51,134 bases of DNA from Clostridium sp. (lineage in GTDB: Bacteria > Bacillota > Clostridia > Clostridiales > Clostridiaceae): assembly GCF_016650035.1 (NCBI RefSeq), contig NZ_JAENWM010000018.1, positions 1-51,134 of the forward strand. Reading direction: 5' to 3'. Both the position numbers and the translations under genes were made by a program. Under the pieces are notes generated by a model, which was not told the origin of the DNA, searched no databases, and saw only the letters and a list, made by a program, of their open reading frames with translations. Of this stretch, positions 1 through 51,134 are shown in pieces; position 1 is the first letter of the stretch; each line of letters starts with the position of its first letter.

Positions 1-25
1 GAATTATACACAAAATGAAAAGATT

Positions 26-1282
26 ATGTCAATAACAGAAAGAACTTTAGTCATAGGAATCCATATTGCAAAGAATGTTCAGTATGCGAGGGCATTTGAC
101 TACAGAGGTATTGAACTAGGAAAAGTAAGATTCTTTGAAAATACAGCTGAAGGTTTTAGGATATTTGAGGATTGGATGAAATCATTGGCCAGTCAGAAGC
201 AAAAAAATAATATAGTTGTTGGAATGGAGCCTACCGGCCATTATTGGTTTAATCTAGGCCACTTTCTAAAGGATTTAGGAGTGAAGCTAGTTCTTGTAAA
301 TCCATTTCATGTTAAACGAAGCAAAGAACTTGATGATAATTCTCAAACTAAGAATGACATTAAAGATCCTAAAACAATTGCTAAGTTAGTGATTGAGGGT
401 AGATATTTTGAACCTTATATTCCCGAAGGGATATACAGTGAATTGAGAGTAGCTATGGATATGAGAGAAGGACTTGGGAAAAATCTCAGCAAAATAAAAA
501 ACAAGGTGACACAATGGCTTGATAAATATTTTCCAGAGTTTAATGATGTTTTTGTTGATTGGGAAGGTAAAGCAGCATTGATAACTTTAAAGGAATTTCC
601 AACACCAGAAAAAGTTTTATCAACAGGTGTTCAACAAATAATTCTTGCATGGAGAAAAGAAGTTAAACGTGCCGTAGGCAATCAAAGGGCTGTAAGGCTT
701 ATAGAGGCAGCTAAGATTTCTATTGGAATAAAGGAAGGTCTTAGGATGGCTGAAAAAGATCTTATAGTTAATTTAGAACAATATGATTTATATAGTAGAC
801 AACTTAATCTCTTAGAGTTAGAAATTGAAGAATTGGCACTACAAATACCAGGGGCCAAGGAAATAATAACTATTAAAGGTGTAGGCATAATTACTGCTGC
901 TGGATTCATCGCAGAGGTTGGTGATATTAAAAGATTTACACATCCAAGTCAAATACAAAAACTTGCAGGATTAAATTTAATTGAGAATAGTTCAGGTAAG
1001 CATAAAGGTAAAACAAGAATAAGTAAAAGAGGTCGGTCAAGACTACGAGCACTGCTATTCCGGGTAATGATGCCCTTAGTTGCTAAAAACTTAGAGTTTA
1101 AGATGCTACATGAACACTATAAAAACAGAAAAGACAACCCGTTGAAGAAGAAGCAATCGTTGATATTACTATGTTGTAAGCTAATAAGGATTCTATACAC
1201 AATTATGATAAAACAGGTTGAATATAATCCACAAAAACTAATACTAGATATATCAAATCTACAATTAAAGGAAGCTGTTTAG
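26..1282 (+). CDS. IS110-family transposase, first catalytic Asp replaced by His
   Basis: A 418-residue DEDD-type transposase of the IS110/IS1111 family. The RuvC-like N-terminal domain shows GMEPTGHY with the conserved Glu at residue 68 and the paired aspartates D111 and D114 in KNDIKDPKTIA. The Tnp_20 C-terminal domain carries the helix-hairpin-helix-like GVGIITAAGF and the NSSGKHKGK..ISKRG segment that holds the family's serine. The first acidic residue, normally in a GIDIAK-type motif, is His13 (GIHIAK; codon CAT at 62-64), so the protein may be catalytically dead although the frame is intact. The left end of the element lies outside the window; the non-coding region downstream is described separately. 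Confidence 0.93.
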   Translation: MSITERTLVIGIHIAKNVQYARAFDYRGIELGKVRFFENTAEGFRIFEDWMKSLASQKQKNNIVVGMEPTGHYWFNLGHFLKDLGVKLVLVNPFHVKRSKELDDNSQTKNDIKDPKTIAKLVIEGRYFEPYIPEGIYSELRVAMDMREGLGKNLSKIKNKVTQWLDKYFPEFNDVFVDWEGKAALITLKEFPTPEKVLSTGVQQIILAWRKEVKRAVGNQRAVRLIEAAKISIGIKEGLRMAEKDLIVNLEQYDLYSRQLNLLELEIEELALQIPGAKEIITIKGVGIITAAGFIAEVGDIKRFTHPSQIQKLAGLNLIENSSGKHKGKTRISKRGRSRLRALLFRVMMPLVAKNLEFKMLHEHYKNRKDNPLKKKQSLILLCCKLIRILYTIMIKQVEYNPQKLILDISNLQLKEAV

Positions 1283-1736
1283 TAAACTTATCCACAATAC
1301 AACAGAATTAAGACTTATCGTAAACTTATCCACAGCTAATCAAAAGCTTATTCTTAAGTTATAAAGTGTGGAAAACAATAATAACTCATAAAATTTAGTG
1401 TTGATCTTTGAAAAAAAGAAACTTGGATTAGTCAGTGTTTATTTCCTCCATAAGGGCATAGACCCGGTATACGAGCATGTACTGACATCCGCCTCTTGGA
1501 TAAACGGAACGAAGGAATTGAGGACATAGATCCTGTGAGACATAGAAGGGTAAGTTACCAGAGTAATTGCGGATACCCAAAGTAACCATATTTTAACAAT
1601 AGACAGTCAGTCTGTTAAACTTACCTACCTATGCCCATTTCTTTACAAAAATCATAAATTTATCTAAATCGTTTCTTTTTAACATAATGAAATACTAAGA
1701 ATGAGTGAGGTATCAAGAGAAAATCAAAGAACATAG
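1283..1736. other. Non-coding region downstream of the IS110 transposase
   Basis: No convincing open frame. It begins with two direct copies of a 14-base sequence TAAACTTATCCACA (1283-1296 and 1321-1334), each containing a perfect DnaA-box consensus TTATCCACA, and a related inverted TGTGGAAAA at 1366-1374. From about 1450 to 1640 it is rich in complementary segments (see the ncRNA entry). The right end of the IS element probably lies somewhere here, but I could not fix the boundary. Confidence 0.6.
1450..1640 (+). ncRNA. Candidate structured RNA of the IS110 element (possible bridge RNA)
   Basis: Complementary arms are nested: gggcatag (1454-1461) with ctatgccc (1629-1636), and inside them gtaagtt (1550-1556) with aacttac (1618-1624). 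Local hairpins include agga/tcct around 1521-1533 and a bulged stem at about 1592-1619 around the loop agtca. IS110-family elements are known to encode a structured bridge RNA in non-coding DNA next to the transposase gene; in the IS1111 group it lies on the 3' side. Assigning that role here is inference from position and structure; promoter and exact ends are not determined. Confidence 0.35.
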
Positions 1737-2012
1737 AAGAAGGAGGTTATTTATAAGCCGATTTTAACACAAGCCCCAGAGAGTGCATATCCTTTTGTAA
1801 CAGATATATATGTATCTACTGCCTTAGAAGAGAAGGCTACTAAGGTAGGAGCAGAAACAGTGAAGGTTAATGTTCTCTTTAATAAAGATATGAATAAAGA
1901 TGTTCAGCCACAAGTAAGCTTTGGACCGGCGTTCCCAATTACAGATTATACTGTTCATCCTGGATATCAGCTGTTCCGCGTAGCAGGAGCACAGGCTTCA
2001 GATGATCCATAG
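1737..2012 (+). pseudogene. Remnant of a large surface/secreted protein (Ig-like domain fragment)
   Basis: An open frame without a start codon runs from just after a TAG at 1734-1736 to a TAG at 2010-2012 (about 91 codons). It reads like part of an extracellular beta-sandwich domain: a VKVNVLFNKDMNKDVQPQVS strand pair, then FGPAFPITDYT and a terminal FRVAGAQASDDP. From memory of such domains, full-length relatives have more residues between the TDYT and YQLFRVAG blocks and continue past DDP, so this fragment seems to be truncated at both ends with an internal deletion. The stop codon overlaps the first bases of repeat copy 1. Confidence 0.5.
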
Positions 2013-2182
2013 CAAGCTCAGCCAAGGCCTCGCAAGGACCCCTGGGGGTAACCCGAATGGTGTCGAAATTAGAGACCATGAACTTTAAGAAGAGTAGAAA
2101 CAAAAAAACTTGGAGATAGCCATGAATGGGAACTACTGAAATTTATAGAAATATATAATTTCGGTGGTTTTTTCGTTGTTAA
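2011..2182 (+). repeat. Interspersed repeat, copy 1
   Basis: About 172 bp, beginning agcaagctcagccaaggcc and ending with a T-run and cgttgttaa. It contains a short GC-rich hairpin (acccc/ggggt around 2038-2049) and a terminal stem-loop followed by T6. Two more copies lie at 3769-3963 and 4435-4620, with a shortened relative at 6552-6610. Copy 1 lacks about 15-20 bases present in the middle of copies 2 and 3. Each full copy sits directly after the stop codon of an open frame. Confidence 0.8.
2132..2174 (+). terminator. Rho-independent terminator-like stem-loop at the end of repeat copy 1
   Basis: actactgaaatt (2132-2143) pairs with aatttcggtggt (2157-2168) using G-U pairs, followed by TTTTTT. 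The same stem recurs at the end of copies 2 and 3 with different sequence changes. Confidence 0.6.
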
Positions 2183-2364
2183 AGGCTGATTTAACGACGT
2201 TTATAGAATATTAATTAACGTTGTTGGATAAATAATGCATAAGGTAATAAAAGAGGTTATAATATATTAAGAAGAGTGATGTGGAGGAGATATTATAAAA
2301 CAGTGAAATTTGTACTGAACTTCATAAGTGAGATGTATAAATGAATTTTAATACATAAAGTCGA

Positions 2365-2392
2365 TTGACTTTTGCAAATAGTATGTTATAAT
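2365..2392 (+). promoter_or_regulatory. Sigma-A-type promoter for the AAA/DUF4143 gene
   Basis: TTGACT (2365-2370), a 16-base spacer and TATAAT (2387-2392), with an upstream TG making an extended -10. It lies about 30 bases before the start codon at 2423. Confidence 0.7.
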
Positions 2393-2422
2393 TTGATTAT
2401 AATAGAGTTGGAGGTGTTTTTT

Positions 2423-3739
2423 ATGATAAGGGAAGCCATTAAATATTTAAATAACTGGAAGGATGGAAAACATAGAAAGCCTTTGATAATTCGTGGAGCA
2501 AGACAGGTAGGAAAAACATGGATTATGAAGGAGTTTGGAAAAACGCGTTATGAAAAGCTTGCATACATAAATTTTGATAACAATGAACGAATGGAAAGCT
2601 TGTTCAGTGGTAATTTTGATATATCGCGAATAATAATAGCTCTGCAAATAGAATCAGGAGTTAAAATAGAATGCAATAATACCCTAATCATTTTTGATGA
2701 AGTACAAGAGGTGCCTCGAGCATTAACTTCATTAAAATATTTCTGTGAAAATGCACCACAGTATCATATAATTGCAGCTGGCTCATTACTTGGTGTAGCG
2801 CTCCATCCTGGTACATCATTTCCTGTAGGTAAGGTTGATTTTATGGACTTGTATCCGCTTAACTTCATAGAATTTTTAAATGCCACTGGTAATGAAAATT
2901 TAGCAAGTCTGTTACAAACTAAAGATTTTGAGCTTATTACAAGTTTTAAAGGCAAATACATTGACCTTTTAAAGCAATATTATTATATTGGTGGAATGCC
3001 TGAGGTTGTCAGCAACTTTATTGAGACACAGGATTATACAACCGTGCGTGAAGTGCAAAAACGTTTACTAATGGCGTATGAACAAGATTTCTCTAAGCAT
3101 GCTCCAAATGAATCGGTACCAAGGATACGTATGCTTTGGGCATCCATTCCAGCCCAACTTGCAAAGGAAAATCGAAAATTTGTATATGGTCTTGTTCGTC
3201 AGGGAGCAAGAGCAAAGGAGTTTGAACTTTCGATGCAATGGTTACTGGACTGTGGCTTGATTTACAAAGTAAGTCGGATAACAAAGCCAGATATGCCACT
3301 TATGGCGTATCAGGATTTTAATGCATTTAAGCTGTATATTTTAGATGTAGGCCTATTGTCAGCTATGAGCGGACTGGATATAAAATCATTATTAGAGGGT
3401 AACAGTATTTTTGAAGAGTTTAAGGGAGCACTAACAGAGCAATTTGTACTTCAGCAATTAATAACAAATAAGGATATAACACCTTTCTATTGGACTGCTG
3501 AAAAGTCAAATGGTGAAGTTGATTTTGTTTTTCAGAGTGGCATGAATATTATTCCGCTTGAGGTGAAGGCTGCTGAAAATCTCCAAGCCAAAAGCTTGAA
3601 AAGCTACTGTTTAAGGTATAATCCAAAGGACGCAATTCGCACATCAATGTCCGATTATAGAAAAGAGGAGTGGCTAACAAATCTTCCGCTTTATGCAATT
3701 AATAGTATTTTAAATGTTATAGCAAGTAGCAAGCATTAA
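2423..3739 (+). CDS. AAA-family ATPase with DUF4143 domain
   Basis: A 438-residue protein. The start at 2423 is chosen because GGAGGTG at 2410-2416 precedes it; an upstream in-frame ATG at 2372 lies within the promoter. The N-terminal AAA_14-type domain has Walker A GARQVGKT (residues 25-32), Walker B LIIFDE (88-93) and an AAGSLLG sensor-like segment near 118-124. The C-terminal DUF4143 region has the PD-(D/E)XK-like pattern GEVDFVF..IPLEVKA. Such ATPases are common in anaerobes; their cellular role is not established. The gene has its own promoter and ends about 30 bases before repeat copy 2, so it looks like an independent accessory unit. Confidence 0.92.
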   Translation: MIREAIKYLNNWKDGKHRKPLIIRGARQVGKTWIMKEFGKTRYEKLAYINFDNNERMESLFSGNFDISRIIIALQIESGVKIECNNTLIIFDEVQEVPRALTSLKYFCENAPQYHIIAAGSLLGVALHPGTSFPVGKVDFMDLYPLNFIEFLNATGNENLASLLQTKDFELITSFKGKYIDLLKQYYYIGGMPEVVSNFIETQDYTTVREVQKRLLMAYEQDFSKHAPNESVPRIRMLWASIPAQLAKENRKFVYGLVRQGARAKEFELSMQWLLDCGLIYKVSRITKPDMPLMAYQDFNAFKLYILDVGLLSAMSGLDIKSLLEGNSIFEEFKGALTEQFVLQQLITNKDITPFYWTAEKSNGEVDFVFQSGMNIIPLEVKAAENLQAKSLKSYCLRYNPKDAIRTSMSDYRKEEWLTNLPLYAINSILNVIASSKH

Positions 3740-3768
3740 ATTAGGGTGACAGGCAGAGCGCCAAGATT

Positions 3769-3963
3769 AGCAAGCTCAGCCAAGGCCTCGCAAGGACCCC
3801 TGGGGGTGACCCGAATGGTGTCTAAATTAGAGAGTATGAACTTTAGGCTGGTAGAAATAGAAAAATAAAAAAAAGTAGAAGCAAAAAAACTTGGCGATAG
3901 CCATGAAGGGGAACTACTGAAATTTATAGAAATATATAATTTTGGTGTTTTTTTTGTCGTGAA
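3769..3963 (+). repeat. Interspersed repeat, copy 2
   Basis: About 195 bp. It shares nearly the whole of copy 1 plus the ctttaggctggtagaaatag segment found also in copy 3. It starts 29 bases after the stop of the AAA/DUF4143 gene. Short reading frames through the copies differ in length and are interrupted at different places, so a coding role is unlikely. Confidence 0.8.
3913..3956 (+). terminator. Terminator-like stem-loop at the end of repeat copy 2
   Basis: actactgaaatt (3913-3924) can pair imperfectly with aattttggtgtt, followed by a run of eight T. It would end transcripts of the AAA/DUF4143 gene. Confidence 0.5.
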
Positions 3964-4180
3964 GTACATTTTTCAAGACATCATTTTAATGGTTAAAAAG
4001 TATTGTATTATAAAGTGGAAATCATTGTGATATAGTTAGAAAGAGTAGAATAAGGTATAAGAAAGACTTATTTAATACGTAGCTATATTGGCAAGAGATA
4101 AATTATTATAGGTTGATAAGGAAGAATGAAGATGTTATAATTAACCTACATAAAAATCAAAATAGTGGTGGTGATTTAGA
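3964..4180 (+). other. Intergenic DNA before the small coiled-coil gene
   Basis: No open frame or strong hairpin seen. AT-rich; it presumably holds the promoter of the gene at 4181, but I could not choose one confidently. Confidence 0.4.
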
Positions 4181-4420
4181 ATGGAAAATGAAACAAAGAA
4201 AATGTTTGAAATGTTAATGGGAAAATTAGATACTATATCAGAAAGCCAAAAGAATATGCAAATAAGGCAGGATGAAATATTTTCTGTTGTAAAGGCTATT
4301 GAACATAGTAATACTACACATAAAGCGGAGATTGATAATATTATTTATAAAGTTGCACATACAGAAGGAACAATCAATAAGATAGGCAATGTGATTTCTG
4401 AAAGCAGAGTTGTAAAATAG
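4181..4420 (+). CDS. Small predicted coiled-coil protein
   Basis: A 79-residue protein, acidic/basic rich, with heptad-like spacing of hydrophobics (MFEMLMGKLDTISESQKNMQ region) and no signal peptide or membrane segment. GGTGGTG about 7 bases before the ATG is a plausible ribosome-binding site. It resembles short coiled-coil proteins that are common in clostridial and phage genomes; no function can be assigned. It is bracketed by repeat copies 2 and 3, the latter starting 14 bases after its stop codon. Confidence 0.65.
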   Translation: MENETKKMFEMLMGKLDTISESQKNMQIRQDEIFSVVKAIEHSNTTHKAEIDNIIYKVAHTEGTINKIGNVISESRVVK

Positions 4421-4434
4421 CAACAGAGTTTAGA

Positions 4435-4620
4435 AGCAAGCTCAGCTAAGGTTTCGCAAGGATCCCTAGGGGTAACCCAAATGGTGTTGAAATTAGAGAC
4501 CATGAACTTTAGGCTGGTAGAAATAGAAAAATTAAGAAAAATAGAAACAAAAAAACTTGGCGGAAGCCATGGGATTGCAACTACTGAAATTTATAATTCC
4601 AGTAGTTTTTTCGTCGTTAA
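4435..4620 (+). repeat. Interspersed repeat, copy 3
   Basis: About 186 bp and the most diverged full copy. The central hairpin is kept although its bases change (atccc/ggggt instead of acccc/ggggt, a C-G to U-G change). It ends in its own stem-loop and T-run. A frame running through this copy and onward to 5035 is open by chance and should not be taken as a gene start. Confidence 0.8.
4580..4612 (+). terminator. Terminator at the end of repeat copy 3
   Basis: actactgaaatt (4580-4591) pairs with aattccagtagt (4595-4606) with one mismatch and a short loop, followed by a T-run. Confidence 0.65.
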
Positions 4621-4663
4621 GTGGGAGCTGTACACAAAAATTTTAAAGCTCCTAGTTATTATT

Positions 4664-4705
4664 ACCCCACAAAATATTGTTAATATTATTATTGTGGGGT
4701 ATAAT
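4664..4705 (+). promoter_or_regulatory. Promoter with a flanking inverted repeat (possible autoregulated operator)
   Basis: TTGTTA (4677-4682), a 17-base spacer and TATAAT (4700-4705). An inverted repeat, accccacaa (4664-4672) and ttgtggggt (4692-4700), brackets the -35 and abuts the -10, an arrangement expected of an operator. It drives the module starting at 4728. Confidence 0.55.
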
Positions 4706-4727
4706 GATAATAAGGGAGGTAGTTGCT

Positions 4728-5035
4728 TTGAGTTTATTGCGAGATATTATTTTAGAGGAATCCAAAGAAACATTTTAATGCAACAAGAATATGAAACTAA
4801 GATTAATGAACTTCCTAAAGGAACAATTGTTATAAAGAAAGTAAGTAATCATGAATATTACTACTTGAAATATAGAGACGGTAAAAAGACTGTTACTGAT
4901 TATCTTGGAAGAGATGAAAAGAAAATTGATGAGACAGAAAAGAAGATTAAAAAGAGGAAACATTTTCAAAATATGCTTGCTGAGTTAAAAAAGGAAAATA
5001 TATTAATACAAAAGGTTACAGGAGGATGCGTATGA
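4728..5035 (+). pseudogene. Probable frameshifted gene, first of a DUF3990/DUF3791-type module
   Basis: GGGAGG (4714-4719) precedes a TTG at 4728 that opens a frame reading SLLRDIILEESKETF, which stops at 4776-4778. The rest of the protein continues in another frame from an overlapping ATG at 4778 (MQQEYETKINELPKG...GKKTVTDYLGRDEKKI...) to 5035, giving an 85-residue lysine-rich product. The two parts look like one original protein split by a small indel near 4770; alternatively the second part is made by coupled restart at TAATG. The LPKG..VIKK..HEYYYLKYR pattern resembles small DUF6788-like proteins; I am not certain of the family. It overlaps the next gene by ATGA. Confidence 0.55.
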
Positions 5036-5298
5036 TTGTATACCATGGTAGTAATGTTGTTGTTGAAAAAGAATTTCAAGTTATTCTACAAGTGATTGTC
5101 TCTCGCTTGGTACAAATGGTTGCAAAAGAGATGAATATTTCTGATAAAGATGCATTAAATAGCCTTTACTCATCAAAGCTCTATGAAAAGCTAGAGCAAG
5201 AGGAGATGAAAGTCTGGCATTTAAGTGTGCCTACTCTTTATAGTCTCTATATTGAAGAAACAAAAACAGGGACAATTGTTTTCCCAGAGGAGGCATAA
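5032..5298 (+). CDS. Chimeric small protein: DUF3990 N-terminus joined to a module partner
   Basis: Start chosen at 5032 because GGAGG (5021-5025) is well spaced from it and too close to the ATG at 5026. The 88-residue product opens with MIVYHGSNVVVEK, the typical beginning of DUF3990 (ADP-ribosyltransferase-like) proteins, then switches at once to EFQVILQVIVSRLVQM...LYEKLEQEEMKVWHLS..TLYSLYIEE, a small helical protein normally encoded separately next to DUF3990 genes. The simplest reading is an in-frame deletion that removed most of the DUF3990 gene and fused its start to the neighbour. The family assignment of the second half rests on recall of such neighbourhoods. Confidence 0.6.
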   Translation: MIVYHGSNVVVEKEFQVILQVIVSRLVQMVAKEMNISDKDALNSLYSSKLYEKLEQEEMKVWHLSVPTLYSLYIEETKTGTIVFPEEA

Positions 5299-5300
5299 AA

Positions 5301-5522
5301 ATGGAAGAAAAATTAGATTTTTTAGTATATTGTATAGAAAACTATAAAAATGAAAAAGGTCTGAAAGGCAAGGAAGTTTTAGAGTTTTTTAATAGATATC
5401 GTGTTTTCGATTACATTAATGCGAGCTATGAAGCTTTGCATACCACTGGAAGAGAATATATTATAGAAGACCTTAACATTTACATTAATGCAAGGCAAAA
5501 GGTTGATTCAGGGGTTGTGTAA
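5301..5522 (+). CDS. DUF3791-family small protein
   Basis: A 73-residue protein with the DUF3791 pattern: LVYCIENYK near the N-terminus, EVLEFFNRYRVFDYI in the middle, and ALHTTGREYIIEDLNIYI at the C-terminus. It starts 2 bases after the preceding gene, with GAGGAGG overlapping that gene's end. DUF3791 genes usually travel with DUF3990 genes, in what may be toxin-antitoxin-like modules; that role is inferred from neighbourhood, not shown. Confidence 0.7.
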   Translation: MEEKLDFLVYCIENYKNEKGLKGKEVLEFFNRYRVFDYINASYEALHTTGREYIIEDLNIYINARQKVDSGVV

Positions 5523-5759
5523 GCCACCTAGTAAATGGGGATGCGGCGAGCTAGGCGAAGATGGACCATCTGATGCGGATTTAGTAGAAGAGTTTTCCTC
5601 TACTACTCAGAACATGAAAAGATATATTATATTTACAGGGAAATCAAAACCCAATAAGCACTGATATAACAGCGTTTAAGCAAATCAACTTACTAATATC
5701 CATAAAATAACATATCGTTTAATTATAAAGTTAATATGTCCGGTTTGTACTAATACGTA
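5523..5759. other. Intergenic region with a hairpin and one copy of a direct repeat
   Basis: A stem-loop at 5583-5607 (agtagaagag / ctctactact, one mismatch, loop ttttc) lacks a T-run. A 19-base segment at 5722-5740 matches 6435-6453 at 17 of 19 positions in direct orientation. A perfect 14-base palindrome (5750-5763) overlaps the stop codon of the recombinase gene. Confidence 0.5.
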
Positions 5760-6453
5760 TTAGCCCTCTTCATATTTTTTTAATAATTTGTAGAATGTGT
5801 TCCTTTTAAGTCCTAACAGATTCATAGCTTTTGTTCCTGTTAGTACCCTTGTCCTATACTGGCTATATATTTCAAACCAGTTATTTGGATAACGTATAGC
5901 CTTTCTACCCTTATATACTCCATTCGCTTTTGCTATTGCTATCCCCTCACGTTGACGTTGTAACATATTTGCTCTTTCAAAAGTATTAATAGCATTAATC
6001 ATAGTTAACATTAATTTTCCGGTGGCTGTGTTAGTGTCGATATTCTCTTTGCTGCTTACTAGGTGTATTCCTTTTGATTGTAGCTGCTCGACTATATTTA
6101 ACAGATCCTTTGTACTTCTTGCTAACCTATCAAGGCTATGGATATATATTGTATCGTCCTTTCTAGCAAATTCTATCATTCTTTTTAATTCCGGTCTATT
6201 TGTACCTTTAGCACTAACCTTTTCACTAAACCAATTATCTATATCATATTTCGTTAAGCATTCTAGTTGGCTGCTTTTGTTCTGCTGAGTAGTTGATGTT
6301 TTTATATAAGCTATATTCATATAAAGACCTCCTAATAATGTAATTATATACCAAGAGTTTGTTTAGTGTAAAGGACATATACAAATAAATGTTTGTTAAT
6401 TATAAAAACAACTCTATACAAATACATTTGCAAGAATATAAAATTAATATGTC
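5722..6453. repeat. Direct repeats flanking the recombinase gene
   Basis: attataaagttaatatgtc at 5722-5740 and aatataaaattaatatgtc at 6435-6453 differ at two positions. They bracket the serine recombinase gene and its upstream region, a span of about 730 bp. They could be recombination sites or ends of a small mobile unit, or a chance match in AT-rich DNA. Confidence 0.4.
5760..6320 (-). CDS. Serine recombinase, resolvase/invertase family
   Basis: A 186-residue protein of the usual small resolvase length. The catalytic serine is Ser9 in KTSTTQQ; SLDRLARS (about residues 62-69) supplies the conserved arginines; the long E-helix (GKLMLTMINAINTFERANMLQRQREGI) precedes a C-terminal helix-turn-helix (GTKAMNLLGLKRNTFYKLLK). 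TTAGGAGG precedes the ATG. It is one of the few minus-strand genes here and reads away from the tar cassette. It could resolve co-integrates or invert a segment; no partner transposase is adjacent. Confidence 0.92.
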   Translation of the reverse strand: MNIAYIKTSTTQQNKSSQLECLTKYDIDNWFSEKVSAKGTNRPELKRMIEFARKDDTIYIHSLDRLARSTKDLLNIVEQLQSKGIHLVSSKENIDTNTATGKLMLTMINAINTFERANMLQRQREGIAIAKANGVYKGRKAIRYPNNWFEIYSQYRTRVLTGTKAMNLLGLKRNTFYKLLKKYEEG

Positions 6454-6732
6454 TAGCTCTGTTAATCTTTGAACACCAGCTTATTATATTAGTGGCCTTT
6501 ATAATTATAACTAAATTTAACTCAATTCTTACTATGACTTAAATTCTGTACGAGGTCAGCCAAGGCCACGCAAGGGCAGCCGAGTTGTCGATAAAGACCA
6601 TTGAAATATATAAAATAGTTTTTAGCTCAAAATAACATTTCTTATTTAAGAAAAGTTGCACTTGGTATATAATATACAATATAGTTAATTTAAACTTAGT
6701 TTACATTATCATTTGTTTTCAAGGAGGAAATT
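6321..6732. other. Divergent intergenic region with possible res-like dyads
   Basis: Two small dyads lie upstream of the recombinase gene: ACAAA/TTTGT arms at 6381-6396 and CAAAT/ATTTG at 6419-6430, both preceded by atacaaata. Dyads of this kind upstream of a resolvase gene could be res subsites, but this is inference. The region also holds one flanking direct repeat (6435-6453) and the partial repeat copy 4 (6552-6610). A TATAAT at 6668-6673 may be the -10 for the tar cassette, without a good -35. Confidence 0.4.
6552..6610 (+). repeat. Partial, shortened relative of the interspersed repeat (copy 4)
   Basis: ggtcagccaaggccacgcaag followed by cgagttgtcgataaagaccattgaa aligns with the first half of copies 1-3, but without the central GC hairpin and without the terminator. 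Confidence 0.5.
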
Positions 6733-7812
6733 ATGAAAAACAGAATTTTATTAACATCTAAAACTGAGGATAATATAAAAGCACTATATAATTATTATGA
6801 AAAGAATATTAAAAAAAATCGACCTGATATTATAGTTGAATATAGTAGTTTTTATAAGTATAGAAACGTGAAAATTCTACACTATCTTATAAGAGCAAGT
6901 CAAATGTTAAAGAATTATTCTGTTGTTGTTTCTGATTATACAAGTAGCGTTTTTTCTAAGGCTCGTAATGGCGTTTATATGAGTCATGGGTATGGAACCA
7001 AAAAATCTCCAGGGAAAAATGAACTGGGTAATAAAAAAGATATGGATATGTATAAGGGTATCAGAACTAACATAAAAAATGTAGTAACGCTTTCGGAAAG
7101 AGACAGCACGTATTTTTTAAGATCTCCTGAACTTGATAAAAGCCCTTACCCAAATTATATGCCCCTTGGATTACCAAGGAATGATATGCTATTTGACGCA
7201 GAAGGTATTTCTGCCTGTAGAGAAAAATTTGATATCAAATATAATAGTAAAGATAAAAAAATTCTATTGTTTTGTCCAACTTGGAGAGGATACAAAATAG
7301 ATAAGGAATTCCCTTTTACTTCAGAAGACTGGATGAAACTTGATAAGTTTATGGGAGAGAATAACTTTAAAATGATTTACCGTCCTCACTATTTTGAGAG
7401 ATTAATAGAGGATAAAGTTTTTGATGATATGAAGAACATTGTAACCATAGATTTTGATGAACAAATGTCCACTCAAAGTATCCTTGCGGTAACTGATATG
7501 CTGCTCACTGATTATAGCTCAATTTATGTAGACTACTTATCACTAAACAGACCAATTTGTTTCTTACCATATGATAAGCTACAGTATGATGAAGTGCGAG
7601 GATTAGCTATAGATTTTACCAATAACTTAGATACACCGGGTCCTAAACTCGCGTGCATAGATGATTTAATAAATTATATGAAAGATACTTACAATGATGA
7701 CAAATATATAGATATTAGAAAAGCTTCACAAAAAAACTTCTATCAGTACTTAGATGGGAATAGCTGTCAAAGGATCTGGGATTTAATATTAGGTTTTGTA
7801 GATGAAAAATAG
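6733..7812 (+). CDS. CDP-glycerol/CDP-ribitol phosphotransferase (TagF/TarL-like), cassette copy A
   Basis: A 359-residue soluble GT-B-type enzyme of the CDP-glycerol glycerophosphotransferase family, which transfers alditol phosphate from a CDP donor to a lipid-linked or growing polymer at the inner membrane face. Visible signatures are SHGYGTKK with His85, MIYRPHY (RPH 217-219) and LLTDYSSIYVDY (257-268). GGAGG precedes the ATG. It is followed 13 bases later by tarI and then tarJ, so ribitol phosphate is the likely unit. It is shorter than full TagF proteins, which carry an extra N-terminal domain. A second copy at 43089 is about 85% identical by eye. Confidence 0.88.
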   Translation: MKNRILLTSKTEDNIKALYNYYEKNIKKNRPDIIVEYSSFYKYRNVKILHYLIRASQMLKNYSVVVSDYTSSVFSKARNGVYMSHGYGTKKSPGKNELGNKKDMDMYKGIRTNIKNVVTLSERDSTYFLRSPELDKSPYPNYMPLGLPRNDMLFDAEGISACREKFDIKYNSKDKKILLFCPTWRGYKIDKEFPFTSEDWMKLDKFMGENNFKMIYRPHYFERLIEDKVFDDMKNIVTIDFDEQMSTQSILAVTDMLLTDYSSIYVDYLSLNRPICFLPYDKLQYDEVRGLAIDFTNNLDTPGPKLACIDDLINYMKDTYNDDKYIDIRKASQKNFYQYLDGNSCQRIWDLILGFVDEK

Positions 7813-7825
7813 GAGGTAGATATTA

Positions 7826-8536
7826 ATGAATATTGCTATTATACTTGCAGGTGGAAAAGGTACTAGAATGGGTATAGTTGATCAACCTAAGCAATTTATT
7901 GATATATATGGTAAACCAATAGTTGTACACACTATTGAAGCATTTGATATACATGAGCAAATAGATGCAATAGCTGTGGTTTGCCTTAAAGAATGGCATG
8001 AAGATATAAAGATTTGGACTAGAAAGTTTGAACTTAATAAAGTAAGATGGATAGTTGACGGTGGAGAAACAAGACAGGAATCCGTTTTAAATGGTCTAAG
8101 GGCAATTGAGGAAGATGTAAAACCTGACGATATTGTAGTTATTCATGATGCTGCAAGACCATTAATTTCCCATAGGATAATAGTTGGAAACATTGAAGGA
8201 GCCAAGGAATATGGTGCAGTAGATACTGTTATTCCTACGTCTGATACTATAATTCAAAGTGTTGACGATAACACTATATCTTCAATACCTGTGAGGAAAG
8301 AATTGTACATAGGGCAAACTCCTCAAAGCTTTAAATACTCAACTATATATGATGCTCATAAAAGTGCAGCTAAATCGAAACTTCAAGATTCTACTGATGA
8401 CTGTAGATTAGTACTTAATTATGGAGAAAAAGTTCATCTAGTGGCAGGAGACAAATTGAATTTTAAAATTACTACAATGGAAGATTTACTTCTATTGAAA
8501 TCAATAATTAAAATGAGTAAATTGGAGAGAATATAA
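7826..8536 (+). CDS. tarI: D-ribitol-5-phosphate cytidylyltransferase (TarI), cassette copy A
   Basis: A 236-residue IspD-fold nucleotidyltransferase. The CTP-binding loop is AGGKGTRMG (8-16) with Lys22 in PKQF, and HDAARPLIS carries Asp108. IspD enzymes have the same fold and signature; TarI is preferred because the gene overlaps tarJ by TAATG and follows a CDP-alditol phosphotransferase gene. It would make CDP-ribitol from ribitol-5-phosphate and CTP. The second copy at 44182 differs at only seven residues. Confidence 0.9.
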   Translation: MNIAIILAGGKGTRMGIVDQPKQFIDIYGKPIVVHTIEAFDIHEQIDAIAVVCLKEWHEDIKIWTRKFELNKVRWIVDGGETRQESVLNGLRAIEEDVKPDDIVVIHDAARPLISHRIIVGNIEGAKEYGAVDTVIPTSDTIIQSVDDNTISSIPVRKELYIGQTPQSFKYSTIYDAHKSAAKSKLQDSTDDCRLVLNYGEKVHLVAGDKLNFKITTMEDLLLLKSIIKMSKLERI

Positions 8537-9585
8537 TGTTAACTAGAGGTTTTAAAATAGTTCAATCTAAGAGATTTGAAGTTTACATAGAAGACTTAGA
8601 AGTAAATGTAGGAGATGCAGTAGTAAAGATTGATACAGCAGCTGTGTGTAAAGCTGATTTAAGATATTATCTAGGTACTAGAGACGCTCGAACACTTGAT
8701 CTTAAATATCCAATAAACCTAATACATGAGGCTATAGGAACAATAGTTAAAGATCCTTCCAATACTTTTGAAAAGGGAGATAAAGTTGCCCTAGTGCCAA
8801 ATATTATGCCTTTAGCCCAGAATCAAGACGAGAGTGAACAAGCTTTGCGCGCAAATAAAAGACTAGGAGAAAACTATTCACCTAAGGCGCTATTTGCATC
8901 AAGTACTTATAATGGATACTCTAAGGATTATATTGCATATCCAGCCCGCAATCTTGTTAAGATAGAAAATAGTATTGACTCTAATATCGCAGTGTTTTCA
9001 GAACTTATTTCTGTGGCGAATACAGCAATCCGTAGAATAGTATTAAAAGATGAAGATGTTGTAGGTATTTGGGGCGACGGGATACTAGGGTATATATTAT
9101 GCTGTGTACTCAAACAATTGCATAATGGGCCTATTATAGTGATAGGACATAATAGTGAGAAACTAGATATGTTTGAAGGGGTAGAAACACTCCTATCCAG
9201 TGATCCAAGCATTAAAAAGAAAAGCATTAATGTTGCTTTTGAATGTATTGGTGGCATAGCGGCACAAGGTGGAATTGAACAAATTTTGAGCACTGTAATC
9301 CCAGGGTCTAAATTAGTTTTAGCAGGAGTATCAGAAAATCCTGTAGAAATTAATACCCGCAAGATATTAGAAAAGGGACTAGCAATTTATGGAGTTACAA
9401 GGAGCAACGTAGAAGATTTTAAGGTTGCAGCAAGGTTACTTAAAAAAACGGATTTTAGGTCAGATATTTCGAAACTAATTATAGATGCAGAACCTATCTA
9501 TGGAATTAAAGATTATTATAGAGTATTCGAGGCAGAAGCAGAAAGCAAGAGGCTTGGGAAACATATTATGAATTTCAAATTTTAA
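8536..9585 (+). CDS. tarJ: Ribulose-5-phosphate reductase (TarJ), cassette copy A
   Basis: A 349-residue medium-chain dehydrogenase, NADPH-dependent in characterised TarJ proteins, which reduces ribulose-5-phosphate to the ribitol-5-phosphate used by TarI. The N-terminal zinc-site region has AVCKADLRYYLG; the Rossmann segment is GIWGDGILGYIL. The ATG overlaps the tarI stop codon by one base, implying translational coupling. The copy at 44892 differs at about 19 residues. Confidence 0.88.
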   Translation: MLTRGFKIVQSKRFEVYIEDLEVNVGDAVVKIDTAAVCKADLRYYLGTRDARTLDLKYPINLIHEAIGTIVKDPSNTFEKGDKVALVPNIMPLAQNQDESEQALRANKRLGENYSPKALFASSTYNGYSKDYIAYPARNLVKIENSIDSNIAVFSELISVANTAIRRIVLKDEDVVGIWGDGILGYILCCVLKQLHNGPIIVIGHNSEKLDMFEGVETLLSSDPSIKKKSINVAFECIGGIAAQGGIEQILSTVIPGSKLVLAGVSENPVEINTRKILEKGLAIYGVTRSNVEDFKVAARLLKKTDFRSDISKLIIDAEPIYGIKDYYRVFEAEAESKRLGKHIMNFKF

Positions 9586-9602
9586 AGCAAAGAGGAATTT
9601 AA

Positions 9603-10979
9603 ATGAATATAAAAAAAGCACTTAGAGTAATATTTGTAGATTTTTTAGGGTTATTAATTGGTGTGTTAGGTGGACTTTTGCTACCTAAAATTTTTGATAA
9701 ACCATCATATGCTTATTTAAAGACATTTACCTTGTATATTTCATATGCAGGGATGTTTCATTTTGGATTTTCAGACGGATTGTATTTAATATTAGGTGGA
9801 AAAAATATAACAGACATAAAAAAAGAGAAAATAAAAGGCTATTTCTATACTCTGCTAAAGATGGTAATGATTGCAGAAGTCGTGTTATTTGCTATTTCAA
9901 TGTTTGTTGTAAAAGATATGATATTCAAATATTTTGTTATCTACATACTACCGTTTCAGGTTGTGTTATTTGTATCTCTTTTATATAGGGCTACAGGTGA
10001 GTTTAATAAATACATGGTAATTAGAATAGCTGTTAATGTACTAAATCTAGCTTCGATTCTTACAGTGGTATTAATAATAAAATCCCCACTTGCGTTTATG
10101 AGAGTTCAAGTTATTGGATATATGGTTATAGCTATTACTTGTGGAACGCTAATTGTCTTGTCTACTAAAAAGACAGAAAAAATCAAATTTTCAGAAGTGA
10201 AATCTATAACAACAATGGGTTTTACTATAATGATAGCAAACGCAGTAAGCCTTCTATTTGTTACTATGGATAGGTGGTTTGTAAAAATAAAATTTACAGT
10301 TGATGATTTCGCCGATTATTCCTTTGCGGTTTCAATGTTAAGCTTATTTATTGTTTTAATAAATTCAGTTACAATTTTATTTTATCCATATTTGGCAAAG
10401 AATACTGGGAACCCTAAGGTCGTCTCGAAGGTTAAAAAATATATCATATTAATATGTAGCTACGCACCGGCGGGTTTCTTTGTATTGGAATTTATAACAA
10501 GAGGCTACCTACCTAAATATGTACCATCCCTAGAAATACTGGGAATTCTAATAGTAGGTATACCATTCATTACCTTAACAAATGTTTTGTATGCAAATCT
10601 TTATAAAGTCGGCAAAAGGGGTAAGGAGTATTTAATTGTAGCCACTAAAATGGTAGCATTGGCATTTGTTTTAAATGCATTTGCAGCATATGTATTAAAA
10701 GATCCTGTACAAATTGCATATGCTACACTTGTTACATTAGTTGTATGGTATGTATATTCATCAAAGGATTTTAAGGGACTTGAAATACACAGAAATGAAA
10801 TAATCCATTTTATAGTATATATTTTGTGTTATAGAATAATTAAAATAATTCCCTTCCCACCATTAATTAAAGCGGTTATGTTTATCATTAGTATGTTGAT
10901 TTCAGAATACATATTATTTAATGGTGAGATAAAAGATATTATGTTGTTGATTTTTCATAAAAAAAACACTGAGTATTAG
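9603..10979 (+). CDS. Polysaccharide flippase (Wzx/MATE-like), cassette copy A
   Basis: A 458-residue polytopic membrane protein with about 12-14 hydrophobic segments and the layout of polysaccharide biosynthesis (Wzx-like) exporters. Recognisable landmarks include HFGFSDGLYLILGG near the N-terminus and ITTMGFTIMIANAVSLLF in the middle. It starts 17 bases after tarJ behind AGAGGA and ends the cassette just before a strong terminator. It probably flips the lipid-linked repeat unit containing ribitol phosphate. It is the most diverged member of the duplicated cassette (roughly 70-75% identity by eye to the copy at 45959). Confidence 0.85.
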   Translation: MNIKKALRVIFVDFLGLLIGVLGGLLLPKIFDKPSYAYLKTFTLYISYAGMFHFGFSDGLYLILGGKNITDIKKEKIKGYFYTLLKMVMIAEVVLFAISMFVVKDMIFKYFVIYILPFQVVLFVSLLYRATGEFNKYMVIRIAVNVLNLASILTVVLIIKSPLAFMRVQVIGYMVIAITCGTLIVLSTKKTEKIKFSEVKSITTMGFTIMIANAVSLLFVTMDRWFVKIKFTVDDFADYSFAVSMLSLFIVLINSVTILFYPYLAKNTGNPKVVSKVKKYIILICSYAPAGFFVLEFITRGYLPKYVPSLEILGILIVGIPFITLTNVLYANLYKVGKRGKEYLIVATKMVALAFVLNAFAAYVLKDPVQIAYATLVTLVVWYVYSSKDFKGLEIHRNEIIHFIVYILCYRIIKIIPFPPLIKAVMFIISMLISEYILFNGEIKDIMLLIFHKKNTEY

Positions 10980-10990
10980 TATAAAATAAG

Positions 10991-11032
10991 AGAATCCTTG
11001 CATAAGGTATATGCAAGGATTCTTTTATTTTA
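10991..11032 (+). terminator. Strong rho-independent terminator after the tar cassette
   Basis: A perfect 14-bp stem, agaatccttgcata (10991-11004) with tatgcaaggattct (11010-11023), a five-base loop, then TTTATTTTATT. Confidence 0.92.
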
Positions 11033-11198
11033 TTAACAAACTTTTATACTAAGTAGGCTTAAAAAACTCAAATCTAATAATCCTGTTTAAATATATGGAA
11101 TATTATTCAAGCATTTATTATAGACTGATTAGTATAGTACAAGCTGGGCAACAATCTTAATATATAGAAAAAATAAGAGGGACAGGGTGGGGGATATA
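11033..11198. other. Intergenic region between the tar cassette and a small ORF
   Basis: AT-rich with no open frame. Nothing recognisable apart from possible -10-like sequences. Confidence 0.4.
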
Positions 11199-11303
11199 AT
11201 GAAGAAGATAAAAGTTATAGTTGGAATAGATAAAGTTAAAACAGATAAAAGTAAACTTAAAAAAGGTGATAAACGATTGATTGCTTGCGGCAAAAATTTT
11301 TAG
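11199..11303 (+). CDS. Possible 34-residue basic peptide
   Basis: An ATG preceded by GGGTGGGGGA opens a 34-codon frame reading MKKIKVIVGIDKVKTD and ending ACGKNF. Nine or more lysines and a single Cys; no signal peptide or membrane segment. The ribosome-binding site supports translation, but the frame is short and could be a gene fragment. No family recognised. Confidence 0.35.
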   Translation: MKKIKVIVGIDKVKTDKSKLKKGDKRLIACGKNF

Positions 11304-11355
11304 AAGGTTACAATTCGCTGAAAAAATATGTACATGAATAGAGTAACAGCACAGT

Positions 11356-11386
11356 TTAAAAAAAGTGCCCTTTTAAGGGGCACTTT
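11356..11386 (-). terminator. Terminator of the reverse-strand islet
   Basis: aaagtgccc (11362-11370) and gggcacttt (11378-11386) form a 9-bp stem. On the minus strand it follows the DUF2922 stop codon and is followed by a U-run. Confidence 0.85.
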
Positions 11387-11387
11387 C

Positions 11388-11624
11388 CTAAGCTACATCA
11401 ATTATACTAGTATCAGTAGTAACTACCTTAGCATCTTTCTTGCCAATTGAGTTCCCATTAGCTGATTCAAAGATGTTCTTTGCGATGATTAAATCCATAA
11501 GAGCATTTACCTCAGATTCTGTAATAGTTGGAACTCCATCTCCGTCAGCTTTGATATCATCTACAGTTAACGTGAAATACTTACCTTCTGTTTCTGTTAA
11601 AAATCTCATAACTAATTTATGCAT
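11388..11624 (-). CDS. DUF2922 family protein
   Basis: A 78-residue protein with the DUF2922 pattern: a KLVMRFLTETEGKYFTLTVDD beta-strand start, then VPTITESEVNALMDLIIAKNIF. It is preceded by AAAGGAGGA and lies 48 bases downstream of the DUF1659 gene. These two families commonly occur side by side in Firmicutes, often with a YvrJ-like gene and a sigma factor. I see no YvrJ gene here. Function unknown. Confidence 0.85.
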   Translation of the reverse strand: MHKLVMRFLTETEGKYFTLTVDDIKADGDGVPTITESEVNALMDLIIAKNIFESANGNSIGKKDAKVVTTDTSIIDVA

Positions 11625-11672
11625 ATCACTTTTCCTCCTTTAAATTATTTGATCTGGATACTTTAAATACGC

Positions 11673-11897
11673 TTATTCCATAACTAAGTTGACCTCATCT
11701 TCTCTGTCTAGTCTGAATAATGGATAAGTTTTGAGACTAGAGATAGCTTCTCCAACAGCAAAAATGTCCTCGTCCACTGCTGCAACTTTTAGATTACTTA
11801 ATCTCTTTGTTGCATATTTGTCTTTACCTGCGCTGTCAACGCCTACCTTCATAGTAAGTTTTAGCGCACTGGCTACCTTTGTTGATACAACTGCCAT
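11673..11897 (-). CDS. DUF1659 family protein
   Basis: A 74-residue protein matching DUF1659: N-terminal hydrophobic/beta region, KYATKRLSNLKVAAVDEDIFAVGEAI-type core, and a C-terminal FRLDREDEVNLVME-like strand. GGAAGGAG precedes the ATG. It is co-directional with the DUF2922 gene and downstream of a sigma-factor gene, a recurrent clostridial arrangement of unknown purpose. Confidence 0.85.
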   Translation of the reverse strand: MAVVSTKVASALKLTMKVGVDSAGKDKYATKRLSNLKVAAVDEDIFAVGEAISSLKTYPLFRLDREDEVNLVME

Positions 11898-11983
11898 TTA
11901 AATCACTCCTTCCTTCATTTTGTTTTCATTAAGTATATATGTCCTTTAAAAGTTTTGTGCGAAATTTATTGAAATACATGGAT

Positions 11984-12517
11984 TTATATAAGTGCCTTTA
12001 GTTTTTTTAGGGCTTTTTTCTTAAGTCTTGCAAATTGATGGTAACTTTTATCACTATCACAAGCTATTTCTCTAAGGGATTTGTCCAAAATATAGTATTT
12101 TTCTATTATTTCTCGCTCTAATGGATCTAGTGTAGCAACCGCCACGTACAATTTTTTCACTTCATCGTATGCTATAACCTCATCCTCTAAGGTAAACTCA
12201 TAATTACCTGAACGATCCAAGTCTAGCATATCAATAGTGGGAACTTCTCTAAAATGTTTTATCTGTCCTTTTAGAAGTGCTTTATAGTTCATTTTTATGG
12301 CATTGATACAATACCCGTTAAAGCTGTTACTACCTAGCTTGTACATATCTATGGCTTTAATAACTGACAAATACCCGTGTTGTACTAGATCTGATGTATC
12401 ATAGCTTGGGATGTGATATCTTGTAGATTCTTTGAATATGAAATATTTAAACTTTTCTATTATTTCTTCTGTAGCTCCGAACTCTCTAGCTTTAGCCTTT
12501 TGAATAAGTTTTTCCAT
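11984..12517 (-). CDS. Sigma-70-family RNA polymerase sigma factor
   Basis: About 177 residues from the preferred ATG at 12517, which has AAGGTGGTG six bases upstream; an in-frame ATG at 12550 would add 11 residues and overlap the preceding stop as TAATG. Region 2 is visible as TSDLVQHGYLSVIKAIDMY, and region 4 as LDPLEREIIEKYYILDKSLREIACD with a helix-turn-helix ending. It is the size of phage-type or ECF-like sigma factors and may direct transcription of this islet or of a relative elsewhere; its target promoters are not evident. Confidence 0.82.
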   Translation of the reverse strand: MEKLIQKAKAREFGATEEIIEKFKYFIFKESTRYHIPSYDTSDLVQHGYLSVIKAIDMYKLGSNSFNGYCINAIKMNYKALLKGQIKHFREVPTIDMLDLDRSGNYEFTLEDEVIAYDEVKKLYVAVATLDPLEREIIEKYYILDKSLREIACDSDKSYHQFARLKKKALKKLKALI

Positions 12518-12549
12518 ATTGTGCACCACCTTTAATTTATTTAACTCCA

Positions 12550-13458
12550 TTATTCTAAATCATTGTCCATATGTCCTAATAACTTTTTTTCTAGGTCATC
12601 AAAATCATAAGTTCTTTGTTCGTAATCGCAGAAACTACCTTTTTTAACGTTTTGAGTGTGATTACTAGTATTTTTACTTACCCACTTTTTTTGATATGCT
12701 TTTACTTCATCACAAGTTGTTATGCCAAGACTTATCCAGCTGCTTAAGATTTTAGAAATATATTTAATGGTCCGTGCATCGTATTTTACAGCCTCTTCTA
12801 TTGCCATAATAATAACTTCGCTAGGCACATGGTTTGTAAACTCTAATATTTTTTCATAGTCTAGTGAAGTGATAGCAGGTACATTTTCTTCGAATATTTT
12901 AATTACTTCTTCTATTTCTTTTTTATTTATTACTTCTTCCTTTTTACTTATTACTTCTTCTCTTTTACTTACAAGGACCTTGCAAGCCCCTTCGGATTTT
13001 TTTATATTTGTATTTTTCAAAATATTTTCAGAACTATCCTTAAATTTAAAGTTTTCAAAAATTTTATCTACATCTAACCCAATTTCCTGGCATTTGTTAA
13101 ATAGTACTTTAACAAATGCCTTATTCTTAACTTTTAGTAATTCTTTTTGAATACATTTTACGGTGTTAATACTTCGAGGAACATTGTATTTTATCCAATT
13201 AATAACCATAAGCTCTTTGGTTTCATCACAATATAAGATTTTTTTGTAGTCACAGAATCTTTGAATTAGTTTTTCTACAGTTTCTCTGTTGTATCCGCAA
13301 TCTGTCTCAATAGTTATTTGAGAAATTTCGTAAATTCCAGACTGCGTTGATTTTGGATTAGATATTAGGTACAAATAGAAGTATTTCTCCTCTGGAGTAA
13401 GTTCAAGTACAAAGCTATCGCTCCAGAACTCTGTATAAAGCTGTCTATATTTTGCCAT
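12550..13458 (-). CDS. DnaD-like replication initiation protein
   Basis: A 302-residue protein. The N-terminal winged-helix-like region (KYRQLYTEFWSDSFVLELTP, then YFYLYLISNP and SGIYEIS) is typical of phage and plasmid replication-initiation proteins of the DnaD group. The middle is a low-complexity run rich in Glu, Val and Lys. The C-terminal part (ILSSWISLGITTCDEVKAYQKKW) has the DnaD-domain signature. AATGGAGGAATAA precedes the ATG. In phages such proteins help load the helicase; here it suggests that the islet descends from a prophage or integrative element. Confidence 0.78.
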   Translation of the reverse strand: MAKYRQLYTEFWSDSFVLELTPEEKYFYLYLISNPKSTQSGIYEISQITIETDCGYNRETVEKLIQRFCDYKKILYCDETKELMVINWIKYNVPRSINTVKCIQKELLKVKNKAFVKVLFNKCQEIGLDVDKIFENFKFKDSSENILKNTNIKKSEGACKVLVSKREEVISKKEEVINKKEIEEVIKIFEENVPAITSLDYEKILEFTNHVPSEVIIMAIEEAVKYDARTIKYISKILSSWISLGITTCDEVKAYQKKWVSKNTSNHTQNVKKGSFCDYEQRTYDFDDLEKKLLGHMDNDLE

Positions 13459-13507
13459 TATTTATTCCTCCATTCGTATTAGTTTTAAATTAAACATCAA
13501 GTTATTT

Positions 13508-13750
13508 TTAATAAGGCGTCCAATCTTGATCGTTCTCAGAGAATATATGTTCAACTTTTAGTCCGAAAGCATTAGCTATTATTTTCCTGTTTTCAGCTCG
13601 TGGATAGTGTTTCCCAGTTTCCCACTCCCAGTAATTCTTAGGACTGGTAAAGCATTTTTCCCCTGCTAAAAGCTGACTCCATCTATTGCCTACTCTAAAA
13701 ATTCTAATTTTTTCATTCCAAAGGAGTTTATTATACATTTCTTTAACCAT
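13508..13750 (-). CDS. XRE/Cro-like helix-turn-helix regulator
   Basis: An 80-residue small DNA-binding protein. The region WSQLLAGEKCFTSPKNYWEWETG has the spacing of a Cro/CI helix-turn-helix, followed by a short C-terminal NAFGLKVEHIFSE typical of phage-type XRE repressors. It is first in the reverse-strand islet, 50 bases upstream of the DnaD-like gene, and may control the islet. Confidence 0.75.
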   Translation of the reverse strand: MVKEMYNKLLWNEKIRIFRVGNRWSQLLAGEKCFTSPKNYWEWETGKHYPRAENRKIIANAFGLKVEHIFSENDQDWTPY

Positions 13751-13798
13751 TTTTTACACCGCCATCGTTTATTTTGTAGTTTATTAACTTATTTGTTA

Positions 13799-13827
13799 AA
13801 TATATCATAGAAGAATTTATCTGTAAA
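13799..13827 (-). promoter_or_regulatory. Leftward promoter for the XRE islet
   Basis: On the minus strand TTTACA (13827-13822), a 17-base spacer and TATATT (13804-13799), about 50 bases before the XRE start codon. Confidence 0.5.
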
Positions 13828-13993
13828 TTGTACAAATGGTCGTAAACAATTACATATTATTACATAATCGATTATTTACTTGTTGCTCCTTCAGTTTAAG
13901 GATACATTACCGTTATTTTCGTTTATTTATCAAACCATTTATAGCAAGATTTGGACATCGTTAGGTAACTTTAAGAACTTATTATATGATTTA

Positions 13994-14022
13994 TTTGAAA
14001 TTACGTAAAATAAAATATATTA
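13994..14022 (+). promoter_or_regulatory. Rightward promoter for rfbA-rfbB
   Basis: TTGAAA (13994-13999), a 17-base spacer and TATTAT (14017-14022), followed by AAGGAGGAG before the ATG at 14065. Confidence 0.6.
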
Positions 14023-14064
14023 TATAGTTATAGATGTAATTATGAAATTTTTAAGGAGGAGAAC

Positions 14065-14931
14065 ATGAAAGGTGTTATTTTAGCTGGTGGTTCTGGTACA
14101 AGACTATATCCAGTAACAAAAGTAGTTTCTAAACAAATATTGCCAATATACGATAAGCCGATGATATATTATCCATTGTCCGTATTAATGCTTGCAGGTA
14201 TAAAAGAGATATTAATTATAACAACACCAAGAGATGTAGTTACTTTTGAAGAGTTACTAGGTGATGGAAGTGATATAGGGCTTAAACTACAATATGCTGT
14301 TCAAGAATATCCAAGAGGGCTTGCAGATGCATTTATAATTGGAGAAAGTTTCATAGGGAATGATAAGGTAGCATTAGTACTTGGAGATAATATTTTTCAT
14401 GGTTACGGGTTTACTGAAAGATTAATGAGGGCATCACAAAGAGAAGGAGCAACTATATTTGGCTACCATGTAAGTAATCCTAATGAATTTGGTGTTGTTG
14501 AATTTGATAAAGATAATAACGTAGTATCTATAGAGGAAAAGCCTAAAAATCCAAAATCAAACTATGCGGTTCCAGGCCTATATTTCTACGATAACGATGT
14601 AATAGATATAGCCAAAAATGTTAAGCCTTCGGTTAGAGGCGAAATAGAAATTACAGCAGTGAATAATGAATATTTAAGTCGAGGAAAGTTGAAAGTTGAG
14701 CTCTTTGGAAGAGGGATGGCATGGCTAGATACAGGAACTCATAGAGGACTCCTGGATGCGGCTAACTTTGTTTACGCTATTCAAACTAGACAAGGATTAT
14801 ATGTAGCTTGTATAGAAGAGATAGCTTATAGAAAAGGATTTATAGATCGAGAGCAAATTTTGAAATTAGCAGAACCGTTAGTGAAGACAGAATATGGTAA
14901 ATATTTAATGCAAATTGCTTATGAGGAGTGA
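14065..14931 (+). CDS. rfbA: Glucose-1-phosphate thymidylyltransferase
   Basis: A 288-residue enzyme making dTDP-glucose from dTTP and glucose-1-phosphate, the usual length for RmlA. The nucleotide loop is GGSGTRLYP (8-16), followed by [26 protein letters not shown] and the sugar-binding [19 protein letters not shown] segment are intact. First gene of a new plus-strand operon with its own promoter; rfbB follows with an overlapping ribosome-binding site. Confidence 0.96.
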
Positions 14932-14938
14932 AATAATC

Positions 14939-15970
14939 ATGAAAACTTATTTAGTAACAGGTGGAGCTGGATTTATAGGTGCAAATTTTGTTCATTATAT
15001 GTTAGATAAATATTCGAATATAAAAATTATAAACTTAGATAAATTAACGTATGCAGGAAATTTAGAAAATTTACAAGGTGTAGAAAATAATGAAAACTAT
15101 TCCTTTGTTCAAGGGGATATATGTGACAAAGAGTTAGTAGAAAAATTATTTAAAGAAAATGATATTGATTATGTTGTGAATTTTGCAGCAGAATCACATG
15201 TAGATAGAAGTATAAAAGAACCAGCAATATTTGTAAAAACAAACGTTTTAGGTACAGTAAATCTGTTAAATGTAGCTAAAAATTCATGGAAAACTCAAGG
15301 TGGTTTTAAAGAAGGTAAGAAATTCATGCAAGTATCTACGGATGAAGTATATGGTTCCCTTGGAGAAACGGGATTCTTCCTTGAGTCAACACCACTGGAC
15401 CCACATAGTCCGTATTCTGCGAGTAAAACAGGTGCAGATTTAATGGTTAAAGCTTATTTTGATACTTATAAGATGCCTGTAAATACAACTAGATGTTCAA
15501 ACAACTATGGACCATATCAATTTCCAGAAAAACTAATACCACTTCTAATAAATAACTGCTTAAGTCATAAAAATCTACCAGTATACGGTGATGGAATGAA
15601 TATAAGAGACTGGTTATATGTTGAAGATCACTGCAAAGCTATAGATATGGTTATAAAAGGTGGTAGAGTAGGGGAAATTTATAACGTAGGCGGACATAAC
15701 GAGAGAACTAATATGCAAATAGTTAAAACTATTATAAGTTATTTAAATGAAAATGCTGATAGTGAAATAACAGATAAACTAATAACTTATGTTGAGGACA
15801 GAAAAGGGCATGATAAGAGATACGGAATAGATCCAGCTAAAATAAAAGAAGAACTGGGATGGTATCCTGAGACCACCTTTGAAGTGGGAATAAAGAAGAC
15901 AATAGAGTGGAATCTAGACAATAAACAGTGGATGAATAACATTACAACTGGTGAGTATCAAAAGTATTAG
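14939..15970 (+). CDS. rfbB: dTDP-glucose 4,6-dehydratase
   Basis: A 343-residue SDR enzyme converting dTDP-glucose to dTDP-4-keto-6-deoxyglucose. GGAGFIG (8-14) binds NAD; the catalytic set T134-D135-E136 and Y159-x3-K163 is present. The start at 14939 follows GAGGAG inside the end of rfbA; a frame start at 14915 lacks a ribosome-binding site. No rfbC or rfbD follows in the window, so the product is either diverted to another deoxysugar or completed by genes elsewhere. Confidence 0.95.
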   Translation: MKTYLVTGGAGFIGANFVHYMLDKYSNIKIINLDKLTYAGNLENLQGVENNENYSFVQGDICDKELVEKLFKENDIDYVVNFAAESHVDRSIKEPAIFVKTNVLGTVNLLNVAKNSWKTQGGFKEGKKFMQVSTDEVYGSLGETGFFLESTPLDPHSPYSASKTGADLMVKAYFDTYKMPVNTTRCSNNYGPYQFPEKLIPLLINNCLSHKNLPVYGDGMNIRDWLYVEDHCKAIDMVIKGGRVGEIYNVGGHNERTNMQIVKTIISYLNENADSEITDKLITYVEDRKGHDKRYGIDPAKIKEELGWYPETTFEVGIKKTIEWNLDNKQWMNNITTGEYQKY

Positions 15971-16055
15971 TAGATGAAGAGCTATGGTATGAAAACTTAT
16001 TAACTGTAAATATTACTTGTGTTTTGTAATCATTATATATATCCTTAGTATAGAG

Positions 16056-16075
16056 ATTTAACAAAATTGTTAAAT
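16056..16075. repeat. Perfect dyad upstream of the O-antigen ligase gene
   Basis: atttaacaa and ttgttaaat arms separated by two bases. A second, weaker dyad (acaaaat/attttgt) follows at about 16080-16103. It may be an operator; it lacks the GC content of a terminator. Confidence 0.4.
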
Positions 16076-16127
16076 TAAACACAAAATCATCAAAATAATT
16101 TTGTAATATTCCAAATGAGGTGGCAAA

Positions 16128-17375
16128 GTGAATTTATATTTAAGATTTTCATTTTTATTAACATGTATTTTTATTATAGGGTTACCTTTAATTCCTGAAG
16201 GAATTAGGTTTAAGGGTGTGACATATACTAATTTGATTTTAGCGTTAATAATTTTTCTATACATTATTAATTTGGTATTATCTAAAAGTGCTAGAAAAAA
16301 ATTTACTTATAGTATTGTGAATTTCTTTACTGAAAAGTTGAGTGTGTTTATGGTCATATTGTTGGGTATAATGCTTATATCTACTATTTATGCAGTAGAT
16401 AAAAAAATAGCATTAAGTGAAAGTGCAAGATTTATAACTTATATATTTGTGTATTTTATTATAAAATATGAGTTTAATAATGAAAAACAAATCAATATCT
16501 TATTAAAATGTTATATATTTATTTCTTTTATTTTAAGTTGTATAGGAATTGTACAGTGGGTTACAGGCTTCGCACTGAATGAAACATTTAAAAAAGCATA
16601 TGAAATGGGAGAAGGGTTAAGGATAACTTCGACACTTTCTAATCCCAATGCTTATGGTGCTTATTTAATATTAATAATTTTTCCAGCAATTATGTTAAGT
16701 GTTTATGAAAAGAATAAAAAAAAGAAAATATTTTATATATTACTTTCAATTTTAGTGATTGCTAATTTATTAATGACTTATTCTAGAAATGCATTATTAG
16801 GATTAGGATTAGGATTATTAATTCTTACGATAATTTATAGCATTAAGTTGATTTTTGCTCTTGGTGGGTTGGGTATATTAATTTCGTTGATACCTTCTGT
16901 TTCTCAAAGAATTAAAGGCGTTGTTGATTTATCTCAAAATGAATTAAGAATTAAGCTTTGGAAAACAGCTTTATATATGATTAAAGAACATCCAATTCTA
17001 GGTGTTGGTAATGGAAATTTTGTAACTAGATATAACGAATACGTAAGTAGGTATAAGGAACTTAAATATTACGCATATCAGAATTATCCAACCCATAATT
17101 CGTATTTGAAATTACAAAGCGAATTAGGTATAATTGGAATAATTTCTTTCTTAGGAATCATAACAATGACGCTATTTAAAATTAAAAAATTATATAGTAC
17201 AACTAGGGATAAATTTCATAGACCATTTTATATTGGCGTAATGGCAAGTATGATTGCTTTCCTATTTATGAATTTGTCAGATAATTTATTTTTTACTCCT
17301 AAAGCAACTACTTATTTTTGGTTTTTATTAGCTACTGCTGAAGCATTATTGAAACCTCGTCAAGTGAATTTATAA
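16128..17375 (+). CDS. O-antigen ligase/polymerase family membrane protein (Wzy_C)
   Basis: A 415-residue polytopic protein that starts with GTG behind GAGGTGG. It has the O-antigen ligase/polymerase pattern: SNPNAYGAYLIL in a membrane segment, then MTYSRNALLGLGLG, and a large outer loop with ILGVGNGNFV and THNSYLKLQSELGIIG (conserved His). It would either polymerise repeat units or attach finished glycan to an acceptor at the outer membrane face. Two other polymerase/ligase-type proteins are encoded here (18815 and 41740). Confidence 0.85.
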   Translation: MNLYLRFSFLLTCIFIIGLPLIPEGIRFKGVTYTNLILALIIFLYIINLVLSKSARKKFTYSIVNFFTEKLSVFMVILLGIMLISTIYAVDKKIALSESARFITYIFVYFIIKYEFNNEKQINILLKCYIFISFILSCIGIVQWVTGFALNETFKKAYEMGEGLRITSTLSNPNAYGAYLILIIFPAIMLSVYEKNKKKKIFYILLSILVIANLLMTYSRNALLGLGLGLLILTIIYSIKLIFALGGLGILISLIPSVSQRIKGVVDLSQNELRIKLWKTALYMIKEHPILGVGNGNFVTRYNEYVSRYKELKYYAYQNYPTHNSYLKLQSELGIIGIISFLGIITMTLFKIKKLYSTTRDKFHRPFYIGVMASMIAFLFMNLSDNLFFTPKATTYFWFLLATAEALLKPRQVNL

Positions 17376-17387
17376 GTTGAATTTAAA

Positions 17388-17425
17388 AAAATGATTGTCT
17401 CATAATTAGGGACAATCCATTTTGT
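17388..17425 (+). terminator. Terminator-like hairpin after the ligase gene
   Basis: aaaatgattgtc (17388-17399) pairs with gacaatc-c-atttt (17411-17422, one bulged base), with a T-rich tail. Confidence 0.6.
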
Positions 17426-17578
17426 TTTAGAGGGGGATTTCGGGTAACTGAAGGTTGTAATAAAGTGTCTTAAAATATATAATGGTGTATGATGTGTAAA
17501 CAAAAGTTATAAGTATATAATAAAAATGAGAATCGTATATAGACTGTGTAAATAGGGTTGTTTGGGGGAGATAGAAAG

Positions 17579-18766
17579 TTGATTACTAAGTATGATGATG
17601 AAATGAGGTATTACTGGGAAGGTGTAGAAAATGAATTTTGTTTAGATAAGGATGCAATGTGTAGAGATGGTGTTGATGATACCGATTTTGTAGTTGTAAG
17701 ATATATGAAACTAAAAATGTTAATTGGAAATATAAAGATAGCCAAACTAATATTGACTGGAGTAGTAAATATATGGTGGTTGTTACATATTGTTATATCG
17801 ATATATTGTTTTTTTGTATTGTTAAATAAAAAGTTATTTTTAACTAAGGAGACAAACAAAGTTGAAGACACTAAGAAAATATTCATAATTAGTTCCATGG
17901 CTTCACTAAAGAATCTCAAGGAGAATTTTCGTGGACAACAATTTAAGGCGATTAAATTTCCATGGATAAAAGTTGGTTTAGATACCCCAATTGAAGTACT
18001 TAACTTTTTGAGCTTTTTAACATATAGAGATTTAGTGTTAATTTTATGGAAAAATATATATGTAAAAAAATATTATAAATCTAATTTAAAAGCTTATAAT
18101 AAATCTATAATTCTCCAAACGTATCACTCTTATAATTGGTTAGCTATTTATAGTGCATTAGAAAATATAAAACCAGAGGAAATTTGGTTTGTAAACCATT
18201 ATGATAGATGGGCAATTATGTTTGATAGGGTTACATTTATATTGAATAAAAATCAGGTACAACATGGAATACTAAATGAAGATGTGAAGATTGTAAATAA
18301 ATTGAAAAACATTAAAAAATGTTATTGTTTAGATGATAATTCAAAAAAAATATTTTGCTTAAATTATCATTTAAATAAGCATACAGTATATGAAATCTTT
18401 AAGAAGTATTTTGAAACGACAAAAATTTATGATGGAAGACAAATATTATTTATTGGTGGCCCTTATGATTCCAATAAAGAGCTAGAACTTATTAATATGA
18501 TTAAAGTTAGATTCGTAGATTTCCTTATAATTATAAAACCACATCCTGTATATTCAAGTAAATTTTACGACAGCGTTGTAAATGGAAATGTTGTACTTTA
18601 TAAGGAAAAAAATATATTCCCAAGTGTTGATATAGTTATCTCTTACCAATCTACATTAGGATTTGAATATCATGATAAAGGTATACCTGTAATATTTCAC
18701 GATAATATAGCAAATGAAAAAATTATAGCAAAATTGGACTTTATGATAGGGTTTCAAGAAAAGTAA
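17579..18766 (+). CDS. GT-B glycosyltransferase, polysialyltransferase/CDP-alditol transferase-like
   Basis: About 395 residues. The start at TTG 17579 is preferred because TTTGGGGGAG lies 9-12 bases upstream; a TTG at 17558 is also in frame. There is one hydrophobic stretch near residues 55-90. The C-terminal half has GT-B landmarks shared with polysialyltransferase-like and CDP-glycerol transferases: VQHGILNED, IIKPHPVYSS and VISYQSTLGFEYHDKGIPVIF. Given the legionaminic acid genes 4 kb downstream, transfer of a nonulosonic acid is possible, but the donor cannot be read from sequence. The ORF is very AT-rich and the protein poorly conserved in feel. Confidence 0.6.
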   Translation: MITKYDDEMRYYWEGVENEFCLDKDAMCRDGVDDTDFVVVRYMKLKMLIGNIKIAKLILTGVVNIWWLLHIVISIYCFFVLLNKKLFLTKETNKVEDTKKIFIISSMASLKNLKENFRGQQFKAIKFPWIKVGLDTPIEVLNFLSFLTYRDLVLILWKNIYVKKYYKSNLKAYNKSIILQTYHSYNWLAIYSALENIKPEEIWFVNHYDRWAIMFDRVTFILNKNQVQHGILNEDVKIVNKLKNIKKCYCLDDNSKKIFCLNYHLNKHTVYEIFKKYFETTKIYDGRQILFIGGPYDSNKELELINMIKVRFVDFLIIIKPHPVYSSKFYDSVVNGNVVLYKEKNIFPSVDIVISYQSTLGFEYHDKGIPVIFHDNIANEKIIAKLDFMIGFQEK

Positions 18767-18814
18767 AGACATTGATAATCTTAGACAAAAATTGATCGAA
18801 GATAGGGTGAATAT

Positions 18815-20101
18815 ATGAAAAAAAAATTAATACCTTTTATAACTTTTATAACGTTACAAATAGTCATGTTGGTTTTATATAAAACAGCTTTTATTTCTCC
18901 ATTGATATTTACATGTTTTATCTGCATTTTATATGCTGTTTCGTTACCAAAATATCTTTTTTCACCGCAAAACATTATTTTTGCCTATTATTTTTTATGG
19001 TATGGATTAGCTCCTGCTTTCGCGCTACGGTTTCAAAGCTATACATTTACAACAAAAGAAGAAAAGCTAGCTTATTTAATGTTGTTTTTTACTTATGGAG
19101 TATCCATTGTGTTTCTTACTTTATGCGAGTCTTTTTTTAATGAGCGAGCGCAATTAAAAAAAATACAAAATGAAAACTTTGACAAAGAAAAAATAGGAAA
19201 AATTATTAAAGTCAGTGGAATCATTACGTTAATTTCATTAGTAGTATTTATATATGAAACTGGTGGAATTAGTTATTGGATTATGGATTCAAAAATGGCT
19301 TTTTTAACAAGACAAGGAGCAGGTGCTATTTATTTGGCTTTCACGCAGTCGCTCATGATATTTGCATCCGCATACGGATGTCTATTATATAAAAATAAAA
19401 GCAAATTATCATTTGTGGGTTTTACCGTATTAATATTATTAATGTATCCATTTATAGGTTCAAAAGCAAAAGTAATTTTGATTATTTTTATTGGTTACGG
19501 TTTATTTATAATAAACAAAAAAATAATTAGTAAATGGACATTTGTTTCTATAATTTCTTCGACAATTATTTTTTCGATTGGTATTTTTCAGAGAAACATT
19601 GGAATGAAATTTGCGGAGTTTCTTCCTTATACATTAAACTATTTCAATACTTATGAGATGTTTGTTACTTTACTTAGAGATTTCAAACCTTCATTTTTGA
19701 AGACTTTTTTCTTGCCCTTTAATAAAGTTTTTCTGATATTTGGTAGATATAATACTGTTCCTTTTCATGATATGAGTTCTTGGTTGACATCGATATATTA
19801 TCCAACAAGCTGGGCAATTGGGGCCACTGAGCAGTGGCCTATTGAAGCGGATTTATATATGAGCTTTTATTTCATACTAGGAATCCCCATTTTATTAGCA
19901 TATCTCACGTGGATTTCATACGCATTTTATATGGCTAGAAAGAGATATTTATCGTGGGTACTGATTTATATTATGGAGTTTGTTTTTATACTTTCACATT
20001 ATCGAGGTGGGATACTTATATGGTGGTACCTATATCTAATTCCATTTTATATTTTAGTTATAGTAGTATACGGAAAAATGAATATACCAGTCGATAAATA
20101 A
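18815..20101 (+). CDS. Wzy-like O-antigen polymerase
   Basis: A 428-residue integral membrane protein with about 11-12 hydrophobic segments and no soluble domain. Features typical of Wzy polymerases include a long loop between distal segments (MKFAEFLPYTLNYFNTYEMFVTLL region, then SSWLTSIYYPTSWAIGATEQ). AGGGTG precedes the ATG. Its place between glycosyltransferase and flippase genes supports a repeat-unit polymerase role. Wzy proteins are poorly conserved, so the call rests on topology and context. Confidence 0.68.
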   Translation: MKKKLIPFITFITLQIVMLVLYKTAFISPLIFTCFICILYAVSLPKYLFSPQNIIFAYYFLWYGLAPAFALRFQSYTFTTKEEKLAYLMLFFTYGVSIVFLTLCESFFNERAQLKKIQNENFDKEKIGKIIKVSGIITLISLVVFIYETGGISYWIMDSKMAFLTRQGAGAIYLAFTQSLMIFASAYGCLLYKNKSKLSFVGFTVLILLMYPFIGSKAKVILIIFIGYGLFIINKKIISKWTFVSIISSTIIFSIGIFQRNIGMKFAEFLPYTLNYFNTYEMFVTLLRDFKPSFLKTFFLPFNKVFLIFGRYNTVPFHDMSSWLTSIYYPTSWAIGATEQWPIEADLYMSFYFILGIPILLAYLTWISYAFYMARKRYLSWVLIYIMEFVFILSHYRGGILIWWYLYLIPFYILVIVVYGKMNIPVDK

Positions 20102-20137
20102 AAGACAAAACTATTCATATCAGAATGGAGATTTATT

Positions 20138-21661
20138 ATGAGAAAAACTACGTTTATTATAATGCTAATAACAATATTATCGAAAATATTTGGACTTGGA
20201 AGAGAAATAACATTATCATATTTTTATGGCGCCACAAATATCAGTGATGCTTATTTGATTTCTATGACAATTCCAAGTGTGATATTTGGAATTATTGCAG
20301 CGGGCTTAGCTGCAGGCTATATTCCTATGTACAATAGTATAGAACAAACCGATGGAGAAATTGAAGCTAACAAATTTACAAATAATCTTATTAATATCGT
20401 ATTAGTAATATGTTCGATCATAGTTTTAATTGGAGTTTCTTATACAAATCAAATTGTAAAAATATTTGCTTCAGGATTTGGAGTGGAGACAATAGCTTTA
20501 ACAGCTAGGTTTACAAAGATTAGTTTGCTATCTATATATTTTACTGCGATTGTAGCAATATTTACAGGCTATCTTCAGATGAAAGAAAATTATATTATTC
20601 CAGCTTTGGTTACATTGCCGTTGAATTTTTTTGTCGTAATATCAATTATATTAAGTAATAAAAATAATATTTTGGTGCTTGCAATAGGATACGTAGTAGC
20701 AACTGCGGCCCAAGTGGTTCTGATGGTACCCTACTTACGAAAAAGCAAGTATAGGTATAAAAGAATTTTTGATATAAAAGACAAGAATATAATTAAAATG
20801 GCACATATAGTCACACCAGTAATTCTTGGAATCTGTGTTAATCAAATTAATGTACTGGTTGATAGAACTATAGCTTCACGAGTAACTATTGGAGGAGTTT
20901 CAGCTCTTAATTATGCAAATAGACTTAATGGGTTTGTAATTGGAATATTTGTACTATCCATTGTTACGGTTTTATATCCGATGATATCAAAGATGGCTGC
21001 ACAAAATAATATTAAAGACCTAAAAAAACACCTTTCTGAAGCCATAACAGGAATAAATTTATTAGTTCTTCCAGCAACGATTGGGTCTATGATATTTGCA
21101 GTTCCTATTGTTTCAGTTTTATTTGGGCGTGGAGCATTTAACCCTAGTGCTGTATCGATGACATCTTCAGCACTGCTATTCTACTCAATAGGCATGGTGG
21201 GGTTCGGTCTGCGCGAGGTTTTATCAAGAGCCTTTTTTTCCTTGCAAGACACTAAAATACCGATGATTAACGCGGCAATTGGTATGGTCTTAAATATTAT
21301 ACTCAATATAATTCTTTCAAGATATTTAGGAATAGGTGGACTAGCTTTAGCAACGAGCATTTCAGCATTATTTACAACAATTTTATTATTCATCAGTTTG
21401 AGAAAGAAAATAGGTTCATTTGGAATAAAGCAAATATCTATTTCATTTTTAAAAATCCTATTTGCTTCATCAATTATGGGACTATTATCCAAAATAACTT
21501 ATAATTTCATAACAAAATCATTTAGTCAAAGCATTTCACTATTAATAGCTATGGTTATAGGAGCTGTATCATATTTTGTAATTATCTACTTTATGAAGAT
21601 CGAGGGTATTGATGTCATAGTAGGGAAAATTAAAATGAAATTAAGGAAAACAGTGACATAA
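20138..21661 (+). CDS. MurJ/MviN-type lipid flippase
   Basis: A 507-residue protein with 13-14 membrane segments and clear MviN features: GLGREITLSYFYGATNISDAYLIS near the N-terminus with the characteristic early Arg, LFGRGAFNPSAVSMTSSALL, and GLREVLSRAFFSLQDTKIPM. MurJ flips lipid II; MviN paralogues inside polysaccharide loci probably flip glycan lipid intermediates instead. The location between a Wzy-like gene and nonulosonate genes favours a dedicated glycan exporter, not the housekeeping MurJ. Confidence 0.85.
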   Translation: MRKTTFIIMLITILSKIFGLGREITLSYFYGATNISDAYLISMTIPSVIFGIIAAGLAAGYIPMYNSIEQTDGEIEANKFTNNLINIVLVICSIIVLIGVSYTNQIVKIFASGFGVETIALTARFTKISLLSIYFTAIVAIFTGYLQMKENYIIPALVTLPLNFFVVISIILSNKNNILVLAIGYVVATAAQVVLMVPYLRKSKYRYKRIFDIKDKNIIKMAHIVTPVILGICVNQINVLVDRTIASRVTIGGVSALNYANRLNGFVIGIFVLSIVTVLYPMISKMAAQNNIKDLKKHLSEAITGINLLVLPATIGSMIFAVPIVSVLFGRGAFNPSAVSMTSSALLFYSIGMVGFGLREVLSRAFFSLQDTKIPMINAAIGMVLNIILNIILSRYLGIGGLALATSISALFTTILLFISLRKKIGSFGIKQISISFLKILFASSIMGLLSKITYNFITKSFSQSISLLIAMVIGAVSYFVIIYFMKIEGIDVIVGKIKMKLRKTVT

Positions 21662-21676
21662 ACTAGGAGGAAAGAT

Positions 21677-22747
21677 ATGTTTAATAGTGTTAAATTTATT
21701 GTATATGAAGATGTAACAATTAGAGAAGGTTTAAAAAGAATAGATGAGGATGCAAAGGGAATTATTTTTGTTATAGATAAAGATGATAAATTTCTAGGGA
21801 CTATAACAGATGGTGACATTAGAAGATGGATATTAAAAAATGGAAGCATGGATTCTAAAGTAGCTGAAGTCATGAATAGTAAGTCCGTATTTATTTTTGA
21901 AAATGATAAGCAAAAGGCAAAAGAGGTAATGGTAGAAAAATTTATAACAGCAGTTCCAATATTAAACAATGATAGAAAAGTAATTGATATTATCTTTTTA
22001 CATGATGATGTTAATGATGAAAATAGCTCTGAACTCGCAAATAATTCTGTAGTAATTATGGCAGGAGGTCTAGGGACAAGATTATATCCGTACACTAAGA
22101 TTTTACCTAAGTCATTAATTCCAATCGGTGATACTCCAATAGTAGAAAGAATAATAAACAAATTCGCTAAGTATGGAGCAAAAGATTTTTATTTGACAGT
22201 TAACCATAAGAAGAATATGATAAAATCATATTTCAATGAACTTGATACTGAATATAATATTAGTTATGTAGAAGAGGAGAAACCACTAGGAACAGGAGGC
22301 AGCTTATCACTTCTAAAAGGTAAGATAAATGATACTTTTTTTGTATCTAATTGTGATATATTAATCGATGCACAATATGATGATATATTAAAATACCATA
22401 AACAAAGTGGGAATAAAGTGACTGTAGTTACTTCAGTTAAAAACTTTACAATTCCATATGGAGTCTTCAAAGTTAATGAAGAAGGCTGCATAATTGAAAT
22501 TCAAGAAAAACCAGAGCATTCATATCTTGCTAATACAGGTATGTATGTATTAGAACCAGAAGTGTTGAATGATATTCCAACTGGGGAATTTTATAATTTA
22601 CCAGATATACTTGTAAACTATATGAAGGATAATATAAAAGTGGGTATATATCCAGTAGGTGAACAATCATGGATGGATATGGGGCAATTAAGTGAAATGA
22701 AAGATATGGTAACAAGAATAGAGGAAAAAGAAAAAAGCATCAAGTAA
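21677..22747 (+). CDS. ptmE: CBS-domain sugar nucleotidyltransferase (PtmE-like)
   Basis: A 356-residue protein. Two CBS motifs fill residues 1-120 (FVIDKDDKFLGTITDGDIRR and AVPILNNDRKVIDI), followed by a nucleotidyltransferase domain with MAGGLGTRLYPYTKILPKSL and EEKPLGTGGSL. This arrangement matches PtmE, the glucosamine-1-phosphate guanylyltransferase that starts the GDP-linked legionaminic acid pathway in Campylobacter. It directly precedes legB- and legC-like genes. The nucleotide used here is inferred from pathway context. Confidence 0.82.
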   Translation: MFNSVKFIVYEDVTIREGLKRIDEDAKGIIFVIDKDDKFLGTITDGDIRRWILKNGSMDSKVAEVMNSKSVFIFENDKQKAKEVMVEKFITAVPILNNDRKVIDIIFLHDDVNDENSSELANNSVVIMAGGLGTRLYPYTKILPKSLIPIGDTPIVERIINKFAKYGAKDFYLTVNHKKNMIKSYFNELDTEYNISYVEEEKPLGTGGSLSLLKGKINDTFFVSNCDILIDAQYDDILKYHKQSGNKVTVVTSVKNFTIPYGVFKVNEEGCIIEIQEKPEHSYLANTGMYVLEPEVLNDIPTGEFYNLPDILVNYMKDNIKVGIYPVGEQSWMDMGQLSEMKDMVTRIEEKEKSIK

Positions 22748-22763
22748 AAAAGGAGTGAAAGTT

Positions 22764-23756
22764 ATGAATTTAAAGGGTAAGAAAGTATTAGTAACCGGAG
22801 CAGAGGGTTTTATAGGGAGTCATTTAACAGAAAGACTTGTTGAACTCGGTGCGGATGTTACTGCATTAGTTCAATATAATTCATTAAATAGCTGGGGATG
22901 GATAGATTCCTTTGATAAAAATATAATTGATAGCATTAGAGTTGAAACAGGTGATATCAGAGAGCTAGACGGTATGAATAGAATTATTAAAGGCCAAGAG
23001 GTAGTTATGCATTTAGCTGCTCTTATAGCTATACCTTATTCATATCTTTCTCCAATGGCTTATGTTAGAACAAATGTAGAAGGTACTACAAATGTTCTTG
23101 AAGCTTGTAGAATGCATGATGTTGAAAAAATAGTTCATACATCAACTTCTGAGACTTATGGAACTGCATTGTATGTTCCAATAGATGAGAAACATCCAAT
23201 GCAGGGTCAATCACCGTATTCTGCTTCGAAAATTGGTGCAGATAAGATGGCTGAAAGTTTCCACAAGTCATTCGATATGCCCATAGCGACTATAAGACCA
23301 TTTAATACATATGGACCAAGACAATCAGCCAGAGCTGTAATACCAACAATAATTTCCCAAATATTAGCAGATAAGAAAGAAATTAAATTAGGTAGCCTTA
23401 CTCCTACAAGGGATTTTAACTATGTTAAGGATACTGCAGAAGCTTTTGTAAAAATCGCTGAAAGTGATAAGTCCATTGGAGAAGTTATTAATGCAGGATC
23501 AAACTATGAGATATCTATTGGGGATACTGTTAAAAAGATAATTAACATAATAGGAAAAGACGTTAAAATTCTTTGTGATGAAGAAAGACTTAGACCAGAG
23601 AATAGTGAAGTTAATAGACTTTGGGCTGATAATACAAAGATTAAAGAATTAACAGGCTGGGCGCCTAACTATTCAATAGATAGAGGCCTGGAAGAGACAG
23701 TTGAATGGATTAAAAAGAATTTAAGCAGTTTTAAAACTGATATTTATAATGTATAA
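22764..23756 (+). CDS. legB: NDP-GlcNAc 4,6-dehydratase (LegB-like)
   Basis: A 330-residue SDR enzyme. The ATG at 22764 follows AAAAAGGAG; an in-frame GTG at 22755 overlaps that site. GAEGFIG (12-18), the TSE triad portion (128-130) and Y152-x3-K156 are intact. In legionaminic acid synthesis it forms the 4-keto-6-deoxy sugar nucleotide that LegC aminates. Related GDP-mannose dehydratases exist, but the flanking genes make the LegB role the best fit. Confidence 0.87.
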   Translation: MNLKGKKVLVTGAEGFIGSHLTERLVELGADVTALVQYNSLNSWGWIDSFDKNIIDSIRVETGDIRELDGMNRIIKGQEVVMHLAALIAIPYSYLSPMAYVRTNVEGTTNVLEACRMHDVEKIVHTSTSETYGTALYVPIDEKHPMQGQSPYSASKIGADKMAESFHKSFDMPIATIRPFNTYGPRQSARAVIPTIISQILADKKEIKLGSLTPTRDFNYVKDTAEAFVKIAESDKSIGEVINAGSNYEISIGDTVKKIINIIGKDVKILCDEERLRPENSEVNRLWADNTKIKELTGWAPNYSIDRGLEETVEWIKKNLSSFKTDIYNV

Positions 23757-23767
23757 AATATAACATA

Positions 23768-23799
23768 TTTAGAGATTACAATGAATTGTAATCTCTAAA
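23768..23799. repeat. Perfect inverted repeat between legB and legC
   Basis: tttagagattacaat (23768-23782) and attgtaatctctaaa (23785-23799) are perfect 15-base arms around a two-base centre, 30 bases before the legC start. No T-run follows, so it may attenuate, stabilise mRNA or bind a regulator. Confidence 0.75.
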
Positions 23800-23828
23800 A
23801 CCTTATAAAGCGAAAGAGAGGATATAAT

Positions 23829-24929
23829 ATGATACCATTATGTATACCAGAAATTAAAGGAAATGAATGGAAATATGTTAAAGAATGTTTAGATACAAAT
23901 TGGGTTTCATCAGTTGGAAAGTTTGTTAATAGGTTTGAAGATGAATTTGCAGCCTACGAAGGAGCTGAATCGGCAGTAGTTACAATGAATGGAACAGCAG
24001 CATTACATTTAGCATTAGAAACCTTAGGGATTGGAGAAGGTGATGAAGTTATAGTATCATCCATGACATTTATATCACCAGTTAATTCAATTAAATATGT
24101 AGGGGCGACGCCTGTATTTGTAGATATATGTAGAGATACTTTTGTAATGGATGCAGATAAAATTGAAGAATTGATTACAGATAAAACAAAGGCAATAATG
24201 CCAGTACATATATATGGATATGCTGTAGATATGGATAAAGTAAATAAAATAGCTAAAAAACATGGATTATATGTAATAGAGGACGCAACAGAAGCCTTAG
24301 GAACAACTTATAAAGGTAAAAAACTTGGAATTATTGGAGATATAGGATGCTTTAGTTTTAATGGAAATAAATTAATTACTACTGGGGCTGGCGGTATGCT
24401 AGTTACAAATAATAAGCAGTGGGCAGAAAGAGCAAAATACCTTTCTACTCAAACTAAGACTATCTTAGATAATGGAGCATTTTATCATGATGAAGTAGGA
24501 TATAATTTTAGAATGCCTAATCTACTTGCAGCAGTTGGAGTAGCCCAGCTAGAAATGGTACCTGAGTATTTAGAGAAGAAAATACAGGCAGCCAATTTAT
24601 ATAACCAACTTTTAAATGATGTTGATGGAATAACATTAATAAAACATGATGATGAGGATGTTAAAAATTGTTATTGGCTATATGCTATATTAGTTGAAGA
24701 TAGTTATGCAATTTCAAGAGACGAATTATTAAAGATATTAAATGAAAATTCAATAGGAGCTAGACCTTTCTTTATGCCAGTACATGAAATGCCGCCTTAT
24801 ATTGATTGTAAGGCAGGAACTATGGAGGTTAGTAAAGAAATAAGTTTAAGAGGCGTAAATCTTCCTAGTTCAGTTAGTATAACAGGGGAAGAAATAAGAA
24901 AAGTATGCAAAATTATTAGAGAAGTTTAA
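23829..24929 (+). CDS. legC: PLP-dependent sugar aminotransferase (LegC-like)
   Basis: A 366-residue aminotransferase of the DegT/DnrJ/EryC1 family. The PLP lysine is K181 in CFSFNGNKLITTGAGGM, with the cofactor-binding Asp152 in VIEDATEALG. It would convert the 4-keto sugar from LegB to the 4-amino sugar. It follows legB after a 72-base gap with an inverted repeat and its own GAGAGGA ribosome-binding site. Confidence 0.9.
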   Translation: MIPLCIPEIKGNEWKYVKECLDTNWVSSVGKFVNRFEDEFAAYEGAESAVVTMNGTAALHLALETLGIGEGDEVIVSSMTFISPVNSIKYVGATPVFVDICRDTFVMDADKIEELITDKTKAIMPVHIYGYAVDMDKVNKIAKKHGLYVIEDATEALGTTYKGKKLGIIGDIGCFSFNGNKLITTGAGGMLVTNNKQWAERAKYLSTQTKTILDNGAFYHDEVGYNFRMPNLLAAVGVAQLEMVPEYLEKKIQAANLYNQLLNDVDGITLIKHDDEDVKNCYWLYAILVEDSYAISRDELLKILNENSIGARPFFMPVHEMPPYIDCKAGTMEVSKEISLRGVNLPSSVSITGEEIRKVCKIIREV

Positions 24930-24942
24930 TGGAGAGATATAT

Positions 24943-25575
24943 ATGAAAAAAATAGTTTTACTTGGTGGAGGCGGTCATTGTAAAAGTATAATTGACTGCA
25001 TCCAAACTAAAACGGAATTCGAAATTTATGGAATTGTAGATCCTAGTGGAGAAAAAGGGAAGAAAATATACGGGGTCCCAGTGGTAGGAACAGATGATGA
25101 TTTGATAAGCATATTTAATGCTGGGATTAAATATGCTTTTGTAACAGTAGGAAGTATTGGAGATACGAAACTCAGAAGGATTCTCTATAATAAGGCTAAA
25201 GAAATAGGCTTTAAATTTCCAGTAATAATAGATAAATCAGCAATACTTGCTAAAGAGGTAATAATAGATGAAGGAACATTTATTGGTAAAGGAACAATTG
25301 TAAATTCAGATGCTAAGATAGGTAAAAACTGCATTGTTAATACAGGCTCAATAATAGAACATGATTGTTGTATTGGGGATTTGTGTCATATAGCTCCAGG
25401 AGCAGTCATCAGTGGAGGGGTTGAAATTGGTGAGTGTACGCATATTGGGTGTAATGCCTCAATAATACAAGGAGTAACAATAGGCACAAATACTTTGATT
25501 GGAGCAGGGACTGTAGTCATAAAAAACATAGAGAGCTATAAAAAGGTAGTAGGGAACCCGTCTAAGGAGGTTTAA
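24943..25575 (+). CDS. Sugar N-acetyltransferase, NeuD/PglD family
   Basis: A 210-residue protein. The N-terminal Rossmann-like part has GGGGHCKSIIDCI; the rest is a left-handed beta-helix of hexapeptide repeats (EVIIDEGTFIGKGTIVNSD, IGDLCHIAPGAVISGG), with His in EHDCC as the expected catalytic base. Acting after LegC, it fits the 4-amino-sugar acetyltransferase (LegH) of the pathway; NeuD-type sialic acid O-acetyltransferases share the fold. Ends one base before the synthase gene. Confidence 0.87.
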   Translation: MKKIVLLGGGGHCKSIIDCIQTKTEFEIYGIVDPSGEKGKKIYGVPVVGTDDDLISIFNAGIKYAFVTVGSIGDTKLRRILYNKAKEIGFKFPVIIDKSAILAKEVIIDEGTFIGKGTIVNSDAKIGKNCIVNTGSIIEHDCCIGDLCHIAPGAVISGGVEIGECTHIGCNASIIQGVTIGTNTLIGAGTVVIKNIESYKKVVGNPSKEV

Positions 25576-25576
25576 A

Positions 25577-26581
25577 ATGGATAAAAAAGTTTTTATCATT
25601 GCAGAAGCAGGAGTTAATCACAATGGGGATATAGAAATAGCAAAAAAACTTATAGATAAAGCAGCTGAAGCTGGAGTTGATGCGGTGAAATTTCAAAGCT
25701 TTAATGCGGATAAACTTGTGTCTAAGAATGCATCTAAGGCTGAATATCAAATTGAGAATACAGGGAATGGGGAAGAAAATCAGTATGAGATGATTAAAAA
25801 ATTGGAACTTAATTATGAGAATCATATTGAACTAATAGAACATTGTAAAAAAAGAAATATAATGTTTTTATCATCAGCATTTGATCTTGAAAGCATAGAT
25901 TTACTTATAAAGCTAAATATACCTTTATTTAAGATTCCATCTGGAGAAATTGAAAATGTTCCATATCTAAGAAAAATAGCTAAAATCGGAAAAAATATAA
26001 TACTATCAACAGGTATGAGTGAGATGGAAGATATTGAATTTGCTTTGGGTATACTAAAGAAAGCAGGGGCTGATGATATTACTGTACTACATTGTAATAC
26101 AGAATACCCTACACCCATGGAAGATGTGAATTTAAAGGCAATGTTAGATATAAGAGATACTTTTAGTGTAGAAGTTGGGTATTCAGATCATACTTTAGGA
26201 ATAGAAGTACCAATAGCTGCAGTAGCTTTAGGAGCAAGAGTAATAGAAAAACATTTTACATTAGATAGACAAATGGAAGGACCTGATCATAAAGCAAGTT
26301 TAGAACCTGATGAGCTAAAATTAATGACCACTTCTATTAGAAACATAGAATTAGCTTTAGGAAATGGTAAGAAATCACTATCTAAATCTGAAAGTAAAAA
26401 TAGACCAATTGCAAGAAAAAGCTTAGTTTGTTGTGATGATATAAAGGAAGGTCAGTACTTTACAGAAAAAAACATTATTGCTTTGAGGCCTGGTAATGGG
26501 ATATCCCCAAAATTATGGGACAATATTATAGGGGAAAAGGCAAAACGTGATTTTAATAAGGATGAAATGGTAGAAATATGA
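25577..26581 (+). CDS. neuB: Nonulosonic acid synthase (NeuB/LegI)
   Basis: A 334-residue protein that condenses a hexosamine-type sugar with phosphoenolpyruvate. The TIM-barrel NeuB domain begins FIIAEAGVNHNGDIEIAKK and includes KIPSGEIENVPYL, LSTGM and GYSDHTLG. The C-terminal antifreeze-like SAF domain covers about residues 275-334 (ARKSLVCCDDIKEGQYFTEK). The LegB/LegC/acetyltransferase genes upstream make legionaminic acid a more likely product than Neu5Ac. It overlaps the next gene by ATGA. Confidence 0.93.
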   Translation: MDKKVFIIAEAGVNHNGDIEIAKKLIDKAAEAGVDAVKFQSFNADKLVSKNASKAEYQIENTGNGEENQYEMIKKLELNYENHIELIEHCKKRNIMFLSSAFDLESIDLLIKLNIPLFKIPSGEIENVPYLRKIAKIGKNIILSTGMSEMEDIEFALGILKKAGADDITVLHCNTEYPTPMEDVNLKAMLDIRDTFSVEVGYSDHTLGIEVPIAAVALGARVIEKHFTLDRQMEGPDHKASLEPDELKLMTTSIRNIELALGNGKKSLSKSESKNRPIARKSLVCCDDIKEGQYFTEKNIIALRPGNGISPKLWDNIIGEKAKRDFNKDEMVEI

Positions 26582-27741
26582 GGAAAAAAATTTGTATAGT
26601 AACCTCAACTAGAGCAGAGTATGGATTATTAAAACCATTAATGGTTACAATTAAAAAGGAAAAAAAATATGAATTACAAATAATTGCAACAGGAATGCAC
26701 TTATCACCAGAATTTGGATATACCTATAAACTTATTGAAGAAGATGGATTTATTATTACAGAGAGTGTTGAAATATTATTAAGTTCAGATTCGGCGATTG
26801 GTATAGCAAAATCTATGGGACTCGCTACTATAAGTTTTGCAGAAGTATTTAATAGATTAAAGCCAGATATAATAATTATACTCGGAGATAGATATGAGAT
26901 GTTTTCTGTGTGTAGTGCAGCAGTAGTTTGCAGAATACCTATAGCTCATTTACATGGGGGTGAGACTACTGAGGGAGCCTTTGATGAAGCTTTTAGGCAT
27001 TCCATAACTAAAATGAGTCACTTACACTTTGCAAGTACAGAAGAGTACAGAAAAAGAATTATTCAATTGGGTGAAGATCCAAGTAGAGTATTTAATGTAG
27101 GAGCTATAGGTGTAGAAAATATACTAACACTTGATTTATTAAATAAAAAAGACCTAGAGAAACAAATAGACTTTATTTTAGATAAACCATATGGGTTAGT
27201 TACGTTTCATCCAGTAACATTAGAAAACAATACGTCCAAGGAACAGTTTCTAGAGTTACTAAATGCAATGGATGAAAGAAAAGATATGAAGTTTATAATA
27301 ACTAAAGCTAATTCTGATACTGACGGTAGAGTTATTAATAAGTTAATTGATGAATATGAAACAAAGAATAGAGATAGAATAAAAGCATTTATTAGTATGG
27401 GAGCATTTAGGTATTTAAGTGCAATGAAGCATTGCAGTTGTGTGATTGGTAATTCCTCTAGTGGAATAATTGAGGCACCTACTTTTAGAATACCAACTAT
27501 TAATATAGGAGATAGGCAAAAGGGAAGAATTCAAGCTAAATCAATTATAAACTGTATTCCAACTAAAGAGGATATAGGACATGGACTTAATAGAGCCATT
27601 TCAGAAGATTTTTTGAACTCAGTAAAGAATATGAAAAATCCTTATGGAAATGGAAACACAGTGGATAATATTTATGATATTATAGATAGGAATTTAGTTA
27701 AAGGAATTAGTTTAAAGAAAGTATTTTATGATATAAGGTAG
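26578..27741 (+). CDS. neuC: Hydrolysing UDP/GDP-sugar 2-epimerase (NeuC/LegG)
   Basis: A 387-residue GT-B-fold epimerase. It begins CIVTSTRAEYGLLKPLM and has ILGDRYEMF, HLHGGETTEGAFDEAFRH and VIGNSSSGIIEAP, all typical of the NeuC family. It releases the nucleotide and inverts C2 to give the substrate of the synthase encoded just upstream. The ATG overlaps the neuB stop as ATGA. Confidence 0.92.
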   Translation: MRKKICIVTSTRAEYGLLKPLMVTIKKEKKYELQIIATGMHLSPEFGYTYKLIEEDGFIITESVEILLSSDSAIGIAKSMGLATISFAEVFNRLKPDIIIILGDRYEMFSVCSAAVVCRIPIAHLHGGETTEGAFDEAFRHSITKMSHLHFASTEEYRKRIIQLGEDPSRVFNVGAIGVENILTLDLLNKKDLEKQIDFILDKPYGLVTFHPVTLENNTSKEQFLELLNAMDERKDMKFIITKANSDTDGRVINKLIDEYETKNRDRIKAFISMGAFRYLSAMKHCSCVIGNSSSGIIEAPTFRIPTINIGDRQKGRIQAKSIINCIPTKEDIGHGLNRAISEDFLNSVKNMKNPYGNGNTVDNIYDIIDRNLVKGISLKKVFYDIR

Positions 27742-27756
27742 GGTGGGAGTTAATAT

Positions 27757-28737
27757 ATGAAATTTCTAGTAATTGGACTTGGATCAATGGGAAAAAGAAG
27801 AATAAGGTTACTGAAAAATTATTTTAATAACATTGAGGTATTAGGGGTAGACTTAAGTGCTGAAAGACGAAAAAGTGTGGGTGAAGAATTTGGAATACAG
27901 ACTTTTGATAGCATTACAGAAGCTAAGGACACTGGGAAGATAGATGGAGCCATTATCAGTACTTCACCATTATCCCATCATAAAATTATTTTAGAATGTC
28001 TAAACAACAATTTAAATGCATTTACAGAAATTAATTTGGTTGAGGATGGCTATGATGAAATAATAAAGTTAGCGGATGAGAAAGGTAGGGTATTATTTTT
28101 ATCCTCAACAATGTTATACAGGAAAGAAATACAATATATTAAACAAAAGGTTAATGTATCTAAAAGTAAAGTTAATTATGTTTATCATGTAGGGCAGTAC
28201 TTACCTGATTGGCATCCCTGGGAAAATTATAAGAATTTTTTTGTGCATGAAAAGAGAAGTAATGGATGTAGAGAATTATTAGCTATAGAAATGCCGTGGA
28301 TATATAAGACTTTTGGAAATATTAGAAATGTTAAAGCAAATAGGTGCAAGAGCAGTAATTTAGAAATTGATTATGATGATACATATCAAATTATGCTAAC
28401 TCATGAAAATGGTTCTTTAGGCATGATTTCAGTAGATATAGTTTCAAGGAAAGCTGTTAGAAATTTAGAGGTTTATGGTGAAGATATACATATTTTCTGG
28501 AAGGGTACACCAAATTCATTGAGTGAATATGAAATTGATAGTAAAGAAGAAAAATTAATTGAAACATATAGTAAAATTGATAAAGATGATAATTATTCAG
28601 ATAATATAATAGAGAATGCATATTTAGATGAGATTAAGGCTTATATAGATAAGATTAATGGTATCAATAATGAAAAGTATACATTTGAAGATGATAAGTA
28701 TGTTTTATCTATTATAGACCGAATAGAAGGAGTTTAA
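27757..28737 (+). CDS. Gfo/Idh/MocA-fold protein lacking the EKP signature
   Basis: A 326-residue protein with an N-terminal Rossmann motif GLGSMGKRR (residues 7-15). Where family members have EKP it reads TEINL, and where its neighbour has a GGVSIDCIHELDY motif it reads CRELLAIEMPW, so the usual lysine and histidine are missing. A shared YLPDW motif shows that it is a paralogue of the next gene. It is four bases from that gene and within the legionaminic operon, so it may act in a heterodimer or have a different chemistry. Confidence 0.8.
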   Translation: MKFLVIGLGSMGKRRIRLLKNYFNNIEVLGVDLSAERRKSVGEEFGIQTFDSITEAKDTGKIDGAIISTSPLSHHKIILECLNNNLNAFTEINLVEDGYDEIIKLADEKGRVLFLSSTMLYRKEIQYIKQKVNVSKSKVNYVYHVGQYLPDWHPWENYKNFFVHEKRSNGCRELLAIEMPWIYKTFGNIRNVKANRCKSSNLEIDYDDTYQIMLTHENGSLGMISVDIVSRKAVRNLEVYGEDIHIFWKGTPNSLSEYEIDSKEEKLIETYSKIDKDDNYSDNIIENAYLDEIKAYIDKINGINNEKYTFEDDKYVLSIIDRIEGV

Positions 28738-28740
28738 AGA

Positions 28741-29679
28741 ATGAAAGTATGTTTTGTTGGTCTAGGATCTATCGGATGTAGACATCTAAGAAATTTAAGC
28801 TGCATACTAAAATCAAGGGGCATTGAGCTAATTGTTCACGCATTCAGAGAAAGTAATAAGAGATTGGATGATGAAATTAAAGAGCTTGTTGACAGTACAA
28901 TACTTAGATTATCAGATTTAGATGATGATTATGATATAGTTTTTATAACAAATCCTACTTATAAACATTATGATTCTTTAAAGAAATTTCTGTGGAAAAC
29001 TAAGAATATTTTCATAGAAAAACCTATTTTTGATGATAGCAAATGTAATTGGAGAGAACTATTTCAGGTGAAGGATATTAACGCAGGTATATATTATGTT
29101 GCTGCACCTTTAAGATATACAAAAGTAATTGAACAAATAAAAAGAATTATAAAGAATAATGAGGTTTACTCTGTAAGGAGTATATGCTCTTCTTATTTAC
29201 CGGATTGGAGACCTAATGTAGATTATAGAGATGTATATAGTGCACATAAGGAGCAGGGGGGTGGAGTAAGCATAGACTGTATTCATGAGTTAGATTACTT
29301 GTTTTACTTATTTGGTTTTCCAGAACATTCTATTAACTTAAGGGGAAAGTATTCAAACTTAGAGATAGATAGTGAAGATATATCTGTTTATATGTTTAAA
29401 TATAAGGATAAAATAGCAGAGCTTCATTTAGATTACTTTGGAAAGAATAAAGAAAGAAATATAGAAGTGTATACAAAAGAAGGACTTTTTGTTGGGGATT
29501 TTTATAGAAATCAAATAATATATCCCAATGGCGAAATAGAGAAATTTAATTCAGATACTAATGATATGTATATAAATGAATTGAGTGCATTTTTGGATAT
29601 GATAAAAGGAAAAGCATTAAATGAAAATTCTATAGAACATTCAGTTGAAGTTCTTAGATTCGCAGAAGGAGATATATAA
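28741..29679 (+). CDS. Gfo/Idh/MocA-family oxidoreductase
   Basis: A 312-residue NAD(P)-dependent enzyme. GLGSIGCRHLRNL binds the cofactor, FIEKPIF is the family's EKP motif, and GGGVSIDCIHELDY holds the expected active-site His. It lies between the 2-epimerase and CMP-transferase genes. Such enzymes appear in nonulosonate clusters of flagellin- or capsule-modifying loci and are thought to tailor the sugar or its acyl group; the substrate here is unknown. Confidence 0.85.
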   Translation: MKVCFVGLGSIGCRHLRNLSCILKSRGIELIVHAFRESNKRLDDEIKELVDSTILRLSDLDDDYDIVFITNPTYKHYDSLKKFLWKTKNIFIEKPIFDDSKCNWRELFQVKDINAGIYYVAAPLRYTKVIEQIKRIIKNNEVYSVRSICSSYLPDWRPNVDYRDVYSAHKEQGGGVSIDCIHELDYLFYLFGFPEHSINLRGKYSNLEIDSEDISVYMFKYKDKIAELHLDYFGKNKERNIEVYTKEGLFVGDFYRNQIIYPNGEIEKFNSDTNDMYINELSAFLDMIKGKALNENSIEHSVEVLRFAEGDI

Positions 29680-29680
29680 G

Positions 29681-30451
29681 ATGAAAATATTATTTACTGT
29701 TTGTGGTAGATCTGGGTCAAAAGGGCTAAAAAATAAAAACTTAAAGTATTTTTTAGGCGACCCTTTAGTTTATTATACATTATCTTGTATAGATTTATTT
29801 ATAAAAAAGACAAAGTGTGAATTTCATTCCGATATAGCTGTGAATACAGATAATGATGATTTATTAATTTTGGTATCTAAAACTAATCTCAATATAGTAG
29901 AAGTAAGAAGAGATGAAAGTTTAGGTAAAGATGACACTCCAAAGGTTAGTGTAATAAGGAATAGTCTGGAAGTGATGGAAGAACAGAAAAAGTATAAATA
30001 TGATCTAATAGTAGATTTAGATATTACATCACCATTGAGGACGTTAAGAGATTTAGAAAATATAGTTAATAAAAAAATAGAAAATGAGGAATCAGATGTT
30101 GTATTTTCAGTGGTTGATTCTAGAAGAAATCCATATTTTAATATGGTTAAAAAAGACGGTAATGGTATTATTACGAAAGTAATTAAATCCAATTTTGTGG
30201 CAAGACAACAGGCTCCAGAAGTATATGACATGAATGCATCGATGTATGTTTATTCAAGGGAGTTCCTTATGAAAAGGGATGTAATCTCAGTTTTTGATGG
30301 CAAAATAGATATAGTTAAAATGAAGGATACAGCAGTACTAGATATTGATAGTGAAAATGATTTTGAGTTTATGGAAATAGTTGCAAATTATATATATAGA
30401 GTTAATGATGAGTTTAAAGAGATTAAAGATAATATTAAAAATATCTTATAG
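29681..30451 (+). CDS. legF: CMP-nonulosonic acid synthetase (LegF/PtmB/NeuA-like)
   Basis: A 256-residue cytidylyltransferase that activates the sugar with CTP. It begins ILFTVCGRSGSKGLKNKNLK, the nucleotide-binding loop of acylneuraminate cytidylyltransferases, and has LDITSPLRTLRDLENIV and the later MNASMYVYSREF. The start at 29681 follows GAAGGAGA within the end of the previous gene; an earlier in-frame ATG at 29645 lacks a good site. It is the last pathway gene, completing a CMP-activated donor. Confidence 0.9.
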   Translation: MKILFTVCGRSGSKGLKNKNLKYFLGDPLVYYTLSCIDLFIKKTKCEFHSDIAVNTDNDDLLILVSKTNLNIVEVRRDESLGKDDTPKVSVIRNSLEVMEEQKKYKYDLIVDLDITSPLRTLRDLENIVNKKIENEESDVVFSVVDSRRNPYFNMVKKDGNGIITKVIKSNFVARQQAPEVYDMNASMYVYSREFLMKRDVISVFDGKIDIVKMKDTAVLDIDSENDFEFMEIVANYIYRVNDEFKEIKDNIKNIL

Positions 30452-30545
30452 GCGAAGAAAAAGTTAGAGAAATACATTGTCTTTTATTGTGTTAGTGGTA
30501 AACTAAAGGCATGTGTAATTCATAAATGTAGGGGGTACAAACCAT

Positions 30546-32048
30546 ATGATGCAAAGGCAACAAAGAAAGCAAATAAAGAAAAAGCAACAAAGAAAACAAA
30601 GGCAAAAGACATTAAGTGTATTTATGGTAGTAATATTTGTAATAGCCGGATTTTTAGTTAGTGTTACATCTAAAGCTGCAGAAACAGATCCTCCAACGAT
30701 AAGTAATGTTGGAGTGGTAAATACACCGCTACTTGTAGGGGATACTGAGAAATTTACAGTAACTTCAAAGTATGAGGGTAAGGTACAGTATAGAGCATTT
30801 CTTTATGATGGAATTTCATGGAAAGAATTTACAAATGGATATACACCAGCAGTGAATGGTAAAACTCCATATGTACTACCTCAAACAAGCCCATTTAAAG
30901 CAGGAAAGTACATGCTTTCAGTTTGGGTAAGAAGAGCTGGAGTAAAAGGTGTTCATTCAAATACATTCGGTGACTACGATAACTACTATGCATTGAATTT
31001 AAATTGTGTAAAAGCAAGTACAGTTCCGCAAAAGATAGCTAGTGTTTCAGTAGTACATTCACCACTATACGTAGGTGATACTGAGAAATTTACAGTAACT
31101 TCAAAGTATGATGGTCAAGTACAGTACAGAGCATTTCTTTATGATGGTGTTACGTGGAAAGAATTCACAAATGGATACACAGCAGCAGTGAATGGTAAAA
31201 CCCCGTATGTACTACCTCAAACAAGCCCATTTAAAGCAGGAAAGTACATGCTTTCAGTCTGGGTAAGAAGAGCTGGAGTAAAAGGTGTTCAATCAAACAC
31301 AAACGGTGACTTTGATAACTACTATGCATTAGATTTAAATTGTGTAAAAAAACCTGCACAAGAAATAGCTAGTGTTTCAGTAGACCATTCACCACTATAT
31401 GCAGGGGATACTGAGAAATTTACAGTAACTTCAAAGTATGATGGTCAAGTACAGTACAGAGCATTTCTTTATGATGGTGTTACGTGGAAAGAATTCACAA
31501 ATGGATATACGACAGCAGTAAATGGTAAAACTCCATACGTACTACCTCAAACAAGCTCATTTAAAGCAGGAAAGTACATGCTTTCAGTTTGGGTAAGAAG
31601 AGCTGGAGTAAAAGGTGTTCAATCAAACACAAACGGTGACTTTGATAATTACCGTGCATTAGATTTAAATTGTGTAAATAAACCCGTAAGTTTAGTTCCA
31701 CAAGAAATAACTAGTGTTTCAGTAGAACATTCACCATTAGTTGAAGGGGATACTGAGAAATTCACAGTAACTTCAAAGTATGATGGCCAAGTGCAGTATA
31801 GGGCATTTATTTATGATGGTGTTACATGGAAAGAATTCACAAAGGGTTATACAACAGCAGTAAATGGTAAAACTCCCTATGTGCTACCTGCAACAAGTCC
31901 ATTTAAAGAGGGAAAGTATAGGCTTTCAGTTTGGGTAAGAAGAGCTGGAGTAAAAGGTGTTCAATCAAACACAAACGGCGACTTTGATAATTACTATGCA
32001 TTATATTTAAATTGTTTGGAACCATTTAGAGTGATTAGTATACAGTGA
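30546..32048 (+). CDS. Secreted protein of four near-identical ~103-residue repeats
   Basis: A 500-residue protein starting after AGGGGG. The N-terminus has an unusually long, Gln/Lys/Arg-rich basic stretch (about 21 residues), then a hydrophobic core (SVFMVVIFVIAGFLVSV) and a likely signal cleavage near SKA-AE. Four tandem domains follow (about residues 51-154, 164-266, 274-376, 388-490), each with GDTEKFTVTSKYDG, QYRAF.YDG..WKEF, VNGKTPYVLP and LSVWVRRAGVKG. They look like beta-sandwich Ig/triple-tyrosine-type domains. There is no LPXTG or cell-wall repeat, so attachment is unclear. It sits alone between the legionaminic and capsule operons. Confidence 0.75.
   Translation: MMQRQQRKQIKKKQQRKQRQKTLSVFMVVIFVIAGFLVSVTSKAAETDPPTISNVGVVNTPLLVGDTEKFTVTSKYEGKVQYRAFLYDGISWKEFTNGYTPAVNGKTPYVLPQTSPFKAGKYMLSVWVRRAGVKGVHSNTFGDYDNYYALNLNCVKASTVPQKIASVSVVHSPLYVGDTEKFTVTSKYDGQVQYRAFLYDGVTWKEFTNGYTAAVNGKTPYVLPQTSPFKAGKYMLSVWVRRAGVKGVQSNTNGDFDNYYALDLNCVKKPAQEIASVSVDHSPLYAGDTEKFTVTSKYDGQVQYRAFLYDGVTWKEFTNGYTTAVNGKTPYVLPQTSSFKAGKYMLSVWVRRAGVKGVQSNTNGDFDNYRALDLNCVNKPVSLVPQEITSVSVEHSPLVEGDTEKFTVTSKYDGQVQYRAFIYDGVTWKEFTKGYTTAVNGKTPYVLPATSPFKEGKYRLSVWVRRAGVKGVQSNTNGDFDNYYALYLNCLEPFRVISIQ
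30696..32015 (+). repeat. Four tandem ~310-bp coding repeats
   Basis: Units at 30696-31007, 31035-31343, 31365-31673 and 31707-32015, joined by linkers of about 20-35 bases. Units 2 and 3 are almost identical in DNA over long stretches, including third codon positions, indicating recent duplication or ongoing conversion. Confidence 0.85.
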
Positions 32049-32365
32049 TTTTTTTAATGGAAATTGTTATGAATAGAAGAGGAGAGATAGTTTATTAAGA
32101 CTGTTTCTCTTCTTTTATTTATATAAGGGGTAGAACTAGTAAGGTGAATTTTATTTAAAAGATGTTTAAAAATATAAAAAATGATATAATGAAAGGGATT
32201 TAAAAAGGAATATTTGTATTGTATACTGTTTAATTTTTTGTTAATAAGATATAGTCATGAAATTTGTTCAAGATATTATGATATACTAAGTTGTAATAAA
32301 TCGGGGTTATAGGAAAAAAATAAGGTTAAAATAAAATAAAGAACTTATAAAAAAAGGGTGATAAT
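32049..32365 (+). other. Intergenic region with terminator and likely promoter for the capsule operon
   Basis: After the terminator (32075-32120) it is AT-rich and geneless. A TATAAT at 32185-32190 could be a -10 but lacks a good -35. AAAAAAGGGTGAT precedes the next start codon. Confidence 0.4.
32075..32120 (+). terminator. Terminator after the repeat-protein gene
   Basis: agaagaggagagata (32075-32089) pairs imperfectly with actgtttctcttct (32100-32113), followed by TTTATTT. Confidence 0.65.
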
Positions 32366-34237
32366 ATGAAGGCTTTAGGAAAGTGGAAAAAACCAATATT
32401 GATGTTAAGTGATGCGGTACTAATAAATTTAGCATATATATTATCTATGTATTTTAGATATAATTATAGTGATTTTAGATTCTATTCAAATAACTATAAA
32501 AAAACGGCTTTAATTATAACAGTTATCTATATATCCTGTTTTTATCTTTTTAAGCTTTATGAAAGCCTTTGGACTTATGCAAGTACAGATGAATTTATGT
32601 TAGTTATTGGTGCATGTCTTACTGCAGATATAGCTACCATGATATTTTTAAGACTTACAGGTCATGGATTGGCCTATGGAGTAAGTATAATAGTATGTGC
32701 TTTTAGTATACTTTTTATACTTGGATTTAGAATGTCCTTTAGAATTTATGATAGATTTGAAAAAATGATAAACTCTAATGTCAATAAAGGCGACAAAAAA
32801 AGAGTAATGATAATTGGTGCTGGAGCATCAGCAGCTATGGTTATAAAAGAAATGAAAAGTAGTAACCAAAGTAAATATAGTCCTGTAGCTTTAATTGATG
32901 ATGAAGATTATAAAAAAGGAAAAAGTGTAATGGGTGTAAAGGTCCTTGGGAGTCGATCCGATATACCAGCCATAGCAAAAGCGAAAGATATAGAAAATAT
33001 ACTTATAGCTATTCCAACTATAGAAGATGAAGATAAAAGACAGATTTTGGAATTATGCAAAAAGACAAAATGTAAAATAGAAATTATTCCAGGAATGTAT
33101 GAAATAATAGATGGAAAAGTCTCTTTAAATCAAATTAGAAAAGTAGATATTGAGGATCTCCTTGGACGTAAAGCAGTACAGCTCGATATGGAAGGTATCT
33201 CTAGTTACATTCACAATAAAATTATATTAGTATCAGGGGGCGGTGGGTCCATTGGTTCAGAACTCTGTCGTCAAATTATAAAATTCAACCCCAAACAATT
33301 AATTATATTGGATATATATGAAAATAATGCTTATGATTTGCAAATGGAACTTAAGTATAAATACCCTAAATTAGATTTAAAAGTATTAATAGGATCAGTT
33401 AGAGATAAGCATCGACTAGATGAAATTTTTGAGAAATATTCTCCAAATATAGTTTTCCATGCGGCAGCTCATAAGCATGTTCCACTAATGGAACAAAGTC
33501 CTATGGAAGCTATAAAAAACAATGTGTTCGGAACATATAATATGGCAGATTGCGCACATAGATATAAGGTAGAAAGATTCGTTACCATATCCACAGATAA
33601 GGCAGTTAATCCTACCAATGTTATGGGTGCTACTAAAAGAATGTGTGAGATGATAATACAATCTATGGATAAGATAAGTGAAACAAGATTTGTAGCAGTG
33701 AGATTTGGTAATGTACTTGGAAGTAATGGATCTGTTATACCACTATTTAATAAACAAATAGCTCATGGCGGACCAGTTACACTTACTCATAAAGATATAA
33801 CTAGGTTTTTTATGACCATACCAGAAGCTGCGCAACTAGTCCTTCAAGCTGGAGCATATGCTCAGGGTGGAGAAATCTTTGTGCTTGATATGGGTAAGTC
33901 TGTTAAGATATATGACTTAGCTTGGGATTTAATAAAACTTTCTGGATTTGAGCCAAACAAAGATATTAAAATAGAAATCACAGGACTTAGACCAGGTGAA
34001 AAGCTTTATGAAGAACTACTAATGAGTGAAGAAGGACTTACTAATACTAAACACGAAAAGATTTTTATTGGGAGACCAACATTTAGCGATTTGGGTGAGC
34101 TACAGGAGAGAATGAAAGAATTTAAAGAAATCATTGATAATGATAATGTAGAGTTATTAATTCATAAAATAGAAGAAGTAGTTTCAACGTATCATAGAGG
34201 CACACCAGAGTGTGTAATTACTGATGATGTGGAGTAA
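32366..34237 (+). CDS. UDP-sugar 4,6-dehydratase, EpsC/CapD/FlaA1 membrane type
   Basis: A 623-residue protein with four N-terminal membrane segments (about residues 10-125), a first Rossmann region (VMIIGAGASAAMVIKEM) and a catalytic SDR domain (SGGGGSIGSELCRQI, ISTDKAVNPTNVMGATK). This is the full-length CapD/WbpM-type architecture. Such enzymes convert UDP-GlcNAc to UDP-4-keto-6-deoxy-hexosamine for bacillosamine- or FucNAc-type sugars. It opens the capsule operon, next to the initiating transferase that may use its product. Confidence 0.9.
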   Translation: MKALGKWKKPILMLSDAVLINLAYILSMYFRYNYSDFRFYSNNYKKTALIITVIYISCFYLFKLYESLWTYASTDEFMLVIGACLTADIATMIFLRLTGHGLAYGVSIIVCAFSILFILGFRMSFRIYDRFEKMINSNVNKGDKKRVMIIGAGASAAMVIKEMKSSNQSKYSPVALIDDEDYKKGKSVMGVKVLGSRSDIPAIAKAKDIENILIAIPTIEDEDKRQILELCKKTKCKIEIIPGMYEIIDGKVSLNQIRKVDIEDLLGRKAVQLDMEGISSYIHNKIILVSGGGGSIGSELCRQIIKFNPKQLIILDIYENNAYDLQMELKYKYPKLDLKVLIGSVRDKHRLDEIFEKYSPNIVFHAAAHKHVPLMEQSPMEAIKNNVFGTYNMADCAHRYKVERFVTISTDKAVNPTNVMGATKRMCEMIIQSMDKISETRFVAVRFGNVLGSNGSVIPLFNKQIAHGGPVTLTHKDITRFFMTIPEAAQLVLQAGAYAQGGEIFVLDMGKSVKIYDLAWDLIKLSGFEPNKDIKIEITGLRPGEKLYEELLMSEEGLTNTKHEKIFIGRPTFSDLGELQERMKEFKEIIDNDNVELLIHKIEEVVSTYHRGTPECVITDDVE

Positions 34238-34261
34238 CAAACAATAATGTAGGAGGTTCTT

Positions 34262-34840
34262 ATGGACAGATTTTTTGATGTAATATGTAGCTTGTTATTA
34301 TTATTGATTCTATCACCATTCTTTTTGATTGTAGCTATAATAGTAAAGCTAAATTCTAAAGGACCAGTATTCTTCACTCAGAAGAGAATTGGTAAAAACA
34401 ATGATTTATTTAAATTTTATAAATTCAGGTCAATGAAGATAGGAACACCTAATGTAGCAACTGATAAATTTGATAATTCGAAAAGTTATATAACTAAAAT
34501 CGGAAAGATTTTAAGGAAAACTAGTCTTGACGAACTTCCACAATTAATAAATATTTTTAAAGGGGATATGACTTTTGTAGGACCAAGACCTGCACTGTAT
34601 AATCAATATGAACTTAAGGAAATGAGAACTACTGCAGGAGTTCATATGCTCCTTCCGGGAGTTACTGGCTGGGCTCAAATTAATGGGCGAGATAATAATG
34701 ATGATTATGAAAAAACAGAATATGATAGATACTATTTAAATAATAAATCATTGTGGCTAGATGTAAAGATAGTGGTTGGAACAGTATTTAAAGTTTTAAA
34801 AGCAGAGGGAATTGTTGACGGAGGAAATAAAAAGAGGTAG
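34262..34840 (+). CDS. Initiating undecaprenyl-phosphate sugar phosphotransferase
   Basis: A 192-residue monotopic enzyme of the bacterial sugar transferase family (PglC-like, without the extra N-terminal membrane domain of WcaJ types). One hydrophobic segment (about 5-29) is followed by QKRIGKNNDLFKFYKFRSMK, then SLDELPQLINIFKGDM and FVGPRPAL. It transfers a sugar phosphate to undecaprenyl phosphate, starting the lipid-linked oligosaccharide. AGGAGG precedes the ATG; the CapD-like gene is 24 bases upstream. Confidence 0.93.
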   Translation: MDRFFDVICSLLLLLILSPFFLIVAIIVKLNSKGPVFFTQKRIGKNNDLFKFYKFRSMKIGTPNVATDKFDNSKSYITKIGKILRKTSLDELPQLINIFKGDMTFVGPRPALYNQYELKEMRTTAGVHMLLPGVTGWAQINGRDNNDDYEKTEYDRYYLNNKSLWLDVKIVVGTVFKVLKAEGIVDGGNKKR

Positions 34841-34894
34841 ACCTTACAATTATAAGCATGAGTGGAAAGTAGTTTCTGCTATGAAGGAGAAGAT

Positions 34895-35803
34895 ATGAAA
34901 ATGAAGAAAATACTCATAACAGGAGCTAATAGCTATATAGGTATTTCCCTTATGAGCTTACTAGAAAAGTATTCAGATAAATATTCTGTAGATGAATTGG
35001 ATATGAAAGACGATTCATGGAAAGCGAGCGATTTTTCAAAGTATGATGTAGTTTTTCATGTTGCTGGAATAGCACATGTATCCACAGATCCTAAAATGGA
35101 GGACTTATACTTTAAAGTAAATCGTGATCTTACTATTGAGACTGCTAAAAAAGCAAAAAAAGATGGCGTTAAGCAGTTCATTTTTATGAGTAGTATTATT
35201 ATTTATGGTGAGAGTAGGAATGTAAATGAAAGAAGAATTATAGATGAAAACACTGTTCCAAAACCAAGTAACTTTTATGGAGAAAGTAAGCTTCAAGCAG
35301 AAAATGGAATAAAACCTTTAGAAAATGATGATTTTAAAATTGTTATTCTTAGACCACCGATGATTTATGGGAAAGGCTCTAAGGGAAATTATCCGAAACT
35401 CTCAAAGGCAGCTCAGAAATTACCTGTGTTCCCTGACATTGATAATCAGAGAAGTATGCTTCATATAGATAATTTATGTGAATTCACTAGACTTATGATA
35501 GTAAATGAAGAAAGTGGAGTATTTTTCCCGCAAAATAGTGAGTATGTTAAGACTTCAGAGATGGTGAAACTTATTGCGCAGGCTCATGGAACGAAAATTA
35601 AACTAACTAACATATTTAATCCCTTATTGAATCTTGTAGGACCTAAAATCTCCATATTTAACAAGGTATTTGGTAATTTGGTTTACGCACAGAGTTTGTC
35701 TGACTACAAAGAGAATTATAGAATTTTTGATTTGAGACAATCTATTATTGCAACAGAAACGGTTGATACAACAGAATCAGTTGGTACAATGAAAAATAAC
35801 TAA
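34895..35803 (+). CDS. NAD-dependent sugar epimerase/reductase (SDR)
   Basis: About 302 residues from the ATG at 34895, behind GAAGGAGA. The GANSYIGISLMSLL loop is an atypical extended-SDR nucleotide motif; MSSIIIYG and Y-x3-K in NFYGESKLQAE supply the catalytic residues. It resembles the 4-epimerase/4-reductases that finish UDP-QuiNAc- or FucNAc-type sugars and that accompany PglC-like transferases. Specificity cannot be decided from sequence. Confidence 0.8.
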   Translation: MKMKKILITGANSYIGISLMSLLEKYSDKYSVDELDMKDDSWKASDFSKYDVVFHVAGIAHVSTDPKMEDLYFKVNRDLTIETAKKAKKDGVKQFIFMSSIIIYGESRNVNERRIIDENTVPKPSNFYGESKLQAENGIKPLENDDFKIVILRPPMIYGKGSKGNYPKLSKAAQKLPVFPDIDNQRSMLHIDNLCEFTRLMIVNEESGVFFPQNSEYVKTSEMVKLIAQAHGTKIKLTNIFNPLLNLVGPKISIFNKVFGNLVYAQSLSDYKENYRIFDLRQSIIATETVDTTESVGTMKNN

Positions 35804-35820
35804 GAAGGGTGGATAATAGC

Positions 35821-37032
35821 TTGAAAAAACACATTTTAGTTATAGCGCAGTATTTCTATCCTGAGCAATTTCGTATAAATGATATTTGTACTGAATGGGT
35901 AAAAAAGGGATATAAAGTAACAGTGGTAACAGGGATTCCCAATTATCCTAAAGGTAAATACTACAATGGATATGGATTATTTAAGAAGAGAAAAGAAATA
36001 TATAACGGTATAGAAATAAGAAGGATACCATTAATACCTAGAGGGAACAATTCGATTATGCTTGCTCTAAACTATTTATCGTTTGTTGTATCGGGGTTCT
36101 TTTGGAAACTATTCACTGGAATAAAAGCAGACTTTGTATTTATATTTGAAGTTTCCCCAATGACGCAAGCACTACCTGGTGTTTGGTATGCAAAAAAGCG
36201 AAATGTACCATGTTATTTATATGTTCAAGACCTTTGGCCTGAAAATGTTGAAATAATTACAGGTATAACAAACAAAAACATTATTGGCGCTATAGGGAAG
36301 ATGGTAGACTACATATATTCTGGTTGTTCAAGGATTTTCACTACCTCAAATAGTTTTATGAAAGCAATCGCTAATCGTGGTGTTCCTATAGAAAAAATTG
36401 AATACTGGCCACAATACGCAGAAGATTTTTATAAGCCACTAGAGAATACGAGCATTGAAGAAATTCCAAAGGATGATGCTTTTAATATAATTTTCGCAGG
36501 TAATATTGGCACGGCTCAAGGTTTGGATATATTGCCTAAAGCTGCATCACTCTTAAAAGAAAATCATTTAAATAGAAGAATTCGGTTTAATATTGTGGGA
36601 GATGGCAGATATAAAGAATCCTTAGTAGAACTTGTAAAGGAGGGTAATCTGTCTGATATGTTTAATTTTATTCCAAAACAACCCGGAACTCGTATTCCAG
36701 AATTTATGGCAGCCAGCGATGCTGCTTTTCTGTGCTTAACAGAAAGTCCATTGTTTTCTATGACTATTCCTGCAAAACTTCAGTCATACATGGCCTGTGG
36801 GATGCCAATTATTGCGTCAGCAGATGGAGAAACAGATAAAATAATTAAAGAATCAAATTCAGGCGTTTGTAGCCCGGCTGGAGATGCTCAAAAACTCTCA
36901 GAGAAGATAATAGAAATATCTAATGAATTACCCGAGAGATTAACAAAGCTCGGAATAAACGCAAGAAATTACTATGACGGTAATTTTAACAAACAAGAAT
37001 TGTTAACTAGAATAGATAAGTACTTTAAATAA
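35821..37032 (+). CDS. GT4 glycosyltransferase, WbuB-like
   Basis: About 403 residues. The start TTG at 35821 is chosen since GAAGGGTGG lies 8 bases upstream; a GTG at 35809 falls within that site. The N-terminal domain has HILVIAQYFYPEQFRINDIC and TGIPNYPKGKYYNGY, both typical of WbuB-type L-fucosamine transferases; the C-terminal donor domain has AGNIGTAQGLD and GDGRYK. UDP-L-FucNAc is made by the next three genes, so transfer of L-FucNAc is a consistent prediction. Confidence 0.85.
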   Translation: MKKHILVIAQYFYPEQFRINDICTEWVKKGYKVTVVTGIPNYPKGKYYNGYGLFKKRKEIYNGIEIRRIPLIPRGNNSIMLALNYLSFVVSGFFWKLFTGIKADFVFIFEVSPMTQALPGVWYAKKRNVPCYLYVQDLWPENVEIITGITNKNIIGAIGKMVDYIYSGCSRIFTTSNSFMKAIANRGVPIEKIEYWPQYAEDFYKPLENTSIEEIPKDDAFNIIFAGNIGTAQGLDILPKAASLLKENHLNRRIRFNIVGDGRYKESLVELVKEGNLSDMFNFIPKQPGTRIPEFMAASDAAFLCLTESPLFSMTIPAKLQSYMACGMPIIASADGETDKIIKESNSGVCSPAGDAQKLSEKIIEISNELPERLTKLGINARNYYDGNFNKQELLTRIDKYFK

Positions 37033-37056
37033 AATACAATATTGGAGGAGATACAT

Positions 37057-38100
37057 ATGTTCAAAAATAAAACACTATTAATCACTGGAGGCACAGGTTC
37101 TTTCGGGAATGCTGTAATGAAAAGATTTTTAGACACTGATATAAAAGAAATTCGTATATTTTCCCGTGATGAAAAAAAGCAAGATGATATGAGAAAGTTA
37201 TATAAAAACGATAAGCTTAAATTCTATATAGGGGATGTAAGAGACATTGCTAGTGTTAAAAATGCAATGCATGGCGTGGATTACATATTTCATGCAGCTG
37301 CTTTAAAGCAAGTTCCATCTTGTGAGTTCTTTCCACTTGAAGCAGTAAAAACAAATGTTTTAGGAACTGATAACGTGCTTACAACTGCAATAGAATATGG
37401 AGTGAAAAAAGTTATATGCCTCTCTACAGATAAGGCAGCGTATCCTATAAATGCAATGGGTATATCAAAGGCCATGATGGAAAAGGTATTTGTAGCAAAA
37501 TCAAAAACCGTATCCCCTGAGAGGACACTTATCTGTGGCACAAGATACGGAAATGTTATGGGATCTCGCGGTTCTGTTATTCCACTATTTGTTGAGCAAA
37601 TAAAGGCTGGACAGCCAATAACTGTTACAGACCCGAATATGACAAGGTTTCTCATGAACCTTGATGAGGCAGTAGAACTTGTAGTCTTCGCTTTTGAGCA
37701 TGCTCAGGCTGGAGACATTATGATTCAAAAATCACCATCTTCAACTATAAAAGATCTAGCGCAAGCAGTAAAGGAACTATTTAATGCAGATAGCGAAGTT
37801 AAAATAATTGGAACTCGTCATGGAGAAAAATTATATGAAACACTTCTTACAAAAGAAGAGTATGTGGTAGCAGAGGATATGGAAGGATTTTTCAGAGTTC
37901 CTGCTGATAAAAGAGATCTTAATTATGATAAATATTTTGTTGAAGGAAATCAAAAACTATCTTCAGAAGAAGAATACAACTCACATAATACTCAAATATT
38001 AAATGTTGAGCAGATAAAAGAAAGACTATTGCAACTTGACTATGTAAGAGAAGAACTAGCACTTATGAATGCTATTAAAGAATCGACTCAAACTAAATAG
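37057..38100 (+). CDS. capE: UDP-GlcNAc 4,6-dehydratase/5-epimerase (CapE/FnlA)
   Basis: A 347-residue soluble SDR enzyme, first in the three-step route to UDP-L-FucNAc. The GGTGSFGNAV loop starts at residue 11; FSRDEKKQDDMR, HAAALKQVPSCEFFP and STDKAAYPINAMGISK are CapE/FnlA hallmarks. The ATG at 37057 follows GGAGGAG; the in-frame start at 37042 has no separate site. It is related to the catalytic half of the CapD-like protein at 32366, with a different stereochemical outcome. Confidence 0.92.
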   Translation: MFKNKTLLITGGTGSFGNAVMKRFLDTDIKEIRIFSRDEKKQDDMRKLYKNDKLKFYIGDVRDIASVKNAMHGVDYIFHAAALKQVPSCEFFPLEAVKTNVLGTDNVLTTAIEYGVKKVICLSTDKAAYPINAMGISKAMMEKVFVAKSKTVSPERTLICGTRYGNVMGSRGSVIPLFVEQIKAGQPITVTDPNMTRFLMNLDEAVELVVFAFEHAQAGDIMIQKSPSSTIKDLAQAVKELFNADSEVKIIGTRHGEKLYETLLTKEEYVVAEDMEGFFRVPADKRDLNYDKYFVEGNQKLSSEEEYNSHNTQILNVEQIKERLLQLDYVREELALMNAIKESTQTK

Positions 38101-38122
38101 TTTAAGAAGGTAGGTGTAAATT

Positions 38123-39232
38123 ATGAAAATTCTTGTTACAGGAGCAAAGGGCTTTGTGGGTAAAAATCTAATAGCAGAGCTTAAAAATAGAAAGTACAAT
38201 GAAATTTATGAATATGATATGGATACAGAAGAGGCTCTTTTAGAAGAGTATGCAAAAAACTGTGAATTTGTATTTCACCTTGCAGGAGTAAATAGACCAA
38301 AGGATGAAAAAGAGTTTATGAAAGGTAATTTTGGATTCACATCTATACTTTTAGAACTATTAAAAAAGCATAATAATAGTGCGAAAGTTTTGATTACGTC
38401 TTCTATTCAGGCTGAAAGGGATAACCCTTATGGCAAGAGTAAAAAGGCTGGTGAAGATTTATTATTTAATTATAGTAGTGAAACAGGAAGTAAAGTCTTA
38501 GTTTACAGACTACATAACCTCTTCGGTAAATGGAGTAAACCTAATTATAATACTGTTGTTGCTACTTATTGCTATAATGTTGCAAGAGATTTAGATATAC
38601 AGGTAAATAATCCAGAGGCGGATTTATCACTATGTTATATAGATGATGTTTTAAATGAATTTATAAGAGCATTGGATGGCAAGGAAGCTCACAGAGACGG
38701 TTACTGCTCTGTACCTGTTCTTCATAATATTAAATTAGGCGAACTAGCACAGAAGATAAGAGGCTTTAAAGAGAGTAGAATAAATTTAAGTATTCCTAAT
38801 ATGGAAGATGAGCTTACTAAAAAGCTTTATAGTACCTATTTAAGCTTTTTGCCAGAGGATAAGTTTTCTTATGAATTAAAAATGAATATTGATAATAGGG
38901 GTTCTTTTACTGAATTTATTAGAACTGCGGAACGTGGACAAGTTTCAGTTAATGTCTCAAAACCAGGAATAACTAAGGGGAACCATTGGCATCATACTAA
39001 GAATGAGAAATTTATGGTGGTTAGCGGTGTTGGAGTTATTAGATTTAGAAAGATAGGAACAGAGGAAATAATTGAATATAGTGTTAATGGAGAAAAATTA
39101 GAAGTAGTAGATATCCCTACAGGGTATACTCACTCTATCGTAAATACTGGTGAGAATGATTTAGTGACCATAATGTGGGTCAATGAATGCTTTGATCCAG
39201 AAAAACCAGACACATTTTATTTGGAGGTATAG
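38123..39232 (+). CDS. capF: Bifunctional epimerase/reductase with cupin domain (CapF/FnlB)
   Basis: A 369-residue two-domain enzyme. The N-terminal SDR part starts KILVTGAKGFVGKNL; the C-terminal cupin part (from about 255) has RGSFTEFIRT and NHWHHTKNEKFMV, whose histidines bind zinc in characterised CapF. It performs the C3 epimerisation and C4 reduction in UDP-L-FucNAc synthesis. Located directly between CapE and CapG homologues. Confidence 0.92.
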   Translation: MKILVTGAKGFVGKNLIAELKNRKYNEIYEYDMDTEEALLEEYAKNCEFVFHLAGVNRPKDEKEFMKGNFGFTSILLELLKKHNNSAKVLITSSIQAERDNPYGKSKKAGEDLLFNYSSETGSKVLVYRLHNLFGKWSKPNYNTVVATYCYNVARDLDIQVNNPEADLSLCYIDDVLNEFIRALDGKEAHRDGYCSVPVLHNIKLGELAQKIRGFKESRINLSIPNMEDELTKKLYSTYLSFLPEDKFSYELKMNIDNRGSFTEFIRTAERGQVSVNVSKPGITKGNHWHHTKNEKFMVVSGVGVIRFRKIGTEEIIEYSVNGEKLEVVDIPTGYTHSIVNTGENDLVTIMWVNECFDPEKPDTFYLEV

Positions 39233-39237
39233 AAATC

Positions 39238-40362
39238 ATGAAAAAACTTAAGGTAATGACAATACTCGGAACAAGACCTGAGATAATAAGATTATCTGAA
39301 GCTATAAAAGCTTGCGACATATATTTTGATCATATTCTTGTACATACAGGCCAAAATTGGGATTACACACTTAATGATGTTTTTTTTAAAGAATTAGAAC
39401 TTAGAGAACCTAATTATTTTTTAGGAGTAGTAGGAAATAATCTTGGGGAAACTATTGGTAATATAATATCAGAAAGTTATAAAATATTACTCAAAGAAAA
39501 ACCAGATGCATTACTAGTACTAGGTGATACAAACAGCTGTCTAAGTGTCATTGCTGCTAAAAGACTAAAGATTCCTATATTTCATATGGAAGCAGGAAAC
39601 AGATGTTTTGATCAAAACGTACCAGAAGAAATAAACAGGAAAATAGTAGACGTTACTAGCGATGTTAATATGGCATACACAGAGCATGCGAGAAGATATT
39701 TAATATCAGAAGGAATAAGAAAAGAATATACTTTTGTTACTGGCTCACCACTTCCAGAGGTATTCCATAGATACATGAATCAAATTGATGAAAGCGACGT
39801 ATTAGAAAAGTTAGGCCTTGAAAGTGGTAAATATATTTTAGTAAGTGCTCATAGAGAAGAAAACATAGATAACAAAGAAAACTTTAAGAGCATAACTGAT
39901 GCTCTAAATGCAGTTGCAGAAACGTATAATATGCCAGTTATATATTCAACTCATCCAAGAAGCTGGAAAAGAATTGAAGAAAGTGGAATTGTTTTTCATA
40001 AAAATATAAAGCAACTAAAACCATTTGGTTTCTATGATTACAATAAACTTCAAAAAGAATCCTTTTGCGTATTATCTGACAGTGGATCACTGGCAGAAGA
40101 GTCTAATATTATGGCGTTCCCAGGAGTTTCAATAAGAACTAGTACTGAAAGACCAGAAGCTATAGATAAAGGTTCGGTAATACTGGGTGGAATAACTCTT
40201 GATAGCATAACTCAAGCTATTGAAGTAATAACATTACAAAAGACACTAGGTGAGAAAACTGTTAAAGCACATGATTATACAGATATTAATGTTGGTATGA
40301 AGGTTGTTAATATTATTCAAGGGTATACAAGTGTAGTTAACAAGTTTATATGGAGGAAGTAA
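39238..40362 (+). CDS. capG: UDP-sugar 2-epimerase (CapG/FnlC)
   Basis: A 374-residue non-hydrolysing 2-epimerase of the WecB family. VMTILGTRPEIIRLSEAI, VLGDTNSCLS, HMEAGNRCFD, SAHREENI and SDSGSLAEES are all present. In this position it produces UDP-L-FucNAc in the last step of the pathway. It starts 5 bases after capF with GGAGG overlapping its end. Confidence 0.93.
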   Translation: MKKLKVMTILGTRPEIIRLSEAIKACDIYFDHILVHTGQNWDYTLNDVFFKELELREPNYFLGVVGNNLGETIGNIISESYKILLKEKPDALLVLGDTNSCLSVIAAKRLKIPIFHMEAGNRCFDQNVPEEINRKIVDVTSDVNMAYTEHARRYLISEGIRKEYTFVTGSPLPEVFHRYMNQIDESDVLEKLGLESGKYILVSAHREENIDNKENFKSITDALNAVAETYNMPVIYSTHPRSWKRIEESGIVFHKNIKQLKPFGFYDYNKLQKESFCVLSDSGSLAEESNIMAFPGVSIRTSTERPEAIDKGSVILGGITLDSITQAIEVITLQKTLGEKTVKAHDYTDINVGMKVVNIIQGYTSVVNKFIWRK

Positions 40363-40428
40363 TTAAGAAAAATATGGTCAAAACAATTATGAGTTTCACT
40401 TATTATTTAATGAATTGAGGAGAATAAG

Positions 40429-41559
40429 ATGGTAAAAACGATTTTTATAAATGTAACAGCAGCAGAGTATGGCGGAGCTTTAACTATACTAAAAAGTGTA
40501 CTAACTGACATCTCACAAAAGGATAACACAAATTTGTATTATGTTTTCACGTCTATTGATTTAGATGAATTTGAAACAGATAAAATTAAAATCATAAATA
40601 CAATTAAAGGCAAGAAGAGTAGGAAGAGATGGGATAGGATGTTATGGGATTTTAGAGGGTTAAAGAAATGGTCTTCTGATAATGACATTTATGCTGATAT
40701 AATTTTATCATTGCAAAATACTGGTGTTAATTATCTTAAAAATACTTTGCAAATTATTTATATTCATCAATCCTTGCCCTTCCAAACGCAGTATAAATGG
40801 AGTTTTTGGAATAAAGAGGAAAGAATTTGTTGGATATATCAAAATATCTACCCTTTTTTTATAAAGCGTTTTATTACTCAAGATACTATTATAATAGTGC
40901 AACAAACATGGCTGAAAAATAAGGTATTTGCAAAATTTTTTATAGATAAGAATCGTATTAAAGTAATTCCGCCTAAACTAACACTTCCAAAGGTTGTATT
41001 TGAAAAAAATTATGTAAGTAAAGAGGATAAAAATAATATAATATTATTTTATCCTGCTTCTCCATTTATTTATAAGAATCATACTATTATAATTAATAGT
41101 CTTATTAAAATAAAGAATGAAAATATAAATTATTATTCAAGATTACGAGTATATTTCACAGCAAAACTTGAGCAACTTTCAAAAGATGATGCGAAAAAAA
41201 TAATTGATAATTCGCTTAAGAATATAATATTTTTAGGAACAGTAAAGCCATCTCAAATGGTGGAGTATTACAATAAATGCAGTTGTCTTATATTTCCTAG
41301 TTATATTGAAACTTTTGGGTTACCGTTATTGGAAGCTGCATCATTAGGTAAAAAAATAATCTGCTCAGATACAAGTTTTTCAAGGGAAATCTTAGATGAA
41401 TACCAAGGAGTTATATTTTTAAAATATAATAATGAAGATGACTGGGTTAATGAGATATACAATTTAGATAGTTATATTGAAAAAAAATACCAGTATATAT
41501 ATAAGGCTTCAAAAGATTATGACTCGGTATATGATTTATTAGAAAAATATTTTAAATAG
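40429..41559 (+). CDS. GT4 glycosyltransferase
   Basis: A 376-residue GT-B enzyme. N-terminal INVTAAEYGGALTILKS and YIHQSLPFQ (acceptor-side His), then C-terminal FLGTVKPSQMVEYYNKC and FPSYIETFGLPLLEAASLGK with the GT4 E-x7-E donor-binding motif. GAGGAG precedes the ATG. It presumably adds one sugar to the lipid-linked unit; donor unknown. Lower GC and long A/T runs compared with capEFG suggest a different origin. Confidence 0.85.
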   Translation: MVKTIFINVTAAEYGGALTILKSVLTDISQKDNTNLYYVFTSIDLDEFETDKIKIINTIKGKKSRKRWDRMLWDFRGLKKWSSDNDIYADIILSLQNTGVNYLKNTLQIIYIHQSLPFQTQYKWSFWNKEERICWIYQNIYPFFIKRFITQDTIIIVQQTWLKNKVFAKFFIDKNRIKVIPPKLTLPKVVFEKNYVSKEDKNNIILFYPASPFIYKNHTIIINSLIKIKNENINYYSRLRVYFTAKLEQLSKDDAKKIIDNSLKNIIFLGTVKPSQMVEYYNKCSCLIFPSYIETFGLPLLEAASLGKKIICSDTSFSREILDEYQGVIFLKYNNEDDWVNEIYNLDSYIEKKYQYIYKASKDYDSVYDLLEKYFK

Positions 41560-41739
41560 TAACAAAAACATCTAACACCTATATGTTATTCATATTGAAA
41601 TTATTATTGCTAACACTATATAGCTAGTACAAAAAGTACTGAGGTATAAATATCTTCTTTATATAAAATAGGGAGATAAAATGCTTAGTATAATAGGCGA
41701 ACTATTTTAGAGTAAAGGCAAACAAAGGAGAACAACTCA

Positions 41740-43047
41740 ATGAATTTTCTTTTATCATTTCATAAACGTTTTTGGGTTATTGAAACTATCTGTTTATTAC
41801 TAATTGGTACTGTAGTTTTGTTTTATTTTCAGATGTTTTCTATGAGTATTGCTCTATCAGAAATAATCTCTATTGGAGTATTTATTGGATTGTTTATTTA
41901 TCGTGGTATTTATAAACATGATTATATTTTTCCGGCTTTCTCAAAACGTATATTTGGGGCACTATTTATTTTTGGAATTTATTACATTATACTTTCGGGT
42001 ATACGGTTAATACTGCATTTACCAGTTTTAGATTCATCGTGGTCAATAAGATCAATAATGTTTGGTTCAGCGATTTTTTTTATAATGGATGAATACAAAC
42101 CAAAAGTAGACTTGCTATTAATTGGAGCAATAATTGTTTTTTCTGCATTAAATACACGGGAATTAATTGATTGTTTTAGATTTTCCGATATTCGCTCATT
42201 GAAATTTTTGAATAATATAAATATATATGTCTACGTATGTATTATGCTTATTCCTTTTGCGGTATGGGCAATAAAACAAGGTAAGCAAAAGTCATTACCA
42301 TCATTTATTTCCACGATTGCATATGCAAATATGGGAACGAGTATGGTTATTGCATTTCTTTCTGGGGGCCGCTTAGGCTGGTTAGTTATGGGAGCGGTAG
42401 TGGGAGCATCATTTCTTTTGATATTTGGTTATAAGTGGAATTCATTTAAACTGATTTTATCATTTATGATAGTATGTATTTTTGTTACTATAATTGCTTC
42501 ATCGCTAAATTTCAAGCAATCTCGTAGTAATGTATATAGATCATTTTCTGTTATTCTAACTAAGATACCTGGGCTATCGGATCATGAATCTGTGGGTAAG
42601 AAAGAAGTTATTGCAACTACTGATGCAAGTAATAATATACGGAAAATATACTGGGAGAGGGGATGGAACTTAATAAAAAAGAGCCCTATTCTTGGACCTG
42701 GTACATACGGTGTAGCATATAAGCAAATATCGCCTACAGAAAGGTTGCCACAGCCTGCCCATAACTTCATACTTGAAGCTTGGATGGGATGGGGATTGAT
42801 AGGCTTAATATTATACTTAATAGGTTTGTTTTCTGCCTTTTATTATGTAATAGTGAAATTAAAGAACATTCCAAAGCCAATGCGGTTTTGTTGTCTTATT
42901 CCTATTAGTGCATCAATCGTCGTAAGTTTGTTTCAACCTTTTATGCCTTTACTTTTTCCACCAACATATATCATGTGGTTTAGTCTGGGGTTTGCAGCAG
43001 TGGCAGATCACTATTATAAGCCCGGAGAAACTAGTAACCACAACTAA
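41740..43047 (+). CDS. O-antigen ligase/polymerase family membrane protein
   Basis: A 435-residue polytopic protein with the Wzy_C pattern: FLSGGRLGWLVMGA in a membrane segment and the outer-loop ILGPGTYGV and PAHNFILEAWMGWGLIG with the conserved His. About 11-12 hydrophobic segments. It lies 180 bases after the glycosyltransferase gene, with no strong terminator between. As the last gene before the second tar cassette it could polymerise the L-FucNAc-containing unit or ligate it to a surface acceptor. Confidence 0.83.
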   Translation: MNFLLSFHKRFWVIETICLLLIGTVVLFYFQMFSMSIALSEIISIGVFIGLFIYRGIYKHDYIFPAFSKRIFGALFIFGIYYIILSGIRLILHLPVLDSSWSIRSIMFGSAIFFIMDEYKPKVDLLLIGAIIVFSALNTRELIDCFRFSDIRSLKFLNNINIYVYVCIMLIPFAVWAIKQGKQKSLPSFISTIAYANMGTSMVIAFLSGGRLGWLVMGAVVGASFLLIFGYKWNSFKLILSFMIVCIFVTIIASSLNFKQSRSNVYRSFSVILTKIPGLSDHESVGKKEVIATTDASNNIRKIYWERGWNLIKKSPILGPGTYGVAYKQISPTERLPQPAHNFILEAWMGWGLIGLILYLIGLFSAFYYVIVKLKNIPKPMRFCCLIPISASIVVSLFQPFMPLLFPPTYIMWFSLGFAAVADHYYKPGETSNHN

Positions 43048-43088
43048 TTTTTGGGGGATATACATCACAAATTAAGGAGAGAATAACT

Positions 43089-44168
43089 TTGAAAAAAAGA
43101 ATATTATTAACATCTCAAACTGAGGATAATATAAAGGCTTTGTATAATTATTATGAAAGAAATATTAAAAAAAATCGGCCTGATATTATAGTTGAATATA
43201 GTAGTTTTTATAAGTATAGAAACATTAAAATTCTACACTATATTATAAGAGCAAGTCAAATGTTAAAGAATTATTCTGTTGTTGTTTCTGATTATACAAC
43301 TAGTGTTTTTTCTAAAGCTAGAGATGGTATTTTTATGAGCCATGGATACGGTACTAAAAAGACTCCAGGAAATAATGAAGTTAATAATGAAAAAACAATG
43401 GATATATTTAAGAATATCAGAACTAACATAAAAAATGTAGTAACGCTTTCAGATAGGGACAGTACATATTTTTTAAGATCCACTGAACTTGACAAAAATC
43501 CGCTTCCTAATTACATGCCACTTGGATTACCAAGGAATGATATGTTATTTGACGGGGAGTATATTTCTACCTGTAGAGAAAAATTTGATATCAAATATAA
43601 TACTAAAGATAAAAAAATCCTGTTATTTTGTCCAACTTGGAGGGGTTATAAAATAGAAAAGGAATTTCCTTTTACAGAAGTTGATTGGTTAAGGCTTGAT
43701 AAGTTTATGGGGGAGAATAACTTTAAAATGATTTATCGGCCCCACTATTTAGAGAGACTAATAGATGATAAGGTCTTTGATGATATGACGAACATTGTAA
43801 CCATAGATTTTGATGAACAAATGTCCACTCAAAGTATCCTTGCAGTAACTGATATGCTACTCACTGATTATAGCTCAATTTATGTGGACTATTTAGTGTT
43901 AAATAGACCAATTTGTTTTTTGCCATATGATAAAGTACAGTTTGATGAAGAGAGAGGCTTAGCTATAAATTTTACTAATGACTTAGATACACCAGGTCCT
44001 AAGTTAGAGAACATGGATGATTTAATAAATTATATGAACGATACTTACAATGATGACAAATATATAGACATTAGAAAAGCTGCTCAAAAAAACTTCTATA
44101 GTTTCCTAGATGGGAATAGCTGTAAAAGGGTATGGAATTTAATAATAGGTTTTGTAGATAAAAAATAG
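43089..44168 (+). CDS. CDP-glycerol/CDP-ribitol phosphotransferase (TarL-like), cassette copy B
   Basis: A 359-residue paralogue of the protein at 6733: same length, no gaps, about 52 substitutions by eye (roughly 85% identity). The SHGYGTKK, YRPHY and LLTDYSSIYVDY motifs are unchanged. It starts with TTG instead of ATG, after AAGGAGAG. Differences cluster in residues 80-165 and at the C-terminus, leaving the CDP-alditol binding core intact, so both copies should be active. Confidence 0.87.
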   Translation: MKKRILLTSQTEDNIKALYNYYERNIKKNRPDIIVEYSSFYKYRNIKILHYIIRASQMLKNYSVVVSDYTTSVFSKARDGIFMSHGYGTKKTPGNNEVNNEKTMDIFKNIRTNIKNVVTLSDRDSTYFLRSTELDKNPLPNYMPLGLPRNDMLFDGEYISTCREKFDIKYNTKDKKILLFCPTWRGYKIEKEFPFTEVDWLRLDKFMGENNFKMIYRPHYLERLIDDKVFDDMTNIVTIDFDEQMSTQSILAVTDMLLTDYSSIYVDYLVLNRPICFLPYDKVQFDEERGLAINFTNDLDTPGPKLENMDDLINYMNDTYNDDKYIDIRKAAQKNFYSFLDGNSCKRVWNLIIGFVDKK

Positions 44169-44181
44169 GAGGTAGATATTA

Positions 44182-44892
44182 ATGAATATTGCTATTATAC
44201 TTGCAGGTGGAAAAGGTACTAGAATGGGTATAGTTGATCAACCTAAGCAATTTATTGATATATATGGTAAACCGATAGTTGTACACACAATTGAAGCATT
44301 TGATATACATGAGCAAATAGATGCAATAGCTGTGGTTTGCCTTAAAGAATGGCATGAAGATATAAAGATATGGACTAGAAAATTCGAACTCAATAAAGTA
44401 AAATGGATAGTTGACGGTGGAGAAACAAGGCAGGAATCCGTTTTAAATGGTCTAAGGGCAATTGAGGAAGATGTAAAACCTGACGATATTGTAGTTATTC
44501 ATGATGCTGCAAGACCACTTATTTCACATAGGATAATAGTTGGGAACATTGAAGGAGCTAAAGAGTATGGTGCAGTAGATACTGTTATTCCTACTTCAGA
44601 CACTATAATTCAGAGTGTTGACGATAACACTATATCTTCAATACCTGTGAGGAAAGAATTGTACATAGGGCAAACTCCTCAAAGCTTTAAATATTCAACT
44701 ATATTAGAGGCTCATGAAAGTGCAGCAAAATCTAATCTTCAGGATTCTACTGATGACTGTAGATTAGTACTTAATTATGGAAAAAAAGTTCATCTAGTAA
44801 CAGGAGATAAACTAAATTTTAAAATTACTACAATGGAAGATTTACTTCTACTGAAATCAATAATTAAAATGAGTAAATTGGAGCGAATATAA
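44182..44892 (+). CDS. tarI: D-ribitol-5-phosphate cytidylyltransferase (TarI), cassette copy B
   Basis: A 236-residue near-duplicate of the protein at 7826 with seven differences, four of them in a short stretch around residues 175-190 and none in the CTP loop or HDAARPL. The upstream 13 bases, including AGGAGG, match copy A exactly. It overlaps the following tarJ by TAATG as in copy A. Confidence 0.9.
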   Translation: MNIAIILAGGKGTRMGIVDQPKQFIDIYGKPIVVHTIEAFDIHEQIDAIAVVCLKEWHEDIKIWTRKFELNKVKWIVDGGETRQESVLNGLRAIEEDVKPDDIVVIHDAARPLISHRIIVGNIEGAKEYGAVDTVIPTSDTIIQSVDDNTISSIPVRKELYIGQTPQSFKYSTILEAHESAAKSNLQDSTDDCRLVLNYGKKVHLVTGDKLNFKITTMEDLLLLKSIIKMSKLERI

Positions 44893-45941
44893 TGTTAACT
44901 AGAGGTTTTAAAATAGTTCAGTCTAAGAGATTTGAAGTTTACATAGAAGATTTAGAAGTAAATGTAGGAGATGCAGTAGTAAAGATTAATACAGCGGCTG
45001 TATGTAAAGCCGATTTAAGATATTATCTAGGTACTAGAGATGCTCGAACACTTGATCTTAAATACCCAATAAATCTAATACATGAAGCTATAGGAACAAT
45101 AGTTAAAGATCCTACCAATACTTTTGAAAAGGGAGATAAGGTTGCCCTAGTGCCAAATATTATGCCTTTAACTGAAAATCAGGACGAGAGTGAACACGCA
45201 CTATGTGCAAATAAAAGACTAGGAGAAAACTATTCACCTAAGGCATTATTTGCATCAAGTACTTATAATGGATACTCTAAAGATTATATTGCATATCCAG
45301 CCCGCAATCTTGTTAAGATAGATAATACTATTGACTCTAATATTGCGGTGTTTGCAGAACTTATTTCTGTGGCCAATACAGCAATTCGTAGAATAGTATT
45401 AAAAGATGAAGATATTGTAGGCATTTGGGGTGATGGGATACTAGGGTATATATTATGCTCAGTGCTCAAACAGTTACATAAGGGACATATTATAGTGATA
45501 GGACACAATAAAGAGAAACTAGATATGTTTGAAGGGGTAGAAACACTTCTAGCCAGTGATCCAAGCATTAAGAAGAAAAAGATTAATGTTGCTTTTGAAT
45601 GTATTGGTGGCATAGCTGCACAAGGTGGAATTGAACAGATTTTGAGCACTGTAATCCCAGGGTCTAAATTAGTTTTAGCAGGAGTATCAGAAAATCCTGT
45701 AGAAATTAATACCCGTAAGATATTAGAAAAGGGATTAGCAATTTATGGAGTTACAAGGAGCAACGTAGAAGATTTTAAAGTTGCAGCAAGTTTACTTAAA
45801 AAACCAGATTTTAGATCAGATATTTCGAAACTAATCATAGATGCAGAACCTATCTATGGAATTAAAGATTATTATAGAGTATTCGAAGCAGAGGCAGAAA
45901 GTAAACAACTTGGGAAACATATTATGAATTTCAAATTTTAA
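44892..45941 (+). CDS. tarJ: Ribulose-5-phosphate reductase (TarJ), cassette copy B
   Basis: A 349-residue near-duplicate of the protein at 8536 with about 19 substitutions (roughly 95% identity). The CKADLRYY and GIWGDGILG segments are identical. The 17-base spacer to the flippase gene is nearly the same as in copy A. Confidence 0.88.
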   Translation: MLTRGFKIVQSKRFEVYIEDLEVNVGDAVVKINTAAVCKADLRYYLGTRDARTLDLKYPINLIHEAIGTIVKDPTNTFEKGDKVALVPNIMPLTENQDESEHALCANKRLGENYSPKALFASSTYNGYSKDYIAYPARNLVKIDNTIDSNIAVFAELISVANTAIRRIVLKDEDIVGIWGDGILGYILCSVLKQLHKGHIIVIGHNKEKLDMFEGVETLLASDPSIKKKKINVAFECIGGIAAQGGIEQILSTVIPGSKLVLAGVSENPVEINTRKILEKGLAIYGVTRSNVEDFKVAASLLKKPDFRSDISKLIIDAEPIYGIKDYYRVFEAEAESKQLGKHIMNFKF

Positions 45942-45958
45942 AGCAAAGAGGAAATTAA

Positions 45959-47353
45959 ATGAATATAAATAAATCACTTAGAGTAATATTTGTAGAGTTT
46001 TTAGGGATATTGATTGGCGTATTGAGTGCACTCGTGATACCAAAGGTTTTTGATATACAATCTTATGCTTATTTAAAGACATTTACACTATATATCACAT
46101 ATGCAGGAATGCTCCATTTTGGATTTTCAGATGGAATGTATTTAATATTAGGTGGTAAAGATATAACAGATATAAAAAGAGAGAAAATAAAAGGTTATTT
46201 CTATGTTATGTTAAAGATAGTAACAGCTGTAGTAGCATTGTTGATAGTCATATCAATATTTATTATAAAAGATATGGTGTTTAGATGTTTTGTATTTTAT
46301 ATCTTACCGTTTCAAGTTGTGTTATTTATTTCTCTATTATATAGAGCTACAGGTGAGTTCAACAAATATGTAGTAATAAGAATAGCGCAAAATATAGTAA
46401 ATTTAATATCTATTCTTGCAGTCATATTAATCATAAAGTCACCAATTTTATATATGAGGATTCAAGTTATTGGAAATATAGTTATGGCAATAGTTGGTGG
46501 AGCTATAATTATTTTTTCAACAAAAAAGGCAGAAAAAATAGGACACTTAGAAATAAAAGCAATAACAAGTATGGGTTTTACTATAATGATAGCAAATGCT
46601 GTAAGCCTTCTATTTATTACTTTAGATAGATGGTTTGTTAAAATAAAATTTACAGTTGATGATTTCGCATACTATTCTTTTGCGGTATCAATGTTAAGCT
46701 TATTTTTAGTTTTAATAAATTCAATTACAGTTTTATTTTATCCTTATTTAGCAAGAAACAAGGGAGATGCGAAAGTCGTCTCAAAAGTTAAAAAATATAT
46801 TATATTAATATGCACGTTTGCACCTGCTGGTTATTTTGTATTGGAATTTATAGTGAATAACTTTCTAAAACAATATACACCATCACTAGAAATACTAGGA
46901 ATATTGATAATTGGGATACCATTCATTACCTTAACAAATGTTTTGTATGCAAATCTTTATAAAGTAGGGAAAAGGGGCAAGGAATATTTAATTGTAGCCT
47001 CTAAAATGGTAGCATTAGCATTTATATTAAATGCATTTGCGACATACGTATTAAATAATCCCGTAATGATTGCATATGGAACACTTATTACATTAGTTGT
47101 ATGGTATATATATTCTTCATTTGATTTTGAAGGATTAAAAATACACAAAAATGAGATAATTCATTTTATTGTATATTTAGTTTGTTATCAAACAGTTAAA
47201 ATAATTCCTGTTCCATCATTACTTAAAGCATTTATGTTCTTAATAAGTATGTTAATTTCAGAATGCATTTTATTTAATTCTGATTTGAAATATATTATAT
47301 CTATGGTGAAGAATAGGAAAAACACTAAAGAAACCAAAAAACTTAAGAAATAG
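45959..47353 (+). CDS. Polysaccharide flippase (Wzx/MATE-like), cassette copy B
   Basis: A 464-residue polytopic protein, paralogue of the one at 9603 but much more diverged (roughly 70-75% by eye). Long conserved blocks remain, such as MGFTIMIANAVSLLF and DRWFVKIKFTVDDFA. The C-terminus is replaced by a Lys-rich tail (KKLKK). It may have been selected for a different lipid-linked substrate than copy A. Confidence 0.85.
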   Translation: MNINKSLRVIFVEFLGILIGVLSALVIPKVFDIQSYAYLKTFTLYITYAGMLHFGFSDGMYLILGGKDITDIKREKIKGYFYVMLKIVTAVVALLIVISIFIIKDMVFRCFVFYILPFQVVLFISLLYRATGEFNKYVVIRIAQNIVNLISILAVILIIKSPILYMRIQVIGNIVMAIVGGAIIIFSTKKAEKIGHLEIKAITSMGFTIMIANAVSLLFITLDRWFVKIKFTVDDFAYYSFAVSMLSLFLVLINSITVLFYPYLARNKGDAKVVSKVKKYIILICTFAPAGYFVLEFIVNNFLKQYTPSLEILGILIIGIPFITLTNVLYANLYKVGKRGKEYLIVASKMVALAFILNAFATYVLNNPVMIAYGTLITLVVWYIYSSFDFEGLKIHKNEIIHFIVYLVCYQTVKIIPVPSLLKAFMFLISMLISECILFNSDLKYIISMVKNRKNTKETKKLKK

Positions 47354-47399
47354 GAACAAAAGAAATGTTTCTAAACTTGAATAGAAAGAAGAGTGCAAA

Positions 47400-48491
47400 A
47401 TGGAGCTTAGAGAATTAGATACATTTGAAAAAATATCAATCTTAATACCAGCTTATAATCCAGATAATAAACTGATAATTTTAGTAAACAATCTTATAAA
47501 CGCAGGATTTATAAATATTAGCATAGTGGATGATGGTAGTAGTGAGGAATATAAGCCGATTTTTAATCAGTTGGAACATATGACAAAGTGCCATATCTTA
47601 ATTCATGCTGTGAATATGGGGAAAGGTAGAGCACTTAAAACAGGATTTAATTATTTTCTAAACAATTGTGGAGAATGTGTTGGTATTGTTACAGCTGATG
47701 CTGATGGTCAACACAGTATTGAAGATATTATAAGGGTATCGCAGAAACTAATAGATAACCCTGACAAACTTATATTAGGGTCCAGGAACTTTTCAAAATC
47801 AAATATCCCTTTCAGAAGCAGGTTTGGGAATGTTTTGACCAGAAAAATGTTTAGTTTTCTGGCTGGAATAAAAGTTAGAGACACCCAAACTGGACTTCGA
47901 GCTATTTCTTATGATTTTGCATTGGATTTAATGAGTGTTCATGGAGAAAGATTTGAATATGAGACCAATATGCTACTTGAATGCAAAAATCAAGATATTG
48001 CTATAGATGAAGTGTGTATTGACACGATTTATATAGAAGAAAATAAATCATCTCATTTTAATCCGCTTGTAGATTCAATAAAAATCTATGGTGTTTTCTT
48101 TAAGTTTATATCATCATCATTTTTATCTTTTATTTTAGACATTTTTTTATTTTCAATGTTTGCAAAACTTCTTCATAACCTAACACCGGGATATTTCATT
48201 CTATTATCAACTATTGGTGCAAGAGTTATGTCTTCATTATTTAATTATAATGTAAATAAAAACGCAGTATTTAAACACAAAGCTATTGATAAAATGGTGT
48301 TAGTTAGATATTATATTTTATGTGTAACTTTAATGCTTATATCAGGGTTAAGTGTATCAGCAACTTGGTTTATTTTTAAGAGCTCTGAGGTCCTAATCAA
48401 AGTGGTAATAGATAGTATTTTGTCCCTTATGAGTTATAAAGTTCAAAAGGAATGGGTTTTTGGTAAAAAATATGTTTCAAAGAAATTATAA
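47400..48491 (+). CDS. GT2 glycosyltransferase fused to a GtrA domain
   Basis: A 363-residue protein. Residues 1-230 form a dolichol-phosphate-mannose-synthase-like GT2 domain: ILIPAYN, DDGS (44-47), GKGRALKTGF and the DAD metal site in TADADGQH (100-102). Residues 235-363 form a GtrA-like domain with four membrane segments and the ARVMSSLFNYNVNKNAVFK signature. The pair probably makes and flips an undecaprenyl-phosphate-linked sugar that the next, GT-C-like, protein uses outside the membrane, as in GtrA/GtrB systems. Confidence 0.88.
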   Translation: MELRELDTFEKISILIPAYNPDNKLIILVNNLINAGFINISIVDDGSSEEYKPIFNQLEHMTKCHILIHAVNMGKGRALKTGFNYFLNNCGECVGIVTADADGQHSIEDIIRVSQKLIDNPDKLILGSRNFSKSNIPFRSRFGNVLTRKMFSFLAGIKVRDTQTGLRAISYDFALDLMSVHGERFEYETNMLLECKNQDIAIDEVCIDTIYIEENKSSHFNPLVDSIKIYGVFFKFISSSFLSFILDIFLFSMFAKLLHNLTPGYFILLSTIGARVMSSLFNYNVNKNAVFKHKAIDKMVLVRYYILCVTLMLISGLSVSATWFIFKSSEVLIKVVIDSILSLMSYKVQKEWVFGKKYVSKKL

Positions 48492-48521
48492 TATGTTAAA
48501 TTTGAAAGGAGCCATAAACAT

Positions 48522-50444
48522 ATGTATTTACTATTTATCTTTGCACTATTATGCTCAGGAGCTGCTATAATTTCTTTGAAATTTGATAAAAAAATTGAAG
48601 AAACCTTCTCATTATGGATCTTTTTAATAATTTTAATCTTATATTTATTTGGATTATTAGGTTTCCTGAAAATTGGAGTATATAGTGTAATTGCAATAGG
48701 GGTAGTTAGTATGTTTTTTTGCTGTTACTCTATTTATTCTAATAGACAAAATTTTATAAAAAATGTTATGACACCGGGGTTTGCAATGTTTATAGTATTC
48801 TTCGTGTTAGCATGGTGGGCACAAAAAGGAAGAATGCTTACATCTTGGGATGAATTTTCACATTGGGGAACTGTAGTTAAAAATATGTACATACTCGATG
48901 CACTTGGCAATCATCCAGATGCAACTACTGTATTCAGGGGGTACCCTCCTGCAACTGCATTGTTTGAATATTTATGGATGAAACTATCTGGAAATTTTAC
49001 AGAGGGTAACTTATATATGGCTATGAACATATTATATTTTTCATTAATGATACCTGTATTTAGTAATATAAGATGGAAAAATGCTAGCAAGATAGTTATC
49101 AGATTTATATTAATATTAATACTCCCTTTGGCATTCTTCCAGGATTTTTATAGTATTATAATGGTAGATGCAATACTAGGAGTTATGTTCGCTTATATTC
49201 TCATTACTTATTATGTAAATGAAATGAGTACTTTTAAAATTATCAACATAAGTTTAGCATTATTTGTATTAACCATTACAAAAGCATCCGGATTTGGTCT
49301 CGCAATTATATCTATTATAGTAATTGCGTTAGATCTTATATTTGTAAAAAGACAGGAGTTAAAGAAATACATTAAACAGGATAAGAAAATTAATACTGTT
49401 AAAAGAATTGTATTAGTCTTGTGTCCTATAATCTTCGCTTTATTATCAAAATATTCATGGTCCATATATATTAAAATTACTAAAACAAATGAGGCTTGGA
49501 ATACAAGTGAAATTAGCCTCTTAAATATTAAAAGTTTGTTTAATGGAAATGCTCCACATTACCAAATGGCAACAATAAAGAACTTTATCAACGCCTTCTC
49601 GGAGCTTTTTTTAACTGACTACACGCTTAAGTTATCATTTATGAGTTGGATTGTGTTACTTATAGTAATTTCTATTATACTAATCCAATTTATTTGTAAT
49701 GATAGTGAAAGAAGTCGATTTAAATTAGCAACTATTAGTTTATTTATGGGAAGTGCAATATACACACTCTCTTTACTTATTTTATATGTTTTTACATATT
49801 CAGAGTATGAGGCTACTAAATTAGCTTCTTATTCAAGATATTCAGGTACCTATCTCCTAGGAGTCTTAATTTTTCTTGTTATGACTATAAGTTTTAAAGA
49901 GCAAAGGTGCATTACTAAATTTAAGGTAGCAATTTCTAGTTGCATATTATTATCGTTATTATTAAATATAAAAGTAACTCCAGTTATTAATTGTTTCTTA
50001 TTAGGACCCTACAATACAAAGGGTACAATAACATTACGTGCATCTTATGCGCCTATTACAAAGATAAAACAGGTAGTAAACAGTAAAACTGATAAGTTGT
50101 ATTTTATTTCTGTTGCAGATAATGGGTTTGATTTTTGGGTGAGCAGATATAATATAACACCTATAAAAACTAATTTGAATTCAGATAGTTGGAGTCTTGG
50201 TAAACCTTATTATAAGGGAGACATTTGGACTAAAGATATTGATGTAGATGTGTGGGCTGAGGAACTAAAAAGTGACTACACCTACGTGTATATTTACAGA
50301 ACTAATGACACTTTCAATAAAAGATATGGTGAGATTTTTGAGGGTGGAAGTACATCAATTAAAAACGATACACTGTATTATGTGAAGTTAGGGGCCACCC
50401 ACGTGGCAAGAGGCATGCTGATTAAGGTGGAAATTGGGAATTAA
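48522..50444 (+). CDS. Large membrane protein, probable GT-C glycosyltransferase
   Basis: A 640-residue protein with about 12 membrane segments and a C-terminal soluble region of some 120 residues. The loop after the early segments holds WDEFSHWG (109-116), where the Asp-Glu pair fits the catalytic acidic motif of GT-C enzymes that use polyprenyl-phosphate sugars. Placed 30 bases after the GT2-GtrA gene, it is a natural candidate for the enzyme that adds that sugar to a glycan outside. No named family recognised with certainty. Confidence 0.65.
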   Translation: MYLLFIFALLCSGAAIISLKFDKKIEETFSLWIFLIILILYLFGLLGFLKIGVYSVIAIGVVSMFFCCYSIYSNRQNFIKNVMTPGFAMFIVFFVLAWWAQKGRMLTSWDEFSHWGTVVKNMYILDALGNHPDATTVFRGYPPATALFEYLWMKLSGNFTEGNLYMAMNILYFSLMIPVFSNIRWKNASKIVIRFILILILPLAFFQDFYSIIMVDAILGVMFAYILITYYVNEMSTFKIINISLALFVLTITKASGFGLAIISIIVIALDLIFVKRQELKKYIKQDKKINTVKRIVLVLCPIIFALLSKYSWSIYIKITKTNEAWNTSEISLLNIKSLFNGNAPHYQMATIKNFINAFSELFLTDYTLKLSFMSWIVLLIVISIILIQFICNDSERSRFKLATISLFMGSAIYTLSLLILYVFTYSEYEATKLASYSRYSGTYLLGVLIFLVMTISFKEQRCITKFKVAISSCILLSLLLNIKVTPVINCFLLGPYNTKGTITLRASYAPITKIKQVVNSKTDKLYFISVADNGFDFWVSRYNITPIKTNLNSDSWSLGKPYYKGDIWTKDIDVDVWAEELKSDYTYVYIYRTNDTFNKRYGEIFEGGSTSIKNDTLYYVKLGATHVARGMLIKVEIGN

Positions 50445-50645
50445 TAATTTAATTATAGATGAATAAAATATAGGGTCGAATTCTTAATAATAGAGGTGTA
50501 TTTTAGGAGATAAGTTTGGAATGTTCACACAGTGTTGGTAAGTTGTAAAATGAAATGACCATATAACAAAAAAATAAAGACTCAAGAGAAAAACTCTAGT
50601 ACAATGTTAAGTGACTAAACCAACACAAGTACAGGAGGATTTCAA

Positions 50646-51023
50646 ATGAGTTAATTAAATTTTATCACAGTAAGCAAAAAAGGTAAACACCTTACCTATG
50701 AGGAACGTATAAAGTTGGAAACACTATACAAGTTGGGGCTAAATTAAAGATGCATAGCAGAGCAAATAGGTGGTCGGTGCGAACGTGCAATAAGGCGTGA
50801 AATTACTAAAGGAATGGTAGTACAATTTAACATTACGAAGGCAGTACAGTGCAGAGGTTGGACAACTAGAACATGACAGACAAGGCACGGAAAAGGACCT
50901 GCACTAAAAATGGGAAAAGACCACAAATTGGTGAAGTATTTAGAAAATGCCATTGGTCAAAATGGTGAATCTCCCTACGCAGCAATTCAAAATATTAGAG
51001 TACTCACGGAAACTAATAAATAA
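50646..51023 (+). pseudogene. Decayed IS30-family transposase (N-terminal part)
   Basis: One frame from the ATG at 50646 (after AGGAGG) reads like an IS30 transposase: TYEERIKLETLYKLGLN, a helix-turn-helix with IAEQIGG and RAIRREITKG, then GPALKMGKDHKLVKYLE and SPYAAIQNI. It is broken by in-frame stops at 50652, 50745 and 50874 and ends at 51021-51023, without the DDE catalytic domain. It marks the right edge of the glycan island. Confidence 0.8.
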
Positions 51024-51134
51024 AACTTGAATTTGTTTTGAGTTGTATAGAATTATAAAATTTAATGATATTAGAGCGGTTTGTAATAAAAACAGGTATA
51101 GCAAACAAGCCTGCACGGTGCAAGAATTTTTAAA

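Follow-up and report, generated by a model that had tools for sequence, protein, structure and literature searches.

Why does one genome hold the same four-gene surface-glycan cassette twice, with some genes nearly alike in the two copies and the last as different as between species? The question is raised by a draft genome of 167 contigs (Clostridium sp., GCF_016650035.1), of which the entire contig NZ_JAENWM010000018.1 (51,134 nt) is the window analysed here. The host is a psychrophilic (cold-loving) Clostridium. The cassette, encoding a phosphotransferase (PT), TarI, TarJ and a flippase, occurs as two direct, collinear copies, c1 at 6733-10979 and c2 at 43089-47353, whose starts lie 36,356 bp apart. 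In both, a PT of 359 aa is followed after 13 nt by TarI (236 aa), tarI and tarJ overlap by 1 nt, and TarJ (349 aa) is followed after 17 nt by a flippase of 458 aa in c1 and 464 aa in c2. An earlier note on this DNA had the coordinates, gene order, spacing and overlaps right, and its identities estimated by eye (PT about 85%, TarI about 97%, TarJ about 95%, flippase about 70-75%) agree with the amino acid identities, 85.2% (306/359), 97.0% (229/236), 94.6% (330/349) and 72.8% (338/464 columns), respectively.

The copies are 87.9% identical over 4218 ungapped nt (codon-aligned: PT 87.0%, TarI 94.9%, TarJ 93.3%, flippase 80.0%), with a longest exact match of 113 bp and a gap-free alignment in 100-nt windows from 6733 to 10932. 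Similarity sets in about 4 nt 5' of the PT start codon and dwindles around the flippase stop, so the repeat consists of the genes alone; the flanks are unrelated. A search of the same genome for more cassette copies returned only these two, the third match being 104 bp at 72%.

Genes and settings of the two copies

The PTs (c1, 6733..7812; c2, 43089..44168; all cassette genes are on the forward strand) are predicted CDP-ribitol/glycerol phosphotransferases of the TagF/TarL family. They carry the Glyphos_transf domain (PF04464, E 5e-46 and 5.9e-47), and a profile of 7 PTs matched TarL 8va1 (E 1.9e-20), Cps3D and TagF in the PDB. Assignment as the TarL polymerase itself was rejected: c1 PT matches the NCBIfam TarL model (E 4.7e-20) with 71.7 bits, far short of the cut-off of 1000, and over profile positions 275-557 of 562 only, and we therefore regard it as a shorter transferase. 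Eight phage records matched PT, all below 60% identity and none spanning 80% of the query.

TarI of c1 (7826..8536; c2, 44182..44892) scores 254 bits against the D-ribitol-5-phosphate cytidylyltransferase model NF001183 (cut-off 166) and clears the ispD model TIGR00453 less strongly (198.8 bits, cut-off 181.3). The former score and the adjacent TarJ identify it as a predicted ribitol-5-phosphate cytidylyltransferase rather than IspD. TarJ (c1, 8536..9585; c2, 44892..45941), with ADH_N/ADH_zinc_N domains and a gene overlapping tarI, is a predicted ribulose-5-phosphate reductase of the zinc alcohol dehydrogenase family; three of the four best plasmid matches of c1 TarJ are labelled ribitol-5-phosphate dehydrogenase (32-34% identity), and no NCBIfam model scored above its cut-off.

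By family alignment, the last genes encode putative Wzx-type oligosaccharide flippases, flip1 in c1 (9603..10979) and flip2 in c2 (45959..47353), of which flip1 is the most divergent in the genus set. Five of six aligned family members match Polysacc_synt (PF01943) at E<=0.01 (best 3.8e-8); flip2 does so at E 8.4e-6 (25.8 bits, under the Pfam cut-off of 28.2) and flip1 alone has no Pfam match. Plasmid matches to flip1 came from 7 records, all under 60% identity, three of the five listed being labelled oligosaccharide flippase. About 13 hydrophobic segments are seen in flip1 and about 13-15 in the flippases, for which the MOP fold would predict many transmembrane helices; an AlphaFold model of flip2 (mean pLDDT 45.6) was too low in confidence for a fold search.

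Judging from these families, the four-gene set probably attaches ribitol-phosphate to sugars of the cell surface and moves these across the membrane. TarJ and TarI would supply CDP-ribitol, PT would transfer ribitol-phosphate to a lipid-linked sugar unit, the flippase would translocate this unit, and a Wzy encoded nearby would polymerise it. Each copy would thus be a module that finishes surface glycans of the Wzx/Wzy type with ribitol-phosphate.

Copy c2 follows immediately upon a Wzy-type polymerase gene (41740..43047, forward; PF04932 and synteny), a homologue of which (56-58% aa) also precedes the cassette in four relatives (G005, G002, G009 and G010). Both lie in a forward run of glycan genes at 32366..50444, comprising WbpM, PglC, an epimerase, GT4, CapE, CapF, CapG, GT4, Wzy, c2, GT2-GtrA and a 640-aa membrane protein. 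A hairpin (32074-32117, -30.6 kcal/mol) lies ahead of this run, which we take as an operon. Upstream is another forward glycan unit (14065..32048) with RmlA, RmlB, Wzy, two unassigned proteins, a MurJ-like flippase, a nonulosonic-acid (legionaminic type) set up to NeuA and a repeat protein. Close homologues of its nonulosonate genes were absent from the 60-80 kb around the cassette in each of the four relatives.

Copy c1 lies downstream of mobile, repeat-rich DNA (26..6320) with an IS110 transposase (26-1282), an AAA_14/DUF4143 protein, a serine resolvase (5760-6320, reverse strand) and dispersed repeats. It is separated from RmlA by a reverse-strand block (11380..13458) of small reading frames (identified by eye), a sigma-70 region 4 protein and a DnaB_2-domain protein, parts of which are found again in each of the 17 genus-set genomes. 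A terminator-like hairpin follows c1 at 10991..11023, with a 14-pair stem, T-rich tails on both strands and -25.5 kcal/mol; the scan called it on the reverse strand and the forward-strand tail was seen by direct reading. With this hairpin c1 looks like a separate, stand-alone unit, and no comparable hairpin was seen 3' of c2. Terminator-like sites in the region number 5, against 3.0 in shuffles (sd 1.5), an excess that is not clear. No remnant of the relatives' locus genes, Wzy included, was found at E<=1e-3 in 3701-6740 or 10971-14070. A scan of the window gave 0 RNA families (at gathering score) and 0 tRNAs, and thus no tRNA integration site was seen. The earlier description of two cassettes bracketing a glycan island therefore holds for their positions, but c2 is part of an operon that continues on its 3' side with GT2/GtrA and the 640-aa membrane protein, and c1 is apparently a separate unit.

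The genus set consists of 17 genomes including this one, and one of the 16 others is just 51% complete; gyrB served as marker gene because one genome (G000) had no rpoB match. The cassette is present in 5 of the 17, twice in this genome only. The four relatives' loci came from an alignment-based contig scan, a one-protein scan having found none. Relatives with a single cassette, suggested earlier as a check, are thus 4 of the 16 others, and two cassettes, whose conservation in all relatives was to argue against conversion and instability, occur in 0 of 16. The loss or amplification of 36 kb proposed as possible between the repeats gained no support: the cassette-bearing relatives lack the deletion arrangement and no junction was seen. 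RmlB-Wzy precedes the cassette in G009 and G002 and CapEFG-GT-Wzy in G005 and G010, the context of c2 being kept in G005 and, as far as the flippase, in G010. At 14 loci of the family with more distant flippases, no match to PT, TarI, TarJ or the Wzy next to c2 (E<=1e-4) was found within about 1.5 kb on each side, a local negative, as G178, a genome from this sample, carries TarI and TarJ at a distance of about 8 kb.

Mosaic divergence between the copies

For each gene, c1-c2 dS was divided by the mean dS of six relative pairs. The normalised values were 0.62 (0.41-0.85) for PT, 0.30 (0.18-0.47) for TarI, 0.27 (0.19-0.38) for TarJ and 0.91 (0.70-1.16) for the flippase, a ratio of maximum to minimum of 3.34 versus 1.11-1.88 in 14 other pairs. 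The unevenness persists when relatives are used for normalisation, and c1 and c2 are therefore mosaics; the uniform divergence that would have spoken against conversion is not found, TarI and TarJ standing at 0.27-0.30 and the flippase at 0.91. Within PT, normalised dS was 0.29 (0.08-0.71) in codons 1-75, 1.03 (0.60-1.75) in 76-229 and 0.42 (0.23-0.68) from 230 to the end, next to 0.29 (0.22-0.37) for TarIJ; the PT intervals are wide and overlapping, and the block limits were picked after viewing the windows.

Segmentation of third positions placed breaks in PT at columns 89/92, 224/227 and 686/689 and in TarJ about 50 nt before its end. When all sites were segmented, one break fell about 37 nt short of the PT end and another 48 nt past the flippase start, with no internal PT split except near the end, so that exact tract ends differ between the two. 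MaxChi gave p 0.001 on all sites and p 0.16, not significant, on third positions alone. The first 89 PT columns differ at 0.35 of third positions, against 0.38 between relatives, and are thus not young. Tracts of low normalised dS end within genes, as gene conversion would have it, though other causes can do the same. The homogenised tracts keep a dS of about 0.2, and any conversion is therefore not recent.

Reading the PT mosaic as acceptor half versus donor half, after the roles of the two lobes in such transferases, was dropped: the old tract (codons 76-229) overruns the start of the C-terminal lobe (about residue 140 in the TagF/TarL alignment), and PT dN does not drop in the C-terminal part.

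TarIJ trees group c1 with c2, which are much nearer each other there than either is to any of the four relatives. By dS, flip2 is nearer to G005 (0.42) than to flip1 (0.61), and the 95% interval of the difference excludes zero. When a 42%-identical outgroup sets the root, flip1 branches off outside every one of the five other flippases (UFboot 99), and a c1-c2 grouping is not rejected at 5% (AU p 0.076); the unrooted test favours c1-c2 over c2-G005 (p 0.93 vs 0.07), and 8 more distant family homologues resolved no root (p 0.43 vs 0.57). Both dN and dS are raised in flip1, a pattern that selection would explain and an old or foreign allele equally well. The data favour neither direction of transfer: the distances of c1 and c2 to G005 are similar and one-sided shared residues are few, 5 vs 6 in TarJ and 1 vs 4 in TarI.

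Origin of the mosaic

We favour, with a probability of roughly 0.55, an older pair homogenised in TarI, TarJ and parts of PT by later recombination, which left the ends unlike. Copy c2 would be the resident, within a conserved glycan gene run, and c1 an extra, apparently stand-alone copy amid mobile and repeated DNA. The divergence of this old pair would have reached the interspecies level before recombination between the copies homogenised TarI, TarJ, the PT end and probably most of the first 75 PT codons, leaving the PT middle and the flippase unlike. We infer conversion as the cause of the homogenised tracts, and hypothesise that specialisation of flippase and acceptor may be why the cassette ends stayed different.

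It is also possible, though less likely, that the full cassette was duplicated more recently, at the age of TarIJ, and that homologous imports from other species then replaced the flippase of c1 and the middle of PT. Consistently, the young blocks are nearly equal in normalised dS (0.29, 0.29 and 0.42), as expected from one duplication date, and different copies seem affected, c1 being the outlier in the flippase and c2 the copy farther from G005 in PT 76-229 (1.32 vs 0.77). According to PMC8996182 (section 15), members of the C. estertheticum complex recombine regularly, and core recombination is frequent among them, which counts for the favoured reading too. However, two imports are required, no donor for the flippase or for the old PT tract is found among the four relatives with a cassette, and in that tract the two copies still pair on a deep branch to the exclusion of every relative in the comparison (98), which there favours the old pair over imports. 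The earlier suggestion of conversion is partly supported: divergence is uneven beyond gene-specific rates and tracts end away from gene ends, though a younger duplication with imports may account for this as well.

One may tentatively speculate that the copies are finishing modules for two glycans, in which recurrent conversion keeps the shared-precursor enzymes alike and selection shields the flippase and part of PT. Under this speculation c1 would be portable and separately transcribed, giving a new unit ribitol-phosphate and its own export.

Two separate gains of related cassettes without later exchange are improbable. The mobile, repeat-rich setting of c1 with its own hairpin would suit such a history, as would the two settings in relatives, in which cassettes seem to be mobile modules. 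But unlinked acquisition predicts one divergence throughout the cassette, which the uneven normalised dS already disfavours, and c1 and c2 are each other's closest in TarIJ, yet flip2 is nearer G005. An assembly artefact is highly improbable: the draft is fragmented, the window being one complete contig of it, and c1 and c2 share an exact match as long as 113 bp, but collapse, which would give identical copies, is excluded by their differences and unrelated flanks, and swapped reads would relabel copies and cannot reduce TarIJ divergence, so that error could touch only the assignment of flippases to contexts. Least credible is a simple duplication under gene-specific constraint only, for although TarI is conserved in every species compared (87-93% aa), TarJ is 76-78% identical to other species but 95% between copies, and the threefold spread of normalised dS against the 14 control pairs excludes both chance and constraint as the cause.

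Known systems and significance

Pneumococcal teichoic acid genes likewise combine CDP-ribitol supply (TarI, TarJ) with a dedicated flippase, TacF, but differ in their phosphocholine genes and LicD transferases; we know of no duplicated cassette among them. In Staphylococcus aureus, the wall polymer is exported by an ABC transporter. PMC1458327 describes two tarIJL regions in 6 of 6 S. aureus genomes studied: as here, two highly similar ribitol-phosphate cassettes lie in cis in one wall-polymer region and are unevenly conserved, less so in a portion of tarL and a short C-terminal stretch of tarJ, and different functions were suggested for the two tarL. In contrast, the S. aureus cassette ends in the polymerase TarL and not in a short PT and a Wzx-type flippase, and the duplication found in 6/6 genomes there (PMC1458327) is found here in 1/17 of the genus set, with copies 36 kb apart. 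We regard it as the closest precedent, a different system that would work alike, with tarI-tarJ twice but PT and flippase instead of TarL. The pair is a modest variant of the duplication already known in S. aureus, with flippases as far apart as between species.

In gene content, the enterococcal polysaccharide antigen decoration locus of Enterococcus faecalis V583, as described in PMC7188991, resembles our locus in its TarI homologue, phosphotransferase, Wzx-like flippase and Wzy-like polymerase, and was proposed to make ribitol-phosphate-containing units; it differs in its LicD-type transferases, rhamnan backbone and single flippase and polymerase. In Bacillus subtilis wall teichoic acid loci, according to PMC8753576, whole cassettes and smaller internal regions are exchanged by recombination, but the partners there are different strains or species, whereas here they would be two copies within a genome.

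Here, within a single genome, the precursor-supply genes of a glycan cassette have taken another evolutionary course than its substrate-specific genes, a natural example that lets one ask whether flippase specificity protects paralogues from homogenisation. The PT-TarI-TarJ-flippase module occurs in varied glycan loci of psychrophilic clostridia. A genome of another family carries a CapEFG-...-LicD-TarI-TarJ-flippase version, and since LicD there takes the place of PT, the module appears to be old and its phosphotransferase exchangeable.

A duplicated cassette and its setting

The contig carries two direct copies of a cassette encoding a TagF/TarL-family phosphotransferase (PT), TarI, TarJ and a Wzx-type flippase, at 6733-10979 (c1) and 43089-47353 (c2), with starts 36,356 bp apart. 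As an earlier note on this DNA had claimed, the copies are collinear, with equal gene spacing and overlap. Their identity is 87.9% over 4218 ungapped positions, and homology begins about 4 nt 5' of the PT start codon and fades close to the flippase stop. The window is a complete contig (C140, 51,134 bp) of a draft genome of 3.97 Mb in 167 contigs. Since the genus set includes Clostridium bowmanii (G002), C. lacusfryxellense (G009) and C. psychrophilum (G010), the host is placed in the psychrophilic C. estertheticum group or close to it.

TarJ was detected at E<=1e-30 in 5 of the 17 genus genomes (one of the 17 being only 51% complete), twice in this genome and once in each of four others. Conservation of both copies in all relatives, which the earlier note had regarded as an argument against conversion and instability, is therefore not seen. 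In two single-cassette relatives (G005 and G010) the gene order is WbpM-PglC-epimerase-GT4-CapE-CapF-CapG-GT-Wzy-PT-TarI-TarJ-flippase, matching the surroundings of c2; the GT between CapG and Wzy there has no homology to the window's GT at E 1e-10. GT2-GtrA and a gene for a 640-aa protein follow the cassette immediately in G005 and about 24 kb later in G010. G009 and G002 instead carry the cassette behind RmlB-Wzy, and G009 retains the CapEFG-GT-Wzy run and GT2-GtrA farther along, without a second cassette. A further genome, G001, has the same frame ends (WbpM and PglC; GT2-GtrA and the 640-aa gene), different genes inside and no TarJ. Because Wzy precedes PT in all four single-cassette relatives, the usual unit comprises five genes. 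No Wzy adjoins c1.

To the left of c1 lie a resolvase gene (0.4 kb off), an IS110 transposase gene (5.5 kb off), an AAA_14/DUF4143 gene and short dispersed repeats (2011-2182, 3769-4571 and 5534-5591). The latter, which possibly represent a small mobile repeat, have matches in many genus-set contigs among those listed. The block to the right (11380-13458) encodes a protein with sigma-70 region 4 and another with a DnaB_2 domain, and parts of it recur, among the matches listed, in all 17 genus genomes, in many cases more than once, with identities of about 65-95%. A hairpin directly follows c1 (14-pair stem, -25.5 kcal/mol), a second (32074-32117, -30.6 kcal/mol) ends the middle unit, and the stretch after c2 folds weakly (-8.2 kcal/mol). 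Promoter-like sites were no commoner than in shuffled sequence and terminator-like sites not clearly above it, so that c1 as a stand-alone unit is a prediction.

Related genes also lie elsewhere. A lone PT gene in G002 (contig C39; locus L034, 17926-19023) is 72-78% identical in amino acids to the cassette PTs, with no TarI, TarJ or flippase adjoining. The host has a second RmlA-RmlB pair in another glycan locus (contig C67, 27379-29407; locus L116, 12380-14408), with 79% protein identity to the window pair, near a homologue of the BrkB-family gene that precedes WbpM in G005, G010, G009 and G001.

Uneven divergence and ancestry of the copies

Raw synonymous divergence (dS) between c1 and c2 is 0.49 in PT, 0.20 in TarI, 0.24 in TarJ and 0.61 in the flippase; for scale, gyrB shows a dS of 0.52 between this genome and G005, and genes around c2 one of 0.63-1.39 (9 of 10 computable). 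When scaled to the average over all six pairings of the four single-copy relatives, to account for gene-specific rates, the values between the copies become 0.62, 0.30, 0.27 and 0.91, respectively, with the intervals of TarI and TarJ separated from that of the flippase and PT intermediate. The unevenness described in the earlier note thus survives normalisation, the spread across genes being 3.34-fold between the copies versus 1.11- to 1.88-fold in 14 control pairs.

Within PT, normalised dS is 0.29 for codons 1-75, 1.03 for 76-229 and 0.42 from 230 onward, with wide, overlapping intervals and cut points picked after inspection of the windows. Segmentation of variable third positions placed breaks at PT columns 89/92, 224/227 and 686/689, and one more some 50 nt short of the end of TarJ. 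By this measure the opening 89 columns, with 0.35 of them differing, are not young, and the following 130 are nearly identical (0.04). Segmentation on all sites gave two breaks only, one some 37 nt short of the end of PT and the other 48 nt inside the flippase gene, with no split within the middle of PT. The longest shared run had p 0.03 at third positions and about 0.001 on all sites; MaxChi gave 0.16 and about 0.001. On these results and the normalised intervals, the contrast between TarIJ and the flippase is firm, and the block structure inside PT less so.

Nucleotide trees group c1 with c2 in PT, TarI and TarJ, against a grouping of c2 with G005 (AU p of the latter 1e-58, 0.0015 and 3e-54). 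For the flippase, c1 with c2 is favoured and the alternative unrejected (AU 0.93 versus 0.07). The c2 flippase is nearer to that of G005 (dS 0.42) than to the c1 flippase (dS 0.61), a difference whose interval does not include zero. With a homologue of 42% identity as root, taken from G258, a genome of another family, the flippase tree places the c1 flippase outside the other five (UFboot 99), and the TarJ tree joins the copies (UFboot 91; TarI only 56). At the 5% level these rooted trees reject neither c1 with c2 in the flippase (AU p 0.076) nor c1 outside in TarJ (0.099) and TarI (0.080). Rooting with eight more distant flippases gave no resolution.

At 32 positions the c1 flippase departs from a residue common to all the other five, compared with 6-14 such positions for each of the others. 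Since both dN and dS are elevated, age or foreign origin explains this excess as well as selection does; specialisation of the two flippases is a plausible hypothesis. Within the old tract of PT, a deep branch (support 98) continues to unite the two copies; for that tract this favours later conversion in an old pair rather than imports. Gene conversion between the copies, homogenising TarIJ and parts of PT, is a likely, though not proven, reading of the mosaic.

Precedents and spread of the module

The nearest precedent for the duplication is in Staphylococcus aureus. Two tarIJL regions occur there in all six genomes studied, highly homologous overall, with lower conservation in a portion of tarL and in a short C-terminal stretch of tarJ, and the authors suggest that the two tarL could differ in function (PMC1458327). 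For Enterococcus faecalis EPA decorations, use of a TarI homologue together with Wzx and Wzy has been proposed (PMC7188991), and exchange of teichoic acid cassettes, and parts thereof, is described in Bacillus subtilis (PMC8753576). A comparative study of the C. estertheticum complex (PMC8996182) contains none of the terms teichoic, capsul and sialic in its main text, as available. Our literature searches found no publication on a PT-tarI-tarJ-flippase cassette, and a search combining TarI, TarJ and gene conversion found nothing among the papers covered.

In the wider class sample, TarJ occurs at E<=1e-50 in 13 of 391 genomes, this one included; 3 of the 12 others were inspected. G258 carries CapE-CapF-CapG-(398-aa protein)-GT-LicD-TarI-TarJ-flippase (LicD to flippase at locus L151, 7551-11577), with identities to the cassette of 42% (flippase), 52% (TarJ) and 69% (TarI). 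G178 and G044 have TarI, TarJ and a weak PT match (27-28%); G178 adds a flippase match (31%) at a distance of about 8 kb, and G044 has none within the 13.7 kb examined. From these gene orders, the TarI-TarJ-flippase linkage reaches beyond the genus, and the module's phosphotransferase can belong to a different family, LicD in G258 being non-homologous to PT.

The interval between the copies

Exact matches between c1 and c2 reach 113 bp. RecA exchange requires a few tens of bases and should therefore be allowed between them. The arrangement expected after deletion (resolvase-side DNA, a single cassette, then GT2-GtrA) was absent from the four single-cassette relatives, one genome per species, each with Wzy in front of the cassette. 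Loss or amplification of the interval, as proposed in the earlier note, is speculation.

Counting a MurJ-like flippase, the contig holds three flippases and two Wzy. This flippase (20138-21661) stands ahead of a nonulosonic acid gene set (20138-30451 together) that we take to be a legionaminic-type pathway: a CBS-NTP transferase, LegB, LegC, PglD, NeuB, NeuC, two GFO/IDH/MocA oxidoreductases and NeuA. The unit is closed by a gene for a 500-aa secreted-looking protein (30546-32048), which matches no Pfam family above cut-off and contains four tandem repeats, each some 110 aa long, with 88-94% DNA identity to the reference copy.
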